A stretch of 64,000 nucleotides of DNA from Tabrizicola sp. (GTDB lineage: Bacteria; Pseudomonadota; Alphaproteobacteria; Rhodobacterales; Rhodobacteraceae), in contig JALOTD010000008.1 in NCBI GenBank assembly GCA_025458105.1, positions 1-64,000 of the forward strand, in the 5' to 3' direction. The position numbers and the translations under genes are program-made. The notes under the pieces were generated by a model. That model worked only from the letters and a program-made list of their open reading frames with translations. It ran no database searches and had not been told where the DNA came from. This document shows, piece after piece, positions 1 through 64,000 of the stretch (positions within the stretch are counted from its first letter, which is position 1; each line of letters starts with the position of its first letter).

Positions 1-492
<492 letters not shown>

Positions 493-502
493 TTGCAAAT
501 CT

Positions 503-526
503 CCCCGCAGGCTTTGGCCTGCGGGG
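503..526 (+). terminator. Hairpin terminator after ahcY
   Basis: A perfect 10-bp stem (CCCCGCAGGC and its complement) closes a 4-base loop 11 bases after the ahcY stop codon. The T content downstream is modest, so termination strength is uncertain. Confidence 0.7.
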
Positions 527-625
527 AAGCTTCCGTGATCTTTCCCGTTGCCGTTTGGCGGCAGATTCGTAATCTGCCACAGTCTTGCCACAATGGCAGA
601 CCGGTAACTGAACGAGGGAAATAAG

Positions 626-967
626 ATGGGCAAGCGCGACGAGCTGATCGCCAAGTATGCGGACGACCTGAAGACCAAGTGCAAAGTCACGCCGGACATG
701 GCGCTTCTGACCAAAGTCACCATCGGCTGCGGCCCGTCGATCTATGACAACGATGCCCAGACCGTTGCTGCCTCGGACAAGGACGAGCTGGAACGGATCA
801 AGGCCAATTTCCTGGTCAAGAAGCTGGGGCTGAAGGATAGCCCCGCCCTGATGGAAGGCATCCACGCCGCCGTCGACACCTACGGCAAATCCGAGCGCAA
901 CAAGTACCGCGCCGTGTTCTACTACCTGCTGGTCAAGCATTTCGGCAAGGAAGCCGCCTACAAGTAA
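626..967 (+). CDS. DUF2853 family protein
   Basis: This encodes a small acidic/basic cytosolic protein of 113 residues matching my recollection of the DUF2853 family (start MGKRDELIAKYADDLK, mid-section with DNDAQTVA and end FGKEAAYK). No catalytic motif or signal peptide is visible and I know of no established function. The gene stands alone: ahcY ends with a terminator upstream, and a GC-rich inverted repeat lies downstream. GAGGGAAA a few bases before the ATG serves as ribosome binding site. Family assignment is from memory of the sequence pattern. Confidence 0.8.
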   Translation: MGKRDELIAKYADDLKTKCKVTPDMALLTKVTIGCGPSIYDNDAQTVAASDKDELERIKANFLVKKLGLKDSPALMEGIHAAVDTYGKSERNKYRAVFYYLLVKHFGKEAAYK

Positions 968-989
968 GGCGCTGCCGCCGTACCGCGCC

Positions 990-1013
990 CCCTCTCCCCG
1001 TCGTGGGAGAGGG
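990..1013. repeat. GC-rich inverted repeat in a 359-base gap (968-1326)
   Basis: CCCTCTCCC and GGGAGAGGG flank a 6-base loop. The rest of 968-1326 contains no convincing gene on either strand. A similar C-run/G-run palindrome lies at 8342-8357 between thiB and thiP, which suggests a dispersed intergenic repeat of this genome. Confidence 0.55.
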
Positions 1014-1326
1014 CTGGGGCGAGATGCTTCTGGCCGGGCACACCTCGCCGACGCCAGGCATTTGAACCAAACACAAGACACTCGCTTGTTGCCCAACCAA
1101 AGGGATTCGGGGCATAACCCCTTGGTCAGGGCAGGACGCCCGGGACCCTTTACAGATCACGTGCGGTGCTTGGGGTGTGCGCGTGGGGTGGATGAAGGGT
1201 TCCGTAGGGGTGCGGGGCCCTTCATTCCGTTTTGGCCATCCGATTGCCTGCGGCCTCCCGCATCGTGATTGGCAGATGTGCCGCCAGGGTATATGCCGAC
1301 CGCTGTCTCTGATCTGGTCGCTTGTC

Positions 1327-1935
1327 ATGCACCCCAATCCCGCCTTTCGCCAAACCCCCGCCGACCAGAATATCGCCTTCGCGCGTGCCCGGGGCTTCGG
1401 GATCCTGTCGATCAATGGCGACACGGGTCCGCTGGCCGCGCATGTGCCGTTTCTGCTGAACCAGGATGCGAGCCTTGCCGAGCTGCATCTGGCACGGTCA
1501 AACCCCATCGTCAGGGCAGCTCTTCCGTCCCCGGCCTTGATCGCGGTCTCCGGCCCGGATGCCTATGTCTCGCCCGACTGGTACGGCGCAGAGGATCAAG
1601 TTCCGACCTGGAACTACGTGGCGGTCCACCTGCGCGGGGTGCTGGAGCCTTTACCCGATGAGGCATTGCGCCCGCATGCCGACGCGCTGTCTGCCGAACA
1701 CGAAGGGCGCATCCCCGGAAAGCGGCCTTGGACCAGCGACAAGATGAGCGAGGGGGCCATGCCGCGGATGATGCGCATGATCCTGCCGTTCCGGTTTCGA
1801 GTGCTGTCTGTTGAAGGCACCTGGAAGCTGAACCAGAACAAGCCGCCCGAAGTGCGTGCCCGCGCCGCCGAGGCCCTGTCCCAGGGCAACCCCTCCGCCC
1901 AGGCCATCGCGGCGCTCATGCGGGACCTGCCCTGA
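1327..1935 (+). CDS. FMN-binding negative transcriptional regulator, PaiB family
   Basis: The protein is 202 residues long when started at ATG 1327 (MHPNPAFRQTPADQ). The N-terminal signature MHPNPxFR, the HxPF segment (AHVPFLLN), the W-Y-x-x-E-D-Q-V-P-T-W-N-Y core and the C-terminal K-x-S-x-N-(K/R)-x-x-x-x-R pattern (WKLNQNKPPEVR) are those of the PaiB flavin-reductase-like fold, which binds FMN. Family members were named as repressors of sporulation/degradative genes in Bacillus, but many are uncharacterised and may act on flavin-linked small molecules. The open frame extends upstream to 1177, but that extension has no family similarity, so the shorter start is preferred. Confidence 0.85.
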   Translation: MHPNPAFRQTPADQNIAFARARGFGILSINGDTGPLAAHVPFLLNQDASLAELHLARSNPIVRAALPSPALIAVSGPDAYVSPDWYGAEDQVPTWNYVAVHLRGVLEPLPDEALRPHADALSAEHEGRIPGKRPWTSDKMSEGAMPRMMRMILPFRFRVLSVEGTWKLNQNKPPEVRARAAEALSQGNPSAQAIAALMRDLP

Positions 1936-1994
1936 CAGTTGCGACATGACATCCTGCGTGGCAGCTTTTCTTTGGGCAACAACGGGGACGCGGG

Positions 1995-2501
1995 ATGAAA
2001 GTCATTCTCTGGTCGGACCGGCAGCTCATCCTTGAGGACAAGCCCTGGCTGATCGGCATCCTGATGATCGCCATGGCGCTGATGTTCCTGGGCGGCAGCA
2101 TGGCCCTTATCAGCGCTGGCGAATTTTTCGGCGGCTTGATGATGGGGCTGATCGGCGTGGGCGTGCCGCTTCTGATCGCCGCGCTGATGGTGCAGCGGGT
2201 CCGGCTGGTCCTGGACCGCGACACCGGCACGATCAGCCGCACAAGCCGCTCGATCCGCGGTCTCAACCATGCCACCTACGCGCTTGACCGCCTGACCGAG
2301 GCGCGGGTTGGCGTCAGCACCGACAGCGACGGCACCACCTACCGGATGGAGCTGCACCTTTCCGAACCGGCAGAAATTGTTCCTTTCACCAGTTACTACA
2401 CAAGTGGCCGCAAGCCCGAACAAATGTCGGTCGCCGTGAACGACTGGCGGATGGGCCGCAACGGGCAGACCCATGCGGCGCAACATCCCAGAGCATCGTG
2501 A
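1995..2501 (+). CDS. Small inner-membrane protein of unknown function
   Basis: This encodes 168 residues. Two hydrophobic spans are seen at about residues 19-40 and 43-64 (WLIGILMIAMALMFLGGSMAL, then GGLMMGLIGVGVPLLIAALMV). A soluble domain of about 100 residues with beta-strand character follows (VRLVLDRDTGTI, TYRMELHLS), resembling the layout of small PH-like membrane proteins. I do not recognise the family. The ATG at 1995 follows a G-rich stretch (ACGGGGACGCGGG). The neighbouring genes give no functional hint. Confidence 0.65.
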   Translation: MKVILWSDRQLILEDKPWLIGILMIAMALMFLGGSMALISAGEFFGGLMMGLIGVGVPLLIAALMVQRVRLVLDRDTGTISRTSRSIRGLNHATYALDRLTEARVGVSTDSDGTTYRMELHLSEPAEIVPFTSYYTSGRKPEQMSVAVNDWRMGRNGQTHAAQHPRAS

Positions 2502-2638
2502 ATTATTCGTGACCCACTTCACATAACCATTTGCAAAACAAAGACAAACCAGAAATACTCAGGCCGTCAGTCTCGATCGGCCATTTACAGGCCTATCCCT
2601 CCGCCCCTAGACTGCCCAAGTCGGACTTGGAGGTCACC

Positions 2639-2944
2639 ATGCCCCTGCCCCTTGCCCCCCTGCTTCCCATCGCCCTGCGCCTTGGCGCGGTTGCAACAGT
2701 CAGTTACGCCGCAACCCGCTGGGTCCGTGCCCGTACCCAGACCGGACGCACCGACCAGCGCGCCGAAGATGCATTCGACGACCTGGGCGAAGGGCTGGCC
2801 GTGCATCGCCCCTCCGATCGGGCCGACGACCGCCAGACGAATGCGACGGTCCGCCTCGTCCGCGTGATCCGGATCGGCAAGCGCAGCTGGGAAATCGACG
2901 CTGGTCTGATGGGCCGCTTGCGGCTGCGGCAGCGCCCGGAATAA
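2639..2944 (+). CDS. Small protein of unknown function with N-terminal membrane segment
   Basis: Using ATG 2639 the product has 101 residues. It begins with a hydrophobic stretch rich in Pro, Leu and Ala (MPLPLAPLLPIALRLGAVAT) followed by a basic soluble part with an alternating charged pattern (RTDQRAEDAFDDLGEGLAVH). The stretch up to 2531 is also open, but the ATG at 2639 is preceded by GGAGG and is the better start. The family is not recognised. Confidence 0.55.
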   Translation: MPLPLAPLLPIALRLGAVATVSYAATRWVRARTQTGRTDQRAEDAFDDLGEGLAVHRPSDRADDRQTNATVRLVRVIRIGKRSWEIDAGLMGRLRLRQRPE

Positions 2945-3296
2945 AGCCTAACCGCGCCCCCACACCGTCCTTTGTCCATAGGGTCGATGTCCGCTGCACC
3001 CAGCAGGTGCCAGCGACCTGGTGACCCTTAACCCCGCCTTGGGCAAGCTGATCGGTCCCGGCCTGCCGCTTAGCTGGTCGGTTTCCGAGCCGACACTGCA
3101 TTGGTGCAAGGACGTGACGGGCGCGACCTTAGCGACACAGTTTCGCACCGGCTGCAGCATTCGCGGGCTGCGCGCCTTTGTCCGCTGGACGGCGCCGCAA
3201 GCCAAGGCTAAATAGCCGCGCGTCAGGGCGTGGCTAGGTCACGGCCCTCTGGTCATATGGGTCGGCATCCTCCGGCCCGAAAGGGGAGAACAACAC
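2945..3296. other. Intergenic region upstream of petA, no convincing gene
   Basis: This 352-base stretch contains a GTG-initiated frame of 64 codons (3021-3215) without a good ribosome binding site or recognisable similarity, so I do not call it. The promoter of petABC is expected here; AAGGGGAG at about 3281-3288 is the petA ribosome binding site. Confidence 0.5.
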
Positions 3297-3869
3297 GTGT
3301 CCCACGCAGACGATCACGCAGGCACCGGCGAAGGCACTCGGCGGGATTTCCTGTACTACGCAACGGCGGGCGCCGGGGCGGTAGCGGGCGGTGCGGCCGT
3401 CTGGCCGCTGATCAACCAGATGAATCCCTCGGCCGACGTGCAGGCCCTGTCGTCGATCTTCGTCGATATCTCGGCGGTCGAGGTCGGCACGCAGCTGACG
3501 GTGAAATGGCTGGGCAAGCCGGTCTTCATCCGCCGCCGCACGCCCGAGGAGATCGAGGCCGCCCGCGCGACGGCAGTGACCGAGCTGCCGGACGGGCTGT
3601 CCGAGAACGCCAACAAGCCGGGCACCGATGCCGCTGACGAAAACCGCTCGCTGGACGAAGCGGGCGAATGGCTGGTGATGATGGGCGTCTGCACTCACCT
3701 TGGCTGTGTGCCGCTGGGCGATGGCGCGGGCGAGTTTGGCGGCTGGTTCTGCCCCTGCCACGGGTCGCACTACGACCAGTCGGGCCGCATCCGCAAAGGG
3801 CCCGCACCGCGCAACCTGCCGATCCCGGTTGCGACCTTCATCGACGAATCCACCATCAAGCTTGGGTAA
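3297..3869 (+). CDS. petA: Ubiquinol-cytochrome c reductase Rieske iron-sulfur subunit
   Basis: The protein has 190 residues and carries the [2Fe-2S] cluster of the cytochrome bc1 complex that passes electrons from ubiquinol to cytochrome c1. The Rieske boxes are intact: CTHLGC at residues 132-137 and CPCHGSH at 152-158. By family rule C132, H134, C152 and H155 bind the cluster, and C137 and C154 form the disulfide. A twin-arginine type N-terminus ([12 protein letters not shown], residues 14-25) followed by a membrane anchor suits Tat insertion. The start codon is GTG at 3297, preceded by AAGGGGAG. It is the first gene of petABC, 11 bases before petB. Confidence 0.97.
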
Positions 3870-3880
3870 GGACCAGACAC

Positions 3881-5203
3881 ATGGCCGGAATTCCGCACGA
3901 CCATTACGAGCCCAAGACCGCCGGTGAGCGCTGGCTGCACAAGCGCCTGCCCATCGTCGGCCTCCTGTACGACACCATCATGATCCCCACACCCAAGAAC
4001 CTGAACTGGATGTGGATCTGGGGTATCGTCCTGACCTTCTGTCTGGCGCTGCAGATCGTCACCGGGATCATCCTGGTGATGCACTACACGCCGCATGTCG
4101 ACCATGCCTTCGCGTCGGTCGAACACATCATGCGTAACGTGAACGGCGGCTACTTCATCCGCTATCTGCACCAGAATGGTGCTTCGCTGTTCTTCTTTGC
4201 CGTCTACCTGCACATCTTCCGCGGTCTCTACTACGGCAGCTACAAGGCCCCGCGCGAAATCACCTGGGTCATCGGCATGATCATCTACCTCTTGATGATG
4301 GGTACGGCGTTCATGGGCTATGTGCTGCCCTGGGGCCAGATGTCCTTCTGGGGGGCCACTGTGATCACCGGCCTGTTCGGCGCGATCCCGGGGATTGGCG
4401 AGCCGATCCAGACCTGGCTCTTGGGCGGACCGGCGGTGGACAATGCCACGCTGAACCGCTTCTTCAGCTTGCACTACCTCTTGCCCTTCGTCATCGCGGC
4501 GCTGGTGGCTGTGCATATCTGGGCCTTCCACACCACCGGCAACAACAACCCGACTGGGGTTGAAGTGCGCCGTGGGTCGAAAGAAGAGGCCGCGCGCGAC
4601 ACCCTGCCCTTCTGGCCCTACTTCGTGATCAAGGACCTGTTTGCGCTGGCGGTTGTGCTTCTGGTCTTCTTCGCCATCGTCGGCTTCATGCCGAACTACT
4701 TGGGCCACCCCGACAACTACATCGAGGCGAACCCGCTTTCGACGCCTGCGCACATCGTTCCGGAATGGTACTTCTTGCCGTTCTACGCGATCCTGCGGGC
4801 GTTCACTGATGACGTCTGGGTCGTCATTGCGGCCAACTGGCTGTCCTTTGGCATCATCGACGCCAAGTTCTTCGGTGTGTTGGCGATGTTCGGGGCCATT
4901 GCCGTCATGGCGCTGGCGCCGTGGCTGGACACCTCCTCGGTGCGCTCGGGTCGCTATCGCCCAATGTTCAAGTGGTGGTTCGCGCTCTTGGTCGTGACCT
5001 TCATCGTCTTGATGTGGGCCGGTGCCATGCCCGCGGAAGAACCCTACGCCACGATCTCGCTGATCGCCTCGGCGTACTGGTTCGCTTACTTCCTGGTCAT
5101 CCTGCCGCTTCTCGGCGTGATCGAGAAACCGCTGGCTCAGCCTGCGACCATCGAAGAAGACTTCAATGCCCACTACGGGCCCAAAGCCCATCCGGCCGAG
5201 TGA
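3881..5203 (+). CDS. petB: Ubiquinol-cytochrome c reductase cytochrome b subunit
   Basis: The product has 440 residues and several long membrane helices. It is the quinone-binding core of cytochrome bc1, with two b hemes. Family landmarks are present: LNWMWIWG near the first helix, [40 protein letters not shown], the Qo-site PEWYF ([10 protein letters not shown]), and the second histidine pair region ([24 protein letters not shown]). The frame is open upstream to 3668 inside petA, but ATG 3881 gives the normal N-terminus [18 protein letters not shown]. The gene lies between petA and petC with short gaps, as in other bc1 operons of this group. Confidence 0.97.
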
Positions 5204-5216
5204 GAGGAAACCGACC

Positions 5217-6065
5217 ATGTTCCGCAACATCGCACTCGTTGCCGCTTCGGCCCTGACGCTCTCTGCTGGTGGCGCCTTTGCCGCCGGCAAAGAGCTGCAC
5301 ATCCCGGATGTGGACTTCGCCCACGAAGGGCCCTTCGGCCGCTTTGACCAGTTCCAGCTGCAGCGCGGCCTGCAGGTCTATACCGAGGTCTGCGCGTCCT
5401 GCCACGGCCTGAAGTATGTCCCGATCCGCTCTCTCTCGGATGAGGGCGGGCCGGGCCTGCCGGAAGACCAGGTCCGCGCCTATGCCAAGCAGTTCACCGT
5501 GACCGATGCCGACACCGGCGAAGATCGCGAAGGCGTTCCGACCGACCACTTCCCCGTCTCGGCCATGGAAAACGCGCCGGACCTCAGCCTGATGGCCAAG
5601 GCCCGTGCCGGGTTCAGCGGCCCCTACGGCACCGGGATGAACCAGCTGTTCAAGGGGATGGGCGGTCCGGAATACATCCACGCCATTCTGATGGGCTACG
5701 AAGAACCCCCGGCCTGCGCCGAGGGCTTCGAATCGGATGGCTACTACAACAAGTACTTCGCGAAGGGCGCCATTCCCGACACCTGCAAGGACGAGAATGG
5801 CGTCTCGACGATCGAGGGCAGCTGGATCGCCATGCCGCAACCGATGTCCGACGATCAGGTGACCTACGCTGACGGCACCTCGGCCACGCTGGACCAGATG
5901 TCGATGGACGTCTCGTCCTTCCTGTACTGGGCGGCCGAGCCAAAGCTGATGGACCGCAAGAGCGCGGGTTTCGTCAGCGTGATCTTCCTCCTGATCCTGT
6001 CGGTTCTGCTGTATCTGACGAACAAGCGGCTCTGGGCCGGGGTAAAGGGCAAAAAGAACGCCTGA
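5217..6065 (+). CDS. petC: Cytochrome c1 precursor
   Basis: This encodes 282 residues. A cleavable signal peptide ends near AGGAFA-AG (residue 22). The heme c site CASCH is at residues 59-63, the Met-ligand region lies in the C-terminal half, and a single C-terminal anchor ([23 protein letters not shown]) holds the protein in the membrane with the heme domain in the periplasm. It takes electrons from the Rieske protein and delivers them to soluble cytochrome c. ATG 5217 is 13 bases after the petB stop and is preceded by GAGAGGAAA. The operon ends at a terminator at 6087-6112. Confidence 0.97.
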
Positions 6066-6086
6066 TCCTTACCCTGCGTGAACGCA

Positions 6087-6112
6087 AACCCCGCCCAACG
6101 TGGCGGGGTTTT
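6087..6112 (+). terminator. Rho-independent terminator of petABC
   Basis: AACCCCGCC and GGCGGGGTT form a stem around a 6-base loop, followed by a run of four T. It sits 21 bases after the petC stop. thiQ ends at 6119 on the other strand, so the hairpin may serve both transcripts. Confidence 0.85.
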
Positions 6113-6118
6113 CATTTG

Positions 6119-6826
6119 TCATCCCAGATACTCGCGCAGGGCGGGTGGGGGGTTGGCCATGAGGGACACCGTCTCGACCGGGGCCTCAACCACTCCATTC
6201 GCAACAAAGGCCGTCTGTCCGCCCAACGCCATCGCATCCTTGGGATCGTGGGTCACCATCAGCACCGTCGCGCGGGTTGCGTCCGCGACTTCGCGCACCA
6301 GATCCAGCATCTCGGATCGCAGCGCCGGACCCAGGGCGGCAAAGGGCTCGTCGAGCATCAGGATCGGCCGTGCCCGCAACAAGGCCCGCGCCAAGGCAAC
6401 TCGGCTGGCCTGCCCACCCGACAGTTGCGCCGGTCGCCGTTCCCCCAGACCCGCCAACCCCGTCCGCTCCAGCGCCTGATCGATCCGGACACGATCCCCG
6501 TCCGACAGCCGGAGATCGGGGCGCAGTCCCAGACCCAGGTTCTGCGCCACGGTCAGATGCGGAAACAGGTTCTGATCCTGGAACAGGATGCTTACGGGCC
6601 GATCCCCGGGCGACAATCCAGCCAGATCGACATTGTTCCACAGGACGCGCCCCGCAGTCGGCACCAGAAACCCGGCGATTGCCGACAGAAGCGTGGATTT
6701 CCCCGCCCCCGAAGGCCCCATGATCGCGAGCCGCGCACCCGGTTCGGCAGACCAGTTGGCGGTCAGGCGAAAGTCGCCCTGGCCCATCACAAGGTGATCA
6801 AGCTGCAGCACGGCGGCCTCCGGCAT
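6119..6826 (-). CDS. thiQ: Thiamine ABC transporter ATP-binding protein
   Basis: The product has 235 residues when started at the ATG whose first base is 6826 (MPEAAVLQLDHLVMG). It has Walker A GPSGAGKST at residues 37-45, the Q-loop region (ILFQDQNLFPHL), the signature LSGGQASR, Walker B ILMLDEPFAAL and the switch His (VMVTHDP). ThiQ energises thiamine/TPP import by ThiBP. The start lies 29 bases inside thiP, indicating translational coupling. The frame extends further upstream through thiP coding sequence, which is an artefact of overlap. Context with thiP, thiB and the TPP riboswitch fixes the substrate. Confidence 0.93.
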   Translation of the reverse strand: MPEAAVLQLDHLVMGQGDFRLTANWSAEPGARLAIMGPSGAGKSTLLSAIAGFLVPTAGRVLWNNVDLAGLSPGDRPVSILFQDQNLFPHLTVAQNLGLGLRPDLRLSDGDRVRIDQALERTGLAGLGERRPAQLSGGQASRVALARALLRARPILMLDEPFAALGPALRSEMLDLVREVADATRATVLMVTHDPKDAMALGGQTAFVANGVVEAPVETVSLMANPPPALREYLG

Positions 6827-8318
6827 CACAGGCCCAGAACAGGGCAAAGGACAGCGCCACCAGAACCAGCGACGCGGCAGCGGCGGCCTCGACCCGGTAG
6901 GCCCCGGCCAGCTGGCTGACAACCAGCGGAAGGGTCGCCTGCCGGTCACCTGCAAAGAGCGCGATCACCCCGAGGTCGCCCATTGACAGAGCCGCCGCAA
7001 TCCCGGCCCCAAAGCCCAAGGGTCGGGCCAGTCGCGGCAGAACCAGCCAGCGCAGCCGCGCCCACCCCCTCAATCCCAGGCTATCAGCCAGACGCCCGTA
7101 CCCTGTCACCATCGCCCGCGCTTCGGGCAAGAGGATCCGGTACAGGAACGGCAGCGTCAGCGCAGTATTGACCAAAACCGTCACCGGTAGCGCCAGGGTC
7201 ATCGGCGGCACAAAGGGCTGGACCAGCAGGAACAGCCCGGTCCCAAGGACCAGGCCAGAGGTCGCCAGTGGCAGGGTCGCGGCGGCTTCGACCAGAGGGT
7301 GGGCCTTCCGCGCGACAGCCAGGGCCACCAGTAGCGCCGCCAGCGTGGACAGAACAGCGCAGACCAACGCCACCCCGACAGACCGGGCAGCAGCAGGCAG
7401 CACCTGCGGCGGCAGGTCCGCCAGACCCGGCAAACCCCGCAAGGCCACGGCGACCAGCGGCGCCAGCAGGAACAGCGTTGCCATCGCCAGGACCAGCCCG
7501 TCCGCCCAGCGCCGCCAGTCCTTTGGTGCAGCAAGCGCCGTTTGCCGGTCCAAGCCCGCCCCGAACGCCGTTGGCTGCAGCACCACCCAGGCCACGCCCG
7601 CTGCCAGACCCGAGATCAGCACCTGCACCCCAGCCAGCCCCGCCGCCCGCGCAAGGTCAAAGTCGAACCGCACCGCCTGGTAGATCGCCAGCTCCACCGT
7701 TGTCGCCGCAGGTCCGCCACCCAGCGTCAGGACCACGGCAAAGCTGGTCAGGCAAACCGTCAGGATCACCAAAGCGACCCCCGGCAGAACCTCGCGCAGC
7801 ATGGGCCATTCCAGATGGCGGAAGGTCTCGGCCGGGCCGAAGCCCAGGGAATGGGCCAGCCTTATGCGTTCTGCAGGGATCGCCTGCCAGCCCTGCAGAA
7901 TCATCCGGGTCGCCAGCGGCAGGTTCAGAAAGACATGCGCCAGCACCACTCCGTGCAGCCCGAAGATCGACAGGGTGGGCAGGCCCAGCGCGGCCAGCGT
8001 GTCATTGACCACGCCCCCCCGCCCGAAGACAGCCAAGAGGCCCAGCACCGCGACCACGGCGGGCAAAAGGAACGGCGCCCCCATCAGGGTAACAAGCGCA
8101 CTGCGACCCGGGAACCGCCGCCGCGCCAACGCCCGGGCGACCGGGATGGCCAGTACTGTCGACACCAGCGCCGACAGCACTGCCTGCGTCAAGGTGAACT
8201 GCACCGCCGCCCAGTCTGCCGAACCAAGCGTCAGTCCCGCCCCCCGCCAAGCCACGGCTGCCAGCGGGCCAAGGACCAGCGCCAGCAGGGCCAGGGCCAG
8301 AAGGCGCGCGCCGATCAT
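6798..8318 (-). CDS. thiP: Thiamine ABC transporter permease
   Basis: The product has 506 residues and about twelve membrane spans arranged as two homologous permease halves, as usual for ThiP/FbpB-type fused permeases. The EAA loop is seen in both halves (for example AHSLGFGPAETFRHLEWP and ADSLGLRGWARLRWLVLP). It forms the membrane channel for thiamine or TPP. I start at ATG 8318 (MIGARLLALALLALVLG); an in-frame ATG exists 7 codons upstream. The gap to thiB (8319-8385) holds a C-run/G-run palindrome at 8342-8357. Confidence 0.92.
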   Translation of the reverse strand: MIGARLLALALLALVLGPLAAVAWRGAGLTLGSADWAAVQFTLTQAVLSALVSTVLAIPVARALARRRFPGRSALVTLMGAPFLLPAVVAVLGLLAVFGRGGVVNDTLAALGLPTLSIFGLHGVVLAHVFLNLPLATRMILQGWQAIPAERIRLAHSLGFGPAETFRHLEWPMLREVLPGVALVILTVCLTSFAVVLTLGGGPAATTVELAIYQAVRFDFDLARAAGLAGVQVLISGLAAGVAWVVLQPTAFGAGLDRQTALAAPKDWRRWADGLVLAMATLFLLAPLVAVALRGLPGLADLPPQVLPAAARSVGVALVCAVLSTLAALLVALAVARKAHPLVEAAATLPLATSGLVLGTGLFLLVQPFVPPMTLALPVTVLVNTALTLPFLYRILLPEARAMVTGYGRLADSLGLRGWARLRWLVLPRLARPLGFGAGIAAALSMGDLGVIALFAGDRQATLPLVVSQLAGAYRVEAAAAASLVLVALSFALFWACDAGGRRAAA

Positions 8319-8341
8319 GTCGCGGGCCCCCACCCCCATCC

Positions 8342-8357
8342 CCTCCCCCCGGGGAGG
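8342..8357. repeat. Palindrome between thiB and thiP
   Basis: CCTCCCC-CC-GGGGAGG is a perfect dyad within the 67-base thiB-thiP gap. It could stabilise the upstream thiB message, which would give more binding protein than permease. That role is inference. Confidence 0.45.
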
Positions 8358-8385
8358 GAGGGGAGGCGCCCTGTGGTCCGCGTGG

Positions 8386-9369
8386 TCACTTGGCCAATGC
8401 CGCCTGCCATTCGGCAAGGGCTGCATCCCGTGCGGCCTGCGCTTCTTCGGGCGACAGGAGGAGCGACTTGGCCGGGCGGAAGGCGTCGAACCCATCGGGC
8501 AGGCCCGCAGCCGGGGTCACGGCGGGGTACATCCAGTTCGTCTGCGGGATCACCGACTGGAAAGCATCGGTCAGCATGAAGGCCAGGAACTGGTCGGCCA
8601 GCGTGGGCTGGTCGGTCGCAGCCAGCTTTCCGGCGACCTCGACCTGCAGGTAGTGGCCTTCGTCAAACAACGCGGCGGCTTTGGTGTCATCGCTTTCCGC
8701 GATCAGATGGTATGCAGGCGAGGTGGTATAGGACAGCACCATGTCCGCCTCGCCTTCCAGGAACAGGCCATAGGCCTCGGACCAGCCGGGGGTCACCGTC
8801 ACGATGTTGTCGGCCAGCGCCGCCCAAACCTCGGCCGCCCGCTCGCCATGCGCGGCCTTGACCCACATCAGAAGGCCCAACCCAGGGGTAGAGGACCGGG
8901 GGTCCTGGATCACCACCTTCAGATCGCTTGCCGCCAGCGCGTCGAACGAGGTAGGTGCCTGCGCAAGTTTGGTCTTGTCGTGAACAAAGGCGAACCAGCC
9001 CCAGTCGAAGGGCAGGAACAGCGGGTCGTCAAAGGCCACGGGCAGGGTTGTCGGCGCCGTCACCCCATGCGGCGCGAAAAGGCCGGTCGCAGCTGCGGCT
9101 GCGGTCAGATTGGTGTCCAGCCCCAAGACCACGTCCGCCTGGGATGCTGCGCCTTCCAGCTGCACCCGCGCCAGAAGTGCCGCGCCGTCGCCTGCGGGCA
9201 CGAATTGCAGGTCGCAGGCACAAGTTGCCTCGAAGGCCTTCTCCACGGCGGGGCCGGGACCCCATTCGCTGGTAAAGCTGTCATAGGTCAGCACCGTCAG
9301 GACAGGCGTTTCAGCCATCGCCGGGATGGCAACAACAGCAAGGCCCGCAGCAAGGAGGTTGGTGTTCAT
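8386..9369 (-). CDS. thiB: Thiamine-binding periplasmic protein
   Basis: The product has 327 residues when started at ATG 9369 (MNTNLLAAGLAVVAIPAMA), which gives a clear signal peptide cleaved after AMA. The mature start VLTVLTYDSFTSEWGPGPAVEKAFE is the ThiB signature, and the middle holds FDWGWFAFVHDKTKL and the C-terminal WMYPA motif of the family. It captures thiamine and its phosphates in the periplasm for ThiPQ. It is the first gene of the operon, directly downstream of the TPP riboswitch at 9417-9503. Confidence 0.94.
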   Translation of the reverse strand: MNTNLLAAGLAVVAIPAMAETPVLTVLTYDSFTSEWGPGPAVEKAFEATCACDLQFVPAGDGAALLARVQLEGAASQADVVLGLDTNLTAAAAATGLFAPHGVTAPTTLPVAFDDPLFLPFDWGWFAFVHDKTKLAQAPTSFDALAASDLKVVIQDPRSSTPGLGLLMWVKAAHGERAAEVWAALADNIVTVTPGWSEAYGLFLEGEADMVLSYTTSPAYHLIAESDDTKAAALFDEGHYLQVEVAGKLAATDQPTLADQFLAFMLTDAFQSVIPQTNWMYPAVTPAAGLPDGFDAFRPAKSLLLSPEEAQAARDAALAEWQAALAK

Positions 9370-9416
9370 CAGTCTTCTCCATGATGCGACGGAACGGTCG
9401 GGGATGGAGAAACCCA

Positions 9417-9503
9417 TGCACCTTCCCTCCGCCGGTATGATCCGGTTCAGGTTCGACGGGTTCGCTTTCGCATCTCAGCCCCTTGCAGGGCACCCCGAGG
9501 TGA
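9417..9503 (-). promoter_or_regulatory. TPP (THI-box) riboswitch upstream of thiBPQ
   Basis: Read on the minus strand, the region carries the conserved aptamer blocks in order: CTCGGGGTGCC, GGGGCTGAGAT, ACCCGTCGAACCTGA, CCGGATCATACCGGCG and AGGGAAGGTG. These are the P2/J3-2 CUGAGA and P4-P5 signatures of the TPP aptamer. It ends 48 bases before the thiB ATG, consistent with control of translation or early termination of thiBPQ when TPP is abundant. Confidence 0.95.
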
Positions 9504-9517
9504 GTTCGAAAATAGCG

Positions 9518-9549
9518 AAAAGCCCGGCACCTGCAAGGGCCGGGCTTTT
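9518..9549 (-). terminator. Terminator of the terC-like gene
   Basis: AAAAGCCCGGC and GCCGGGCTTTT form an 11-bp stem around a 10-base loop just after the stop codon at 9556. The minus-strand arm ends in TTTT, giving a standard intrinsic terminator. It also insulates the THI riboswitch. Confidence 0.85.
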
Positions 9550-9555
9550 CGGATG

Positions 9556-10581
9556 TCACTGGGCGGGCTTGACCACCGTGTCGCCACCATCCCCATCGTC
9601 ATGCCGGGTCTTCCACAGCGAGTAGAAGATGCCAGCCGCGATGATGCCGATGGTGATGGCCAGCGACAGGTAGGGGTCGAACTTGCCGAAGAAGTAGCTG
9701 TAGAACCCTTTGAGGCCGATGAAGATCAGCACCACGGCCAGCGCATACTTCAGGTAGTGGAAGCGGTGCACCAGCGCGGCCAGCGCGAAGTACAGCGCAC
9801 GCAGGCCTAGGATGGCCATGATGTTCGCGGTGTAGACAATGAAGGTATCCGTGGTGATCAGGAAGATCGCGGGCACCGAGTCGACGGCGAAGATCAGGTC
9901 GGCGAAGTTGATGACGATTAGCGCGACGAAGAGGGGCGTCGCGAACAGGACCAGCTTGCCCGTGGTCGGGTGCGGCTGGCGGACGAAGAACTTCTGCCCG
10001 TGCAGGTCCTTGGTCACGTTCATGTACTTCGCGGTCAGCTTCACGACCGGGTTCTTCGACACGTCAGTATCGCCTTCCGGCACGACCAGCATCTTGATCC
10101 CGGTGAAGGCCAGGAAGGCCGCGAAGACCAGCGTCACCCAGTTGTAGTTCGAGATCAACTCGGCCCCGATCGCGATCATGATGCCGCGCAGGATGATCAC
10201 GCCGATGATGCCCCAGACCAGCGCCCGGTACTGGTATTTCCGCGGGATCGCGAAGTAGCCGAAGATCAGCGAGATGACGAACACGTTGTCGATCGAGAGC
10301 ACCTTCTCGATGATGTAGCCCTGGAAGTAGCTCGCCACCGGGTTGGTCCCGTCGCTGGTGACGATGGTGCCGTTCTGCCAGGCCCACCAGATGTATCCGC
10401 CGAATGCGATGGCTATGGCGATATAGAACGCCGACAGCTTCAGGCTTTCGGCGACGCCCAGCTCGTGGTCGTCCTTGTGCAGCACGCCAAGGTCGAAAAT
10501 CATCAGCGCGATGACGATGGTCAGGAACATCAACCACAGCCACAGCGGCTTGTTGACGAACTCGTAGAAGAGGAAATCCAT
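9556..10581 (-). CDS. TerC/Alx family integral membrane protein
   Basis: The product has 341 residues and about nine membrane spans. Family signatures are clear: the acidic transmembrane motifs FSIDNVFV-like (LSIDNVFVISLIFGYF) and NFADLIFAVDSVPAIFLITTD, and the repeated LRALYFALAALVHRF. Members such as Alx export or handle Mn(II), often to protect co-translationally exported metalloproteins; others are linked to tellurite resistance. ATG 10581 (MDFLFYEFVNKPLW) is the family start. The frame stays open further upstream, including an ATG 33 codons before, but with no family similarity. It is divergent from aroC. Confidence 0.9.
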   Translation of the reverse strand: MDFLFYEFVNKPLWLWLMFLTIVIALMIFDLGVLHKDDHELGVAESLKLSAFYIAIAIAFGGYIWWAWQNGTIVTSDGTNPVASYFQGYIIEKVLSIDNVFVISLIFGYFAIPRKYQYRALVWGIIGVIILRGIMIAIGAELISNYNWVTLVFAAFLAFTGIKMLVVPEGDTDVSKNPVVKLTAKYMNVTKDLHGQKFFVRQPHPTTGKLVLFATPLFVALIVINFADLIFAVDSVPAIFLITTDTFIVYTANIMAILGLRALYFALAALVHRFHYLKYALAVVLIFIGLKGFYSYFFGKFDPYLSLAITIGIIAAGIFYSLWKTRHDDGDGGDTVVKPAQ

Positions 10582-10879
10582 CCCCGTGAACCTCTCATTT
10601 GTGCGTCGACGGGTCAGCCTTTTCAGGGGCATGGCGCCGGGCATGACATCGAGCACGTTGATCTCGATGCGGTCCGACATCACGACATGCGCCGTCAGAG
10701 GGGCCCGGCCCGCAGTACCGGTAAGTGGGGCTGGGGTGCGACAATTCAACCCCAGTCCCCGCGGATTTTTCACAGAAGCGTGAGTCTTGCGCGAGCGTCG
10801 GCCGATTTTCACGGGTCCAAGGGCTTGTGGCAGGGGCCGCGCCACCTGTATGCCCGTTCGCGAAGCGAGGACCCGCGAC
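10582..10879. promoter_or_regulatory. Divergent intergenic region between terC-like gene and aroC, with a large hairpin
   Basis: This 298-base region must hold both promoters. A strong hairpin lies at 727-760 of the 10-kb block (10727-10760): GGGGCTGGGGTG pairs with CAACCCCAGTCCCC, followed on the plus strand by GCGGATTTTT, which looks like an intrinsic terminator or attenuator upstream of aroC. I looked for the manganese yybP-ykoY aptamer common near Alx genes and could not assemble its conserved core. Confidence 0.45.
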
Positions 10880-11980
10880 ATGAGCCTGAACACCTTCGGT
10901 CATCTTTTCCGCGTCACCACCTGGGGCGAAAGCCACGGGCCGGCCATCGGCTGCACGGTGGACGGCTGTCCGCCAGGCATCAGCCTGAGCGAGGCGGACA
11001 TCCAGCCGTGGCTGGACAAGCGGAAGCCGGGGCAGAACAAGTTCACCACACAGCGCAAGGAACCGGACGAGGTTCGCATCCTGTCGGGGGTGTTTGAGGG
11101 GAAAACCACGGGCACGCCGATCCAGCTGATGATCGAAAACACCGACCAGCGGTCCAAGGATTACGGCGACATTGCCCAGTCGTTCCGGCCAGGACATGCC
11201 GACATCACCTATCACCAGAAATACGGCCTGCGCGACTATCGCGGGGGCGGGCGGTCATCAGCCCGCGAAACGGCAAGCCGCGTGGCCGCCGGGGGCGTGG
11301 CCCGCGCTGCGCTGGCGGTGCTGGCGCCGGGGCTGAAGATCACCGGCTACATGGTCCAGATGGGCACGAAACACATCGACCGCGCTCGGTTCGACGCGGC
11401 CCAGATCGACCAGAATCCCTTCTGGGTCCCCGACGCCCAGGCCGCCACCGAATGGGCCGCCTATCTGGATGACCTCCGCCTGTCGCACAACTCGGCCGGC
11501 GCGGTGATCGAGGTGGTGGCGGAGGGCGTCCCCCCCGGCCTTGGCGCGCCGCTTTACGGCAAACTCGACAGCGACCTCGCCAGCGCGATGATGTCGATCA
11601 ATGCGGTAAAGGGGGTAGAGATCGGCGAAGGCATGGCATCCGCCAGCCTGACCGGGGTCGAGAACGCCGACGAAATCCGCATGGGTCCGACCGGGCCAGA
11701 GTATCTGTCCAACCACGCGGGCGGCATCCTCGGCGGCATATCGACCGGCCAGCCCGTCGTCTGCCGCTTTGCCGTCAAGCCGACCTCCAGCATTCTGACC
11801 CCCCGCCAGACCATCACGCAAGGCGGGCAAGAGACCGACCTCATCACCAAAGGCCGCCACGACCCCTGCGTCGGCATCCGCGCCGTGCCAGTGGGCGAGG
11901 CGATGATGGCCTGCGTCCTCCTCGACCATCTGCTCATGGATCGTGGCCAAACCGGCGGCATGCGGGGCCGGATCGGCTGA
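10880..11980 (+). CDS. aroC: Chorismate synthase
   Basis: The product has 366 residues and catalyses the last step of the shikimate pathway, 5-enolpyruvylshikimate-3-phosphate to chorismate, using reduced FMN. The three family signatures are present: [18 protein letters not shown] near the N-terminus, the [16 protein letters not shown] segment, and the C-terminal region with [19 protein letters not shown] 10880 (MSLNTFGH) is the usual start; the open frame to 10787 is non-coding leader. The stop overlaps the next start by one base (TGATG). Confidence 0.97.
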
Positions 11981-12567
11981 TGGTTCGCTGGGGCAAGGTT
12001 GAGGTCCCGGAACTGGACCAGATCCCGCTGCGCCCCGGAACCAAAGCTCCGGTTCAGGGACACGGGTTGCTTGCCTTCGGCACCACCCTTCACCGCCCGA
12101 CCGGCTTGCGCCTGACCGCCTATCAAAGCGACTACAATGATCGCGGAATGTGGCACGAGTTCTACTTGACCCCACCGGCCGAAGAAGACTGGCGGCTTGA
12201 GGTGGCGGTCACCACCCGGTTCTCGATCCGGTCGCGTTACATCGACCACCTCGGGCCGTCCTTTGGCAAGGACCTTAAGCCGGACCAGACCCACCGCGAC
12301 CTGATGGGCCAGTTGTTGCTGAAAGGCGAGGAGTATGAGTGCACTTCGGCCACGCGTGCCTATGGCGCCCCCCCGGCGCAGTGGACAGTCGAGCGGCGCG
12401 ATGCAGCGGTACTGATGCTCTTCTGGGCCATGGAATGCGAGGTGCGCTCCATCTACGGCGACACGCCCGCCGGACCGCTTCCCTCAACGCTGATCTTTGC
12501 GCCGATGGACGTGCCACGGCATCTGCATGGCACATTCCGCAATCCAGTGTGGCAGCCCGGTCAGTAA
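11980..12567 (+). CDS. Hypothetical protein coupled to aroC
   Basis: The product has 195 residues, without signal peptide or membrane spans, rich in aromatic residues (MWHEFYLTPPAEEDWRLEVAV, ARAYGAPP-like patches, LMLFWAMECEVRSIYG). I do not recognise the family. Its ATG shares the last base of the aroC stop, so the two genes are translationally coupled, but a link to aromatic amino acid synthesis is only contextual. It converges with the aldolase gene and overlaps its 3' end by seven bases. Confidence 0.65.
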   Translation: MVRWGKVEVPELDQIPLRPGTKAPVQGHGLLAFGTTLHRPTGLRLTAYQSDYNDRGMWHEFYLTPPAEEDWRLEVAVTTRFSIRSRYIDHLGPSFGKDLKPDQTHRDLMGQLLLKGEEYECTSATRAYGAPPAQWTVERRDAAVLMLFWAMECEVRSIYGDTPAGPLPSTLIFAPMDVPRHLHGTFRNPVWQPGQ

Positions 12568-13361
12568 CCGCCCGGCGCACCGCTGCCATCTTGTCCAGTC
12601 AGCTTGCGGAACCCGGCCACCGCAGCCGCCGCCCCTGCCGAGAGGAACCGCGTGTCACCGCCGACCGTCGTCATCCGGAACCCCCAGCCAATGGCGCGAT
12701 GGGCATAGGCAGGCGTTCCGCAATGCAGCGCCGCGATGATCCCGCGCGCCTGACAGGCGGCGGCGATCTTCTGGAACGCGGCGATCATCTCGGGCTCTTC
12801 CCGGTCCATCACGGCAGCAAGCGCGCCGTTGCTCAAGGACAGGCTCAGGTCTGCCGGGCCGACATAGATGCCATCAAGCCCGGGCGTGGCAACGATCTCT
12901 TCCAGGTTGGCAAAGCCTTCCGCTGTCTCGATCATCGCAAAGGCCAGCACCCGGCGGTTCGCGGTGGCGGCATAGTCCGCACCATGCGCGAAAGCTGCGC
13001 GCGTCGGGCCAAAGCTACGCGTGCCAAGCGGTGGATAGCGCATGTAACTGACCAGCCGCGCCGCCTCGGCCCCGGTGTTGATCATTGGGCAGATGATCCC
13101 GTCGGCCCCTGCATCCAGCGCCTTCATCACATGGGCGGGGTCCAGCCACGGCACCCGCGCGAAAAGTGTTGCCCCGCTGGCCCGCATCGCCTGCAACATC
13201 GGCAGCAGGTCGGTATAGTCCAGTGCACCATGCTGCATGTCGACGGTCACGCTGTCGAACCCCTGCGCGGCGATGATCTCGGCCACAAAGGGACTGCCGA
13301 TGGAACACCAGGCGTTGATCGTGGGGAGTCCCCGGTCCCAAACCTGTCGCACCCGCGTCAT
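12561..13361 (-). CDS. HpcH/HpaI family aldolase (2-keto-3-deoxy acid type)
   Basis: The product has 266 residues. It belongs to the metal-dependent class II aldolases related to HpaI/GarL/RhmA, which cleave 2-keto-3-deoxy sugar acids or 4-hydroxy-2-oxo acids to pyruvate and an aldehyde. Visible signatures are FDSVTVDMQHGALDY (catalytic His/Asp region), GADGIICPMINT, AFAMIETAEGFANLEEI (metal-binding Glu) and GLDGIYVGPADLSLSLS (metal-binding Asp, ends of the barrel). ATG 13361 is the family start (MTRVRQVWDRG). The physiological substrate cannot be told from sequence. Confidence 0.88.
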   Translation of the reverse strand: MTRVRQVWDRGLPTINAWCSIGSPFVAEIIAAQGFDSVTVDMQHGALDYTDLLPMLQAMRASGATLFARVPWLDPAHVMKALDAGADGIICPMINTGAEAARLVSYMRYPPLGTRSFGPTRAAFAHGADYAATANRRVLAFAMIETAEGFANLEEIVATPGLDGIYVGPADLSLSLSNGALAAVMDREEPEMIAAFQKIAAACQARGIIAALHCGTPAYAHRAIGWGFRMTTVGGDTRFLSAGAAAAVAGFRKLTGQDGSGAPGGY

Positions 13362-13433
13362 ACTGCCCTCCGTCTTGCCCTGCACCCGCGATTGGAAGGC
13401 CAAGCCGCGGCAAGATGCAAGGCGAAGCTGGAC

Positions 13434-13847
13434 CTAAAAGGCGTTCAGGACCGCCCCCATGATCGTGCAACCAACCACACTGTTGACCCCGTCAATCAGC
13501 GTCAGCGCGGGTTTTCGCATCGCAAAGGCATAATTCATCGCGACCCAAGGCGTGATCAGGAATGCGCCGATCCCAAAGCCTGCGATGGCCCCGGCACCGA
13601 TGCCAGTCACGCCCGAGGTCCCCAGAAGGTGTCGCATCATCCCGGCAACCAGGACCATGGCCAGAAGCCCGATGACAAAGGGCATCGGGCTTGACCCTCC
13701 GCTCTGGCCACTGGTTCGGGTTGGGCGACCATTTGCGTCCACTGCCACCTCGGCGGCAGCAATCCAGGGTTTCGACATCGTCATGTACCAGACGGCGCCA
13801 AATGCAAAGGCGGCCAGTGCGGCGGCGATCACGTTCAGGAATTCCAT
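13434..13847 (-). CDS. DUF1761 family membrane protein
   Basis: The product has 137 residues with four predicted membrane spans. It starts MEFLNVIAAALAAFAFGAVWYMTMSKPWIAA, the pattern typical of DUF1761, where the conserved W-Y and K-P-W follow the first helix. No function is known to me. The gene stands alone between the aldolase gene and a dyad-rich gap. Confidence 0.8.
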   Translation of the reverse strand: MEFLNVIAAALAAFAFGAVWYMTMSKPWIAAAEVAVDANGRPTRTSGQSGGSSPMPFVIGLLAMVLVAGMMRHLLGTSGVTGIGAGAIAGFGIGAFLITPWVAMNYAFAMRKPALTLIDGVNSVVGCTIMGAVLNAF

Positions 13848-13928
13848 CGACTGTCCCTCGCGCTGTTTTCCGAAAGTCTGCCGGAAATCGCGCGGGCCGG
13901 ATAGGAAAATCTGCCAGACGGGGCGCGT

Positions 13929-14020
13929 TAGAGCCTTTACAGCTGGTTAACGTCCACAGCCAAGTCCTTGATCTTCATAAGATCCTTGACCCTGTCCACG
14001 CGTGGACACTTAAGGCTCTA
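13929..14020. repeat. Nested dyad symmetries downstream of the EVE-domain gene
   Basis: Between the EVE gene stop (14010) and the DUF1761 start (13847) are several dyads: TAGAGCCTT at 13929-13937 against AAGGCTCTA at 14012-14020, GATCTT-cat-AAGATC at 13970-13984, and a perfect 14-bp palindrome GTCCACGCGTGGAC at 13994-14007. It could fold as a 3' end structure of the minus-strand EVE transcript, but no T-run terminator is seen. Confidence 0.4.
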
Positions 14021-14429
14021 CCCCACCCATCCGGCAGACGATCTCCCATTCAGAAGGGCTGACCGGCTGGACCGAAAGCCGGGTATTGTTGACCAGGACC
14101 ATGTTTTCCAGGCCCGGCTGAACCTTGCACTCCTCCAGCGTGACCGCCCGCTTCAAGGGTTTCACCGCCTTGATCCAGACGCAGTCCCAGCGCGGATCGT
14201 CCGTCGTGGAATCGGGGGCACTTTCCCGGCAGACCTCGACGATCCCCACGACCTCCTTTCCGATGTTGGAGTGATAAAAGAACCCCCGGTCGCCGATCTT
14301 CATCGCCCGCATGTTGTTGCGAGCCTGATAGTTGCGGACCCCGTGCCATTCCTCGCCCACGTCGCCCTTCGCGACCTGATGATCCCAGCCCCAGACATCG
14401 GGCTCCGACTTGAACAGCCAATAATTCAT
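14010..14429 (-). CDS. EVE domain protein (PUA-like)
   Basis: The product has 139 residues and the EVE signature: MNYWLFKSEPDVWGWDHQ at the start, WHGVRNYQARNNMRAMKIGDRGFFYHSN in the middle and VSPSEWEIVCRMGG at the end. EVE domains have a PUA-like fold and bind modified bases in RNA or DNA. ATG 14429 gives the family length. Its start overlaps the end of the upstream YciI gene by four bases, so it is in one transcription unit with yciI-like, gpsA and tsaD. A role linked to tRNA or modified nucleotides would fit TsaD, but that is inference. Confidence 0.9.
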   Translation of the reverse strand: MNYWLFKSEPDVWGWDHQVAKGDVGEEWHGVRNYQARNNMRAMKIGDRGFFYHSNIGKEVVGIVEVCRESAPDSTTDDPRWDCVWIKAVKPLKRAVTLEECKVQPGLENMVLVNNTRLSVQPVSPSEWEIVCRMGGVEP

Positions 14430-14704
14430 CCGATCACCCGCTTCCATTCCTGGATCATCACCGACTGAAACAGCCCCGCCTTCGCATAGGGGTCGCCCGC
14501 CGCCCAGGCCTCGGCCTCGGCTTTCGAGGCGACCCCCAGGATCAAGAGGCTCCCGCACATCTGCCCGGCCGCGTCGATGAAGGGCCCCGCCTGCTCGACC
14601 ACGCCGGTCGACTGGAGGTACTCCAAATGCGCCGCCCGGTTCTCGACCCGGGTTTGCAGGGCGTTGGGCTTGTCCAGGCAGATCAGGGCGTAGCGCATTC
14701 TCAT
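14426..14704 (-). CDS. YciI family protein
   Basis: The product has 92 residues with the YciI ferredoxin-like fold signature: MRYALICLDKP, R-x-x-H-x-x-(Y/F)-L (NRAAHLEYLQS), GPF near the middle, and AEAEAWAAGDPYAKAGLF with the conserved DP. Related proteins act as dehydrochlorinases or muconolactone isomerase-like enzymes; the function here is unknown. The ATG at 14704 makes an ATGA overlap with gpsA; a second ATG two codons later (14698) is equally usable. Confidence 0.85.
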   Translation of the reverse strand: MRMRYALICLDKPNALQTRVENRAAHLEYLQSTGVVEQAGPFIDAAGQMCGSLLILGVASKAEAEAWAAGDPYAKAGLFQSVMIQEWKRVIG

Positions 14705-15657
14705 TCCTGTCTCAGAGGGCGGCTCATCAGTTGGCCGATGGCATCATTCAGCAGGGTCCGGTTGCTGGCAAGGTCGTCCACCATCACGGTCACCGGCATG
14801 TCGATGCCTAAAGACGCCGCCAGCCTGACAACCGCGCGGGCCGTCGCCACGCCTTCGACCGTGATCTTGGGATCGAACCCCTCGCCCCTCCCCAGGGCGC
14901 AGCCGAAGCGAAAGTTCCGCGACTGGGTCGAAGTGCAGGTCAGCACCAGATCGCCAAAACCCGACAAGCCAGCCAGCGTCTCGGCCCGGGCCCCCAGCGC
15001 CAGGGAAAGACGCACCATCTCGGCATAGCCGCGTGTCATCAGTGCAGCCCGGGCGCTATCACCCAGACCCGCACCGATAACGATACCGGCAGCAATAGCG
15101 ATGACGTTTTTCAGAGCCCCGCCCAACTCTGCCCCACGAACATCGTCGGTCCGGTACAGGCGCAGATTGGGGGTCGAAAGCAATGCCTGCAGCGTCCCCG
15201 CATCACCTGTCGTCGCAAGGGTCAGCGCGGTCGGCAGGCCAGTCGCGATGTCGGCGGCAAAGCTAGGGCCGGTCAGGATCGCGACACTGGCCCCAGGACG
15301 GCGATCCTCGATCACGGCGACCGGTCCACGCAGGGTGGCCAGGTCCACGCCCTTGCAACAGGCAACAAGAGGCTGGGCCAGACCGATTGCAGGCGAGGTA
15401 TCCAGAAGGTCTCCAAGCGCCTGCATCGGAACCGCCAGCAACAGGGCATCACCGCCGCAAACCTCGGCCATGTCACTGTGGATCGAAAGACGGTCCGGCA
15501 AGTCGACCCCCGGCAGGGCGAGGTCATTCCGGCGTTGGCTGCGCATGGCGGCAACCTGGTCCGGATTGCGTGCCCAGAGCCTGACCTCGCGTCCGCCGTT
15601 GGCCAGCGCGACCGCCAGCGCTGTTCCGAAGGCCCCCGACCCGGCAATCCCGATCAT
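14701..15657 (-). CDS. gpsA: Glycerol-3-phosphate dehydrogenase [NAD(P)+]
   Basis: The product has 318 residues. It reduces dihydroxyacetone phosphate to sn-glycerol 3-phosphate for phospholipid synthesis in the cytosol. The Rossmann motif [10 protein letters not shown] is at residues 6-15, the catalytic Lys region is [14 protein letters not shown], and the C-terminal domain shows [13 protein letters not shown] and the family SRNFRFG. ATG 15657 overlaps the tsaD stop (ATGA). The open frame extends upstream antisense-free into tsaD but is only overlap. The tsaD-gpsA-yciI-EVE order is common in this family of bacteria. Confidence 0.96.
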
Positions 15658-16736
15658 GCCTTGGCCCCCTTCTTTCCCGACCCCAAGAGGGCGGGCGCGG
15701 TCTCGTCCAGGGGCCAGCGTGGGCGGGCAACGAAGCCAGGTTCGGTGGTCAGCCCGGCCTGCAGGCGTTCGATCCCTGCCCAGGCGATCATGGCCGCATT
15801 GTCGGTACAAAGGCGCATAGGAGGGGCAATGAATGGCAGGCCGGCACGATCCGAAACAGTCTCTAACATGGCCCGAATGGACCGGTTCGCAGCCACGCCA
15901 CCGGCTACGCACATGGCAGTTGGACGGGTGTCGCACAGGGCCAGCGCACGGGCGGTCTTGGCAGCCAGAACCTCGGACATTGCGGCCTGAAAGCCCGCAC
16001 ACAAGTCGCGGCGGTCCTGCACCGTGATCCCGCCTTGCGATGCCACCAGTCCTTCACGCGCGCGCAGGACTGCCGTCTTCAGCCCGGAAAAGGACATGTC
16101 GCAGCCTTCCCGGTCCAGAAGCGGGCGAGGCAGCACGAAGCGGAGCGGGTCGCCCTGGGCTGCCTCACGCTCGACCGATGGACCGCCGGGCTGCGGAAGG
16201 CCGAGAAGCTTGGCGATCTTGTCAAAAGCCTCGCCCGGGGCATCGTCGATCGTACCGCCAAGGCGTTGAAACCGGTCGACCCCCTTGACCAGAAGGAACT
16301 GGCAATGCCCGCCCGAAACGAGAAGCATCAGGTAGGGAAAGGCGACATCATTCGTCAGGCGGGGGGTCAGCGCGTGGCCGGCAAGGTGGTTCACAGCCAC
16401 CAGCGGCAGGCCGGTTGCAGCCGACAGCCCGCGCGCCAGCATCACACCGGACAGCACACCGCCGATCAACCCAGGACCTGCCGTAACGGCAATGGCGTCC
16501 AGCGCGTCTAGCCGGACTCCGGCCTTCGCCAGCGCCACTTCGACCACGCTGTCCAGCCGCTCGGCATGCGCACGCGCCGCAATTTCTGGAACGACACCGC
16601 CGAAAGCCTCGTGCAGATCGGTCTGACCCAGCACTTCGGACGAGAGGATCTCGGGCCGTATGCCAGCACGCACGACAGCTGCGGCTGTATCGTCGCAGCT
16701 TGATTCTATGCCGAGGAGGGTAAGGGTCCGGTCCAT
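15654..16736 (-). CDS. tsaD: tRNA N6-adenosine threonylcarbamoyltransferase
   Basis: The product has 360 residues, of the Kae1/TsaD/YgjD family, which transfers threonylcarbamoyl to A37 of ANN-decoding tRNAs (including tRNA-Thr) in complex with TsaB and TsaE. Motifs: [16 protein letters not shown] (phosphate 1), AxAHAERLD, VNHLAGH with metal-binding histidines, [12 protein letters not shown], and the C-terminal [15 protein letters not shown] 16736 is preceded by no better alternative and is the family start. It is divergent from hemD with a short 44-base gap. Confidence 0.96.
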
Positions 16737-16780
16737 GGCCGCCGTTGCGTGAAGGGTGGATGGCAGGTAACACCTTGGGC

Positions 16781-17515
16781 ATGGCGAGACAATCCACGAG
16801 CGACCCGCTGCCCGTGCTGCTGACGCGGCCCGAGGAGCAGTCACGCGCCTTCGCGGCAAACCTGGTCCAGCGCTTTGGGTCACGCCTACGGCCGGTCATT
16901 TCGCCGCTGATGGCGATTGAATACCTTACCCCGGACGTACCAGAGGGGCCATTTTCCGGGCTGATCTTTACTTCGGCAAATGCGGTTGAAGCGGCGCTTC
17001 GTCTTCGCTTTCCACTGCCCAACAAAGCCTGGTGCGTGGGGGAAAAGACGGCGTCACGGGCAGGGGCGGCCGGGTTTGCTGCGCGCTCGGCAGATGGCGA
17101 TGCCGATGCGCTGGTGGCTGCAATCCTTGCCAGCCCGCCTGAGGGGCGGCTTCTACATCTGCGCGGCGAAGACACGCGCGGGGAGGTCGCGGACCGCCTT
17201 CGAGCCGGCGGTGTCGAGACAGCCGAGGCTGTTGTCTACCGCATGTCCCGCTGTGCGCTGAGCACCGAGGCCAAGGAACTTCTGCAGAGCAAAGGCGTTG
17301 TGATCGTGCCGCTGTTTTCACCGCGCAGCGCAATGTTGTTTTCGGAGGAATTGCCCGAGGATCGTATGGCCAGGCTGCAGCTTGTAGCACTTAGCGCGGC
17401 GATAGCAGAGGCTGCGACAGTTCCAGACGCAGACATGGTTGTGGTCAGAAAACCCTCGGCTTTGGCGATGCTGGATGCAATTGGCAATTTCCTGGACAAG
17501 GGCGCGTCGCCTTGA
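16781..17515 (+). CDS. hemD: Uroporphyrinogen-III synthase
   Basis: The product has 244 residues with the weakly conserved HemD pattern: [17 protein letters not shown] at the N-terminus, [13 protein letters not shown] (the family's F-T-S-x-N-A-V), [31 protein letters not shown] and [15 protein letters not shown]. It cyclises hydroxymethylbilane to uroporphyrinogen III in tetrapyrrole synthesis. ATG 16781 is chosen, though ATGs at 16745 and 16760 are also in frame. It is followed by the mitofilin-like and HemY genes, the typical order in this clade. Confidence 0.9.
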
Positions 17516-17571
17516 ACGTGGGCGCTGCGAGTGCTTAGGTGGGAAAGGCCAGAGTCGAAAGGGCCGCTTTC

Positions 17572-18702
17572 ATGGCACGACGCAAGGATCCAGGAACCGA
17601 CGCACCAGAGGTGGTGACCGAAGGGGTAGCCGAGGCATTGCCGGAAGGGCATGCCCTGCCAGATGCCGTGGAACCCGTGGCCGCACCCCCTGTTCCGCCC
17701 GTTCCTGAAACCCCCGAGCCGCCGGTCGGCCCAAAGGCCGCCGCGCCCCGTCGGTCTGGCATCCTTGGGCCGATATTCGGTGGGGCCTTGGCGGCCATGG
17801 GCGGCTTTGCCCTCTCGCATTTCAACCTGTTGGGTCTAGCCCCGTCAGATCAATCGGACCTTGCCATCGCAGTCGAGTCTCGGCTGTCCGAAGCGGAAGC
17901 GGCGGCGGAAGTGGACCGTGCAGCCCTTTCGGCGTTGCGGGCAGATCTGGCACCCATGGGCGAGCGCTTGGCTGCCTTGGAAGCGCAGCCCGTCGCAGAG
18001 CCCGTGGATCCCGCACGGATCGATGCTGTGGAGGATCGGCTGGCGGCCATTGAGGCGGTCCCGACATCTGGCGATGCCTCGACGGCAGCTCTGGCGGCAA
18101 AGCTGGCAGACCTGGAACAGCGACTTGCCGCCCTGCCGCAAGGCGTTGACCAGGCCGAGGTTGACGCAGCCTTGGCGCGGTTGGCCGAAGCCGAAGCCGA
18201 AGCGTCCCACCAGGCCGAGATCGCGGCGACTGCGGCGGCCGAGGCCGCTCGCGCCGATGCGCTTGACCGCCTGATTTCTGCGGTCCGATCGGGTGGGGAT
18301 TTCGCAGCAGAACTTGCAGCGTTGGACGACCCGGAACTGTCAGAGGCATTGGCTCCGTATCAGGCGGGCATCGCGACGCAGGAAGGCCTTCAGGCAGAGT
18401 TCCCCGACCTTGCGCGACAAGTCCTGGATCTGGCCCGTCAGGGCAGCGAGGCTCAGGGTTGGGGCAGTCGGATGATCGACTTCCTGGCCGCACAGACTGA
18501 GGCCCGGTCCCTGACCCCGCGTGAAGGCAATGATCCCGATGCCATCCTGTCGCGCGCCGAATTTGCCCTGAGCGAGGAGCGGCTTGCAGATGCACTGGAC
18601 GAATTGCAGGGGCTTGATCCGGCGCTGCGGGGGCCGCTCGACCCATGGATTGCCCGTGCCGAAGCGCGGATGGTCGTCTTGACCACGCTGGAGAGCCGCT
18701 GA
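17572..18702 (+). CDS. Mitofilin-like (COG4223) inner-membrane protein
   Basis: The product has 376 residues. The N-terminus is acidic and Pro-rich, followed by one membrane span (GILGPIFGGALAAMGGFALSHF, about residues 60-81) and a long Ala/Glu-rich region with heptad-like coiled coil (SEAEAAAEVDRAALSALRADL onward), then a C-terminal helical domain. This matches the alphaproteobacterial mitofilin/Mic60-like protein encoded between hemD and hemY, which shapes inner membranes. ATG 17572 is used; a GTG and ATG upstream (17539) are possible. It overlaps hemY by one base. Confidence 0.82.
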   Translation: MARRKDPGTDAPEVVTEGVAEALPEGHALPDAVEPVAAPPVPPVPETPEPPVGPKAAAPRRSGILGPIFGGALAAMGGFALSHFNLLGLAPSDQSDLAIAVESRLSEAEAAAEVDRAALSALRADLAPMGERLAALEAQPVAEPVDPARIDAVEDRLAAIEAVPTSGDASTAALAAKLADLEQRLAALPQGVDQAEVDAALARLAEAEAEASHQAEIAATAAAEAARADALDRLISAVRSGGDFAAELAALDDPELSEALAPYQAGIATQEGLQAEFPDLARQVLDLARQGSEAQGWGSRMIDFLAAQTEARSLTPREGNDPDAILSRAEFALSEERLADALDELQGLDPALRGPLDPWIARAEARMVVLTTLESR

Positions 18703-20162
18703 TGTTGTGGTCGTTGACCAAGGTGATCCTGTTCGTCGCCGCCATTGCGGGGCTGGCCCTGGGTGTCGGTGTTCTGGCCGAGACTGGCGGTGCGGCACGG
18801 ATCATCGTTGCGGGCTGGGAATTCACCATCGGACCGGTTCAGGCGGTCGTCCTGGCCACGATCCTGCTTCTGGCGGTCTGGCTGATTCTGAAGCTTCTGG
18901 GCCTGTTGGGTGCGGTAGTGCGGTTCCTGAACGGGGACGAGACGGCGATCTCGCGCTATTTCGACCGTAACCGGGAACGCAAGGGCTATCGCGCCTTGTC
19001 CGAGGGGATGATGGCCCTGGCTTCGGGCGAAGCGCGGCTGGCGCTGTCGCGGGCGCAGGCGGCGGAGCGACTGCTTGGCAAGCCCGAGCTGACGACGCTT
19101 CTGGTTGCGCAGGCGGCCGAAGCAGCAGGGGACCGCAAACAGGCGTCCGAGGCCTACAAGGTGCTTTTGGCCGATGACAAGACGCGGTTCGTCGGGGTGC
19201 GGGGCTTGTTGCAGCAGAAGCTTGCCGAGGGTGACCGCGAGGTGGCCCTCAAACTTGCCGAGAAGGCGTTCGAGCTGCGCCCCAAACATGTCGAGACGCA
19301 GGACATTCTTCTGAAACTGCAGTCGGATGCGGGCGACTGGTCGGGTGCTCGGGCAACGCTTGGGGCAAAGCTGAAAGCTGGCGCCCTACCCAAGGATGTC
19401 TATCGTCGTCGCGATGCGGTGCTTGCCCTGCAGCAGGCCAAGACAGTGATCGACGACGAAGCCAGCATCGAGGCACGCGAAGCGGCCATCGAAGCCAACC
19501 GGCTGTCGCCCGACCTTATTCCAGCTGCCGCAATGGCGGCGCGCGGCTATGCGGCAAAGGGCGACAAGAAGAACGCGACCAGGGTCCTGAAGAAGGCCTG
19601 GGAGGTACTTCCCCACCCTGATCTGGCTGCAGCCTTTGCAGCAATCGAGCCGGACGAAACCGCAGATGACCGGTTGAAGCGCTTCAAGGCTTTGACCGCC
19701 TTGCGGGCCGACAGCGACGAGACCAAGATGCTTCTGGCAGAGCTTCTCGTTGCGACTGAAGATTTTCCGGGCGCACGCCGCGCTCTGAGCGACGTCGCGA
19801 CACGACACCCGACACAAAGGTCGCTGGCCATCCTGGCGGCCATCGCACGCGGTGAAGGCGCCGAAGACGACGAAGTGCGGGACATTGTAACGCGCGCCAT
19901 CGCCGCGCCCCGTGGGCCACAATGGGTGTGTGACAGTTGCCAGGCCATTCACAGCACTTGGCACCCGGTCTGCGACAATTGTGGCGGGTTCGATACCCTT
20001 TCCTGGCGTGAACCGCCGACGGTGACCTCTGCCTCTTCGGCACTGGCCGAGCTCTTGCCCTTGATCGACCGCAAGCCAGCACAAGAGCAGGTCAAGACAG
20101 AGCCTTCAAACGGCCCCACCGACCAGCCACCACTGGACGAGATTGCCAGACGCGCAAACTGA
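18702..20162 (+). CDS. hemY: HemY/LapB-like tetratricopeptide membrane protein
   Basis: The product has 486 residues. Two N-terminal membrane spans (residues 4-25 and 42-64) precede the HemY N-terminal segment (RYFDRNRERKGYRALSEGMMALASGE) and TPR-like helices. The C-terminus carries a zinc-ribbon pair CDSC and CDNC separated by ten residues (about residues 408-425), followed by a Trp-Arg motif, reminiscent of the rubredoxin-like tail of LapB/YciM. It probably acts as a membrane scaffold; the HemY name does not imply protoporphyrinogen oxidase activity. It is coupled to the mitofilin-like gene by TGATG. Confidence 0.82.
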   Translation: MLWSLTKVILFVAAIAGLALGVGVLAETGGAARIIVAGWEFTIGPVQAVVLATILLLAVWLILKLLGLLGAVVRFLNGDETAISRYFDRNRERKGYRALSEGMMALASGEARLALSRAQAAERLLGKPELTTLLVAQAAEAAGDRKQASEAYKVLLADDKTRFVGVRGLLQQKLAEGDREVALKLAEKAFELRPKHVETQDILLKLQSDAGDWSGARATLGAKLKAGALPKDVYRRRDAVLALQQAKTVIDDEASIEAREAAIEANRLSPDLIPAAAMAARGYAAKGDKKNATRVLKKAWEVLPHPDLAAAFAAIEPDETADDRLKRFKALTALRADSDETKMLLAELLVATEDFPGARRALSDVATRHPTQRSLAILAAIARGEGAEDDEVRDIVTRAIAAPRGPQWVCDSCQAIHSTWHPVCDNCGGFDTLSWREPPTVTSASSALAELLPLIDRKPAQEQVKTEPSNGPTDQPPLDEIARRAN

Positions 20163-20231
20163 ACGCGCAAAATTTAGGGCTACACAGTCCCGATAGGCAA
20201 TGCTAAGAGCCTGCCGGCGCAGAGGAAGCGT

Positions 20232-20271
20232 GCCGGTGTAGCTCAGCTGGTAGAGCACGTCATTCGTAATG
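20232..20271 (+). tRNA. 5' part of a tRNA-Thr(CGU) gene split by integration
   Basis: These 40 bases give acceptor 5' strand GCCGGTG, D arm (GCTC/GAGC), and the anticodon stem and loop CGTCA-TTCGTAA-TG. The sequence then departs from tRNA. The missing 3' part is found at 35080-35115, where CACCGGC pairs with GCCGGTG and CCA is encoded. Joined, the two parts make a normal 76-nt tRNA-Thr with anticodon CGT. The left junction does not restore a 3' half. Confidence 0.93.
20257..20271 (+). other. attL core of the integrated element
   Basis: The 15-bp sequence ACGTCATTCGTAATG occurs here and again at 35065-35079; flanking bases differ on both sides. It lies across the anticodon loop of the target tRNA gene, a usual crossover site for tyrosine integrases. 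Confidence 0.92.
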
Positions 20272-20275
20272 CGAA

Positions 20276-20301
20276 AAACGGGGCAACACTCATACCCGTT
20301 T
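20276..20301. repeat. Inverted repeat next to attL
   Basis: AAACGGG and CCCGTTT flank a 12-base spacer five bases inside the element, a plausible recombination-accessory or integrase arm feature. Function is inferred from position only. Confidence 0.4.
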
Positions 20302-20415
20302 GACCGTCAAAGCTCAATAAAATCAGGTACTTCGCCCACACTCGGTTGTGTTTGATCCGGCGTAGAACGTATCGTGAACCTTGCAACAAAACCGGCATTG
20401 CAAGGAACCTCGATC

Positions 20416-21642
20416 ATGCCTCAGATCAAGTTCACAGATACGACCGTCGCCAAGCTGAAGACCGACACGACTACCTGGTACTCGGACGCGACAGCCAAAG
20501 GCCTACGCCTCTGCGTTACGGCGGGCGGGGTAAAGACCTGGTACTGCAACAAGTGGGACCCGAAGACGCAGAAGGTGCGCCAGGTCAAGCTGGCTCAATG
20601 GGCTTCCAAAGGGACGCACTCGGCTTGGGCGAAAGACCAGATCGGAAAGGTCGTCCTCGACGTGAAGGAGGGCCGCGTAAAGACGAAGGCAGAGATGACC
20701 GTTGCGCGCGCAGGCATCCCGACGCTGCGCGAGGCGTTCGACAAGGAGATGGGTTTCCGCCGCACGCGACCTGCATCCTTGGGCGGCGCGATCCACGCGC
20801 GGACGGACGACAGCTACTGCCGCGCCTTTGACAAGTATCTGGCGACCTGGGCAGACGACAAGATGGACGAGATCGACACGGCGGCAATTCAGAGGATGCT
20901 CGACGACCTTGTGAACGAGAAGCCATTCGCCGCGCACAAGGTCAACGTGGTCCTTGGGATCACGTTCAAGCGGGCGGAGCGGATGCTAAACAAACCGCTT
21001 CCTACGCTGACACCAAAGCTCGCGACTCTGCCCAAGATGCAGCAGCGGGAGATCGACTTTACGATCCCCTGGAGCAAGCGCTGGGCAGAAATCCAGGCCA
21101 TCGAGAACGAGCACATCCGCCTGCTGTGGCAGATTCGTTGGTTCACGGGACAGCGCGAAGAAATGCTCCGCGCCTTAAAGTGGTCGGATATCGACCTTGA
21201 GGCGGGGACCGTAATGGCGACCACCGGCCAGAAGAAGGTGAAAGAGAAGCGACTGATCGCTGTGGCTGATCCGGTCAAAGGATGGTTTAGGCGGCTGTGG
21301 GAGATCAGGTTCGACGACTGCGACTGGGTCTTCCCGTCGCGCCGTCGCATCGGTGACTTGCGGGGGCCGCTCGACCGGCTCGACCGCCTTGCACTGACAG
21401 CTCCTGGCGACGTCAGGCACCTCTGGGACGAGGCGACCCACGACGTGGACACGCGTGAGATGGTCTTGCGCTGGCTGACAGGGCACACCCTCGACGGAGC
21501 AGAGACTAAGTCACTCGGATTCTACGGCACGGTTCCGGTCGAACGGCAACGCAAGGTAGCGAACGAAATTGCCCGTGTGATCGAACGCCGGTGTGAGGCT
21601 TCACCTGCGAACGTGGTTGAAATGGGTCGAGCGCGGGCCTAA
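20416..21642 (+). CDS. Tyrosine-type site-specific integrase
   Basis: The product has 408 residues when started at ATG 20416 (MPQIKFTDTTVAKLK), with a ribosome binding site CAAGGAAC. The N-terminal part resembles the DUF4102-type arm-binding domain of P4-like integrases (WYSDATAKGLRLCVTAGGVKTWY). The catalytic domain shows the first Arg in WFTGQREEMLRALKW, a Lys in TGQKKVKEKRL, the second Arg in GDVRHLWDEA (the preceding His of the usual H-x-x-R is Gly), GH in WLTGHTL and the nucleophilic Tyr in SLGFYG. It directly abuts attL and should catalyse integration into tRNA-Thr. A GTG at 20374 in frame is an alternative start. Confidence 0.92.
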   Translation: MPQIKFTDTTVAKLKTDTTTWYSDATAKGLRLCVTAGGVKTWYCNKWDPKTQKVRQVKLAQWASKGTHSAWAKDQIGKVVLDVKEGRVKTKAEMTVARAGIPTLREAFDKEMGFRRTRPASLGGAIHARTDDSYCRAFDKYLATWADDKMDEIDTAAIQRMLDDLVNEKPFAAHKVNVVLGITFKRAERMLNKPLPTLTPKLATLPKMQQREIDFTIPWSKRWAEIQAIENEHIRLLWQIRWFTGQREEMLRALKWSDIDLEAGTVMATTGQKKVKEKRLIAVADPVKGWFRRLWEIRFDDCDWVFPSRRRIGDLRGPLDRLDRLALTAPGDVRHLWDEATHDVDTREMVLRWLTGHTLDGAETKSLGFYGTVPVERQRKVANEIARVIERRCEASPANVVEMGRARA

Positions 21643-21786
21643 CTTCGACGGCACCAACGGGCGCTCACCACCGTCGCCTGATGCCTGCGGGGTCAGGTCG
21701 AAGGTGGGACCGGAGACGCAACGCAGGACTTGGCGGTCGAGGCAACGGCGTGAACAGCCGACCGCGTTGCACACCCGAGGATCACA

Positions 21787-22023
21787 ATGACCCTGAATGA
21801 GATCGGTCAGCAGCTTGCCGAGCTGCGCGACCAGCTGCAGAAGACCTTCCCGAAGGACGTCCTGACGCCCGGGGAGGCTGCCGAGATGATCGGCGTCTCG
21901 ACGGAGACGCTGTTCCGCTGGCGGAAGGATGGCTTTGGCCCGAGGTATTCCCAGCCGAACCACCGCATCGTGCGCTACCTGCGCGAGGACGTGCTCCTTT
22001 TTCTGAAGGAGCATCGGAAGTGA
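21787..22023 (+). CDS. AlpA/excisionase-like helix-turn-helix protein
   Basis: The product has 78 residues. The C-terminal half is a MerR-like winged helix (LTPGEAAEMIGVSTETLFRWRKDGFGPRYSQPNHRIVRYLREDVLLFL), the pattern of AlpA/Xis proteins that regulate integrase or help excision. An N-terminal amphipathic helix of about 25 residues may dimerise. It follows the integrase gene and overlaps the next start (ATGA-like, 22020), so it likely begins a small operon. Confidence 0.8.
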   Translation: MTLNEIGQQLAELRDQLQKTFPKDVLTPGEAAEMIGVSTETLFRWRKDGFGPRYSQPNHRIVRYLREDVLLFLKEHRK

Positions 22024-22556
22024 AGATCACGATCCACCCCCATCGCGCGGCTCGGTTCGAAGTCGAAACGGACGCGGGCACCGTCGAGTGCAAGACGGAG
22101 GACCTTATGTCAGAGGCAAGGTTCGCGAAGGCGCACCTGAACCACACCGACAGGTTCTGGCATCCGGTCGGTCAGGCTGCTTTCGTGAAGATGGTCGAGC
22201 AGGCTCTCGCAACGTCCAAGCGCAGCACCACCGTGCCCAAAGAGCGGATGATCGTCGCGCACCTCTGGGACTTCGTTCACTTTGGCCGTCTCGACAAAGG
22301 CGAGGACGACGCGCAAGTCCACAACGGCGCTGTGCTGTGGATGCCGGACAAGGTGTCCGCACTCTTTAGATTCGACTTCTTCTTGTCGCACATGAAGCGC
22401 CGCTCGACCATTGACGTGAGGCCGTCAGAGGTCAGTGAGATTCTGATCCGGACGAAGATCGGATGGGCGCGTTCCAACACCCACATTGCGCACCGTCAGA
22501 TCAGGCCCTTCGAGGTCAACCTGGTCCAACTTGAGAAGGTGTATCGTGGCAACTGA
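22020..22556 (+). CDS. Element protein of unknown function
   Basis: The product has 178 residues with no signal peptide or membrane segment. It is basic with several His and Trp residues (HTDRFWHPVG, VAHLWDFVHFGRLDKGEDD). I do not recognise a family. It overlaps the AlpA-like gene upstream and the next gene downstream, so all three are probably co-translated. Confidence 0.65.
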   Translation: MKITIHPHRAARFEVETDAGTVECKTEDLMSEARFAKAHLNHTDRFWHPVGQAAFVKMVEQALATSKRSTTVPKERMIVAHLWDFVHFGRLDKGEDDAQVHNGAVLWMPDKVSALFRFDFFLSHMKRRSTIDVRPSEVSEILIRTKIGWARSNTHIAHRQIRPFEVNLVQLEKVYRGN

Positions 22557-23052
22557 GGAGGAACTGCTCGAACGTCGCCGCGAGGCCGAGCGTCAGGCGC
22601 GTGAGGCCCGGTCGCAGGCTGCACGGGATGCGGGACACCCGGAATGGGCGGACCTGCCTCAGAATCGCAGCGTTGCCCGGTCTCTGGGGGTGTCGTCCTA
22701 CTTCACAGGGCGTCCGTGCGAGGCTGGGCACATCGCCCTGAAGTCGACGCGCTCGCAGAAGTGCGAAATGTGCGCTGGTGTCCGCAATCCTGTGGGCCGT
22801 CCGCGCCTGCGCCCAGTCGAGACGAGGACGGTCTGGGAGCGGCGGTTCCAGCGTGCGGCTGAGTTGACCATCTGGCACCGGACGATGCACCACCTTCGCA
22901 GCAACGGTGTCATCTACAAGACCGACCAGAAGGTCGAAGGTGATCCGTCTGAGGCGTATCGCGAGGCTGCGCGCAAGACCGATGCCACGGGCAAGCTTCA
23001 CTGCGTCATCTACAGGAGTGGTCGCTTCCTTGTTCGCACGGTCGCTGACTGA
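22546..23052 (+). CDS. Element protein with zinc-binding-like Cys/His cluster
   Basis: The product has 168 residues from GTG 22546, which lies inside the previous gene. After a charged helix (EEELLERRREAERQAREARSQ) comes a cluster PCEAGH...KCEMC that resembles the Cys-rich linker seen in phage HNH and related DNA-binding proteins (G-x-x-C-x-x-G-H-x-A-x-K-x-x-x-C-x-x-C). No HNH catalytic residues follow, so a DNA-binding role is only inferred. The frame continues upstream to 22486, but GTG 22546 fits the overlap spacing. Confidence 0.55.
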   Translation: MATEEELLERRREAERQAREARSQAARDAGHPEWADLPQNRSVARSLGVSSYFTGRPCEAGHIALKSTRSQKCEMCAGVRNPVGRPRLRPVETRTVWERRFQRAAELTIWHRTMHHLRSNGVIYKTDQKVEGDPSEAYREAARKTDATGKLHCVIYRSGRFLVRTVAD

Positions 23053-23091
23053 CGCGCCGGGGGTGGAAATCAGGCGTCTCGCGTGCGCGTC

Positions 23092-23129
23092 ACGCGTGCG
23101 CACATGTACGCACGCGTGAAGGAGTTTTT
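23092..23129 (+). terminator. Inverted repeat with T-run after the first element operon
   Basis: ACGCGTGCG and CGCACGCGT form a perfect 9-bp stem around an 8-base loop, with TTTTTT starting seven bases later. This could end the integrase-side operon; the gap before the T-run makes the call uncertain. Confidence 0.5.
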
Positions 23130-23272
23130 TCGTTGAAGCCAGTTGGGTCATGCAGCGGTATTGCTGAAGCGAGAAAGGTGGTTCCTGTTTGTTATCAGGT
23201 GGTTGCACCTCGTTTGTGGGGTGATCGGGGACAGGTGGGGTCAATCATTCCAATGAGTTACCAGGAGCGGTA

Positions 23273-23515
23273 GTGCTGCATGACGGTTCTGGATGCTGGA
23301 TTCCAGGATGGCTGACACTGGATGATCATCAGGAAATGATGGTGATGGGTCGCGCGCGTGCGCGTAAGAGGGGTGGCGATCCGGTCTTGGGCAAGTCGCG
23401 ACAGCTTCCCTGGGCAGGAGAAGAAGCGCGTCCTCTAGACCTTTCTCGGGGTCGCATCATGTTCAATGATCAGGTCAAGCATCCTAACCACTTGATCGGC
23501 AACGACTTCACCTGA
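23273..23515 (+). CDS. Possible small element protein
   Basis: This is a GTG-initiated frame of 80 codons with CAGGAG at a fitting distance upstream. The product has no recognisable motif and a mixed composition (MLHDGSGCWIPGWLTLDDHQ at the start). It is the only frame in the 837-base gap with a plausible ribosome binding site. It may equally be non-coding. Confidence 0.3.
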   Translation: MLHDGSGCWIPGWLTLDDHQEMMVMGRARARKRGGDPVLGKSRQLPWAGEEARPLDLSRGRIMFNDQVKHPNHLIGNDFT

Positions 23516-23889
23516 TCAGGTCCTTGCAACACTGGTCGGATTGCAAACTCGACCGGGGATTGCTGGTGACACCCCCTTTCTGACAGCGCGGGGAACCGAC
23601 CCCCGGCAGATTTAGAAATTCACAGATTCTGGGTTTTCCCCACCCGCACCACCGCCCCCACAGCGTCGCCATTACCTGCAACCCCCACACAGCGCCCAGC
23701 AGCTTCGATTCTATGCGGGTTCCGACCCTGGCGGGTATGCCGACAGGGCACCACCCCGAGACACCGCCTTAGCGCCTTGCTGCTGAAGTCCCGCACCAAG
23801 TCGCCCTATTCCACCTCAAACTTCGATCTACAAGCCCGAGTGTTCTCTTTACGTTCGCAGAAGCCTCACCACGCAAAGGAACCTCACTC

Positions 23890-24186
23890 GTGCGGAAGTA
23901 CACCATCGAAGCCACCTCCCCCGCGTCTTGCCGCCTCGTCGGCAAAGACATCGTCAACTCCTGGCACTTGCCGCTCCCCATCTCTGCCGAAGACGCGCAC
24001 GCCTTGGTCCTGGCGACCTTCCGCGCCCCGGAAGACGGGTCCTGCCAGCGCCGGGAACTGCACGGCGTTCTTGCGGACAAACTCTCCGATGGAGTCCGTG
24101 TCCGCATCGTCGCGAGCATGAACCACTTCGACCTGCCCTGGTCCCACATCGCCGCAGGCCTTGAGATCAAGGAACTCGCCCAATGA
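23890..24186 (+). CDS. Small element protein of unknown function
   Basis: The product has 98 residues from GTG 23890, preceded by AAAGGAACC. It is a soluble mixed alpha/beta-looking sequence (ISAEDAHALVLATFRAP) without known motif. Its stop overlaps the portal start (ATGA), so it heads the packaging operon. Confidence 0.55.
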   Translation: MRKYTIEATSPASCRLVGKDIVNSWHLPLPISAEDAHALVLATFRAPEDGSCQRRELHGVLADKLSDGVRVRIVASMNHFDLPWSHIAAGLEIKELAQ

Positions 24187-25577
24187 CCAAGATCTATCAC
24201 AGAAGCTACGCGCGCCGTCGTCAGGAGTATGACCGCATCCGCGATACCATCGAAGGCGAACTCAGGCTGAAAGAGGCAGGCCAACTCTACCTTCGCCGCC
24301 CCAGCGGCATGACCCAGCAGCAGTACCACGACTACCTGCTCGGCGCGGCCTTCTACGCAGTTGCCGAGCGCACCTTGCGGGGCCTTGTTGGAGCAGCCAC
24401 CCGCCACGAGCCAATCCTGGAACTCCCGCCCCGCCTGACGCCGATGCAGGAAGCCGCAACCTTCGAAGGCAACAGCCTCCAAGTCCTGATCGAACAGGCC
24501 CTGACGGAAGTCCTGAGCGTCGGGCGGTTCGCGATGGTTCTGGATTACCCCGTGGAAACCTCCTCGCCGACTGCAACCCCACACATCGCGACCTTTGAGG
24601 CGGAGCACATCCTGGATTGGCGCGAGGACCTTGTGGACGGGAAGCAGCGCCTCACGATGATCCGCCTCCACGAGGGCAACGCGGACCTCGAAGACGAAGG
24701 CGTGGAGCAGCATCTGCTTCTGACCCTGGAACCCGCTTACACTGTCAGAAGGTTGCACGTCACGACGAAGCGTCGTGGCGACGGGTCTTCCCAGGTCGAA
24801 CAAGTCGAAGTCCATGACCCGATCACCCCGGAAGTGAACGGTCGTCCGCTGTTCGAGATTCCCGTGGTCATCGTCTCGCCCTTCAATCTGAAGGCCGACG
24901 TTGAGAAGCCGCCCTTTCTGGATTTGGTCAACGTCAACCTTGCCCATTGGCGCAACTCTGCGGACTATGAGCACGCGCTCTATTTGACCGCCCAGCCAAC
25001 GCCCTGGATCGCAGGGTCGATCCCCGCGGACAAAGTGCCGACGACCATCGGCAGCGGCGCGCTCTGGCACCTGCCCGAAGGCGCAACCTGCGGGATGTTG
25101 GAGTTCTCCGGTGCAGGCATTGCCGCACAAAAGGCTGCAATGGAGGACAAGGTCTCACAGATGGCCGCCCTTGGTGCCAGGATGGTCTACAGCGGCAAAG
25201 GCCGGAATGAGACCTCGGACACGGCATCACTCCGCGTCAAGGACGAGCTTTCTCTCCTGCACAGCAGCGTCGTCATGGTCGAAGCGGCCTTGCGGAAGCT
25301 CCTCCGCATCGCGGCTGAGTGGACTCAACCTGGCACGGCTGACCAGGTTGTCCTCAAGTTGCACCGCGACTTCGTCAGTGCCCAGATGGACCCCGCGACC
25401 TTGACCGCTTTGATCAAGGCTTGGCAGGCGGGTGCAATCTCCCACGACACCCTCCTCATGAACATGAAGAAGGGCGACCTGATGGACGTGAACCGCGCCC
25501 TCGACGACGAGAAGGAACTGATCGAGACCGACGACCGCGACCCGATCCTGGGCGTTATCCAAGGGGGCCTTGCTTGA
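24183..25577 (+). CDS. Phage portal-like protein (DUF4055)
   Basis: The product has 464 residues. It matches the DUF4055 family as I know it, a group of portal proteins in tailed phages: N-terminal GQLYLRRPSGMTQQQYHDYLLGAAFY...ERTLRGLVGAATR, then the signature PPFLDLVNVNLAHWRNSADYEHALYLTAQPTPWIAG, and GMLEFSGAGIAAQK. The portal is the dodecameric vertex channel through which DNA enters the head. The gene precedes, rather than follows, the terminase genes, and no capsid gene accompanies it. It is coupled to both neighbours by 4-base overlaps. Confidence 0.85.
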   Translation: MTKIYHRSYARRRQEYDRIRDTIEGELRLKEAGQLYLRRPSGMTQQQYHDYLLGAAFYAVAERTLRGLVGAATRHEPILELPPRLTPMQEAATFEGNSLQVLIEQALTEVLSVGRFAMVLDYPVETSSPTATPHIATFEAEHILDWREDLVDGKQRLTMIRLHEGNADLEDEGVEQHLLLTLEPAYTVRRLHVTTKRRGDGSSQVEQVEVHDPITPEVNGRPLFEIPVVIVSPFNLKADVEKPPFLDLVNVNLAHWRNSADYEHALYLTAQPTPWIAGSIPADKVPTTIGSGALWHLPEGATCGMLEFSGAGIAAQKAAMEDKVSQMAALGARMVYSGKGRNETSDTASLRVKDELSLLHSSVVMVEAALRKLLRIAAEWTQPGTADQVVLKLHRDFVSAQMDPATLTALIKAWQAGAISHDTLLMNMKKGDLMDVNRALDDEKELIETDDRDPILGVIQGGLA

Positions 25578-26287
25578 CGCCATCGGAAGCTCTGGGCGAA
25601 GCCGTCCTGCGGCAGGCCGTCACGGACCTCTTCATCAAGTCCGCAGCACAGAGAAGCGGCGCTACCGACGCCAATCCGGGCGAAGACAACAAGCTTGAAG
25701 CCCTGAAGTTTCTCACGGACGAGAGCGGCGCGTTCGCTGAATCTAGAGCTTTCTGGTGTGAGCGCGTCGGAAGGAACCCAGACCACCTTCGGAAAACGAT
25801 CATCGCGCTTCTCGAAGGCGATGATCGTCTCCTGGACCTTTATCCGGGCGGGAAGTTCGACCGTGCCGCTGCACTAGAGGAGACAAGAGCCATCTACCTC
25901 GCACGCAAGCGCGAGATTGAGACGGCGAAGGTGCGCTGGCTTGAGGCTGCCCGCCGCCGAAAAGAGGCTCTGGAACGGAGCCTTCATATGGACCTTCTTC
26001 GCCGCGCGAACGCGGAACGCCGAAAGTCGGCGCGTAGCTTCAAAGGGACCGTCTATTCCTCGGCCCGAGACGCGAAAGTCGCGGCGGTCCTGGACACCTT
26101 GAAGGGCGGGCCGCTTCTGGTCAGCAGAGTTGCTTTTGAGCTGGAACTCGGTTGGGAGACGGCGAGAAAATGGCTTGAAGAAGCCGAACGCCGAGGCCTC
26201 GTTGAACGTCTGGAGAAAGGCCTCTGGCAACTGGCACCTTCTTCTTTGCAAGCGGCACCTCAACTCGCGGTTGCGGCCTCCGGGTGA
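25574..26287 (+). CDS. Element protein with C-terminal winged-helix-like domain
   Basis: Starting at TTG 25574, which overlaps the portal stop as TTGA, the product has 237 residues. The N-terminal part is acidic and helical (ESRAFWCERVGRNPDHLRKTIIALLEGDD). A basic coiled stretch rich in Arg and Glu follows, then a probable winged helix (LLVSRVAFELELGWETARKWLEEAERRGLVERLEKGLWQL). This could be DNA recognition for packaging or regulation. The open frame extends upstream inside the portal gene, so the start is uncertain. Confidence 0.55.
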   Translation: MTPSEALGEAVLRQAVTDLFIKSAAQRSGATDANPGEDNKLEALKFLTDESGAFAESRAFWCERVGRNPDHLRKTIIALLEGDDRLLDLYPGGKFDRAAALEETRAIYLARKREIETAKVRWLEAARRRKEALERSLHMDLLRRANAERRKSARSFKGTVYSSARDAKVAAVLDTLKGGPLLVSRVAFELELGWETARKWLEEAERRGLVERLEKGLWQLAPSSLQAAPQLAVAASG

Positions 26288-26341
26288 GCCATCTGAACAT
26301 CGAGAAGTAGGGTGAGGCCCTGCTTCTTTCCTGTGTCAACA

Positions 26342-26372
26342 GGCTGGGGCGGGCGACACGTTCGCCCCAGCC
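26342..26372. repeat. Strong hairpin before the next packaging gene
   Basis: GGCTGGGGCG and CGCCCCAGCC form a perfect 10-bp stem around an 11-base loop, 55 bases after the upstream stop and 21 bases before the next ATG. There is no T-run, so it may be a processing or translational control structure rather than a terminator. Confidence 0.5.
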
Positions 26373-26392
26373 AAACAGAGAAGGAGTGCAAC

Positions 26393-26773
26393 ATGGCCGA
26401 CAACGACGACAACGACCCGAACGCAAAGCAAGCGAAAGCCCTCATCGACGCCCTCGGACCCAAGGTGGCAGAAGCCATCCTGCCCGCCTTGCAGAAGCAG
26501 GTGGAGGAGCAGATTTCCGGCGTTCTGAAGAAGAACGACGAACTCCTGGAGAAGATCGCGCGCTCGAAGGCCGACGACGACATGACGCGCCTCCTGGCCG
26601 CCGCGGACCAGCAGATGAAGGACCGCCTGAACAAAGACGGCACCCTGAACTTCCGCAAGGCAGGCGACCCGGTTCGCGTCAGCAAGGAAGATGCACGTGA
26701 TCCGCGCAAGTACGCCAAAGCCAAAGAGCTTGCGGCGAAGCAGGGCGTGCCTTTGGAGATCGTCCGAGGATGA
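26393..26773 (+). CDS. Small coiled-coil element protein in packaging operon
   Basis: The product has 126 residues, highly charged and helical (KVAEAILPALQKQVEEQISGVLKKNDELLEKIARSK), with a basic C-terminus. It starts at ATG 26393 behind a good AAGGAG site. Composition and position are like small scaffold or packaging accessory proteins, but I recognise no family. It overlaps the terminase small subunit start (ATGA). Confidence 0.6.
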   Translation: MADNDDNDPNAKQAKALIDALGPKVAEAILPALQKQVEEQISGVLKKNDELLEKIARSKADDDMTRLLAAADQQMKDRLNKDGTLNFRKAGDPVRVSKEDARDPRKYAKAKELAAKQGVPLEIVRG

Positions 26774-27372
26774 AGCGCGCGACCTGGCCGAAGGGCGCAC
26801 CAGTCCCCAAGGCCGGGACGCACAAGCTCGGGATGCTGCCGAAGGAGAAGCGTGACGAGATCGTCCGCGACGTGGTCCTCGGGCGCAAGTCCATGTTCCA
26901 GGTCAGCCGGGAGATGATGGTGTCGGACACCTCTGTCTCCCGGTTCATGCGCACGGTGCCTGAGGAGGAGCGGCTGGCGATCCTCGCCCAGGCCGCGCAC
27001 GACGCGAAGATTGCGGAAGCCAACCGCAACGCGATCCTCGTCAACGAACTTGGCGAGGACACAGAGAAGGACCTGAAGTGGGTCCTGCACGAGCTAAAGA
27101 CGCTCTTGTCCGCCGCACGGGGCGACGACGAGAAGCTCGTCCAGCTTGGTACCCTGAAGGAGGTTCGGCAGGCGCTCATGTCACTGGCCGAGTTGCAGGG
27201 GAAGCTGAACCGCAAGGTCGAGATCAGTCTGAACCTGTCAGAGTCCCCACAGTTCATCCAGCTTCGCCAGATCATTCTCTCGGTCCTGGACCGACACCCG
27301 GAGGCGAAGGCCGACTTCCTCCAAGAAATGCGAGTCCTGCAAGTCATCGACGCGAAGGCCGTCCCGGCGTGA
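26770..27372 (+). CDS. Terminase small subunit-like protein
   Basis: The product has 200 residues. A helix-turn-helix is seen near residues 24-60 (LPKEKRDEIVRDVVLGRKSMFQVSREMMVSDTSVSRFM), followed by a long helical region and a C-terminal segment. Position directly before the large terminase genes and the HTH support a DNA-recognition (TerS) role; identity by sequence alone is moderate. It is coupled to the upstream gene by ATGA. Confidence 0.7.
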   Translation: MKRATWPKGAPVPKAGTHKLGMLPKEKRDEIVRDVVLGRKSMFQVSREMMVSDTSVSRFMRTVPEEERLAILAQAAHDAKIAEANRNAILVNELGEDTEKDLKWVLHELKTLLSAARGDDEKLVQLGTLKEVRQALMSLAELQGKLNRKVEISLNLSESPQFIQLRQIILSVLDRHPEAKADFLQEMRVLQVIDAKAVPA

Positions 27373-27408
27373 GGCTGGGCGCGGCCACCCGACGAAAGAA
27401 GAACCTGG

Positions 27409-28185
27409 ATGATCCACGACAAGCACCTCCTCGGCTTCCTACAGGGCCTGACGGTCAGCCTCGATCCGGTCGAGCGGTTCCGTCTCGCCATTGGGGAACC
27501 TGATCCCTGGCAGGTCGAACTGTTGCGCACGGACCCTTCCCGCAATGAGGAGGACCGCATGGTGCAGGCGCTGTGCGGTCGCCAGTCGGGCAAGTCGACC
27601 ACCTGTGGATGCTTGGCTTACGACGACTTCTCCAAAGGCAAGACTGTGATCCTGACAGCGCCGTCCTTGCGGCAATCGACGGAGTTGTTCCGTCGCATCT
27701 TGGAGTTCAAGAACACGGACCCTTTTTGCCCGCCCATCGTTCGCCAGACTCAAACTGAATTGGAAGCGCACCCACGCCACGGTGGCCGGATCATTGTCGT
27801 CCCGGCCACGGATCAGGCCCGTGGCATGACCGCAGACACGATCCTGGCCGACGAGGCGTGCTTCTTGCAGGACGATGCGCTGACGGCCTTCTTCCCGATG
27901 CGGAAGGAGTCCGGTCGCATCTTCCTGCTGTCCACCCCGAACATGCGGCAGGGGTACTTCTATGACACTTGGGTCTCCGGGAAGCGGGTCCGGCGGATCA
28001 CGGCGCGGAGCATCGACATTCCACGACGTGCGGCCCAAGTCGCCTTCGACAAGGCCACGATGAGCGAAACGACCTTCCGGCGCGAGCACCTGTGCGAGTT
28101 CATCGGCGCGGGAACACCCCTCATTGCCTGGGACAGCCTCGAGCGCGCGTCCAACCCTCACGTCAAAGCCCTGGAGCTATCTTGA
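27409..28185 (+). CDS. Terminase large subunit, ATPase domain as a separate gene
   Basis: The product has 258 residues and carries only the packaging motor. Motifs: Q-motif-like region WQVELLR, Walker A CGRQSGKST (G57 to T64), Walker B TILADEACF with D148 and catalytic E149, and the coupling motif IFLLSTPN (171-178). The nuclease domain normally fused to it is encoded by the next gene, whose ATG overlaps this stop as TGATG. The protein ends with EFIGAGTPLIAWDSLERA, where large terminases usually continue into the nuclease. Confidence 0.88.
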   Translation: MIHDKHLLGFLQGLTVSLDPVERFRLAIGEPDPWQVELLRTDPSRNEEDRMVQALCGRQSGKSTTCGCLAYDDFSKGKTVILTAPSLRQSTELFRRILEFKNTDPFCPPIVRQTQTELEAHPRHGGRIIVVPATDQARGMTADTILADEACFLQDDALTAFFPMRKESGRIFLLSTPNMRQGYFYDTWVSGKRVRRITARSIDIPRRAAQVAFDKATMSETTFRREHLCEFIGAGTPLIAWDSLERASNPHVKALELS

Positions 28186-28901
28186 TGCAACCGACCAACC
28201 TCGTTTTCCATAAGGACGGTTCAGTCACCCTGCCGTCGAACGCCGACCCCGCGGCGGCTGGGACGACGAAGCACGGCTGGGTCCGTCACCGCGTCGGCAT
28301 GGACCTTGGACGGAACGACCCGAGCGCCATCGTGGTCGTACGGGACGAGTGCGTTCCCGAATTCACGGGCCGGGGCTTTGAGCAGAAGCTTGGCCCTCGC
28401 CGCGCGACAGTCGTCTTCCAAGAGACGATCCAACTCTACTCTTACACGGACCTTGCCGACTACCTCGTAAAGCGTCTCAACCAGATTCCGAATTGGACCT
28501 TGGCTATAGACGCTTCCGGCCTTGGCGCGCCGTTCAGCAGCACCTTGGACCTCGCCAGGATCGAACACTGGTCGGTCGTCATGACCGCTGGCGCGAACCT
28601 GTCCAAGAAAGGGAAGGTGATCACCTGTGCAAAGTCGTTGCTTCTGGAAAACCTCGCGACCGGGATCGAGACAGGCGGCCTGACCATCGCGGACGACCTG
28701 AAGGGCAAACAAGACCTTCTCAATGAGATCGCTTCATTCGAATTGACGGCAACCTCATCCGGAAATCTCGTACTCGCCGCGAGCAAGTCTCAGGCTGGCC
28801 ACGCTGACCGCGCGATTGCCTGCTCCTTCGCTTGGCTCCAAGTCACACATCTCGACGACATCGCCCAAGGCGGCGTCCACAAGATCAAGAACTGGTACTA
28901 A
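28185..28901 (+). CDS. Terminase large subunit, RNase H-like nuclease domain as a separate gene
   Basis: The product has 238 residues. It shows the acidic motifs expected of a terminase nuclease: D40 in GMDLGRNDPSAIVVV, D109 in LAIDASGLG and D208 in GHADRAIAC. It should cut concatemeric DNA at the start and end of packaging. The ATG at 28185 overlaps the ATPase gene stop by one base. Both halves retain all motifs, so this looks like a real two-gene terminase rather than decay, though an ancestral frameshift followed by a gained start is possible. Confidence 0.85.
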   Translation: MQPTNLVFHKDGSVTLPSNADPAAAGTTKHGWVRHRVGMDLGRNDPSAIVVVRDECVPEFTGRGFEQKLGPRRATVVFQETIQLYSYTDLADYLVKRLNQIPNWTLAIDASGLGAPFSSTLDLARIEHWSVVMTAGANLSKKGKVITCAKSLLLENLATGIETGGLTIADDLKGKQDLLNEIASFELTATSSGNLVLAASKSQAGHADRAIACSFAWLQVTHLDDIAQGGVHKIKNWY

Positions 28902-28948
28902 CGCGACCGACCTTGCCGCCCCGCGATGCGCTTGGTAGCGTCCAAGGC

Positions 28949-29242
28949 ATGAGCAGTCCTAGCCATCGACACTACAAGAAGGTCGCAAAGCAACTTCGAG
29001 AGATCGAGGAAGCCGAAGGCCTTTGGTCGGGCCTGTTCGGTGACGACTTCAGAAACATATCGGTCGGGCAAAGAGCGCTCGACGAGCAGCAGGTCTTTGC
29101 CGACCGCTGCCTTGTTGTGCAGCAGGCCATCGAACTCGGGATGCACGTTCCGAAGACACTTCTGAAGAAATATGGACCAGACGCAGGGATCGAGCCGAAC
29201 CCGCCTGTTCCCGAGGACAAGAGTGAAGGACCACCCTTCTAG
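28949..29242 (+). CDS. Small element protein of unknown function
   Basis: The product has 97 residues from ATG 28949, behind CAAGG. It is helical and charged with a Pro-rich tail (PNPPVPEDKSEGPPF). I recognise no family. It follows the terminase nuclease gene by 47 bases in the same direction. Confidence 0.5.
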   Translation: MSSPSHRHYKKVAKQLREIEEAEGLWSGLFGDDFRNISVGQRALDEQQVFADRCLVVQQAIELGMHVPKTLLKKYGPDAGIEPNPPVPEDKSEGPPF

Positions 29243-29251
29243 ACTGGACAG

Positions 29252-29614
29252 ATGAGCGCTGATTGCTGGTCGTCCAAGCTAGGGCACCGTGGTGGGAAAG
29301 CTTACGCGAGGGATGCGAACCAGATGGGTAATGATATCCCACTTCCGGAGAGACTTGGAGGCACACGCTACCACGACGAAGCGCATCCTTGGGTGGGGCT
29401 TGTCGGGCGGGAAGACGGTGGATGGAGCTATGCCACTTGGCGAAAGGGCAACTTCAGCACAACTGGGAACCCCGGTTTAGCCTACACTTTTGCTACCGAA
29501 GAGGCCGCACTCCAGTTTGCCAGAAGTTTTCCGTTTGGCGGGAAGAAGTCCGCTAAGCGTCTGACAGTTTTGGGGAGACCAACCTCACAAGGTGACAGAT
29601 ACTGGCAGCGATAG
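29252..29614 (+). CDS. Small element protein of unknown function
   Basis: The product has 120 residues. It is rich in Gly, Trp and aromatic residues (HPWVGLVGREDGGWSYATWRKG), suggesting a small beta-rich fold. There is no recognised family. It ends 46 bases before the convergent RloC-like gene. A weak ribosome binding site lowers confidence. Confidence 0.45.
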   Translation: MSADCWSSKLGHRGGKAYARDANQMGNDIPLPERLGGTRYHDEAHPWVGLVGREDGGWSYATWRKGNFSTTGNPGLAYTFATEEAALQFARSFPFGGKKSAKRLTVLGRPTSQGDRYWQR

Positions 29615-29660
29615 CCACGTTCATTTGGCTGCTTTACCGAGTTTAGCTTAAGGCCTGGCA

Positions 29661-31955
29661 TCATTTGCAGGCAGTGCACATCTTCTTGTAGTGATCTTTT
29701 CCGACTTCCTTAATGAAATCCATACCCGCTTGGGCCGCTCGGATCGCCTCTTCCAATGTAAGGTCTGGCAGAGTACCCAGGCCGTCGATTGTGCCGTGTG
29801 ACTCGATTTGTACGAGCCTCTCAAGAGCGCGAACATCGAGCTTGTCTTTCACAGTATCATGGTGGTCTCCAAGTGCGCCGGCAAAATTAGGCTGCCCAGG
29901 GGAACAGAAGGCCGCGAACATCTCAAGAAGCTTGCGAGTCGCGTTCGGAAGCAAGAACAGGTAGTCGGTTGTCTTATTTTGGGCCGCATCCTGAACCAAT
30001 TTGAAAAGGTAGTGATATTCGCTGTCATGAGTCACTAGCAGTGGATGCATAGGGGTCAGCGTGGTTACACGCTCATCACCGCTCCCAGAGTTCCGGCAAT
30101 CTAGCGACAAGAGGGCGGTTACCTTATTCGAAGTATCCCGCTTCTGAAGGTTTTGAAACTCGCGCTTCACCATGTTCATGAAGCTCGTATTGTGCGTGAG
30201 GACAATGACCTGGGCACATTTCTTGGTCATGCGAGTCATCAGGCTATAGGCATAAGTTCGAGCAGCGGTATCTAGGCTCGAAATCGGGTCGTCTATGACC
30301 AGTACGAGATCTTCGGCCTTGCGACCCTCTGCAGCTAGTTGCGTCAGGAAGTAGCAGAACGACACTGCTGTCCGTTCGCCTTCACTTAGCTCTGTCGCTG
30401 GTTTCCCGCTCGGTCGGAGGATTTTGTAGCCGCCAGAATCGGCAACAAGGCGAAGTTCTTTGTGCCCAAGGTAGGCCGAAATGAGTTCATTCATCTTCTC
30501 TGCGCCGACTCCGTGGTCTTGCAGATCGTTGAGCAGCTCCAGCTGACGGTCGGCAAGATCTTTCTCGTCTTTGCGCGCAGCTGAAAGTTCTGTGTCAGCA
30601 TCTTGCACATCCTTCTGGAGGCGGTGCCAGTCGCCTTGGTTGGTCGCCAGAACGTGCGTTTCGATTTTCGCAAAGGCATCCTTCTGCATCGTCGAAAAAC
30701 TCGCGAAGGCATCATTGTGCTCCGTCACGGCCTTGGACAAAGCGGTCTCTATTGACGCATATTCTGTAAGCCACTCCTCAACGTCAAAGTCGGCCAACTC
30801 TCCGGCGACCACGACTTCCTTGGTGGGGTTCGCTGCGCGCACTTCAAGGCTCTTGATAAGCTCTCCCACACAGACGCCAAGCTGCTTAATGGCGGCCTCA
30901 AAGAACGTCCGGCTCTTGCTGAAGGCTTCCCGCTCTTCGGCGGCGATTTCTGCTTCCTTGGGGATAGACCGATAAAACTCCCTTAAAGTCTGTTGGTGTT
31001 GCTGGCCGAGCTTAAGTGCGTCTTCCAAGGCGCGAAGCGCTTCAGTCCACGACTTGTCGAAAAGAACCCGAAGCTGCGTTCGGCGTTCTTCAGAGAACAG
31101 ATTTCCACAAAGCAAGCAGTCAGTCACGCTGTGTTCTTCGTGATAATGTAGCCCTTCCTCCACCCAGCGAAGGGCATCCGAGTGTGCCTCAAACTCCTTC
31201 AATGCGATGCCGGAAACACTCTGGGTCAAGAGGGCTTGACCGGCCCTGAACCAGTCTATTACACCCGCCGGAAGGCTTGGGGAAAACGAAAGCGCCGGGA
31301 GCGGTTCTCGCTGAGCAAGCAATCCTTGCTTTTTCTTAAGGTCTTCTTCGGACAGCTTCTTTTCCGCGCCAAAGGAAGCCTTCGAGTAATGCCCTTGGAT
31401 CTTTCGAGCGTCGTAGGACTGTGTGTAATTGCTCGATGGGGCGACTTCTCGGATGTTGCGAGCTACTCGTGTCTTGAAATCCGATAAGTCCTTGTCGGCC
31501 TTGGCCTTTGCCTTCTCATTCGCCTTGGTTTTTTGCTTTGCAGCTGCAAGTTTCGGAACTATCTGGTCAAACTCTTTTCGAGCATCGACCTTCTTTTCAC
31601 TCAGATATGCAATTCCCTTGGTGCTACTTTCATCCCACTCAAAGTTTCTGGACACAAAGTCCGTATTGAAGACCAGCAAGTTGTTCCCAAACGGATTCGC
31701 AATTAACTCGTGTGTGATGGTTGAGCCGTCAGAAGCTTCAATTCTGAACGTTGTTTCTGCAGGCAATCGTTCCTCAAGACTACCCCGCTCAATCGAAGAA
31801 AAAACTCGCGAGAGGGTCGTTTTTCCTGATCCGTTGAAGCCGTAAACCAAAGTACGAGGTGCTAAATGAAGATCAGTGGAAGCGGAGAAGTCTTTCCAAA
31901 CCCCGGCTTGCTTCAGCTCGGAAACTTGGCTAACGAACAAGTGCGGATGCTCCAC
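29661..31955 (-). CDS. RloC/PrrC-like AAA (AAA_13) ATPase, putative anticodon nuclease
   Basis: The product has 764 residues. It is an SMC/Rad50-like ABC ATPase with Walker A GFNGSGKTT (39-47), signature ELSEGERTA (522-530), Walker B LVLVIDDPISSLD (550-562) and switch His in VLTHNT. Between the halves are long coiled coils and a CLLC motif at 280-283 like the zinc hook of RloC. The C-terminal region has NATRKLLEMF (R674, E678) and ESH (H720), an Arg-x3-Glu...His pattern like that proposed as the active site of PrrC-type anticodon nucleases. Known relatives cut or excise tRNA anticodon nucleotides on phage infection. Nuclease activity here is inference; the ATPase family is clear. Confidence 0.82.
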   Translation of the reverse strand: MEHPHLFVSQVSELKQAGVWKDFSASTDLHLAPRTLVYGFNGSGKTTLSRVFSSIERGSLEERLPAETTFRIEASDGSTITHELIANPFGNNLLVFNTDFVSRNFEWDESSTKGIAYLSEKKVDARKEFDQIVPKLAAAKQKTKANEKAKAKADKDLSDFKTRVARNIREVAPSSNYTQSYDARKIQGHYSKASFGAEKKLSEEDLKKKQGLLAQREPLPALSFSPSLPAGVIDWFRAGQALLTQSVSGIALKEFEAHSDALRWVEEGLHYHEEHSVTDCLLCGNLFSEERRTQLRVLFDKSWTEALRALEDALKLGQQHQQTLREFYRSIPKEAEIAAEEREAFSKSRTFFEAAIKQLGVCVGELIKSLEVRAANPTKEVVVAGELADFDVEEWLTEYASIETALSKAVTEHNDAFASFSTMQKDAFAKIETHVLATNQGDWHRLQKDVQDADTELSAARKDEKDLADRQLELLNDLQDHGVGAEKMNELISAYLGHKELRLVADSGGYKILRPSGKPATELSEGERTAVSFCYFLTQLAAEGRKAEDLVLVIDDPISSLDTAARTYAYSLMTRMTKKCAQVIVLTHNTSFMNMVKREFQNLQKRDTSNKVTALLSLDCRNSGSGDERVTTLTPMHPLLVTHDSEYHYLFKLVQDAAQNKTTDYLFLLPNATRKLLEMFAAFCSPGQPNFAGALGDHHDTVKDKLDVRALERLVQIESHGTIDGLGTLPDLTLEEAIRAAQAGMDFIKEVGKDHYKKMCTACK

Positions 31956-32049
31956 TCAAATGAACTCGTGGCGACGTTATGGATCCTGAATGAGTATGCT
32001 ATCAGCTTTGTTTGAACGCAACCCAAACGTTCAGCCAGGGGTTGTCCGA

Positions 32050-32280
32050 TAGCGGCTGTGTCCAAGACCTGCCGATTTGGTCCCGCTGTGCACGTACTGT
32101 CATCCGATGGTTCACACGGCGCGGTCAACACGGACCATCGACGAGTTGCGCGGGGTGCTCGTGCAGTTAAACCTCGTCGCCATGACCTTGCCAAAATCTT
32201 GTCGGACACCGACCGGATGGAACGCATCGAACTCAAAAACAAGCATGACCGCTACCGATACCTCAACGGTCATAGGCTAG
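32050..32280 (+). pseudogene. Fragment of an HNH endonuclease gene
   Basis: In a different frame from the next gene, the sequence encodes LVPLCTYCHPMVH followed by a helical tail (RSTRTIDELRGVLVQL). L-x-x-L-C-x-x-C-H-x-x-x-H is the C-terminal half of a classical HNH finger. A stop at 32050 and no start upstream show that the 5' part is gone. It overlaps the beginning of the HNH-like gene at 32217. Confidence 0.55.
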
Positions 32281-32609
32281 CGGCCAAACAGGCCTTGGAT
32301 CGCGCGCGGAAGATCGGCGCGGCCCCGCCGTGGCTGACCCAGCATCACCTCGACACCATCGAAATGATTTTTGGCGAGGCTTGGATGCTGTCGAACTTTG
32401 CTTTCCAGACTTTCGTCGTGGACCACATTGTGCCGTTGCAAGGTCGCTGCCCGATCACGTTGGAGCGGAACGTCTGCGGCCTTCATGTTCCTTGGAACCT
32501 GAGGCCGCTGCCTGAGCGGGCAAACAAAGAGAAGGCTGACTGGTTCGTCTCTGACTGGACCGAGGTCGAGGGCTACGGGGGTAATGGCGACGGCGAGGGG
32601 CCGTTCTAG
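32217..32609 (+). CDS. HNH-type nuclease-like phage protein
   Basis: The product has 130 residues from ATG 32217. An N-terminal helical segment (NKHDRYRYLNGHRLAAKQALDRARK) is followed by PPWLTQHHLDTIEMIFGEAW and the core FVVDHIVPLQG...NVCGLHVPWNLRPLPERANKEK. D-H-I-V-P-L plus G-L-H-x-P-W-N-L is the pattern of a compact phage HNH family whose members nick or cut DNA near packaging sites. The frame upstream to 32058 is open but overlaps the HNH fragment, so the ATG is preferred. Confidence 0.72.
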   Translation: MERIELKNKHDRYRYLNGHRLAAKQALDRARKIGAAPPWLTQHHLDTIEMIFGEAWMLSNFAFQTFVVDHIVPLQGRCPITLERNVCGLHVPWNLRPLPERANKEKADWFVSDWTEVEGYGGNGDGEGPF

Positions 32610-32625
32610 GCAGTCTACCGCCTCT

Positions 32626-32796
32626 TCACGAGAAGGTAAGGTTCGACAGCAAGTCCTTCACTTCAGCTTTTTCGTCCGGCCCAAGAAGACGCTTCGAGTC
32701 TTCTCGAAGTGATTTGGGTTCCTTGATTGGCGGCAACTTGACGTCTGGCCGCGGCATCGGATCGTAGAGTAGTTCCTGAGGGGCTGGCTTATGCAT
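32626..32796 (-). CDS. 56-codon gene overlapping the Ntn hydrolase gene
   Basis: The product is a 56-residue Pro- and Lys-rich soluble peptide (PDVKLPPIKEPKSLREDSKR in the middle, ending LLSNLTFS). Its ATG (32796) lies eight bases inside the upstream Ntn hydrolase gene, with GGAG seven bases before it. Tight overlap suggests coupled synthesis and a possible partner, substrate or inhibitor of the peptidase. No family is recognised. Confidence 0.6.
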   Translation of the reverse strand: MHKPAPQELLYDPMPRPDVKLPPIKEPKSLREDSKRLLGPDEKAEVKDLLSNLTFS

Positions 32797-33634
32797 GGTC
32801 AGTCTCCAGGGGGTTAAGGTCACGCGAGTAGTAGTGCTTCCGCTTGATCCACTTAAAGCCTTCGTGCTTCGTTACCGTGGCGACATCTAGCTCACCACCG
32901 ACGGTATTCGACCCAATCGAGAAGCGGACAAATTGTTTCTGAGCATCCGCAAGAAACATGGCGAGGTCGATTGCGTCACGAGTCGGCATGGCAGGGTTTG
33001 CAAGACCTGCTTGGGTCCGAGCAGCAACATGACGCATACAGGCTTCAAGTTTGTCCGGCGGAAGGCCGGCGGACAGGAGTGCTTCTGGTAGGCCTTGGCC
33101 GTAGCCAAGCAGGATGCGGTTGATCGCTTCTGTCTGGCCGCCCCAACTGATCATGTTCGACACGTCCTTGGACGCCTCGCAATGCGGCGGGGGACAGTCG
33201 CCGTCGTTGATCTGGAGCTTCCAAATCTCACCCAAGTCCTGCTTGGCTGAGTAACCGCCGATCCAGTACTGGAAGGTGCCCATTGGCTTTTCGGTCAGCT
33301 TTGAGAATCGCTCTTCGAACAGGTACTTACGCGCTTTGGTCGCGACCTCTTCAAGCGTGTAGTCGGCCCCAAGGGCATAGTCTGGGTCACCATTGGTAAA
33401 CAACGCCCGAAGGTCTTTCGAGATCGTCGAGATCGAGCAAGCACCGAAGTTTCCGATTCCTGCGGTCATCGCGGCGATGGGCAGACGCTTGTGCAGATTG
33501 AAGACCTTGTTCGCATGGTCGTAGATGTTGACCACGAGTTGAGCACCAGTTTGATCCTGGCCAGTCAGGGTCGTCGCACTGTCAGCTGCGAAGACGATGC
33601 AATCATGAACCTTCAAGGCAACGCAGACCGTCAT
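32789..33634 (-). CDS. Proteasome-type Ntn hydrolase
   Basis: The product has 281 residues. The N-terminus MTVCVALKVHDCIVFAADSA matches proteasome beta/HslV/Anbu subunits: after Met removal Thr1 is the nucleophile and Asp17 falls at exactly the expected place (FAAD). The Lys equivalent to K33 is probably in ANKVFNLHKRLPIAAMTAG, about nine residues later than usual, so the S2-S3 hairpin is longer. The C-terminal half (helical, AIDLAMFLADAQKQF) exceeds HslV (about 170 residues) and Anbu (about 240). A self-compartmentalising peptidase is likely; no unfoldase gene is next to it. Confidence 0.78.
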   Translation of the reverse strand: MTVCVALKVHDCIVFAADSATTLTGQDQTGAQLVVNIYDHANKVFNLHKRLPIAAMTAGIGNFGACSISTISKDLRALFTNGDPDYALGADYTLEEVATKARKYLFEERFSKLTEKPMGTFQYWIGGYSAKQDLGEIWKLQINDGDCPPPHCEASKDVSNMISWGGQTEAINRILLGYGQGLPEALLSAGLPPDKLEACMRHVAARTQAGLANPAMPTRDAIDLAMFLADAQKQFVRFSIGSNTVGGELDVATVTKHEGFKWIKRKHYYSRDLNPLETDHA

Positions 33635-33878
33635 GAGCTCTCCTTCCCATGCCGACCATTGAATCAGAAAAAGGAAGCAGATTCAAAGTGATATAGTGAG
33701 TCGTTTTCAATGACTTGCTCTCAGCTCCGCTCGTCGATCAGTGCTGGACAAGTGGAATCATCCTAAGATGGCGTCCGTATGGCGGTCGGGCCGTGATCCA
33801 GGACTTCGGTGACTATCACCACTAACAACTCAGCCCCTTGCGCGTAGCACCTCGACCGTTTAAACGACCCGCTGCGTA
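33635..33878. other. Intergenic region between Ntn hydrolase start and tRNA-Thr
   Basis: This 244-base region holds the minus-strand promoter of the Ntn hydrolase operon and the plus-strand promoter of the tRNA. The segment 33683-33720 is AT-rich (GATTCAAAGTGATATAGTGA). I see no gene or convincing promoter match. Confidence 0.4.
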
Positions 33879-33954
33879 GCCCCAGTAGCACAGCTGGTAG
33901 TGCACCTCATTCGTAATGAGGGGGTCGGCGGTTCGAGTCCGTCCTGGGGCACCA
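33879..33954 (+). tRNA. Complete tRNA-Thr(CGU) carried by the element
   Basis: The 76-base cloverleaf includes encoded CCA. Acceptor GCCCCAG/CTGGGGC, D stem GCAC/GTGC and anticodon stem CCTCA/TGAGG are all perfectly paired; the T stem GGCGG/CCGTC has one G-T pair. The anticodon CGT is at 33912-33914 in loop TTCGTAA. It has the same anticodon and loop as the chromosomal tRNA gene that the element has cut, but different stems. It probably replaces the lost host tRNA. Confidence 0.96.
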
Positions 33955-34018
33955 CTCACCCACACCTAGACGAAGCACCTTTCGGCTGTGCATGGCGGCA
34001 TGAACTGGAGAGGCCAGC

Positions 34019-34990
34019 GTGGTTACCTACGGTACGGAACGTCTAGGCATCGCCGCTGTTCAGTCTAGGGTTGCCGACCTACTTCAAGTCTGGAGAGAGA
34101 CATCTACAGGGGATTTCGGGATTGACGGACACATCGAGCTTGTCCGAGACGGTCACATCCCCACGGGGTTGATGGTTGGCGTCCAGGTAAAATCTGGCCC
34201 TTCATACCTCGGACGTGAGACTGATCAAGGGTATGCCTACACGGTAGCTGAGCAGCATCAACTCTACTGGGAGCATTACCCGGTACCTGTGCTCCTTGTC
34301 CTGCATGATCCAAAAGAACGCGTTTCATACTGGACAGATGTTCGGCAGGCGCTTCGGTCAGGTGCTACTAGGTCTCGCACCGTTGTAGTTCCAAAGGCAA
34401 ACGTCCTTCAGACAGCAACGATTGATGCTCTCTTTGCGAACGCAGGAGTAAACCCAACAGAGTATGTCTCTGAAACAGACGACCTAGTCAGGATTTTGGT
34501 TGAGACGCAAACCGGCAACGCCGGTTTCGATCTAAGCTACTTCGACCTGTTCTGCTTGGGGATGACCAATATTGCGCGCAGCTTGTACTTCGGCATGGAC
34601 CTCGCACTGAAGATTGCTGAACACCGCCTGGATGAAGCGCAGGCCGAACACGGAATGACCGTCGGCGGCGCCGACTACGACTTTCTTGAGGCCTACATCA
34701 AGTTTTTGGTCAGCCAGAACATCGTTCACGCCAACTATTCTGATCTACTGATCGACCTGCACGATAGGGAGATGATCCCTGAATTCATCGTCCCGCTCTC
34801 CAAGAGGGGACGAGCGCTTCGAGATGCGATATCTGCGAACGAGGACGCTCTCGTTGCCGCGTCCAGCATCGAAGGAAGCCGATATCGCGCAATCCAGGAG
34901 AGCTTCGTTGAAATCGTCGAACTCCCGATGTTGCCCCGGTTTGGCCGTGTGGCCGATATCAGGAAACTAATTGCGACCAACCTGACCTGA
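34019..34990 (+). CDS. DUF4365 domain protein, predicted PD-(D/E)xK-type nuclease
   Basis: The product has 323 residues from GTG 34019. The N-terminal 120 residues show the DUF4365 pattern ERLGIAAVQSRVADLLQVWRE, then GDFGIDGHIEL and VGVQVKSG, in which Asp, (Glu/Gln) and Lys match the metal-binding core of PD-(D/E)xK nucleases with a Q-x-K variant. The C-terminal 200 residues are helical with no known domain and may be a sensor. It is the last gene before attR, a usual place for defence cargo. Activity is inferred. Confidence 0.72.
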   Translation: MVTYGTERLGIAAVQSRVADLLQVWRETSTGDFGIDGHIELVRDGHIPTGLMVGVQVKSGPSYLGRETDQGYAYTVAEQHQLYWEHYPVPVLLVLHDPKERVSYWTDVRQALRSGATRSRTVVVPKANVLQTATIDALFANAGVNPTEYVSETDDLVRILVETQTGNAGFDLSYFDLFCLGMTNIARSLYFGMDLALKIAEHRLDEAQAEHGMTVGGADYDFLEAYIKFLVSQNIVHANYSDLLIDLHDREMIPEFIVPLSKRGRALRDAISANEDALVAASSIEGSRYRAIQESFVEIVELPMLPRFGRVADIRKLIATNLT

Positions 34991-35032
34991 CTTGCAACAT
35001 CCTTGCAATGCGGCAGAAGAACACAAGAAAAT

Positions 35033-35050
35033 CCAATTAAATCAAATTGG
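35033..35050. repeat. Inverted repeat next to attR
   Basis: CCAATT and AATTGG flank a 6-base spacer, 15 bases before the attR core. It is a possible integrase arm or accessory factor site, mirroring the inverted repeat next to attL. Confidence 0.35.
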
Positions 35051-35064
35051 TTACGTGCTTACCG

Positions 35065-35079
35065 ACGTCATTCGTAATG
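35065..35079 (+). other. attR core of the integrated element
   Basis: This is the second copy of ACGTCATTCGTAATG, followed directly by the 3' part of the host tRNA-Thr gene. Bases just upstream do not restore the tRNA 5' half. Confidence 0.92.
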
Positions 35080-35115
35080 ATGGGGTCGGGGGTTCGAGTC
35101 CCTTCACCGGCACCA
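35065..35115 (+). tRNA. 3' part of the split tRNA-Thr(CGU) gene
   Basis: It holds the anticodon stem-loop copy, variable region, T arm (GGGGG TTCGAGT CCCTT), acceptor 3' strand CACCGGC and encoded CCA ending at 35115. CACCGGC complements GCCGGTG at 20232, which proves that the two parts were one gene. There is no acceptor 5' strand or D arm here. Confidence 0.92.
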
Positions 35116-35219
35116 CGCTTCCTGGCCCGCCCGATGCTGACCCTAGCCTTGATCTGTCGTCAGGCAGGTACAGCGATGCAGGCGACTTTGCGCACCAGGT
35201 GACAAGCCGTCCACAAGAC

Positions 35220-35855
35220 TTACCAGCGCAGGGACCGCGCGCTGATCAGGGTCGAGACCAGTGTAACCCCCGCAATCGCAAGGCCGTACCAGGTGACATA
35301 GAACAGCGGGCTGTCTTCCGTGCAATGCAGCGCATAAATCGCCGCCGAAAGACCTGATCCCGCCAGACCCGCAACAAAGCCTGCGCGCAGGGGCGCTGTT
35401 GGTGCCCCGTGGCGCAAGGTATAGTGCAGCACCCCCACCGGAAGGATCGACAGAAGCGGAATGGTAACCAGGCACGTCGTCATTGTCTTGCCGACCGTTG
35501 CCATCTGCCGCGCCTCTGGCGGCGTGGTCGAATAGGCCCAGGCAAGAAGACCAAGTGCAATCACGGCAATCGCAGCCAAAGGCCACAGGCGCGCAGTCTG
35601 CGCTCCTTCCGGGCGCGCAAGGGTCAGCGCGAGGCGGCTGGCGATGACCCCGAGAAGCATGGTCAGGACAATCCGGGCCGCAGAGACCGGTGTGAGCAGT
35701 GCCGTGCCAAGGTCCGCGCGAAAGCCCAGCGCCAGCCAGACCGCCAAAACTGCAATCGCCAAGGCGGGCAGCAGCCCAAGGAGCAGCGTGGTCCGCAGGT
35801 CAGGCCCGCGAACAGTGTCTGCGGCCAGTGCCCGGATAAGATCCTCGGTCTTCAT
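35220..35855 (-). CDS. NrsF family (DUF1109) anti-sigma factor
   Basis: The product has 211 residues with six membrane spans. The N-terminal MKTEDLIRALAADT followed by helices with short loops, and the Cys in the region LHCTEDSPLFYVTWY, is the NrsF pattern. NrsF proteins hold a SigF-type ECF sigma factor at the membrane and release it on heavy-metal or oxidative stress, depending on conserved cysteines. The gene overlaps the sigma gene by ATGA. Two Cys are visible (TTCLVTIP and LHCTED). Confidence 0.87.
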   Translation of the reverse strand: MKTEDLIRALAADTVRGPDLRTTLLLGLLPALAIAVLAVWLALGFRADLGTALLTPVSAARIVLTMLLGVIASRLALTLARPEGAQTARLWPLAAIAVIALGLLAWAYSTTPPEARQMATVGKTMTTCLVTIPLLSILPVGVLHYTLRHGAPTAPLRAGFVAGLAGSGLSAAIYALHCTEDSPLFYVTWYGLAIAGVTLVSTLISARSLRW

Positions 35856-36397
35856 TTCACATGCCTTTCCCGCAGGACGGCCAGGGTTTTCAACGCCCGG
35901 TGCAGGGCAACACGAACCGCACCTTCGCTCATCGTCAGCGCCTGGCCGGTTTCAGCCACGCTGCTGCCTTCCAATCCGATCTTGCGGACGATCTGGGCAG
36001 ACCGTCCGTCCAGCATGCCGATCATCTTGTCCATGTCCGCGGCCTCGGTCGGGTCGGTCCCGGCGTCGGCGGCAAGGACTTCGGCAAAGTCCTCGATCGG
36101 CACATCAATCTTTCGTCCCCGTGCCCTGAAGGCATCGACGACCTTGTAACGAGTGATGGCATATAGCCAGGGCCGCACCGGGGCGTCGCTGTCCCAGGTG
36201 TGCCGCTTGAGGTGGACCGCAAGAAGCACCTCTTGCAGCACATCTTCGCACTCCGCATCGCCAAGACCGCCCGCCTTGGCCCTGACGATCCCGCGCAGCA
36301 CCGGCGTCACGCCTTGCAGGAACCGCGCATAAGCCCGAGCGTCACCAGCATTTGCAGCCGCCAGAAGCTGGCCCCATGCATCGACCTGATCCGCCAT
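35852..36397 (-). CDS. ECF RNA polymerase sigma factor (SigF-type)
   Basis: The product has 181 residues. Region 2 is seen in DVLQEVLLAVHLKRHTWD and PVRPWLYAITRYKVVDAFR, and region 4 in GSSVAETGQALTMSEGAVRVALHRALKTL. It is partnered with the downstream NrsF gene. ATG 36397 is preferred; the frame allows a GTG one codon earlier. Its own promoter candidate lies just upstream on the minus strand (see 36411-36435). Confidence 0.92.
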   Translation of the reverse strand: MADQVDAWGQLLAAANAGDARAYARFLQGVTPVLRGIVRAKAGGLGDAECEDVLQEVLLAVHLKRHTWDSDAPVRPWLYAITRYKVVDAFRARGRKIDVPIEDFAEVLAADAGTDPTEAADMDKMIGMLDGRSAQIVRKIGLEGSSVAETGQALTMSEGAVRVALHRALKTLAVLRERHVK

Positions 36398-36410
36398 CAC
36401 ACTCTTCCAG

Positions 36411-36435
36411 TTCGCGCTGCTGCGCTGATTGTTAC
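36411..36435 (-). promoter_or_regulatory. Candidate ECF promoter of the sigma-nrsF operon
   Basis: On the minus strand GTAACA is followed after 15 bases by CGAA, fourteen bases before the sigma ATG. The same pair with identical spacing occurs in front of the divergent ccdA-like gene. This resembles the GTAAC/CGAA type promoter described for SigF in Caulobacter and implies autoregulation. Confidence 0.6.
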
Positions 36436-36492
36436 ACGGACCCTGCCGGTGAATCTGGGGACATGGCCGCCGGACACAAGAACGTTACGGCT

Positions 36493-36517
36493 GTAACGAC
36501 TTCCCTCTGTCTACGAA
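36493..36517 (+). promoter_or_regulatory. Candidate ECF promoter of the ccdA-thioredoxin pair
   Basis: GTAACG is followed after 15 bases by CGAA on the plus strand, about 138 bases before the ccdA-like ATG. Its match in motif and spacing to the promoter of the sigma gene suggests that the redox pair is in the same regulon. Confidence 0.6.
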
Positions 36518-36654
36518 ATGACCCGTTGCAACTGCAAGCCCGCGTGCGGGTGTTCAGAGGGTTGAGGGTCCAGAATGGCCATGCGTCGGAAAGGCAAAAT
36601 GTCGCGCCTGCCACGGCATGCTGAAAGGCGCTGCCGAAAACGTCAGGGGGCGGC

Positions 36655-37368
36655 ATGGAACTGATCTTTGCCTACCTTGCAGGCCTCCTGACGCTGATAA
36701 ACCCCTGCGTCCTGCCAGTCCTGCCAATTGTGCTGGCCTCCAGTCTGCATCGTGACCGCCGCGCGCCTTTGGCACTCGCTGCCGGGATGAGCCTGTCTTT
36801 CGTGGCCCTCGGCCTTGGTGTGACCGCTATTGGCCCGGCCCTTGGGCTGGACAGCGACAGCGTGGCGCGGGTGGCAGCTTTGGCCATGGTGGGTTTCGGG
36901 CTTGTAATGGTCTTCCCGGCGCTGTCCGGGCGATTTTCGACGGCAACTGCCGGACTTGCGGCGCGGGCCGATGCGCAGATCGACGCAACACAAGACGGTG
37001 GCCTGGGCGGACAGGTGATGTCAGGTGCCCTGCTTGGGGCGGTGTGGAGCCCTTGCATTGGCCCCACACTTGGCGCGGCCATCGCCCTTGCCTCGACCGG
37101 AGAAAGCCTGGGCCGGGCAGGCGCGATCATGACTGCCTTCGCACTTGGGGTCTCAACCTTGATCCTGGGGCTTGCCTACGGTGCAAAATCAGCGATTCGC
37201 GGTCGCCAAACCCTGCTGCGCGCGCTTGCCGACCGGGCCAAACCGGTGATGGGCGTGACCTTCATTGCGGTGGGCCTCGCGCTGTGGTTCGGCCTGCATC
37301 ACCTGGCCGAAGCTTGGCTGATCCAGACCCTACCTGCCTGGCTGATCGACTTTTCCGTTTCCATCTGA
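36655..37368 (+). CDS. CcdA/DsbD-type thiol-disulfide membrane transporter
   Basis: The product has 237 residues with six membrane spans. The paired-cysteine motifs are NPCVLPVLP in helix 1 and WSPCIGPTLG in helix 4, the hallmark of CcdA, which carries reducing equivalents across the inner membrane to periplasmic thioredoxins. The next gene encodes such a thioredoxin. The 29-codon basic frame at 36575-36664 overlapping its start may be a leader peptide but is unproven. Divergent from the sigma operon. Confidence 0.9.
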   Translation: MELIFAYLAGLLTLINPCVLPVLPIVLASSLHRDRRAPLALAAGMSLSFVALGLGVTAIGPALGLDSDSVARVAALAMVGFGLVMVFPALSGRFSTATAGLAARADAQIDATQDGGLGGQVMSGALLGAVWSPCIGPTLGAAIALASTGESLGRAGAIMTAFALGVSTLILGLAYGAKSAIRGRQTLLRALADRAKPVMGVTFIAVGLALWFGLHHLAEAWLIQTLPAWLIDFSVSI

Positions 37369-37385
37369 CCAAAGGGAGCCAACCC

Positions 37386-37793
37386 ATGCAACGTCGTGAT
37401 TTCCTTGCCTTGACTGCCAGTCTGCCGCTTTTGACCCTTGCGTCTCGCGCTGGTGCCGCGACGCCCTACACCCCCGGCTCTGCCGAGGCTGCGATGGACG
37501 CGGGCAAGATCGTCCTTTTGGATTTCTGGGCCAGCTGGTGTTCCACCTGCGCGGCGCAAGAACGGGTCCTCGCTCAACTGAAGGCAGAAAATCCGGCCTA
37601 CGAGGCGAACATCATGTTCTTCATCGTGGACTGGGACCAGCACGGCAAGGGTGAGCTGTCCAGATCGCTCAAGATCCCGCGGCGGTCAACGCTGGTCGCA
37701 CTGAAGGGTCGAAAGGAACTCGGCCGTATCGTGGCGGGCACATCCAAGGCAGATATCAAGGCCCTTCTGGACACTGCTCTGGCAGCCGCCTGA
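37386..37793 (+). CDS. Periplasmic thioredoxin-like protein
   Basis: The product has 135 residues. An N-terminal export signal (MQRRDFLALTASLPLLTLASRAGA) has the Arg-Arg-Asp-Phe-Leu pattern of a Tat signal. The mature domain has the thioredoxin motif FWASWCSTC (active site CSTC) and a cis-Pro region (KIPRRSTLVAL). It probably takes electrons from the CcdA-like protein upstream to reduce periplasmic disulfides. ATG 37386 is 15 bases after the previous stop behind AAAGGGAG. Confidence 0.9.
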   Translation: MQRRDFLALTASLPLLTLASRAGAATPYTPGSAEAAMDAGKIVLLDFWASWCSTCAAQERVLAQLKAENPAYEANIMFFIVDWDQHGKGELSRSLKIPRRSTLVALKGRKELGRIVAGTSKADIKALLDTALAAA

Positions 37794-38084
37794 CGCCGGG
37801 CTGCCATGTCCGCAAAGGTAGTAGGGTGATGAACCTTGTTGATCTGTGTACGGCCTGACCACTGTTCAATTCGCAGCTGTCGCCCCTAACCCGTCCCGAC
37901 CGCAACGCAAAGCGCTGGAAAGGTCGGGGTCGGGCGGGAGCCGCCAACCGATCATGGACTTCTCTCCGCAGGTCAGGCCTCCCCGAGATGCTGGGCTCAC
38001 AGCGGGTTGCCCAATGGCTTGTGCCTAAGGCTCGGGTCTTGGTGCAGTCGTCGCCGAAAGGGTCGACGAAGGGGAAAGGTTGCC
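37794..38084. other. Intergenic, no gene seen
   Basis: No frame with a ribosome binding site or recognisable product occurs in this 291-base stretch between the thioredoxin gene and the protease remnant. Confidence 0.5.
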
Positions 38085-38430
38085 CTAGCCGATATTTGCA
38101 CGGCAGCTGCGCGCGATCTGGATCACACCATTCCCGAACACCGGGTCGCGTCCAGCTTCGCCCAGATCGCGGGCCGATGCGGCACGGCGAGTGGTGACCT
38201 CCTCTGCGGTCAGGTCAGGATTTGCCGCAAGCAGGGAAGCGATGGCCGCCGTCACGAACGGCGTCGCAAAGGACGTACCGGTCTTCGGCCTAGCCTCCTT
38301 AACCGACGCGGCCGTCCAGACCTCGACCCCCGGTGCTGCAAGGTCGACATACGGACCCTGCCCCGCTCGACGATAGACGGAACCGCGCCGATCATCCGCT
38401 GTCACGCCGATTACCTTGGCTCAGGCCTCG
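38085..38430 (-). pseudogene. Remnant of a subtilisin-like (S8) serine protease gene
   Basis: About 110 codons remain, covering only the C-terminal end of the catalytic domain: KVIGVTADDRRGSVYRRAG, GPYVDLAAPGVEVWTA and GTSFATPFVTAAIASLL with the catalytic Ser. The Asp and His parts are absent and a stop codon precedes the fragment, so the gene is dead. It is not a duplicate of the intact S8 gene at the end of the window; the sequence around Ser differs. Confidence 0.75.
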
Positions 38431-38575
38431 TTCTGCGTCATGGCCGAAACAGGATAAACACACTGTGACAAGCCAGAGAACCTCTTGTGGGGCTGTGGCC
38501 CCAAACGGGACAATCGGATGGGCAATCTGTGGTCGAGTGAAATTTGGAACTGGTCTGCCGTCGGCCACGACCATC

Positions 38576-38611
38576 AAAGAGAAAGGCCGCCCTGGTTACA
38601 CCAGCGCGGCC
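38576..38611 (-). terminator. Terminator of rpmJ
   Basis: On the minus strand GGCCGC-g-CTGGT, a 3-base loop, then ACCAG-g-GCGGCC followed by TTTCTCTTT. This is a near-perfect 12-bp hairpin with a T-rich tail 29 bases after the rpmJ stop. Confidence 0.82.
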
Positions 38612-38639
38612 ATTGATGAATCCGACTGCCGGAAGCGGC

Positions 38640-38765
38640 TCAGCCCTGGCGGGCCTTATAGCGCTTCTGCGTCTTGTTGATCACATAGACGCGGCCTTTG
38701 CGGCGCACGACCTGGCAATCGCGGTGACGCGTCTTCAGCGAGCGGAGCGAGTTGGCGTGCGCCAG
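38640..38765 (-). CDS. rpmJ: 50S ribosomal protein L36
   Basis: The product has 41 residues if started at the codon CTG at 38765: [24 protein letters not shown] then [17 protein letters not shown]. This is the 41-residue YkgO-like L36 type that keeps only one of the zinc-binding cysteines (DCQVV). Relatives normally begin MKV(R/A)NSLRSLK with ATG. Here the three start codons read CTG-GCG-CAC, and the next in-frame ATG lies inside the tRNA-Val gene (38831). A CTG start with AGG eight bases upstream is the most economical reading. Confidence 0.85.
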
Positions 38766-38797
38766 ATTGAAACCTATGCCCCCGAGGGAGCGGCGAG

Positions 38798-38872
38798 TGG
38801 TGGGCGGTACTGGGATCGAACCAGTGGCCACTACGATGTCAACGTAGTGCTCTACCGCTGAGCTAACCGCCC
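38798..38872 (-). tRNA. tRNA-Val(GAC)
   Basis: The 75-base cloverleaf on the minus strand includes encoded CCA. Acceptor GGGCGGT/ACCGCCC, D stem GCTC/GAGC, anticodon stem CTACG/CGTAG with loop TTGACAT, and T stem ACTGG/CCAGT are all paired. The anticodon is GAC (complement at 38838-38840). It lies directly upstream of rpmJ. Confidence 0.96.
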
Positions 38873-39038
38873 ACGCTGCCGGATGCTGCCTGCCCTTGAC
38901 CCCTTCGGCGAAACGAAAAGGACGCGGGGCAAACCGCGTCGGTCGCGCGGTCTATACTGACTCGGGCCGGGGGCTGCAAGGGGTTTTGGCTTTCCGGAAA
39001 ACAACCGCTATATCAGACGGGACGAAGGGGGCCGCAAC

Positions 39039-39902
39039 GTGTTCGATCATCCGTCCGATGCCTTTGTTCTGACCCGCCCTCAGCGTGCCCTGGGACCGAT
39101 GATCTTTGCCTCGCCCCATTCGGGGCGTGAGTATCCCGCGGCCTTCCTGGCCCAGGCAATCCTGGACCGGCAGCAGATTCGTTCGTCGGAAGACGCCTTT
39201 GTGGACCAGTTGTTCGGGATGGCGCCGGCCTTGGGCGCGCCCTTGCTGGCAGCCCGGGCGCCCAGAGCTTTCCTTGATCTGAACCGCGCTGCAGACGAGC
39301 TTGACCCGGCGGTGATCGACGGTATTGCCCGGGCGCCCCACAATCCGCGCGTCTCGTCCGGACTGGGGGTGATTCCCCGAGTCGTGGCGGGGGGGCGACC
39401 GATCTATCGCGGCAAGTTGTCCATTGCGGAAGCTCATTCCCGGATCGCCCGGGTTTGGCACCCATATCATCAGGCACTTGCCGCCCTGATCGATGAGACA
39501 CGATCGGCCTTTGGCCATGCGGTGCTGATCGATTGCCATTCGATGCCTCACGAGGCGATCGAGGCCCATTCTCGCCCGGGCCAGCCGCGACCCGAAGTCG
39601 TCCTTGGGGACCGCTATGGTGTGGCTGCAGGGCGCGACGTGATGGACCGGGTCGAAGCGGCCTTTTCGGCTGCAGGCCTGCGGGTGGGGCGGAATGCGCC
39701 CTTTGCAGGCGCATATGTTGCGCAGGCCTATGGGCGGCCATCCCGTGGGGTGCATGTGGTGCAGGTCGAGATTGACCGGGCGCTGTACATGGACGAAGTC
39801 CGCGTCGAACCGTTGGCCGATTTCAACAGGTTCCGCGATTTGATCGCATCGGTGGTGGCCGAGTTGATCCAGCCCTCCGGCGTGGCGCTGGCGGCAGAGT
39901 AG
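39039..39902 (+). CDS. N-formylglutamate amidohydrolase family protein
   Basis: The product has 287 residues from GTG 39039. The family landmarks are FASPHSGREYP near the N-terminus, SSEDAFVDQLF, RAFLDLNRAADELDP, GLGVIPRV, and LIDCHSMPHEA. It belongs to the HutG-like metal-dependent amidohydrolases that release formate from N-formyl-L-glutamate in histidine breakdown; no other hut gene is nearby, so the substrate is uncertain. Confidence 0.88.
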   Translation: MFDHPSDAFVLTRPQRALGPMIFASPHSGREYPAAFLAQAILDRQQIRSSEDAFVDQLFGMAPALGAPLLAARAPRAFLDLNRAADELDPAVIDGIARAPHNPRVSSGLGVIPRVVAGGRPIYRGKLSIAEAHSRIARVWHPYHQALAALIDETRSAFGHAVLIDCHSMPHEAIEAHSRPGQPRPEVVLGDRYGVAAGRDVMDRVEAAFSAAGLRVGRNAPFAGAYVAQAYGRPSRGVHVVQVEIDRALYMDEVRVEPLADFNRFRDLIASVVAELIQPSGVALAAE

Positions 39903-39931
39903 GCACGGGTCTTCGACGAAAAATCTGAACG

Positions 39932-41188
39932 TCAGCGCAAAGCACGCCCCTTGATGATCGCTTCCGCTCCGAACTTGGCGCGGATGGCGTCGGTGGCGCG
40001 CTCGGCGGCAGCTCGGCGGTTGGCTTGCGGGTCCAGGAGGTCTCCGCTGAGGTCGGCTTGGGTCTCGGGGGCAAGGTCGGAGATGCCAACGCCGAGCAGG
40101 CGGAACGGGCCCGACGTCCCTGCGTGGTCGAAAAGGTCGCGCGCGGCGCGGTAGATGCGGTCGGTGAGTTGGGTTGGGTCGCTTAGGGCGTGGCGGCGGG
40201 TCACCAGCTGGAAGTCACCTTTCTTCAGCTTCAGCGTCACCGTGCGGCCGGACAGGCGTTTCGCCTTGGCGCGGTCGGCGACCTGTTCGGAGAGGCGCCA
40301 GATGTGACCGTCGAGGAGGTCGGGGTCGGAGGTATCCTCAAAGAAGGTCGTCTCCTTGGAGATCGACTTGAGTTTTTCGTCCCGGTTCACGCGGCGGGTG
40401 TCGTGGCCGCGCGCCAGATGCCAGAGGCGGTCGCCCATGCTGCCAAAGCGGGCGACAAGGTCGGCACGATCCCAGCGCAGCAGGTCGGCGATTGTGCGAA
40501 TGCCAGCCCCTTCCAGCGCAGTCTGGGTCGCGGTACCCACGCCCCAGATAATGCGGACGGGTTTGGGACGGAGGAAGGACTCGGTTTCCGCCTTGCCGAT
40601 GACGGAAAAGCCGCGGGGTTTGTCGAGGTCAGAGGCGATCTTCGCCAGGAACTTGTTGTGCGAAAGGCCGATGGAGCCGGTTAGGCCAAGTTCATCCTCC
40701 ATCCGCTTGGTCAGGCGCGCGAGGAGGACGGCAGGGGGTGCGCCGTGGAGGCGGGCGGTGCCGGTGAGGTCGAGGAAGGCCTCGTCGAGGGACAGGGGTT
40801 CGATCGCGGGGGTCAGCTCCTCCATCATCGCGCGGATGGCGCGGGAGGCTTCGGTGTAGGCAGAGAAGCGGGGTTTGACGACCACGGCCTCGGGGCAAAG
40901 CTTCAGCGCCTGGAACATCGGCATGGCCGAGCGGACGCCCTTGATGCGGGCGATGTAGCAGCAGGTGGAGACGACGCCCCGTTGCCCGCCGCCAACGATG
41001 ACCGGCTGGTCGCGCAAGCTGGGGTTGTCGCGCTTTTCGACGCTGGCGTAGAAGGCGTCACAGTCCATATGGGCGATGGAAAGCCCGGTCAGTTCCCCAT
41101 GCGCAACCATCCGAGGCGAGCGGCAGGACGGGCAGCGCGGGGCGGCGCTATCGGTCAGGGTCAGGCAATCGCGGCAAAGGCTGGACAT
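39932..41188 (-). CDS. dinB: DNA polymerase IV (Y-family) with N-terminal zinc-ribbon extension
   Basis: The product has 418 residues. The palm motifs are intact: HMDCDAFYASVEK with the metal-binding Asp and SLDEAFLDLT with the catalytic Asp-Glu. Thumb and little-finger regions follow (SHNKFLAKIASDLDKPRG, SKETTFFEDTSD). Residues 1-25 carry CRDC...CPSC, a zinc-ribbon-like extension that I do not expect in E. coli DinB. Pol IV performs error-prone bypass. The start ATG 41188 includes this extension; there is no better internal start. Confidence 0.93.
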   Translation of the reverse strand: MSSLCRDCLTLTDSAAPRCPSCRSPRMVAHGELTGLSIAHMDCDAFYASVEKRDNPSLRDQPVIVGGGQRGVVSTCCYIARIKGVRSAMPMFQALKLCPEAVVVKPRFSAYTEASRAIRAMMEELTPAIEPLSLDEAFLDLTGTARLHGAPPAVLLARLTKRMEDELGLTGSIGLSHNKFLAKIASDLDKPRGFSVIGKAETESFLRPKPVRIIWGVGTATQTALEGAGIRTIADLLRWDRADLVARFGSMGDRLWHLARGHDTRRVNRDEKLKSISKETTFFEDTSDPDLLDGHIWRLSEQVADRAKAKRLSGRTVTLKLKKGDFQLVTRRHALSDPTQLTDRIYRAARDLFDHAGTSGPFRLLGVGISDLAPETQADLSGDLLDPQANRRAAAERATDAIRAKFGAEAIIKGRALR

Positions 41189-41208
41189 AGTGTCAGACTA
41201 GCATTGCC

Positions 41209-41892
41209 CTAAGGCGCACGCATCTGATCGATGAAGGCTCGCAAAAGTGGCACGCGGCGGGGACGGAAGCTTTCGTCGGTTTGCGTCACGCCGTCCATCT
41301 GCGCGACCTTGAAGCGGCGAAATTCCTGGCGGAGGCAGCAGAAGGCCAGGCACTGAACCTCTTGGTCCAGAAAGACGATGCCCAGGGGCCAGATCCGCCG
41401 GTGGGTGACGGCTCCGGCTAGGTCACGGTAGGCGATATCGAGGGCGCGTTCGTCCCAGGCCGCTTGGCGCAGGGTCTGCAAGTGCGGCGGCTGTGGGGCG
41501 CGAAGATTGTAGCGATAGGTCAAACTGACGGAATGGATTGCCTGGCGCTGGACGCGATCGGGCAGGGTAGCGATGATCTTGCCCTGCGCCTCACGCGCGG
41601 CGCGAGCCAGGGCCTGGTCACCCGCCAAGGCAACCTCTGCCAGACCCAGGACCAGGGCCTCGACTTCCAGCTGTGTGAACATCTGCGGCGGCAGGGCGGG
41701 GTCTTCGGTCAGTGTATATCCCACCCCCGCCTCGCCATCGATCAGCGCCCCGCCCGCCCGTAGTGAGGCGATGTCGCGGTAAAGCGTCCGCTCCGAGACG
41801 CCGGTTTCCTCTGCCAGTCGCGCGGCGGTAACCGGCTGGGGCAGGGTGCGGAAGGCCGCAAGGAGGCGGAGAAGGCGGTCGGCGCGGGGCAT
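41209..41892 (-). CDS. YafY-type transcriptional regulator (HTH plus WYL)
   Basis: The product has 227 residues. An N-terminal DeoR-like winged helix (RLLRLLAAFRTLPQPVTAARLAEETGVSERTLYRDIASLRAGG) is followed by a WYL-type ligand domain (LRQAAWDERALDIAYRDLAG...RRIWPLGIVFLDQEVQCLAFC). It is divergent from the GST gene with a 69-base gap, so it may regulate it. The effector is unknown. Confidence 0.88.
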   Translation of the reverse strand: MPRADRLLRLLAAFRTLPQPVTAARLAEETGVSERTLYRDIASLRAGGALIDGEAGVGYTLTEDPALPPQMFTQLEVEALVLGLAEVALAGDQALARAAREAQGKIIATLPDRVQRQAIHSVSLTYRYNLRAPQPPHLQTLRQAAWDERALDIAYRDLAGAVTHRRIWPLGIVFLDQEVQCLAFCCLRQEFRRFKVAQMDGVTQTDESFRPRRVPLLRAFIDQMRAP

Positions 41893-41961
41893 GATATGCT
41901 GACGTTTTCTGACAGGAGATGGAGTTTAGACAGAGGCCACTGCAACGCAAAGGAGAAAGAC

Positions 41962-42582
41962 ATGCTGACCCTGTTTCATTCCCCCGAAAGCCGTTCGACA
42001 GCGATTCTGGCCTTGATCGAGGAGATGGGCATTCGGGACTGGATCGAAGTGAAGGTCGTGACCATCCCGCGCATGGACGGTTCAGGCGGACGCGACCCGG
42101 CGAACCCGCACCCAGAGGGGAAGGTCCCGGCCTTGCTGCATGACGGGATGGTCATCACCGAACGGGCGGCGATCATCCTGCATCTGACCAGCCTCTTTCC
42201 CGACAGTGGCATGGCTCCACGCGTCGGCACGCCGGAATGGGGGGCCTTTGCGGGCTGGATGGCCTGGTATCAGGGCGTGCTGGAGCCGACGTTCATTCTG
42301 GAGGCGACCGGCGTCTCGCATCCCTGGCTGACGGCGGCGATCCGTGACCACAAGACGGCAGTCGCGCGGCTGCGGGTAGCGCTGGAGAAGGGCCCCTGGA
42401 TCATGGGCGAGGCGTTCAGCGCGGCGGACCTCTTGCTGCACGGCCCCTATGCCTGGTTCCCCGAGGGCACGCCGGATGACCCTCTGATCCACGACTGGGT
42501 GGAGCGGTGCCGGGAGCGCCCGGCCAACCTCATGGTTCGGGCCGAAGACTCGGCGCGGATGACCGCGTTGCGGGCAGCCTGA
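41962..42582 (+). CDS. Glutathione S-transferase family protein
   Basis: The product has 206 residues. The thioredoxin-like N-terminal domain (MLTLFHSPESRSTAILALIEE) has the Ser-Pro glutathione site, followed by the conserved KVPALLHDGMVITERAAIILHL, where the cis-Pro and Glu-(Arg/Ser) bind glutathione. The helical C-terminal domain ends with the N-capping motif FSAADLLL. ATG 41962 is behind AAAGGAGAAA. The start of the divergent YafY-like regulator is 69 bases away. Confidence 0.9.
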   Translation: MLTLFHSPESRSTAILALIEEMGIRDWIEVKVVTIPRMDGSGGRDPANPHPEGKVPALLHDGMVITERAAIILHLTSLFPDSGMAPRVGTPEWGAFAGWMAWYQGVLEPTFILEATGVSHPWLTAAIRDHKTAVARLRVALEKGPWIMGEAFSAADLLLHGPYAWFPEGTPDDPLIHDWVERCRERPANLMVRAEDSARMTALRAA

Positions 42583-42586
42583 GGCC

Positions 42587-43462
42587 CTAAGCCGGGTCTG
42601 GCGGGCGGCGCGACAGCTGCACCGCCAGAATCCCGGCCATGGTTACCACCACGCCCAGGATATCCAGCGGGCGGACCGCCTCGCCCAGAAGTGCGGCGGC
42701 GATGGCCACGCCAAAGAACGGGTTGAGGAAGTGAAATGTCGCGGCACGGGTGCTGCCGATCCGGCCGACCAGCGCAAACCAGATAACGGTCGCGGCCAGC
42801 CCGGGTACCAGGATCTGATAGGCGAAGGCCGCGAGAAAGGCGGGGGACCAGACGACCGACAGCGTCTCGGTCGCCGCCGAGACAAATCCCAGGGTCATGG
42901 CGCCCACCAGCATCTGCAATCCCACGACCATCAGCAGATTGCCACCGGCCGAGGCGCCCCGCACTGTCAGCGTGGCCACGGCCAGCGCCAGCGCGGCTGC
43001 AACGCACAGAACGACGCCCATAAGATCAGCTCCGTCCGTAAGGCGCGTTCCCATGATGAGACCGACCCCGACGAAGCCTGCAGCGAGGCCGAGGACTCCG
43101 AGCCCCGAAATGCGTTCACGGAACATAAGCCACGACAGCGTAGCGGCGATCAACGGCATCGACGCCGCGATGATGGCGGCCAAAGACGCCTCGACCCACT
43201 GCATCGCGATGAAGTTAAGGCCGAGGTACAGCGCGTTCTGGCAGAGGCCGAACAACAGGACAGCACGCAACTGCGCTGAAGGCAGACGCCAGGTCTGGCC
43301 GAGGGCGCGGGCCACCAGCACGGCGATCAGACCGGAAATCAGGAACCGAACCGACAGCGATGCCAGCGGTGGAGCATGGGCAACGATCACTCGCGCGGTG
43401 GCGAAGGCCGAGGACCACATGGCCGCAAAGGCCGTGCCAAGCAGAAGCGCGCGCATGTCCAT
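42587..43462 (-). CDS. EamA/DMT family transporter
   Basis: The product has 291 residues with ten membrane spans in two EamA halves. The first helix reads LLLGTAFAAMWSSAFATARVIV (the WSSAF motif is typical), and each half ends with the usual Glu-rich loop (MFRERISGLGVLGL, LGEAVRPLDILGV). Members export amino acids or metabolites; the substrate is unknown. Start ATG 43462 or 43456. It converges with the GST gene, four bases apart. Confidence 0.9.
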   Translation of the reverse strand: MDMRALLLGTAFAAMWSSAFATARVIVAHAPPLASLSVRFLISGLIAVLVARALGQTWRLPSAQLRAVLLFGLCQNALYLGLNFIAMQWVEASLAAIIAASMPLIAATLSWLMFRERISGLGVLGLAAGFVGVGLIMGTRLTDGADLMGVVLCVAAALALAVATLTVRGASAGGNLLMVVGLQMLVGAMTLGFVSAATETLSVVWSPAFLAAFAYQILVPGLAATVIWFALVGRIGSTRAATFHFLNPFFGVAIAAALLGEAVRPLDILGVVVTMAGILAVQLSRRPPDPA

Positions 43463-43493
43463 CCCGGCGTCGTGCCTGCGGGGGCGGCAAAGG

Positions 43494-43853
43494 TCAAGCG
43501 GGTGGTTGCCACAGTTCGATCGGGGTGCCCTCGGGGTCATGGATGCGGGCGAACCTGCCGTAGTTGCCGTCTCCATCCCACTCGGCGCGGGTCTCGACCG
43601 GAATTCCCGCAGCGCGCAGCCCGGAAATGAGGCCCGCCAGGTCATCGACGCGAAGATTCAACATCCACTGCTTGTCGGTGGCGAAATAGTCGGTATCGGC
43701 CTTGAACGGAGAAAAGACGGTCGGACCGGCCTCCTGCATCCAGACCGCGACATCGGGCTGGGTGATGCCAAGATGCTGCCGGTACCAGTCGTTCAACAAC
43801 TGCGGGTCGCGGGCGCGGAAAAAGATGCCGCCAATTCCGGTTACGCGTGCCAT
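43494..43853 (-). CDS. VOC (glyoxalase/bleomycin resistance) family protein
   Basis: The product has 119 residues when started at ATG 43853 (MARVTGIGGIFFRARDPQLLNDWYRQHLGI). Two beta-alpha-beta-beta-beta repeats are seen, with the end FARIHDPEGTPIELWQ holding the metal-binding Glu. No His is visible at the first ligand position, so activity is uncertain. An upstream ATG pair (43865) overlaps the hup terminator and is less likely. Confidence 0.85.
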   Translation of the reverse strand: MARVTGIGGIFFRARDPQLLNDWYRQHLGITQPDVAVWMQEAGPTVFSPFKADTDYFATDKQWMLNLRVDDLAGLISGLRAAGIPVETRAEWDGDGNYGRFARIHDPEGTPIELWQPPA

Positions 43854-43863
43854 GGTCATCCTC

Positions 43864-43891
43864 AAAAAAAGGGCCGCCTGTTGGCGACCCT
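43864..43891 (-). terminator. Terminator of the HU gene
   Basis: On the minus strand AGGGTCGCC and GGCGGCCCT pair around a 4-base loop, followed by seven T. It is 28 bases after the hup stop and just before the VOC gene start. Confidence 0.88.
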
Positions 43892-43918
43892 CTCACGATT
43901 GCCGGATCAGGTGAAGAC

Positions 43919-44206
43919 TTAGCCGTTCACCACGTCCTTCAGCGCCTTGGCGATGGCGAACTTTACCTGCTTGTCGGCGGGCTTCATCATCTTCTCGCCG
44001 GTGGCGGGGTTGCGGACTTCGCGCTCGGGGCGGGCCTTGCAGGCAACCTTGCCCAAACCCGGAATGGTGACAGTGCCACCAGCGGCCACTTCGCGCGACA
44101 CGACTTCGGCGATCGCGTCCAGCGCAGCATTTGCGGTTTTCTTGTCACTGCCCATAGCTTCGGCGACGGCGGCAACCAGTTGGGTCTTGGTCATCGGTTT
44201 GGACAT
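43919..44206 (-). CDS. hup: HU family DNA-binding protein
   Basis: The product has 95 residues. The N-terminal dimer helices (MTKTQLVAAVAEAMGSDKKTANAALDAIAEVV), the beta region (GTVTIPGLGKVACKARPEREVRNPATGEKM with Pro at the arm tip) and the C-terminal helix (KQVKFAIAKALKDVV) are typical of HU/IHF. It compacts and bends DNA. It has its own terminator and probably its own promoter. Confidence 0.95.
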   Translation of the reverse strand: MSKPMTKTQLVAAVAEAMGSDKKTANAALDAIAEVVSREVAAGGTVTIPGLGKVACKARPEREVRNPATGEKMMKPADKQVKFAIAKALKDVVNG

Positions 44207-44374
44207 CTGATCATCCTTCGTTGTTATCTATACCTAATACTCAACGGGCAGCACCGCGCAGCAAGCACTGTCGCCCACCCCCGATACCGGGGCCACCGCT
44301 CAAACACACAGTTTCGCAGTCGAAATCAACCCCGGAACGAAAAAAGCTGCGGAATTGACGGCTTTTTCGCTGTG

Positions 44375-45856
44375 TCAGAGGAAAGCCGTTTCCTCGAATG
44401 ACCGCAATTTGCGGCTGTGAAGTCGGGCAATCGGCGTCGCGCGCAACCGTTCCATCGCGCGGATGCCGATCTGCAGATGGCGGCTGACCTGTGTCTTGTA
44501 GAAATCGGACGCCATACCGGGCAGCTTCAACTCTCCATGAAGCGGCTTGTCGCTGACGCAAAGGAGCGTGCCATAAGGAACCCGGAACCGGAACCCGTTC
44601 GCGGCGATGGTCGCGCTCTCCATATCCAGCGCCACGGCGCGGGATTGCGACAGGCGGCGTACCGGGCCGGACTGGTCGCGCAGTTCCCAGTTGCGATTGT
44701 CGATCGTGGCGACGGTGCCGGTCCGCATGATCCGCTTCAGCTCGTACCCTTCCAGCTGGGTCACGTCGGCCACAGCGCGTTCCAGTGCAATCTGGATTTC
44801 TGCCAGTGCTGGAATCGGTACCCAGATCGGTAGGTCGTCGTCCAGGACGTGGTCCTCACGCAGATAGGCATGGGCCAGAACGAAATCGCCCAGGCTTTGG
44901 CTGTTGCGCAGGCCCGCGCAGTGGCCGACCATCAGCCAGGCATGGGGTCGCAGAACAGCGATGTGATCGGTCGCGGTCTTGGCGTTCGAGGGGCCCACGC
45001 CGATGTTGACCAGCGTGATGCCGTTCCCGTCCGCCCGCTTCAGGTGATAAGTTGGCATCTGCGGCATCTTCGCGACGGTCTGGATCAGGCCATCGGGCGT
45101 CGAGATCACCTGGTTCCCCGTTGCAACAAAGGCTGTGTAGCCCTGGGTCGAATCGGCCAGCATTGCGCGGGCATAGGCCTCGAATTCGTCGACGTAGAAC
45201 TGGTAGTTGGTGAACAGAACGTGGTTCTGGAAATGCGTGGGGTCGGTCGCGGTATAATGCGCCAGACGTGCCAGGCTGTAGTCGACTCGCTGCGCGGTGA
45301 AGGGGGCAAGGGGCGCCGACCCATCGGGATAGCGGGTGAGCGTGCCGTTGACGATGTCGTCATTGGTGGTGACCAAGTCCGGCACGTCGAAGACGTCGCG
45401 CAGCGAGAAGTCCATCACCCCTTCCTGCGGCACTGAAACGCCCGGGTTGCCAGTCACAGCAAAATGCACCGGGATGGGCGTGTCCGAGGCGCCAATCTGC
45501 ACGGCGACGCCATGGTTCTCGATCAGAAGGCCGATCTGCTGGATCAGATAGTTGCGAAACAAGTCGGGCCGCGTGACCGTTGTCGCATAGGTGCCAGGCG
45601 CGGAGACATGGCCAAAGGACAGACGCGAATCGACTTTGTCGAAGCTGGAGACGGTCAGGCGGATCTCGGGATAAAAGGCGCGGATGCGGCGGCCGGGATT
45701 GCCCTGGGCCACGGTGCGCTGAAACTGTTCAGCCAGGAACCCGGTCGCCTGGGCATAAAGCGCCTCAAGCCGGTCGACGGCGGCTGCAGCGTCGGTAAAG
45801 CTCTCGGGAGCCGGTGCTTCGGGGCTGAGCGTTGCGGTGGAAGGGTCGTCCTGCAT
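44375..45856 (-). CDS. amn: AMP nucleosidase
   Basis: The product has 493 residues from ATG 45856, which has AGGA at seven bases; ATG 45883 is an alternative. The N-terminal domain (AAAAVDRLEALYAQATGFL...FYPEIRLTV) and the C-terminal nucleoside-phosphorylase-like domain (LVNIGVGPSNAKTATDHIAVLRPHAWLMVGHCAGLR and ALDMESATIAANGFRFRVPYGTLLCVSDKPLHGE) match Amn. It hydrolyses AMP to adenine and ribose 5-phosphate. It is monocistronic. Confidence 0.93.
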   Translation of the reverse strand: MQDDPSTATLSPEAPAPESFTDAAAAVDRLEALYAQATGFLAEQFQRTVAQGNPGRRIRAFYPEIRLTVSSFDKVDSRLSFGHVSAPGTYATTVTRPDLFRNYLIQQIGLLIENHGVAVQIGASDTPIPVHFAVTGNPGVSVPQEGVMDFSLRDVFDVPDLVTTNDDIVNGTLTRYPDGSAPLAPFTAQRVDYSLARLAHYTATDPTHFQNHVLFTNYQFYVDEFEAYARAMLADSTQGYTAFVATGNQVISTPDGLIQTVAKMPQMPTYHLKRADGNGITLVNIGVGPSNAKTATDHIAVLRPHAWLMVGHCAGLRNSQSLGDFVLAHAYLREDHVLDDDLPIWVPIPALAEIQIALERAVADVTQLEGYELKRIMRTGTVATIDNRNWELRDQSGPVRRLSQSRAVALDMESATIAANGFRFRVPYGTLLCVSDKPLHGELKLPGMASDFYKTQVSRHLQIGIRAMERLRATPIARLHSRKLRSFEETAFL

Positions 45857-46032
45857 CTTGGGGTCCTGGGTCTGATCGTGCATATAGACCGGAAGCGCTG
45901 GCCCTTCGCAAGTGAAGCGATGATGACACTTAGGCCGCGTCGGCAAAGAAAGCGTCCGGAAACGGCAAGGAACTACTGTGGGGGCATGACATGCCCTTGC
46001 ACCCGCCAGCGCCCGCCATGATAGTTAGGGCT

Positions 46033-46875
46033 ATGTCCACTCTGCTTTCCCTTGGCCACGGCTATTCCGCCCGCGCCCTTGCCCGTCGTCTGGTTCTGCA
46101 AGGCTGGCGCGTCATAGGCACTACCCGCAGTCAGGCAAAAGCCGAGGTTCTTCGCGCCGAGGGGGTGGAGCCCCTGCTTTGGCCGGCAGATCTGGGCCCC
46201 GCCCTTCTCGACGCGACGCATGTCCTGTGCTCGGCCGCGCCGGACGCCGAGGGCGATCCGTTTTTGCGGGCCGCGCCGCGCATCGCGCAGTCGAAGGCTG
46301 TCTGGGTCGGCTATCTGTCGACCACGGGCGTTTATGGTGACCATCAGGGGGGCTGGGTTGACGAGACAACGCCGCTGACCCCGCAATCCGACCGTGGCCG
46401 CCAGCGTGTGCTGGCTGAAAGCCAGTGGCTTGCAACCGGTCTGCCACTGCACATCTTCCGTCTTGCGGGCATTTACGGCCCGGGTCGCGGACCGTTCGAG
46501 AAGGTGCGGGACGGCACGGCACGACGCATCATGAAGCCCGGCCAAATCTTCAGCCGCATCCATGTAGATGATATTGCCCAAGTGCTTGAGGCCTCGATCC
46601 GGCATCCGAACCCCGGCACGGCCTACAATGTCTGCGACGACAATCCGTGCCCGCCACAGGACGTCATTGCCCATGCCGCGCAGCTTCTGGGATTGCCAGA
46701 ACCCCCTGCCGTTTCGTTCGACGCGATCAAGCACACGATGACACCCATGGCGCTTGGGTTCTATCAGGAGTCGAAGCGGGTCCGGAACGATAGGATCAAG
46801 ACCGAACTTGGGGTCCGACTCCTCTATCCCGACTACCCGCAAGGCCTGGCGGCCTTGTTGCGGGACGAAGGGTAA
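46033..46875 (+). CDS. SDR-type NAD(P)-binding epimerase/dehydratase-like protein (YeeZ-like)
   Basis: The product has 280 residues. The Rossmann start is LSLGHGYSARALARRLVLQGW. The substrate region is WVGYLSTTGVYGDHQGGWVDE (the S-T-T-x-x-Y) and then FRLAGIYGPGRGPFEKVR. The C-terminal half holds ILRIHVDD-like FSRIHVDDIAQVLEASI. This is the atypical SDR group with YeeZ, of unknown substrate. ATG 46033 is the family start. Confidence 0.85.
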   Translation: MSTLLSLGHGYSARALARRLVLQGWRVIGTTRSQAKAEVLRAEGVEPLLWPADLGPALLDATHVLCSAAPDAEGDPFLRAAPRIAQSKAVWVGYLSTTGVYGDHQGGWVDETTPLTPQSDRGRQRVLAESQWLATGLPLHIFRLAGIYGPGRGPFEKVRDGTARRIMKPGQIFSRIHVDDIAQVLEASIRHPNPGTAYNVCDDNPCPPQDVIAHAAQLLGLPEPPAVSFDAIKHTMTPMALGFYQESKRVRNDRIKTELGVRLLYPDYPQGLAALLRDEG

Positions 46876-46884
46876 CTGCCCTCT

Positions 46885-48165
46885 TTACTGCGCAGCTATT
46901 TCGCGGGATTGGGGGGCAAGGATCGCCTCGCTGACCGCCGAAAGGGCCAGCGCTGCGGCACCATGTGCCCAAAGCAGGTCGCCCCAGGCATGGATCTCGA
47001 TCGGAGGTCGCTGCCGGCCAGTATTGATCACCAGATTGTCCATTTCGGCCAGGGTTTCGGCAGCATACAGATAGTCATAGCGCATGCGCTCGCCCGACAG
47101 GATGATCAGCGCCGGGTCGAAAAGGTTGATCACGTTGGATAGCCCCACAGCCAGATAACGTCCGGCCCTCCGGAAAATCGATTTGGCTGTGACATTGCCC
47201 GCCTTGGCATGGTCGTACAGGCTTTCCAGCAGCACATTGATCGGCTGGCTTTCCTTGTGACCCCAGTTCAACGCCGTCGTTGCCTCGCGTGCCAGGGCAT
47301 AGTCGGCGATATAGGCCTCAAGGCAGCCACGCTGGCCGCACCGGCACAAGGCGCCGTCCAGCTGCACCTTGGTATGGCCCAGTTCCATCCCAAGGCGTTG
47401 CGCCCCGCGATAGATACGATGGTTCATCACGAACCCCATGCCGACGCCGTGCTCGATGGTGACCACGGCAAAATCCGACAGGCTGCGACCCGCGCCGAAC
47501 CACAGTTCCGCAAGAGCAACCAGGTTCGCATCGTTATCGATACTGACCGGCAGACCCAGCCGGTTGCCAGCTGCCTGAGCCAAAGGCACGGCCCGATCTG
47601 CAAGGACCGAGGACCACAGCACGATGCCATCCGCGCAGTCAACAAAGCCCGGGACCCCGATTCCGACGGCCGAAAGATCGCTGCGCGGCATGCCCGCCTT
47701 CTGGCAGACGCGATCCAGAAGCGACTCGATGGCATCCAGGATATCGTTGACCGACATCGGTCCCGGACGGCGCGGAATGACGTCATCGGCAATCAGGTTT
47801 CCCGCGAAATCGACAATAACCGCCGTATGTTCGCGGTCCGAAAGCTTCATTCCGGCCACACGATGTGCCTCGGCCCGGACGCCAAGCGCAACGGCAGGAC
47901 GACCGCGCCCGGCATCGCCATCTCGACGCGCGGCCACCTCTTCGATCAGGCCAGCCTCGATCAGCTCTGATGTGATTGTCGTGACACTGGCCGGGCTGAC
48001 CCCCAGATCCTTTGCCACCTGCACCCGCGGTATCAACCCGGCCGCGCGAACCAACTCAAAGACCTGCTGACGCAACGGGCGCTGAGATTCGGTCAGCGGC
48101 GGGATCAATGGTCCCACGCCCAGATGCCCTTCGCTGGGGTCTTGCTGGATTGCCTTCGGTGCCAT
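46885..48165 (-). CDS. ROK family transcriptional regulator, probable xylose repressor
   Basis: The product has 426 residues. The N-terminal winged helix (LRQQVFELVRAAGLIPRVQVAKDLGVSPASVTTITSELIEAGLIEE) precedes a ROK domain with the phosphate motif, the ROK signature (GHTKVQLDGALCRCGQRGCLEAY with the zinc-binding C-x-C-x4-C) and NVINLFDPALIILSGE. It is divergent from the xyl operon, so it probably represses it, with xylose as inducer. ATG 48165 is the family start; the open frame upstream is antisense to the operator and xylF. Confidence 0.9.
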   Translation of the reverse strand: MAPKAIQQDPSEGHLGVGPLIPPLTESQRPLRQQVFELVRAAGLIPRVQVAKDLGVSPASVTTITSELIEAGLIEEVAARRDGDAGRGRPAVALGVRAEAHRVAGMKLSDREHTAVIVDFAGNLIADDVIPRRPGPMSVNDILDAIESLLDRVCQKAGMPRSDLSAVGIGVPGFVDCADGIVLWSSVLADRAVPLAQAAGNRLGLPVSIDNDANLVALAELWFGAGRSLSDFAVVTIEHGVGMGFVMNHRIYRGAQRLGMELGHTKVQLDGALCRCGQRGCLEAYIADYALAREATTALNWGHKESQPINVLLESLYDHAKAGNVTAKSIFRRAGRYLAVGLSNVINLFDPALIILSGERMRYDYLYAAETLAEMDNLVINTGRQRPPIEIHAWGDLLWAHGAAALALSAVSEAILAPQSREIAAQ

Positions 48166-48279
48166 TTCCTTCACTCTCCGAAGTAATACAAGCACAACCG
48201 GCGGGTGCCCCTGCGACGGGACCCGAACAACCTTGGCAATTCCGAGGCTTCCTCCACCTTCCCAAGCTTCGTCCAACAG

Positions 48280-48301
48280 TTTTATTTTGACAACTGAAAT
48301 T
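48280..48301 (+). promoter_or_regulatory. Promoter/operator of first xylF
   Basis: A 22-bp block containing ATTTTGACAACTGAAATT is repeated exactly at 49457-49478 before the second xylF. TTGACA is followed after 17 bases by CACCCT in both copies, giving a probable -35 and weak -10. The ROK regulator gene is divergent here, so the block is a likely ROK operator. Confidence 0.72.
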
Positions 48302-48373
48302 GTCGGCTGCACCCTTCTGCCGTCCGGTGCTTTGCGTGACGAACGCAGCCCGGTCGCAAGTAGGAGGGACCCG

Positions 48374-49399
48374 ATGAAGAAAACCATTCTTGCCGCCCTG
48401 TTGGCGGTGGCAGCCTTTACCAGTGCGGCTCTGGCAGAAGGCAAGAAGATCGGGGTCTCCTGGTCTAACTTCCAGGAACCACGCTGGAAATTCGATGCTG
48501 CCGCCATGCGATCGGCCATTCAGCGCGCCGGGAACGAATACGTCACGACAAACGCCGAGGCCTCGGCAGAAAAGCAGCTGAACGACATTCGGGACATGAT
48601 CGACGCAGGGGTGGACGTCCTGGTGATCCTGCCGGTCGACCGCGAAGCCATTCTGCCTGCGATCGACTGGGCGACCGAAGCGGGCATCCCGGTGATCAGC
48701 TATGACCGCCTGATCGAAGATGACCGGGTGTTCTATATCACATTCGACAACGTCGGGGTGGGACGGCTGATTGCTTCAATCGTCCGGCAGGCAAGACCTG
48801 AAGGCAACTATGTGATTCTCAAAGGCGACCCTTCCGATGCAAACGTCGGCTTCTTGCGTCAGGGCATGGAAGAGGTGATTGGAGCCGCTGTCGCAGGCGG
48901 CAGCATCAAGATCGTCGGCGAGGCCAATGCCGATGGCTGGAACCCTGACAACGCCCGGGCCCGGATGGAGGAAATCCTGGCAGCAAACAACAACGCGGTC
49001 GATGCTGTTCTGGCGCAGAACGATGGTATCGCAGGCGCGGTAATCGAGGCTTTGGCCGCCCAAGGGCTTACGGTCCCGGTTGGCGGACAGGACGGGGACC
49101 CCGCAGCGATCAACCGCGTTGCGCGGGGCACGCAGACGGTTTCGGTATGGAAGAACAACCGCGAACTCGGCAAGGAAACCGGCAAGATTGCCGGGCTGCT
49201 TGCTGAGGGCACTCCTATGAACCGGATCCCGGAATCGATCCGTTTCACCGGCGGGGACAAGGGGTTGACCTACAATGCCATTCTCCTGCCGCCAACGCCG
49301 ATCACGAAGGACAACCTGAATGTCGTGATCGAAGCCGACTACATCAGCAAGAAGGATGCCTGTGAGGGTGCCCAATCCGGCGTCATCGGCTGCGAATAA
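48374..49399 (+). CDS. xylF: Xylose-type ABC transporter substrate-binding protein, copy 1
   Basis: The product has 341 residues with a signal peptide (MKKTILAALLAVAAFTSAALA). The mature start EGKKIGVSWSNFQEPRWKFD, the motif GVDVLVILPVD, YDRLIEDD, FDNVGVGRL and QNDGIAGAVIEALAAQGL are the XylF family. It binds xylose in the periplasm for XylHG. ATG 48374 follows TAGGAGGG. It is collinear without gaps with copy 2. A terminator follows at 49429-49460. Confidence 0.92.
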   Translation: MKKTILAALLAVAAFTSAALAEGKKIGVSWSNFQEPRWKFDAAAMRSAIQRAGNEYVTTNAEASAEKQLNDIRDMIDAGVDVLVILPVDREAILPAIDWATEAGIPVISYDRLIEDDRVFYITFDNVGVGRLIASIVRQARPEGNYVILKGDPSDANVGFLRQGMEEVIGAAVAGGSIKIVGEANADGWNPDNARARMEEILAANNNAVDAVLAQNDGIAGAVIEALAAQGLTVPVGGQDGDPAAINRVARGTQTVSVWKNNRELGKETGKIAGLLAEGTPMNRIPESIRFTGGDKGLTYNAILLPPTPITKDNLNVVIEADYISKKDACEGAQSGVIGCE

Positions 49400-49428
49400 C
49401 GCCGGACCAAGACGCCGAACCAAAGCGA

Positions 49429-49460
49429 CGCGCCGGAAGTTCAGCTCCGGCGCGTTTTTT
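49429..49460 (+). terminator. Terminator between xylF copies, joined to the second promoter
   Basis: CGCGCCGGA and TCCGGCGCG form a 9-bp stem around an 8-base loop, followed by six T. The T-run is also the beginning of the second promoter/operator block (49457-49478). Confidence 0.88.
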
Positions 49461-49478
49461 ATTTTGACAACTGAAATT
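49457..49478 (+). promoter_or_regulatory. Promoter/operator of second xylF
   Basis: This is the second copy of the 22-bp block found at 48280-48301, with TTGACA, 17 bases and CACCCT downstream. It directly overlaps the T-run of the upstream terminator. Confidence 0.72.
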
Positions 49479-49554
49479 ATTGGCGTCACCCTTCCCGCGT
49501 CCCGGCGAATCTGCCGGGCCGGTCAAAAATGGCCGATCCATAGGGAGGATACAT

Positions 49555-50580
49555 ATGCGTACCGCAATTCTCGCCGCCGTTCTGGCGGTGACCGGTTTCT
49601 CGTCCGCTGCTCTCGCCGAAGGCAAGAAGATCGGTGTCTCCTGGGCACAGTTCCAGGAAGAGCGCTGGAAGATCGACGAAGCCGCGATGAAAGCTGCCAT
49701 CGAAGCCGCTGGGAACGAATACGTCTCGGCTGACGCGCAGTCGTCCGCTGAAAAACAGCTGTCGGACATCGACGCGCTGATTGCCCAAGGTGTTGACGCC
49801 CTCATCATCAACGCCTGGGACAAGGACGCCATCGGGCCGGCCATCGAGAAAGCCGCTGCCGAAGGTATCCCGGTCGTTGGCTATGACCGCCTGATCGAAG
49901 ATGACCGCACCTTCTATTTGACCTTCGACAACGTCGGCGTTGGCCGCATCATCGCGACCGAAGTCTTCAAGGTTGCGCCGAAGGGCAACTACGCGATCAT
50001 CAAGGGCGACCCGGGCGACCCGAACGTCGGCTTCCTACGTCAGGGCATGGAAGAAGTCATCGGCGCCGCTGTTGCCTCGGGCGACATCGTGATCGTTGGC
50101 GAGGCGAACTCGGACGGCTGGAAGCCCGAGAACGCCCAGAAGAACATGGAGCAGATCCTGACCGCCAACAACAACGCCGTTGACGCCGTTCTGTCGCAGA
50201 ACGACGGCATGGCCGGTGGCGCCGCTGCGGCTCTCGCAGCTCAGGGCCTGAACGTTCCGCTGGGTGGCCAGGACGGCGACCTTGCCGCGATCAACCGCGT
50301 TGCCCGTGGCACGCAGACGGTTTCGGTGTGGAAGAACGCGCGCGACCTGGGCAAGGCCGCTGGCGAAATCGCCGGCATGCTGGCTGACGGCACCGCTCTG
50401 GATGCGATCCCTGGCGCCACCAAGTTCTCGGGCGGCGAGAAGGGCGTTGAAATGAACGCGATCCTGCTGAATCCGACCCCGATCACCAAGGAAACGCTGA
50501 ACCTGGCGATCGACGCGGGCCACATCACCAAAGAGCAGGCCTGCGAAGGCGCGCTCCCCGACGTGGCAGCTTGCCAGTAA
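49555..50580 (+). CDS. xylF: Xylose-type ABC transporter substrate-binding protein, copy 2
   Basis: The product has 341 residues, the same length as copy 1 and alignable end to end without gaps; clearly more than half of the residues are identical, including EGKKIGVSW, YDRLIEDDR, TFDNVGVGR and VARGTQTVSVWKN. Differences concentrate in surface-type stretches and one ligand-side loop (LIINAWDKDAI against LVILPVDREAI). The signal peptide is MRTAILAAVLAVTGFSSAALA. The codon use is strongly biased, suggesting high expression. ATG 49555 has TAGGGAGGA before it. Confidence 0.92.
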   Translation: MRTAILAAVLAVTGFSSAALAEGKKIGVSWAQFQEERWKIDEAAMKAAIEAAGNEYVSADAQSSAEKQLSDIDALIAQGVDALIINAWDKDAIGPAIEKAAAEGIPVVGYDRLIEDDRTFYLTFDNVGVGRIIATEVFKVAPKGNYAIIKGDPGDPNVGFLRQGMEEVIGAAVASGDIVIVGEANSDGWKPENAQKNMEQILTANNNAVDAVLSQNDGMAGGAAAALAAQGLNVPLGGQDGDLAAINRVARGTQTVSVWKNARDLGKAAGEIAGMLADGTALDAIPGATKFSGGEKGVEMNAILLNPTPITKETLNLAIDAGHITKEQACEGALPDVAACQ

Positions 50581-50591
50581 GGCACTGAAAG

Positions 50592-50623
50592 GGGCGCCGG
50601 GCCGGGAGGGTCCGGCGCCTTTT
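50592..50623 (+). terminator. Hairpin between second xylF and xylH
   Basis: GGCGCCGG and CCGGCGCC pair around an 11-base loop, followed by TTTT, 12 bases after the xylF stop. It probably terminates partly, giving more binding protein than permease. Confidence 0.8.
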
Positions 50624-50740
50624 CCCTGACAGACCGGCCTGCGGCAAAAGCCTCTGGTCCTAACGTCCTTCAACGACCGCGTTGCTTGCATCGGATTCGT
50701 CCGGAACGCTGCGGTCGCCCCTCAGTCATATGGACGGGAC

Positions 50741-52132
50741 ATGACAGACACCTCACATCAACCCCATGTTCAGGGGACTGACGGCGGACCATTTGCCCGC
50801 TTTCTTCGCGCAACCGAGCTTGACCCTCGCCTGATCGGGATGGTCGGCGCGCTTCTTCTTATCTGGCTGGCCTTCGAGGCTTATTCGACCTTCGTACTCG
50901 GCCGTCCCTCGCTCTTGCTGGGAGCGTCGCAGGCCGAGGCCAACGGTTTCCTGACCCCGCGCAACCTGTGGAACCTGTCGGTCCAGACTGCCTACATCGG
51001 CATCATGGCGACCGGGATGGTGCTGGTCATCATCACCCGCAACATCGACCTCTCCGTGGGCTCGATCATGGGCATGGTCGGCATGTACATGGGCCTGTTG
51101 CAGGTGGAATACTTGACGCCGGCACTGGGTCTTGGCCATCCGTCGATCTGGATCATCACGGTAGCTTTCGGCATTGCCATGGGCGCCCTGATCGGGGCGT
51201 TTCAGGGCGTGCTCATTGCCTACCTGGCAATTCCGTCTTTCATCGTGACGCTGGGCGGCCTTCTGGTCTGGCGCGGAGCGGCGTTCCTGGTGGCCGGCGG
51301 CAAGACGATTGCGCCACTGGACGATACCTTCGCGCTGATCGGGGGCGGGTCCTTCGGGGCGCTGGGCAAGACGGGCAGTTGGATCTTCGCGGTCATCGCC
51401 TGTGTCTTCGTCGTCTGGGCCTTCATGAACGGTCGCAGGGCGCGCAAGACGCACGGCTTTGCGCTGCGCCCGGTCTGGGCCGAGACTTTTGTCATCAGCC
51501 TTGTCTGCGCCGTGATCATCGGTGCGGCGGCGATGGTGAACTCATACATCTGGCCGCGCGGCAACATAGCCAAGTATTACGAGAGCATCGGCCAGGAACT
51601 GCCGGAATGCGCCAAGGACAATGACACCATCTACGAAGGCGTCTGCGCGACCTTCGGGCATGGCTTCGCCTATCCAGTGCTGATCATGATCGCCGTGGCC
51701 ATCTTCATGACCATTCTGATGACCCGCACCCGGTTCGGCCGCTATGTCTTTGCCATCGGCGGCAACCCCGAGGCAGCGACGCTGTCGGGCATCAACACCC
51801 GCGCCATGACGGTGAAGATCTTTACCCTGATGGGGGCACTGGCCGGTATTGCTGCCGTGATTGGTGCGGCCCGCCAGAACAGCGCCACCAACGCGATGGG
51901 GAACCTCGATGAGCTCTACGTCATCGCAGCCGCTGTCGTGGGCGGCACCTCGCTGGCAGGCGGGGTGGGAACGATCTACGGCGCCATCATCGGCGCGCTG
52001 ATCCTGACCAGCCTGCAGACCGGCATGGTCCTGATCGGCTTCGGCGATGGCTCGTACCAGCGCATCGTCATCGGCATCGCACTGGTGTTGGCCGTCTGGC
52101 TCGACATCGTTTACCGCAAACGCATCAAGTGA
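50741..52132 (+). CDS. xylH: Xylose ABC transporter permease
   Basis: The product has 463 residues with ten or more membrane spans. The family motifs are [42 protein letters not shown], and [22 protein letters not shown], which contains the EAA-like loop. The end [23 protein letters not shown] is typical of sugar permeases of the ribose/xylose class. ATG 50741 follows ATGGACGGGAC. It is followed 13 bases later by the broken xylG. Confidence 0.93.
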
Positions 52133-52145
52133 AGGGGCTGAGATC

Positions 52146-52792
52146 ATGGTAAACAGAACCGGTACCCCGCTTGTCGAACTCCGCGACATCTCGATCGCGT
52201 TCGGCGGCATCAAGGCCGTGGACCACGTCACGGTCGACCTTTACCCTGGCGAGGTCGTGGGCCTTCTGGGCCACAACGGCGCGGGCAAATCGACGCTGAT
52301 AAAGTGCCTGTCGGGGGCCTATCAGGCAACATCGAGACGATCTACCAGACGCTGGCCCTGGCCGACAATCTGGATGCGGCGTCAAACCTGTTCTTGGGGC
52401 GCGAGCTTGTGAACTCGCTTGGCTTCGTCGACGAATCGAAGATGGAGGCGGAGACGCGGAAGATCATGGGTCGTCTGAACCCGAACTTCCGAAAATTCAA
52501 CGTCCCCGTCTCGGCACTTTCGGGAGGTCAGCGCCAGTCGGTGGCCATTGCCCGCGCGGTCTATTTCAACGCCAAGATCCTGATCATGGACGAACCCACG
52601 GCAGCACTTGGACCGCACGAGACGCAGATGGTGGCCGAGCTGATCCAGGAGCTGAAGGCGCAAGGCTTGGGGATCTTCCTGATCGAGCACGACATCCACA
52701 ACGTGATGAAGCTGTGCGACCGGGCCAGGTCACCGACGAGGACATTCTGGGCATGATCATCCTGGGCAAGAAGCCGGCGATGGCGGCCTGAG
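52146..52792 (+). pseudogene. xylG: Broken xylose ABC transporter ATP-binding gene
   Basis: Three in-frame pieces of one ATPase are in different frames. Piece 1 (52146-52325) has [21 protein letters not shown] and Walker [10 protein letters not shown]. Piece 2 (52328-52724) runs [22 protein letters not shown], signature LSGGQRQ, Walker [13 protein letters not shown] and [10 protein letters not shown]. Piece 3 (52723-52792) is [17 protein letters not shown]. Against a normal XylG of about 260 residues, about 25 residues are missing after CLSGAYQ and about 18 after CDRA, and each gap changes the frame. Without repair no working XylG can be made. Confidence 0.85.
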
Positions 52793-54229
52793 ATGTTCAT
52801 TGGCCTTGACCTTGGCACTTCGGGCCTGAAGGGCATTCTGATCGATGGGACCCAGAAGGTTCTCGCCGAGGCGACGGCGCCCCTCACCGTCTCGCGCCCC
52901 CATGAAGGGTGGAGCGAGCAGGCCCCGTCGGACTGGATCACGGCGGCGGAAACTGTGCTGGACCAGTTGTCGAAGGCCGGTCTGGGTCAGGTCAAGGGCA
53001 TCGGGCTTTCGGGCCAAATGCATGGGGCAACCCTTCTGGATGCAGGGGACGAGGTTCTGCGCCCCTGCATCCTGTGGAACGATACCCGCAGCCATGAAGA
53101 GGCGGCGGAACTTGACGGCGACCCAGTTTTTCGGCGGTTGACCGGCAACATCGTCTTTCCAGGCTTCACGGCACCCAAACTGATCTGGGTGCGCAAACAC
53201 GAGCCGCGACTATGGGACAAGGTGGCAAAAGTGCTACTGCCGAAGGATTACCTGCGGCTGTGGCTGACTGGCGAACATGTCGGCGAAATGTCCGATGCGG
53301 CGGGAACGTCCTGGCTGGATACGGGCAAACGCGATTGGTCGGATGCTCTGCTGTCGGCCACAGGGCTGACCCGGGCGCAGATGCCGCGTCTGGTCGAGGG
53401 ATCCCAGGTTTCGGGCAAGCTGCGCGAGGCTTTGGCCAGCCGCTGGGGCCTGCCTGCGGGCGTGGTCGTGGCCGGGGGCGGCGGCGACAACGCGGCCTCG
53501 GGCGTCGGTGTTGGTGTCGTACGAGCCGGGGAGGCTTTTGTCTCGCTTGGCACATCCGGCGTGCTCTTTGCGGCGAATGACGGCTATCAGCCGGACCCGG
53601 CAACGGCGGTGCACACCTTTTGCCATGCGCTGCCAAACACCTGGCATCAGATGGGCGTGATCCTGGCCGCGACCGACGCGCTGAACTGGTATGCGAAACT
53701 GGTGGGCGCGGATGCAGCCAAGCTGACGGGTGAACTTGGCGACCTCAAGGCCCCCGGAAAGGCGATCTTCCTGCCATATTTGGGGGGCGAGCGGACGCCT
53801 CTCAACTCGGCCTCCGTACGCGGGGCCTTCACCGGTCTGGAACATGCGACTGACCGGCAGGCGGCGACGCGGGCGGTTCTGGAAGGCGTGACCTACGCCA
53901 TCCGCGACAGCCGCGACGCACTGGCGGCAACCGGCACCCGGGTGGAACACCTGTTGGCTGTCGGCGGGGGCTCACGTTCCGACTACTGGCTGAAGCTGAT
54001 CGCCACGGCGCTGGATTGCCCGGTGCAACTGCCCGTTGCGGGCGATTTCGGGGGGGCCTTCGGCGCCGCGCGCCTTGGCCTAATGGCCGCGACGGGTGCC
54101 GGGGCAGAGATTGCCACCTTGCCTGCCATTGCACGAACCATCGACCCTGATCCTTCCCTAAAGGACGCCTTTGACGCGGGCCACACAAGGTTCCGCGCCG
54201 CCCAAACTGCCATCAAGGATCTGACATGA
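52793..54229 (+). CDS. xylB: Xylulokinase
   Basis: The product has 478 residues of the FGGY kinase family. The phosphate motif [18 protein letters not shown] is at the N-terminus, the substrate region QMHGATLLD, and the C-terminal ATP domain shows [19 protein letters not shown] and [18 protein letters not shown]. It phosphorylates D-xylulose to xylulose 5-phosphate. It starts one base after the xylG stop and overlaps xylA by ATGA. Confidence 0.95.
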
Positions 54230-55527
54230 CCGACTTTTTCAAAGGCATCCCTGCCATCAAGTACGAGGGCCTGTCCTCCACCAACGAATTCGCCTTCCGC
54301 CACTACAACCCCGACGAAGTGGTGCTGGGAAAGCGGCTGGAGGACCACCTGCGCTTTGCCGTCGCCTACTGGCACAGCTTTGCCTGGCCAGGCGGCGACC
54401 CCTTTGGCGGCCAGACCTTCGAACGCCCCTGGTTCGGCGACACCATGGCGCTGGCTAAGTTGAAGGCGGATGTCGCCTTTGAGATGTTTGATATCCTGGG
54501 CGTACCCTTCTACTGCTTCCACGACGCCGACATGCGACCCGAGGGCAAGTCCTTTGCCGAAAGCCTGAAGAACCTAAACGAGGTCGCGGATTACATCGGC
54601 GAGAAGCAGGCAGGTCACAAGGCCAAGCTCCTCTGGGGCACGTCGAACCTGTTTTCCCACCGGCGCTGGATGTCGGGCGCGGCGACGAACCCCGATCCGG
54701 ACGTCTACGCCTATGCCGCCGCGACGGTGAAAGCCAACATGGACGTCACGCATCGCCTGGGCGGGCAGAACTACGTCCTCTGGGGCGGGCGGGAAGGCTA
54801 TGAGACGCTTCTGAATACCGACCTGAAGGCCGAGCGCGACCATGCGGGCCGCTTCCTGCAGCAGGTGGTCGAATACAAGTACAAGATCGGCTTCAAGGGC
54901 ACGATCCTGATCGAACCCAAGCCGCAGGAACCCTCGAAGCACCAGTACGACTACGACGTCGCCACGGTTTATGGCTTCCTGAAGGACTTCGGTCTGGAAA
55001 AGGAAGTGAAGACCAACATCGAACAGGGTCACGCGATCCTGGCGGGCCATTCGTTCGAGCACGAGATCGCGACGGCCGCCGCCCTCGGCATCTTCGGGTC
55101 GATCGACATGAACCGGAACGACTACCAGTCCGGCTGGGACACCGACCAGTTCCCGAACAACCACGCCGAGAAGGCCGTGGCCTTCTACGAGATCCTTAAG
55201 GCGGGCGGGTACACCACCGGTGGCACCAACTTTGACGCCAAGATCCGCCGCCAGTCGCTGGATCCGGAAGATCTGATCCTGGCCCATGTCGGCGGGATGG
55301 ACACCTGCGCCCGTGCGCTGAAATGCGCGGCGGCGCTCTTGGAAAGCGGAAAGATGGAGGCCGCGAAGGCCGACCGCTACGCTGGCTGGAAGGACCCCAA
55401 GGCCCAGGCGATGCTGAAAGGCTCGCTGGAGGATGCGGCCGCCCGCGTCACTGCCGAGAAGATCGAGCCGCAGCCGAAATCGGGCCGCCAGGAACGGCTG
55501 GAAAACCTATGGAACCGCTACGTCTGA
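54226..55527 (+). CDS. xylA: Xylose isomerase
   Basis: The product has 433 residues, class II length. It shows the catalytic His region (YCFHDADM), the metal-binding Glu in [34 protein letters not shown] and [11 protein letters not shown], and the sequence [16 protein letters not shown]. It isomerises D-xylose to D-xylulose. It shares the operon with xylB and is followed by three hairpins. Confidence 0.96.
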
Positions 55528-55534
55528 CCGGGTA

Positions 55535-55602
55535 GCGATTTCTTCAAAGAAATCGCACCGGAGCCTTCAAAGGCTCCGGTCCGGAGTTTTCGAAAACTCC
55601 GG
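55535..55602. repeat. Three tandem hairpins after xylA
   Basis: Hairpin 1: GCGATTTC...GAAATCGC (535-556 of the 55-kb block, that is 55535-55556). Hairpin 2: CCGGAGCCT-tcaa-AGGCTCCGG (55558-55579). Hairpin 3: a perfect 22-bp palindrome, half site CCGGAGTTTTC (55581-55602). They are separated by one base each. They lie between xylA and the GH3 gene and could act as RNA stabiliser or terminator cluster. Confidence 0.85.
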
Positions 55603-55626
55603 CGCCCATGCCCGAAGGAGCCGCCG

Positions 55627-57294
55627 TTGAACCAGATCGATCGCATCCTTTCCGCTCCGCCTTTCAATCTTGATGCGACCGGGCGCGACTGGGTGCGGTC
55701 TACGCTGGCGGAAATGGACCAGAGGGCCAAGGTGCGCCAACTGTTTGTCCACATCTGCTTCGGCACCGGACCCGAGGTGGTAGATCACATCACCGCACTC
55801 GCCCCTGCAGGTATCACCAAGTTCTTCGGCACCGACGCGCAGGCAGAACTTGATACGCTCGACGCCCTGCGCGCTGCCGCCGCCATCCCCTATCTCGTCA
55901 GCGCCGACCTTGAAGGCAGCCGGATGAGCCCCTCCTTCGGGACAGAGGTGCCGAACCCACTGGCGCTGGCGGCAGTGGACGACGTCCAGGCGTCCAGCAC
56001 CATCGCACGGATCATGGCGACCGAGGCGCGGGCAGCGGGAGTGAACTGGTCCTTTACCCCGGTCATCGACATCAACGCCCTGTTCCGGTCCCCTATCGTG
56101 GCGACGCGCGGCCTTGGCTCCGACCCCGACCGTATCCGCGCCCATGCCCTCGCCCATATCACCGGGCTGCAGGCGAACGGCGTTGCGGCCACAGTCAAGC
56201 ATTGGCCGGGCGAGGGGCATGACGACCGCGACCAGCACCTTGTCACCACGATCAACCCGCTGTCTCTGGACGCGTGGGGCGCCACCCATGGCGCGCTTTA
56301 TCGGGCGGCAATCGATGCCGGGGTGATGGCCGTCATGTCCGCCCACATCGCCCTTCCAGCCTATGTCCTGGCCCATGATCCGAACGCGGGGGTCGAGGCC
56401 TACCGTCCCGCCTCGGTCTCGCCCCTTCTTAACCAGACCCTTCTGCGCGGCGAACTGGGCTTCAACGGTGTCATCGTCTCGGACGCCACCCCCATGGCCG
56501 GCTTTGGCGCCTGGGCGCATCGGGACGAGATGCTGCCGCAGGTGGTCTCTTCAGGCTGCGATGTCATCCTCTTCTCGGACGAACCCGAAGCCGACATCGC
56601 CCGGATCGAAGCAGCGCTGGACGATGGGCGGTTGACGGCGGACCGGTTAGATGAGGCCTTGGTGCGTGTCCTGGGCCTCAAGGCCTCCATTGGACTGCAC
56701 CGAAACGGAAATGCCCCTGCCGACCGCAGCCGTCTGGCGCGGCCCGAGGACACCATCGCGGCGCGGGCGATCACAGCCCGTGCGCCGACGCTGGTGAAGG
56801 ATGTGCAGGGCATCCTGCCGCTTTCGCCTGACCGGCATCGGCGGGTACTGGTCTACACAACGGGGATCGTCACGCCGCTGCATGGCGACGGGATGCCCAT
56901 TGCCTTCCCCGACATGCTGCGGGCCGAAGGGTTCGAGGTGACGGTGGCCGCCCCAGGCGACAAGCTGGATCAACGGCAGTTCGATCTTGTCCTCTATGTA
57001 ATGGCCGAGGAGACGCTTTTGACCCGGGGCCGCATCTTCCTGGACTGGAACCGCCTGACCGGCGGAATGCACGGCGCGATGCAGCGGCATTGGCACGAGG
57101 TGCCGACCGCCCTGATCTCCTTTGGCTATCCCTACTACCTGTATGACGCGCCCCGGATGCCTTGTGTCGTCAACGCCTATGCCACGATGGATTCGATGCA
57201 AAAGGCGGTGGTAGAGTGTCTTCTGGGCCGCGCGCCATTCCGGGGCACAAGCCCGGTCGATGCCTTCTGCGGCCTGCCCGACGCGCGCTACTGA
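55627..57294 (+). CDS. Glycoside hydrolase family 3 protein
   Basis: The product has 555 residues from TTG 55627, with AAGGAG seven bases upstream. The GH3 catalytic barrel is clear: LVSADLEGSRMSP, NWSFTPVIDIN, AATVKHWPGEGHDDRDQH and MSAHIALPAY, and the candidate nucleophile Asp in GVIVSDATPM. A smaller C-terminal domain (LVKDVQGILPLSPDRHRRVLVY) follows. Members act on beta-N-acetylhexosamine, beta-glucoside or beta-xyloside. No signal peptide is seen. The link to the xyl operon suggests a beta-xyloside, by context only. Confidence 0.87.
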   Translation: MNQIDRILSAPPFNLDATGRDWVRSTLAEMDQRAKVRQLFVHICFGTGPEVVDHITALAPAGITKFFGTDAQAELDTLDALRAAAAIPYLVSADLEGSRMSPSFGTEVPNPLALAAVDDVQASSTIARIMATEARAAGVNWSFTPVIDINALFRSPIVATRGLGSDPDRIRAHALAHITGLQANGVAATVKHWPGEGHDDRDQHLVTTINPLSLDAWGATHGALYRAAIDAGVMAVMSAHIALPAYVLAHDPNAGVEAYRPASVSPLLNQTLLRGELGFNGVIVSDATPMAGFGAWAHRDEMLPQVVSSGCDVILFSDEPEADIARIEAALDDGRLTADRLDEALVRVLGLKASIGLHRNGNAPADRSRLARPEDTIAARAITARAPTLVKDVQGILPLSPDRHRRVLVYTTGIVTPLHGDGMPIAFPDMLRAEGFEVTVAAPGDKLDQRQFDLVLYVMAEETLLTRGRIFLDWNRLTGGMHGAMQRHWHEVPTALISFGYPYYLYDAPRMPCVVNAYATMDSMQKAVVECLLGRAPFRGTSPVDAFCGLPDARY

Positions 57295-58124
57295 CGGCGC
57301 AAGCGGGCGTCGAGTTCCGCGTTGATCGCGCCGCCCAGCAGCACCGCCCAGACCGACAGATACAGCCACATCATCAGAATGATGACCGCCCCGATCGACC
57401 CGTATATCGCGTTATAGCTGTTGAAATTTGCAAGATAGATGGAAAACCCGATCGACACGGCAGACCATCCCAACGCGGCGACCAGAACGCCGACGCTGAT
57501 CCAGGGTGACCGGAAACCGCCCTCTACATTCGGGCCAAAGCGGTAAAGGATCGACAGGCAGGTCACCACAAGCAGGAACATCGCACCCCAGGGAAGGACC
57601 TTGATCAGCCAGGCCTCGAACGTGCCGAACTGGACATAGCTTAACGCGATCGGCACCACGACGACGGTCAACAGGGCCACCAGCAGCGCCCCGATCAGCG
57701 CGGCGGTCAGCATGAAATCGACCGCATAGCCCCAGATCCAGCCGCGCGGCCTTGCCCGGTGCACGACGTCCAGCCCCTGGATCAGGGCCGAGACGCCAGC
57801 ACGGGCCGAGTAAAACGCAATAAGCATCGACAGGACCGTTGTCCATTGCAGCGCGGTGCGGGGGGCGAGGATCAGCCCCATGACCTGATCGTGGACCAGC
57901 GTCCTCGCCTCGGGCGGCAGGAAGCGTTCAGCGACCTCAAGATAGCCCTGGATCACACCAGGGTCGGCGACAAGGCCCCACAGCGCCACCGCCGCGCTGA
58001 TGCCTGGAAAGACCGCAAACATCGCGAAAAAGGCCACACCAGCCGCAACCAGGCCGAAATGCCCGCTGCCCACGCGGCCTGTAACGGCCACGACGAAATC
58101 CCAGAAAAGCCAGACGAACCTCAT
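57288..58124 (-). CDS. YihY/BrkB family inner-membrane protein
   Basis: The product has 278 residues with six membrane spans. The start MRFVWLFWDFVVAVTGRVGSGHFGLVAAGVAFFAMFAVFP and the later YSARAGVSALIQGLDVVHRARP region are typical of the YihY/UPF0761 (once called RNase BN) family. The function is unknown. ATG 58124 is chosen; the frame is open upstream. It overlaps the GH3 3' end by seven bases and is divergent from the reductase gene. Confidence 0.9.
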   Translation of the reverse strand: MRFVWLFWDFVVAVTGRVGSGHFGLVAAGVAFFAMFAVFPGISAAVALWGLVADPGVIQGYLEVAERFLPPEARTLVHDQVMGLILAPRTALQWTTVLSMLIAFYSARAGVSALIQGLDVVHRARPRGWIWGYAVDFMLTAALIGALLVALLTVVVVPIALSYVQFGTFEAWLIKVLPWGAMFLLVVTCLSILYRFGPNVEGGFRSPWISVGVLVAALGWSAVSIGFSIYLANFNSYNAIYGSIGAVIILMMWLYLSVWAVLLGGAINAELDARLRRQ

Positions 58125-58210
58125 GCCCCACCTTCCAACGGATTGGCCCAAGCCGCAACTTGAAGCCGCCCGGAACGCGTGGAATGGTAGCGCCAGCAGG
58201 AGAAGCCGCC

Positions 58211-59236
58211 ATGACCTATATCCCCGCCGACGACCGCTATGACCGCATGATCTACAATCGCTGCGGCCGGTCGGGGCTGAAACTGCCAGCAATCAGCCTT
58301 GGTCTGTGGCACAACTTCGGCCACGACACGCCCCACGCCACCAAGCAGGCGATCTGCCGCACGGCCCTTGACCACGGGATCACCCATTTCGACCTTGCGA
58401 ACAACTACGGCCCCCCGCCAGGCAGCGCCGAAGAGGCGTTCGGAGAGCTTCTGCGCACCGACTTTCGGGGGCTCAGAGACGAGCTCATCGTCTCATCCAA
58501 GGCCGGCTACCTGATGTGGAACGGACCCTATGGCGAATGGGGCAGCCGGAAATACGTCATTGCCTCCTGCGACCAAAGCTTGAAACGCATGGGCCTTGAC
58601 TATGTCGACATCTTCTACTCCCACCGCTTCGACCCCGACACGCCGCTGGAAGAGACGATGGGGGCGCTCGACCATATCGTGCGGTCAGGGCGGGCGCAGT
58701 ACATCGGCATCTCCAGCTACAACTCCCAGCGCACGCGTGAGGCGGTAGCGATCCTGAAGGACTTGGGAACTCCGCTGCTGATCCACCAGCCCAGCTACAA
58801 CATCCTGAACCGCTGGGTAGAAACCGATGGATTGAAAGACACGCTGCAGGAACTTGGCGTTGGTTCGATCGCCTTCGTGCCGCTGGCGCAGGGAATCCTG
58901 ACGAGCAAGTACCTGAATGGCATCCCGGCGGGCAGCCGGGCAACACAGGGCAAATCCCTGGACCCGGCGCTGGTGGACAAGGCGCTGGCCTCGGTCCGGC
59001 AGCTGAACGACATGGCGTCAGCGCGCGGCCAGACGCTGGCCCAGATGGCACTGGCCTGGGTGCTGCGGGATGGCAGCATCACCAGCGCCCTGATCGGAGC
59101 CAGCCGACCGGAACAAGTCACGGATTGTGTGGGCAGTCTGCGCAATCTGACCTTTACCGCCGAAGAACTGGCCCGGATTGACGCCATTTCCGAAGAAAAG
59201 GGCATCAACCTTTGGGCCCGATCCTCATCGGACTGA
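58211..59236 (+). CDS. Aldo/keto reductase (YghZ-like)
   Basis: The product has 341 residues. The barrel holds the catalytic Asp-Tyr-Lys-His: THFDLANNYG (Asp, Tyr), SSKAGYLMW (Lys) and IFYSHRFDPDTP (His). The start RCGRSGLKLPAISLGLWHNFG is the YghZ/L-glyceraldehyde 3-phosphate reductase pattern. It uses NADPH to reduce small aldehydes such as L-glyceraldehyde 3-phosphate or methylglyoxal. ATG 58211 is preferred. Confidence 0.9.
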   Translation: MTYIPADDRYDRMIYNRCGRSGLKLPAISLGLWHNFGHDTPHATKQAICRTALDHGITHFDLANNYGPPPGSAEEAFGELLRTDFRGLRDELIVSSKAGYLMWNGPYGEWGSRKYVIASCDQSLKRMGLDYVDIFYSHRFDPDTPLEETMGALDHIVRSGRAQYIGISSYNSQRTREAVAILKDLGTPLLIHQPSYNILNRWVETDGLKDTLQELGVGSIAFVPLAQGILTSKYLNGIPAGSRATQGKSLDPALVDKALASVRQLNDMASARGQTLAQMALAWVLRDGSITSALIGASRPEQVTDCVGSLRNLTFTAEELARIDAISEEKGINLWARSSSD

Positions 59237-59244
59237 CGGGTTGC

Positions 59245-60870
59245 TCAAAGCCCGGCCAGCTCGGCCCCGTACTGTTCCAGAAGACCGCTTTTCCGCAGGG
59301 TAACGGCGGGATAGTGCGGCTCGTGCATGATCCGGTCCAGCGTGAAGTCCGGCTCAAGGCGTAACAGCGCGCGATAGACGCGCGACGCCTTGGCCCGTTC
59401 GCCGGCCGCAAGATAAAGAAACAAGAGATTGCGCATGGCCGCACGGAAGCCGGGGGCGCGATAATGAGCGGATTCGAAATGCGCAATCGCAGCGACGTGG
59501 CTGCCACTGCGCAAGGCCGCAAGACCCGAGGTCGCTTCCCACCAGTGCACGTGCGCTGTACGGGCTGCAATCTCTACCCCGCGCCGGGCTGCGGCAAGGG
59601 CCCCAAGGTTGTCGCCAAATCGCATCAGCGCCCCAGCTTGCGCTGCGTGCGAATGGGCGTTGTAGGGGCTTAGCGCCAGTGCATCCCGCGCAAGGATCGC
59701 CCCGGCATCCGGGTTCTCGTCGACCATGACCCGCGCCATGCCGACCAGCGACAGGACCAGAGGATTGGCCTTCGACCGCTCCAGCGCCTTGCGGGCATAT
59801 TCATCTATCTCTGCCACCAGCCGGGCGGGATCTGGCTCGGTTCTCTCGACATACATGATCTGACGGACAAGACAGCGCCAGGCAAAGATCCGCGCCGAAC
59901 TGGCAATCTCTCCGGCTTCGGCCAGAATCCGGTCAGCCTCGCGCAAGCGGTCGGCATTATAGCTGAACATCTCGTTCACGGCGGTCGCGATCAGCGCATT
60001 CGCACGCCCCGGGCCATCCTGACATTCACGAAGTCGCGGAAAATGGCTCAGCGCGGCATCAGCAGCCTGAAACACCAGCGCGGGCAAGTCGCCGGCCCAA
60101 ATCTGGTCTGCCTCGCCTCCTGGTACGGTTGCACGCTGATTCCAGATGACCTGACCATTTCCTGCCGAACTCAGACTGACCAGAACATGCACCCGATCCT
60201 GGATTTCGGCTGCCTCGACATGCAGGTCCAGGCCCTCCCGGGGCAGATCCGCCGGTACCTCTGCCCCGCCCGAGCCATAGATGTCGATATGCGCAAACTC
60301 GGAAAGCAGGCGTGCAATCGCATCTGCCATCGCTTTTCCCGCGAAGGACCCCACCCCCTCTGGCAGTGTCCCCAGCCGGATCACGAATGGCAGTCGCGCG
60401 ACCGAAGCTATCGGTTGCCGACCCGTTTCTGGCCTGAGGATACCAAGCGCACCCTCGACGCGCTGACGCTCTTCCCGCAGCCAGTCCTCGAAGGCCTGGT
60501 CGATGATGTCGATGCCTTCCAGAAACTCGCGCCCCGACTGAAGCGCTTGCACAGCCGCAGCCTGGTCGCGTTCCAGATCTGTAGCGACTCCCGATAGCCG
60601 AACCGTATCGCGGTCTGCTTCCAGGCAATCCGCCTCGGCGCCCAGCGCCTTGCGGATTTCCATCAAGGCCTGACGCAGGCTTCCACTGGCCTGCTCTGCC
60701 CCACGATCCGACCAAAGCCGTGCTTCAAGCCAGCGCCGCGCGCGGCGTCTGTCGGGCGTCTGGCACAACATCGCCAGGATCGCACGCGCCTTCGCCCCGC
60801 GCGGCGTACAGTCACGCCCACTGTCGTCCCGAACTTCAAAGACGCCCACAAGGCGAATGAACATGCCCAT
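59245..60870 (-). CDS. SARP/OmpR-type winged-helix regulator with C-terminal TPR-like repeats
   Basis: The product has about 541 residues from ATG 60870 (a second ATG at 60864). The N-terminal 90 residues form an OmpR/SARP-like winged helix (FEVRDDSGRDCTPRGAKARAILAMLCQTPDRRRARRWLEARLWSDRGAEQASGSLRQALMEIRKAL). A BTAD-like helical part follows (TDLERDQAAAVQALQSGREFLEGIDIIDQAFEDWL). The rest is a beta region and then TPR-like helices. Its divergence from the (GVH)n-PAP2 gene with a 150-base gap suggests control of that gene. Confidence 0.83.
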   Translation of the reverse strand: MGMFIRLVGVFEVRDDSGRDCTPRGAKARAILAMLCQTPDRRRARRWLEARLWSDRGAEQASGSLRQALMEIRKALGAEADCLEADRDTVRLSGVATDLERDQAAAVQALQSGREFLEGIDIIDQAFEDWLREERQRVEGALGILRPETGRQPIASVARLPFVIRLGTLPEGVGSFAGKAMADAIARLLSEFAHIDIYGSGGAEVPADLPREGLDLHVEAAEIQDRVHVLVSLSSAGNGQVIWNQRATVPGGEADQIWAGDLPALVFQAADAALSHFPRLRECQDGPGRANALIATAVNEMFSYNADRLREADRILAEAGEIASSARIFAWRCLVRQIMYVERTEPDPARLVAEIDEYARKALERSKANPLVLSLVGMARVMVDENPDAGAILARDALALSPYNAHSHAAQAGALMRFGDNLGALAAARRGVEIAARTAHVHWWEATSGLAALRSGSHVAAIAHFESAHYRAPGFRAAMRNLLFLYLAAGERAKASRVYRALLRLEPDFTLDRIMHEPHYPAVTLRKSGLLEQYGAELAGL

Positions 60871-61020
60871 CCCCAGAACCACCAACCTTAGGCTAAGCGG
60901 TCCAATGAACCTGCGCAATCATCGTGAATTCTGCGTCAAACGCACCGCAGCCCAGATGTGCCGTCTTTGCCAAGACGGCATTTGCGTGCACCCTGCCAAA
61001 AAGCTCAGCGGGAGTCGCAG

Positions 61021-62265
61021 ATGGCTGTCTTTGGCGTTCATGGTGTCCACGGCGTGCACGGTGTGCATGGGGTTCACGGCGTCCATGGTGTTCATGGGGT
61101 ACACGGTGTGCATGGGGTCCACGGTGTGCACGGCGTTCATGGGGTGCACGGCGTTCATGGCGTTCACGGGGTCCATGGCGTCCATGGTGGGGGTGGCGGC
61201 GGGGGCGGGGGAAGTTCACCACTGCTGTCGTCTGCCCTGGGCCAGACGGCAGAAGCCCTTATGGGCTTCTGGGATGGAACAGTTGCGGTTCCGGTTCCAA
61301 GCGGGGCCAATGAACTGACACGGCTGATGCGATTGGACCCGTTCCCGCGCCTATCCGTGCTGGCGACCGAGGGCGCGGCCCTCTTCACCACACAACCGGG
61401 ACCCAAACCTGCAAGCATCGTCAGAGCCGCGGGAAACCTGATCAGCCTGACGCCGCCCGAAAGCGAGAAGATCGCCGAACAGATGGCAGAGTTGCGCAAT
61501 GCCATGGATCTGCGCGGCGATCGTCTGAACGAAATCCTCAGTCAGTCGGACGGATTCTCGGCCTTCTTCATGGCCCAGATGCCCTATGGGCTGAACCGTC
61601 GGCCCTATACCGTGCACCTGATTGGGGCGCTGTATGACACGGTCATCGGCGTCGAACAGCGCATGAAGCACCTCTGTTCAGTCCCGCGGCCGATTGATCT
61701 TTCGCCCCGGATTCAACCGATCATCGCCACGCCTGGACATTCAGCCTATCCTTCAGGTCATGCGACCGAGGCCTTCGCCCATGCCACGATCCTGGCAGCG
61801 CTGCACCTGTCAGCCACGACTCCGGCCGAGGGCCTGATCGATGCCGTACTGGCAAAGCTGTCCCCTGCGGTCGAAAGCGCCCCTGTCACCGACCCGGTGA
61901 TCCTCCTTTATCGTCTCGCGGCCCGGATCGCGGACAACCGGACGATCGCCGGAGTTCACTATCCGGTCGATTCCGCGCATGGCGCACTTCTCGGCCTTGC
62001 GACCACGCTGGCCTTTGTTGGTCACTGCCTGGGTGGCGGGCCGCTGCGCAGGGTCCCCGAATGGGTGGCCGACGCAAATGACTGGGACGGCGATTTCACC
62101 CTGCGCAAATGGTGTGCAGCCCTTGGCGGCACGGCCCATCAGGGATGGCGGTCCGGCTGGACCGAGGTAGCCGAAGCAGAACCCTGGCAAGTGCTTCCCC
62201 AGCTCTGGCAGGCAGCCGTAGCGGAATGGTCCATTCCGGTCGCGCCAGAGGCTCCCGGAACCTGA
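61021..62265 (+). CDS. PAP2/vanadium haloperoxidase-like protein with an N-terminal (GVH)17-Gly9 tail
   Basis: The product has 414 residues. Residues 5-55 are seventeen exact Gly-Val-His repeats and 56-64 are nine Gly. The catalytic domain has the full PAP2 pattern: K216-x6-R223-P224, P244-S-G-H247 (AYPSGHA) and R307-x5-H313-x3-D317 (NRTIAGVHYPVD), with Asn in place of the usual Ser. It resembles bacterial vanadium chloroperoxidase-like proteins; the reaction could be haloperoxidase or phosphatase. There is no standard signal peptide. ATG 61021 is the start, preceded by AGCGGGAG at about 61009-61016. Confidence 0.88.
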   Translation: MAVFGVHGVHGVHGVHGVHGVHGVHGVHGVHGVHGVHGVHGVHGVHGVHGVHGVHGGGGGGGGGSSPLLSSALGQTAEALMGFWDGTVAVPVPSGANELTRLMRLDPFPRLSVLATEGAALFTTQPGPKPASIVRAAGNLISLTPPESEKIAEQMAELRNAMDLRGDRLNEILSQSDGFSAFFMAQMPYGLNRRPYTVHLIGALYDTVIGVEQRMKHLCSVPRPIDLSPRIQPIIATPGHSAYPSGHATEAFAHATILAALHLSATTPAEGLIDAVLAKLSPAVESAPVTDPVILLYRLAARIADNRTIAGVHYPVDSAHGALLGLATTLAFVGHCLGGGPLRRVPEWVADANDWDGDFTLRKWCAALGGTAHQGWRSGWTEVAEAEPWQVLPQLWQAAVAEWSIPVAPEAPGT

Positions 62266-62270
62266 TCGGA

Positions 62271-64000
62271 TCAATCCACCAGCGCTCCATGACCCGCCCT
62301 GCGGTCTGGCGTTCCCCAATCTGCAACCCCTGTCAGGGCCAGCCGTTCGCCGCGGTCCGTCTGATCGGCGGGGGCCGTGCATTGGAAGTATCCCAGCAGC
62401 GCGCGTACCGCACGTGGCGCGGCCATGCTCGTCCCAGCCATCCGCACGACAGAACCTGAAACGACACCAGACGCGCGCCGTCCGGACAGCATGACCCCGT
62501 CATCGCCCCGAGCCATAAGCGTCGGGCCTTCGGATTCGCCCGGACGGGCAAGGGTCAGCACGCCTTCCGACGAATAGACGGCAGGAACCAGACAATCCGG
62601 TGCACCGATCTTGGGCCGTCCAGCCGCGACAAAGGCAACCGCCGGACTTTCCGTGCCCGCATAGGCAACGCAGGTTCCTTCCCGCGTGATCGGGCATCCG
62701 GGAGCGTCGGTCATCGGGCGGGGCGCAAGATAGCCCCGCAGTTCTGCGTCCCAGTCCCAGCCTTCCGGGTGGTCCAGCCAGCTTTGCCGTCCAAGCGTCC
62801 GATAGCCCTCCGGCGTATCGTCCCGCTGCACCCGCACAGTCACTCGAACCGGCTCTGCCTCGGTCGTGTGCAGGGTCAGCAGCCAGCCTCCGGGGGGGCA
62901 GGCGGGCAGGGCATTCTGACCGACAGTCGGTCCAAGGGTAAGGTGCAGCAGGCTTTGCCCGCCGATCTCATCACTCGCTGTGACCGCCGCCAAAGGCCCC
63001 GGCAGCTGCCATCCCGTTCTGGCCTCAGGCCAACTGATGTCCAGCGCAGGAAGATCCGAACCATGCGGCGGCTCCAGCCTCAGGCGCAGTCCGCGGGTCA
63101 TTCCGGTTCCAACCCGCAATTCCAGATGGCTGGAGGTATGATCGTCCGGCTGCAGCCTCCAGGTCAGCTGGATTGGCTGCGACCGGCGCAATTCGGCGCG
63201 GGCCGCCATCCGGGACAAGCGGGCATTGCCATAGGCGATCACCAGCCGCAGTTTGGCTCCTCGTCCCAGACGTTCGTGCCGGGCCACTTCATGATCGAAC
63301 CAATTGGCCAGAAAGGCGCTGCGGTCGCCCGGCCCGGCAAGCGACCCCAGACTCAGGTTCACGACAACCGGGGGCACATCCGTCCCGTTCGCCAGGCGAA
63401 GGGCCTCGGCCATGATCCAGCGCAGACCCTGCACCAAATAGGTCTCCATCCGTCGTCCTGCCGTTTCCCGCACACTGGCGGGCGGTAGCTGGACTGCCAG
63501 AATCGGCACCTCGGTCATCGGATCTGTCCGCCAGGGGTTTGCCCCTGCAGCCAGGTCCAGAACATGCGTTCCGTGTGCTGCGTGCCGGTTGGTCAGAGCA
63601 CCATCCGCCACTGGCAAAAGCGCGCGATTGACCCGGGCATAGACCTCGGCTTCATCCCCACCGGTCGCAATATGGCCATTGATGTCGGTCTCGGTGAGAA
63701 CCTGACCGCACAGAACATCCTCGCGGGTCGGACCATGGTTGACCCTTTCCGGCGCCTGCAGCCAGACCCCCAGCATACGGCTTTGTGCCTGGGTTCGCCG
63801 GAACCGCGCGTTCAGGAAACCGATCCCATCATCGATCACCGCAGCCACGGGAACAGCCGGGTTCAGATCGCCGCGCATTGTGCAAAGATTGCGCCCCGGG
63901 CTGGGGATCTGCGAGTCCGGCAGCGCCAGGGGTGGCCCGATGTGCAACACCTCCCAAAAGTCCGGCAGGGTCCCCAGGTCAGCCCGTGGCCAGAACACCA
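62271..64000 (-). CDS. S8 (subtilisin-like) serine protease, 5' end cut by window
   Basis: At least 575 residues are visible; the frame is open to the window edge. The catalytic triad is seen as VAAVIDDGIGFLN (Asp), AAHGTHVLDLAAG (His) and GTSMAAPRAVRALLG (Ser). A large insertion of about 300 residues between His and Ser holds beta-rich sequence (RLQPDDHTSSHLELRVGTGM). It converges with the (GVH)n-PAP2 gene, six bases apart. It belongs to a long, probably cytoplasmic or unusual, S8 subfamily. The start is outside the window. Confidence 0.88.
   Translation of the reverse strand, partial: VFWPRADLGTLPDFWEVLHIGPPLALPDSQIPSPGRNLCTMRGDLNPAVPVAAVIDDGIGFLNARFRRTQAQSRMLGVWLQAPERVNHGPTREDVLCGQVLTETDINGHIATGGDEAEVYARVNRALLPVADGALTNRHAAHGTHVLDLAAGANPWRTDPMTEVPILAVQLPPASVRETAGRRMETYLVQGLRWIMAEALRLANGTDVPPVVVNLSLGSLAGPGDRSAFLANWFDHEVARHERLGRGAKLRLVIAYGNARLSRMAARAELRRSQPIQLTWRLQPDDHTSSHLELRVGTGMTRGLRLRLEPPHGSDLPALDISWPEARTGWQLPGPLAAVTASDEIGGQSLLHLTLGPTVGQNALPACPPGGWLLTLHTTEAEPVRVTVRVQRDDTPEGYRTLGRQSWLDHPEGWDWDAELRGYLAPRPMTDAPGCPITREGTCVAYAGTESPAVAFVAAGRPKIGAPDCLVPAVYSSEGVLTLARPGESEGPTLMARGDDGVMLSGRRASGVVSGSVVRMAGTSMAAPRAVRALLGYFQCTAPADQTDRGERLALTGVADWGTPDRRAGHGALVD

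Follow-up and report, generated by a model that had tools for sequence, protein, structure and literature searches.

The window, a 64,000-nucleotide stretch of the Tabrizicola sp. contig JALOTD010000008.1, holds a 14.8-kb integrase element that splits a tRNA-Thr(CGU) gene at the anticodon (Table 1). The sequence-only reading had placed the cut at the same boundaries, and the 40-nt and 36-nt halves, when joined, give a 76-nt tRNA-Thr(CGU) that is recognised by ARAGORN and is identical (76/76) to the intact tRNA-Thr(CGU) of the same-genus genome G191. In this unintegrated relative the locus is intact rather than already split, with the empty site adjoining conserved hemY-region DNA (77% over 1214 bp), the same hemY region being found at the window locus. 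The att core, ACGTCATTCGTAATG, is a direct repeat of only 15 nt, too short for either copy to make the tRNA whole, such that neither junction rebuilds the gene, as had been claimed, and ARAGORN reported no tRNA at either one.

Table 1. Features of the split tRNA-Thr(CGU) locus and the integrated element, in window positions.
Feature	Positions	Strand	Evidence or remark
5′ half of split host tRNA-Thr(CGU)	20232..20271	+	40 nt; identical to 5′ part of intact G191 tRNA
att core, left copy	20257..20271	+	15-nt direct repeat
Tyrosine integrase	20416..21642 (open frame from 20374)	+	PF00589 E 1.4e-6; PHROG integrase E 1.8e-18
Primase-like protein (weak)	22020..22556	+	phrog_21866 E 6.4e-7
Portal protein	24183..25577	+	phrog_145 E 1e-114; PF13264 DUF4055
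Conserved element protein, function unknown	25421..26287	+	Conserved among elements; no family match
Conserved element protein, function unknown	26312..26773	+	Conserved among elements; no PHROG match
Conserved protein, small-terminase-like by position only	26770..27372	+	No family match
Terminase large subunit, ATPase part	27409..28185	+	phrog_7579 E 1.9e-41; PF03237
Separate second frame after terminase ATPase	27969..28901	+	phrog_27743 (function unknown) E 1.4e-24; conserved
AAA_13 defence ATPase, PrrC/PDC-S06-related	29661..31955	-	PF13166 E 5.5e-120; PADLOC PDC-S06 E 9e-139, PrrC E 2e-16
Endonuclease VII-like protein	32058..32609	+	phrog_1035 E 5.9e-5
Conserved protein, shared with G402 element	32789..33634	-	Comparison of elements
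Promoter-like TTGCGC-N15-TTTAAA upstream of cargo tRNA	33838..33864	+	Read from sequence
Complete cargo tRNA-Thr(CGU)	33879..33954	+	ARAGORN; Rfam tRNA 68 bits; compensatory changes among cargo tRNAs
DUF4365 protein	34019..34990	+	PF14280 E 2.2e-30; PADLOC Argonaute-associated REase model E 6.5e-28
att core, right copy	35065..35079	+	15-nt direct repeat
3′ part of split host tRNA-Thr(CGU)	35080..35115	+	36 nt, CCA included

The PF00589 match of the integrase lies above the cut-off. The portal protein and the terminase large subunit recur in 12 and 13, respectively, of the 15 delimited elements that split a tRNA gene and carry a cargo tRNA (see below), and the primase-like protein had no match in the other elements compared. 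The second frame after the terminase ATPase would represent the nuclease part of the terminase, and the DUF4365 protein is a probable defence protein. No capsid or tail family was matched by any of the 15 proteins or protein frames of the element searched against PHROGs; over the frames searched the element combines an integrase with packaging genes but lacks a complete complement of virion genes, as expected of a satellite. The closest phage portal proteins are those of Dinoroseobacter phages (48-51% identical), at most a pointer to a possible helper, the eight terminase matches listed against phage records were all below 35% identity, and no relative of the integrase was found in a phage collection or in an alignment scan of viral contigs.

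Cargo tRNA and tRNA-Thr(CGU) copy number

The complete tRNA-Thr(CGU) that the sequence-only reading had placed within the element is supported by both ARAGORN and Rfam. The anticodon loop, TTCGTAA, is the same in target and cargo, and the anticodon stem of the cargo is altered. Of 13 cargo tRNAs, 8 are preceded by an exact copy of the box GTTTAAACG. This is the only complete tRNA-Thr(CGU) among the 40 tRNA-family matches of the draft genome, in which a CGU-specific pattern matched the 5′ half and the cargo copy only. No second intact host gene, one of the two findings (with an already split locus in an unintegrated relative) named as refuting the earlier proposal, was detected in this draft, which is approximately 90% complete; since ARAGORN listed neither tRNA-Tyr nor tRNA-Ser(GCU) among the same 40 matches, a second tRNA-Thr(CGU) may lie on a missing contig.

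The same pattern matched in 242 of 295 family genomes, once in 214 and at least twice in 28, the latter being a hand count in which some second matches are not tRNAs. In 20 near-complete relatives with no match to this first pattern no fully paired CGU arm was found, the best having 4/5 stem pairs (G013 and G231), and arms of Thr(UGU) or Thr(GGU) could be found, indicating that loss of this isoacceptor is tolerable, at least over evolutionary time. The cargo tRNA was at first thought to be essential, but for Thr(CGU) these relatives speak against this, and the cargo may be useful to the host rather than vital. On the earlier suggestion that loss of the element by deletion would be costly, the evidence is divided: cargo tRNAs are retained in the element of G144, in which no integrase could be detected, and in that of G401, whose integrase is split, in keeping with a cost to the host, but the 20 relatives speak against a lethal one.

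The window genome contains three tRNA-splitting, cargo-carrying elements and a probable fourth at tRNA-Gly(UCC) on contig C85, for which a pattern search did not find the 5′ half of the tRNA. This genome was found to have three isoacceptors each of tRNA-Thr and tRNA-Gly, of which two and at least one, respectively, are encoded by mobile elements, so that host addiction, and tRNA gene turnover through replacement by elements, can be tested directly. Under standard decoding rules, tRNA-Thr(UGU) is the sole reader of ACA.

Splitting and rebuilding relatives

Relatives of the window integrase adjoin a split tRNA-Thr(CGU) in 10 other genomes, nine of which have the split gene and a complete tRNA-Thr(CGU) with no third pattern match; in the tenth (G399) the element runs to the contig edge and only the 5′ half is present. 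Tabrizicola sp. SY72 shares the arrangement of the window element. In all, 18 elements splitting tRNA-Thr(CGU), tRNA-Thr(UGU) or tRNA-Gly(CCC) bring along a tRNA with the matching anticodon, with a common core of 7-16 nt in the 17 measured. Most are 14-16 kb long and encode an integrase, a portal protein and a terminase together with defence cargo, and none of their genes was recognised as one for a capsid or tail. The family occurs in both orientations because the anticodon arm is palindromic. The counts leave out elements in which the contig ends (G399, G025 and G214), remnants or second genes (G142, G131, G102, G195 and G029) and, in G140, a further integrase locus next to tRNA-Ala(CGC). 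Read by eye, this G140 locus resembles those that rebuild their tRNA.

The tRNAs of many phages serve other ends. The cargo could accordingly be an incidental passenger, or serve codon supply or tRNA gene dosage, with the anticodon match a coincidence or a by-product of recombination within one tRNA gene family; other roles of phage-borne tRNAs are also raised in the abstract of PMC10865867, tRNA-Thr(CGU) is apparently dispensable in some relatives, and the cargo of G360 is identical to its target (73/73), as a recombination by-product might be. This explanation is unlikely given that the 15 delimited split elements, which were reached through integrase or portal protein searches blind to tRNA, carry exactly one complete tRNA apiece, always with the broken anticodon, whereas in five relatives with 45-49-nt repeats (G251, G295, G246, G140 and G044) the target gene is rebuilt and no additional tRNA is present, an association without exception in 20 elements. 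Most cargo tRNAs are moreover clearly separate genes from their targets, with identities of 57-68/76 in 10 Thr(CGU) comparisons, 53/75 in the Thr(UGU) element and 65-71/73 in three Gly(CCC) elements. Among nine different cargo tRNAs 99.5% of stem cells are paired and 13 of 21 pairs are changed on both sides. The related elements are not independent, one cargo tRNA being common to G394 and G395 and another to G398, G400 and G401.

It was also considered that the cargo must differ from the target to escape its own integrase. The identical cargo of G360 contradicts this and shows that not every cargo has an altered stem. In all 10 Thr(CGU) pairs examined the anticodon arm of the cargo is unlike that of the target, which amounts to no more than a tendency.

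Proposed mechanism of integration and its alternatives

Five features are established at the sequence level: the splitting of the host gene, the short repeat, the intact empty site of a relative, the cargo tRNA and the recurrence of the arrangement in many relatives. Because of this recurrence, chance is rejected as an explanation. The complement-by-cargo reading proposed earlier fits all of these features and is supported. Very probably, therefore, as judged from sequence, the window element is a satellite-like integrated mobile element performing tRNA-dependent integration at tRNA-Thr(CGU). The tyrosine integrase would act on the anticodon arm of this gene and, with attP common to the target over only about 15 nt, integration would break the host tRNA, which would be made good by the complete cargo tRNA near the far end of the element. 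Expressed from its own promoter-like sequence and charged, the cargo tRNA would restore ACG decoding and tie the host to the element, with excision predicted to rebuild the host gene. The host thus probably relies on the element for one part of its translation apparatus.

The cargo could instead act mainly as an antidote to a tRNA-cutting defence, such as the PrrC/PDC-S06-like AAA_13 protein of the same element, and a role of phage tRNAs against anticodon nucleases has been proposed (PMC10865867). This is less probable still, as the other elements compared carry a tRNA but no relative of the AAA_13 protein, the anticodon loop is identical in target and cargo, and cargo tRNAs are confined to elements that break the host gene. 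That the host joins transcripts of the two halves, making the cargo unneeded, is hardly credible even with both halves still well preserved, as 14.8 kb separates them, foreign DNA lies at both junctions and we know of no joining of separate tRNA half transcripts in bacteria.

Returning to tRNA-dependent integration, a broader and more tentative proposal, to which we would give not quite an even chance, is that small satellite-like elements of one family replace the tRNA gene set of their Rhodobacterales-type hosts piecemeal, and permanently once the elements decay. Each element, inserted in one orientation or the other, would break a single-copy tRNA gene at its palindromic anticodon arm and supply a version of its own; several codons in one bacterium would then be decoded by element-borne tRNAs, holding the host to its elements.

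Comparison with known systems

Satellites of the PICI and P4 kind are about 15 kb with an integrase, a primase in some, packaging genes and defence cargo, and no recognised capsid or tail genes. By description the window element is like them in size and gene set, and no report of satellites using a tRNA-dependent strategy was found in the open-licence literature.

The mechanism itself is known. tRNA-dependent lysogeny has been demonstrated genetically in mycobacteriophages (Guerrero-Bustamante and Hatfull, 2024; PMC10865867), with Fionnbharth, LeBron, Gaia and others among the actinobacteriophages described as using it. As in that account, the elements have a tyrosine integrase, an attB overlapping a tRNA gene, a carried tRNA whose isotype is that of the target and a common core too short to rebuild the gene (8-17 bp in Table 2 of that report, 15 nt in the window), with related elements alternating between tRNA-dependent and rebuilding modes. 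The actinobacteriophages are complete phages using tRNA-Lys, tRNA-Ile2 and tRNA-Leu, with genetic proof (PMC10865867), whereas here the hosts are Rhodobacterales-type bacteria, the targets are tRNA-Thr(CGU), tRNA-Thr(UGU) and tRNA-Gly(CCC), the elements are known from sequence alone and most are 14-16 kb with defence cargo and no recognised capsid or tail gene, three occurring in one genome. As judged against the open-licence literature, what is new is this recurrence in small satellite-like elements, several times within one genome, extending tRNA-dependent integration from whole phages to small, defence-carrying satellite-like elements.

In Sinorhizobium meliloti an inactivated tRNA gene is described as replaced by an isoacceptor gene on prophage-related sequence, the replacing gene resembling those of other species (PMC11476347), and the replacement has been attributed to prophages similar to phage Lo5R7ANS (PMC12429752). 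The likeness to the window element, again an alphaproteobacterial host with an inactivated tRNA replaced by a carried isoacceptor, rests on that description. Islander-type elements, as described in PMC4383910, share the target genes and tyrosine integrases of the window element but restore the tRNA from a 3′ part, held in a 45-49-nt repeat in restorers, that the window element lacks. The five rebuilding relatives, which are close to the window element, act as Islander-type restorers and provide internal controls for tRNA-dependent integration.

The split tRNA-Thr(CGU) and its replacement

In the window, ARAGORN recognised two complete tRNAs, the element-borne tRNA-Thr(CGU) and a tRNA-Val unrelated to the split arrangement, together with a 76-nt tRNA-Thr(CGU) formed when the two host pieces are joined (see table). 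The sequence-only reading, in which an element splits the host gene and carries a complete tRNA with the same anticodon, was borne out in both parts; the insertion measures 14,808 bases (35079 minus 20271). A relative with an unsplit locus was also found: G191, a genome of the same genus, has a single intact tRNA-Thr(CGU) identical at 76/76 positions to the joined halves. Beside this tRNA the upstream DNA, with the hemY region of the window, aligned at 77% over 1214 bases, while the right flank of the window site gave no alignment to G191 there.

Features of the window and of other contigs of the same draft genome
Feature	Location	Details
Split host tRNA-Thr(CGU)	window, 20232-20271 and 35080-35115	two pieces
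15-nt repeat	window, 20257-20271 and 35065-35079	ACGTCATTCGTAATG
Complete tRNA-Thr(CGU)	window, 33879-33954	element-borne (cargo)
tRNA-Val	window, 38798-38872	complete
Large terminase	window, 27409-28901 (+)	two consecutive frames
AAA_13 protein	window, 29661-31955 (-)	PrrC/PDC-S06-like; CLLC motif mid-protein
14.8-kb element in tRNA-Thr(UGU)	contig C99, ~51,830-66,600 (L047)	own integrase, complete cargo tRNA-Thr(UGU)
15.4-kb element in tRNA-Gly(CCC)	contig C46 (L124)	reversed; primase, portal, terminase, N6-methylase, cargo tRNA-Gly(CCC)
Complete tRNA-Gly(UCC)	contig C85 (L044), 220-293	
3′ half of another tRNA-Gly(UCC)	contig C85 (L044), ~383-430	
tRNA-Asn(GUU)	contig C1, 31,000-31,072 (L027)	second copy, unusual

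The draft genome (4.1 Mb, 165 contigs, ~90% complete) gave 40 tRNA-family matches, in which ARAGORN found a single gene for each of the threonine isoacceptors GGU, CGU and UGU. The sole complete CGU gene is the element-borne copy; the second intact host gene that would have contradicted the earlier reading was looked for with ARAGORN and not found in this ~90% complete draft, nor were other complete Thr(UGU), Gly(CCC) or Gly(UCC) genes. A CGU pattern matched 242/295 family genomes, exactly once in 214 and twice or more in 28 (hand count), so that one gene is the norm; element carriers give two matches, one from the 5′ half of the disrupted gene and one from the cargo tRNA.

Related elements in the same genome and in the family

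The genome holds three such elements and perhaps a fourth. The element on C99 carries a type II restriction-modification pair. On C85, ~90 bases separate the end of the complete tRNA-Gly(UCC) from the 3′ half, an arrangement that is probably the right end of a fourth element; a pattern search for its left end or 5′ half found neither. Separately, the unusual tRNA-Asn(GUU) on C1 lies amid several tRNA-like fragments.

The window integrase was found in 8/394 family genomes, the window's own included, and a scan across 84,980 species returned 10 loci in genomes overlapping partly with these eight. A tRNA-Thr(CGU) 5′ half lies directly upstream of the integrase in 8/10 loci, and at the two most distant (L074 and L075, 38-39% identical) a 3′ half takes its place, the elements there being inserted in the opposite orientation. 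A complete tRNA-Thr(CGU) was present in 9/10 of these genomes, inside the element or on the contig bearing its other end (the ends are split across two contigs in G397, G398 and G403); in the tenth, G399, a contig end cuts the element. The CGU pattern matched exactly twice in each of the nine (5′ half and cargo) and once each in G399 and G191.

The portal protein was found in 14/394 family genomes, including the element on C46, and some portal-bearing elements use other integrases. In G156, G229, G360, G010 and C46 a split tRNA-Gly(CCC) accompanies a complete tRNA-Gly(CCC) inside the element (reversed in C46 and G010), while in G144 tRNA-Thr(CGU) holds a 12-kb element. Five further elements rebuild their target through a long repeat: tRNA-Asn(GUU) in G251, G295 and G246 (45-47 nt), tRNA-Arg(ACG) in G140 (46 nt) and tRNA-Thr(UGU) in G044 (49 nt). 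It is also in G044 that the C99 integrase has its closest relative (62%). ARAGORN found only the rebuilt tRNA and no extra tRNA in these five, and exactly one complete tRNA, always of the broken anticodon, in 15/15 delimited split elements.

In all, 18 elements both split a tRNA and carry its replacement (window, C99, C46, G394, G395, G396, G397, G398, G400, G401, G402, G403, G144, G156, G229, G360, G010 and G274). All except the window, C99 and G274 were reached through integrase or portal searches blind to tRNA (15/18); G144 was first met through the tRNA pattern, yet is also in the portal search. This tRNA-blind sample sets 15 split elements with cargo against five rebuilding ones, 0/5 of the latter with an extra tRNA. 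For 20 independent elements, so perfect a division would have a chance probability of 1 in 15,504 (hand calculation), but these are not wholly independent.

Gene content and cargo tRNAs

Among the 15 delimited split elements, relatives of the portal occur in 12 (absent from C99, G401 and G274), of the terminase ATPase in 13 (absent from C99 and G274) and of the element integrases in 13 (absent from G144 and G274). The C46 primase, which matches an archaeo-eukaryotic primase domain, has relatives in G010, G156, G360, a G403 fragment and 4/5 rebuilding elements. No capsid or tail family was matched in PHROGs by 40 element proteins from selected frames. The large terminase of the window spans an ATPase frame and a second conserved frame, as also seen in related elements.

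The right part of the elements is variable with many defence-like genes, including the AAA_13 and DUF4365 proteins of the window, the restriction-modification pair of C99, the N6-methylase of C46, a BsuBI/PstI-type endonuclease in G156, and DruA and an MzaB-like ATPase in G144; four further proteins from these regions had no PADLOC match at 1e-8. The CLLC motif of the AAA_13 protein is presumably zinc-hook-like, as in RloC, and the protein is a possible anticodon nuclease adjoining a tRNA gene.

The G274 element (L097) also splits tRNA-Thr(CGU) and bears a replacement; none of the proteins tested links it to the element of the window. Its Pfam domains (PAPS-reductase, AAA_23, DndE/HerA) form a set like that of DNA phosphorothioation defence islands, and its integrase match is weak, below the cut-off. 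An element of another kind has therefore arrived at the same arrangement, so that unlike elements share one solution.

The nine different Thr(CGU) cargo tRNAs have 99.5% of stem cells paired, and 13/21 stem pairs are changed on both sides among them (controls: shuffles 0/500, slid versions 2-4 pairs); in the window copy, D-stem pair 12-23 is swapped, A-U for U-A. Identity between cargo and target was 57-68/76, and 10-17/19 in the anticodon arm (10 comparisons). In the Gly(CCC) element of G360, cargo and target are identical. Roles are reversed in G274, where the GCCCCAA type is the broken host gene and the GCCGCTG type the cargo. The box GTTTAAACG lies directly upstream of 8/13 cargo tRNAs, with variants at three and none at C99 and G274, and an exact copy also precedes the broken host gene of G394.

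Possible dependence of the host and comparison with known systems

The persistence of cargo in damaged elements counts for the host being bound to its element. In G144, where the portal frame contains a stop codon, the 3′ core is altered and no relative of the element integrases was detectable, the cargo tRNA is intact and the pattern shows no other complete CGU gene; likewise in G401/G022 the integrase lies in two frames (possibly a sequencing error) with cargo intact. Against this, 20 family genomes of completeness 99 or 100 unmatched by the first CGU pattern were searched with a looser one: in none (0/20) was TTCGTAA flanked by an anticodon stem with all its pairs, while arms of Thr(UGU) or Thr(GGU) did turn up; the tRNA-Thr(CGU) isoacceptor can therefore be absent, and such dispensability would argue against a bound host. 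Under standard decoding rules, a host should tolerate the loss of Thr(UGU) or Gly(UCC) less readily than that of Thr(CGU) or Gly(CCC). Across 28 long host reading frames in the window, codon use per 1000 was 15.9 for ACG, 4.8 for ACA and 22.4 for GGG. In G142 (L098) and G131 (L102), tRNA-Thr(CGU) 5′ halves lie near a complete tRNA-Thr(CGU) and may be what is left of elements that have decayed.

Among phages, the closest portal proteins belong to Dinoroseobacter phages (48-51%), and the window integrase had no match in the phage collection. Searches of an open-licence library turned up no published case of small satellite-like elements using this strategy, nor of its recurring within a single genome. 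Prophage genes are reported to replace inactivated tRNA genes in Sinorhizobium meliloti (PMC11476347), and tRNA replacement was found to be absent from phiLM21-like prophages (PMC12429752). In tRNA-dependent lysogeny, phages with 8-17-bp cores and a tRNA of the same isotype require that tRNA to lysogenise (PMC10865867). The elements described here follow the same logic, already published, and the finding is therefore no new principle.
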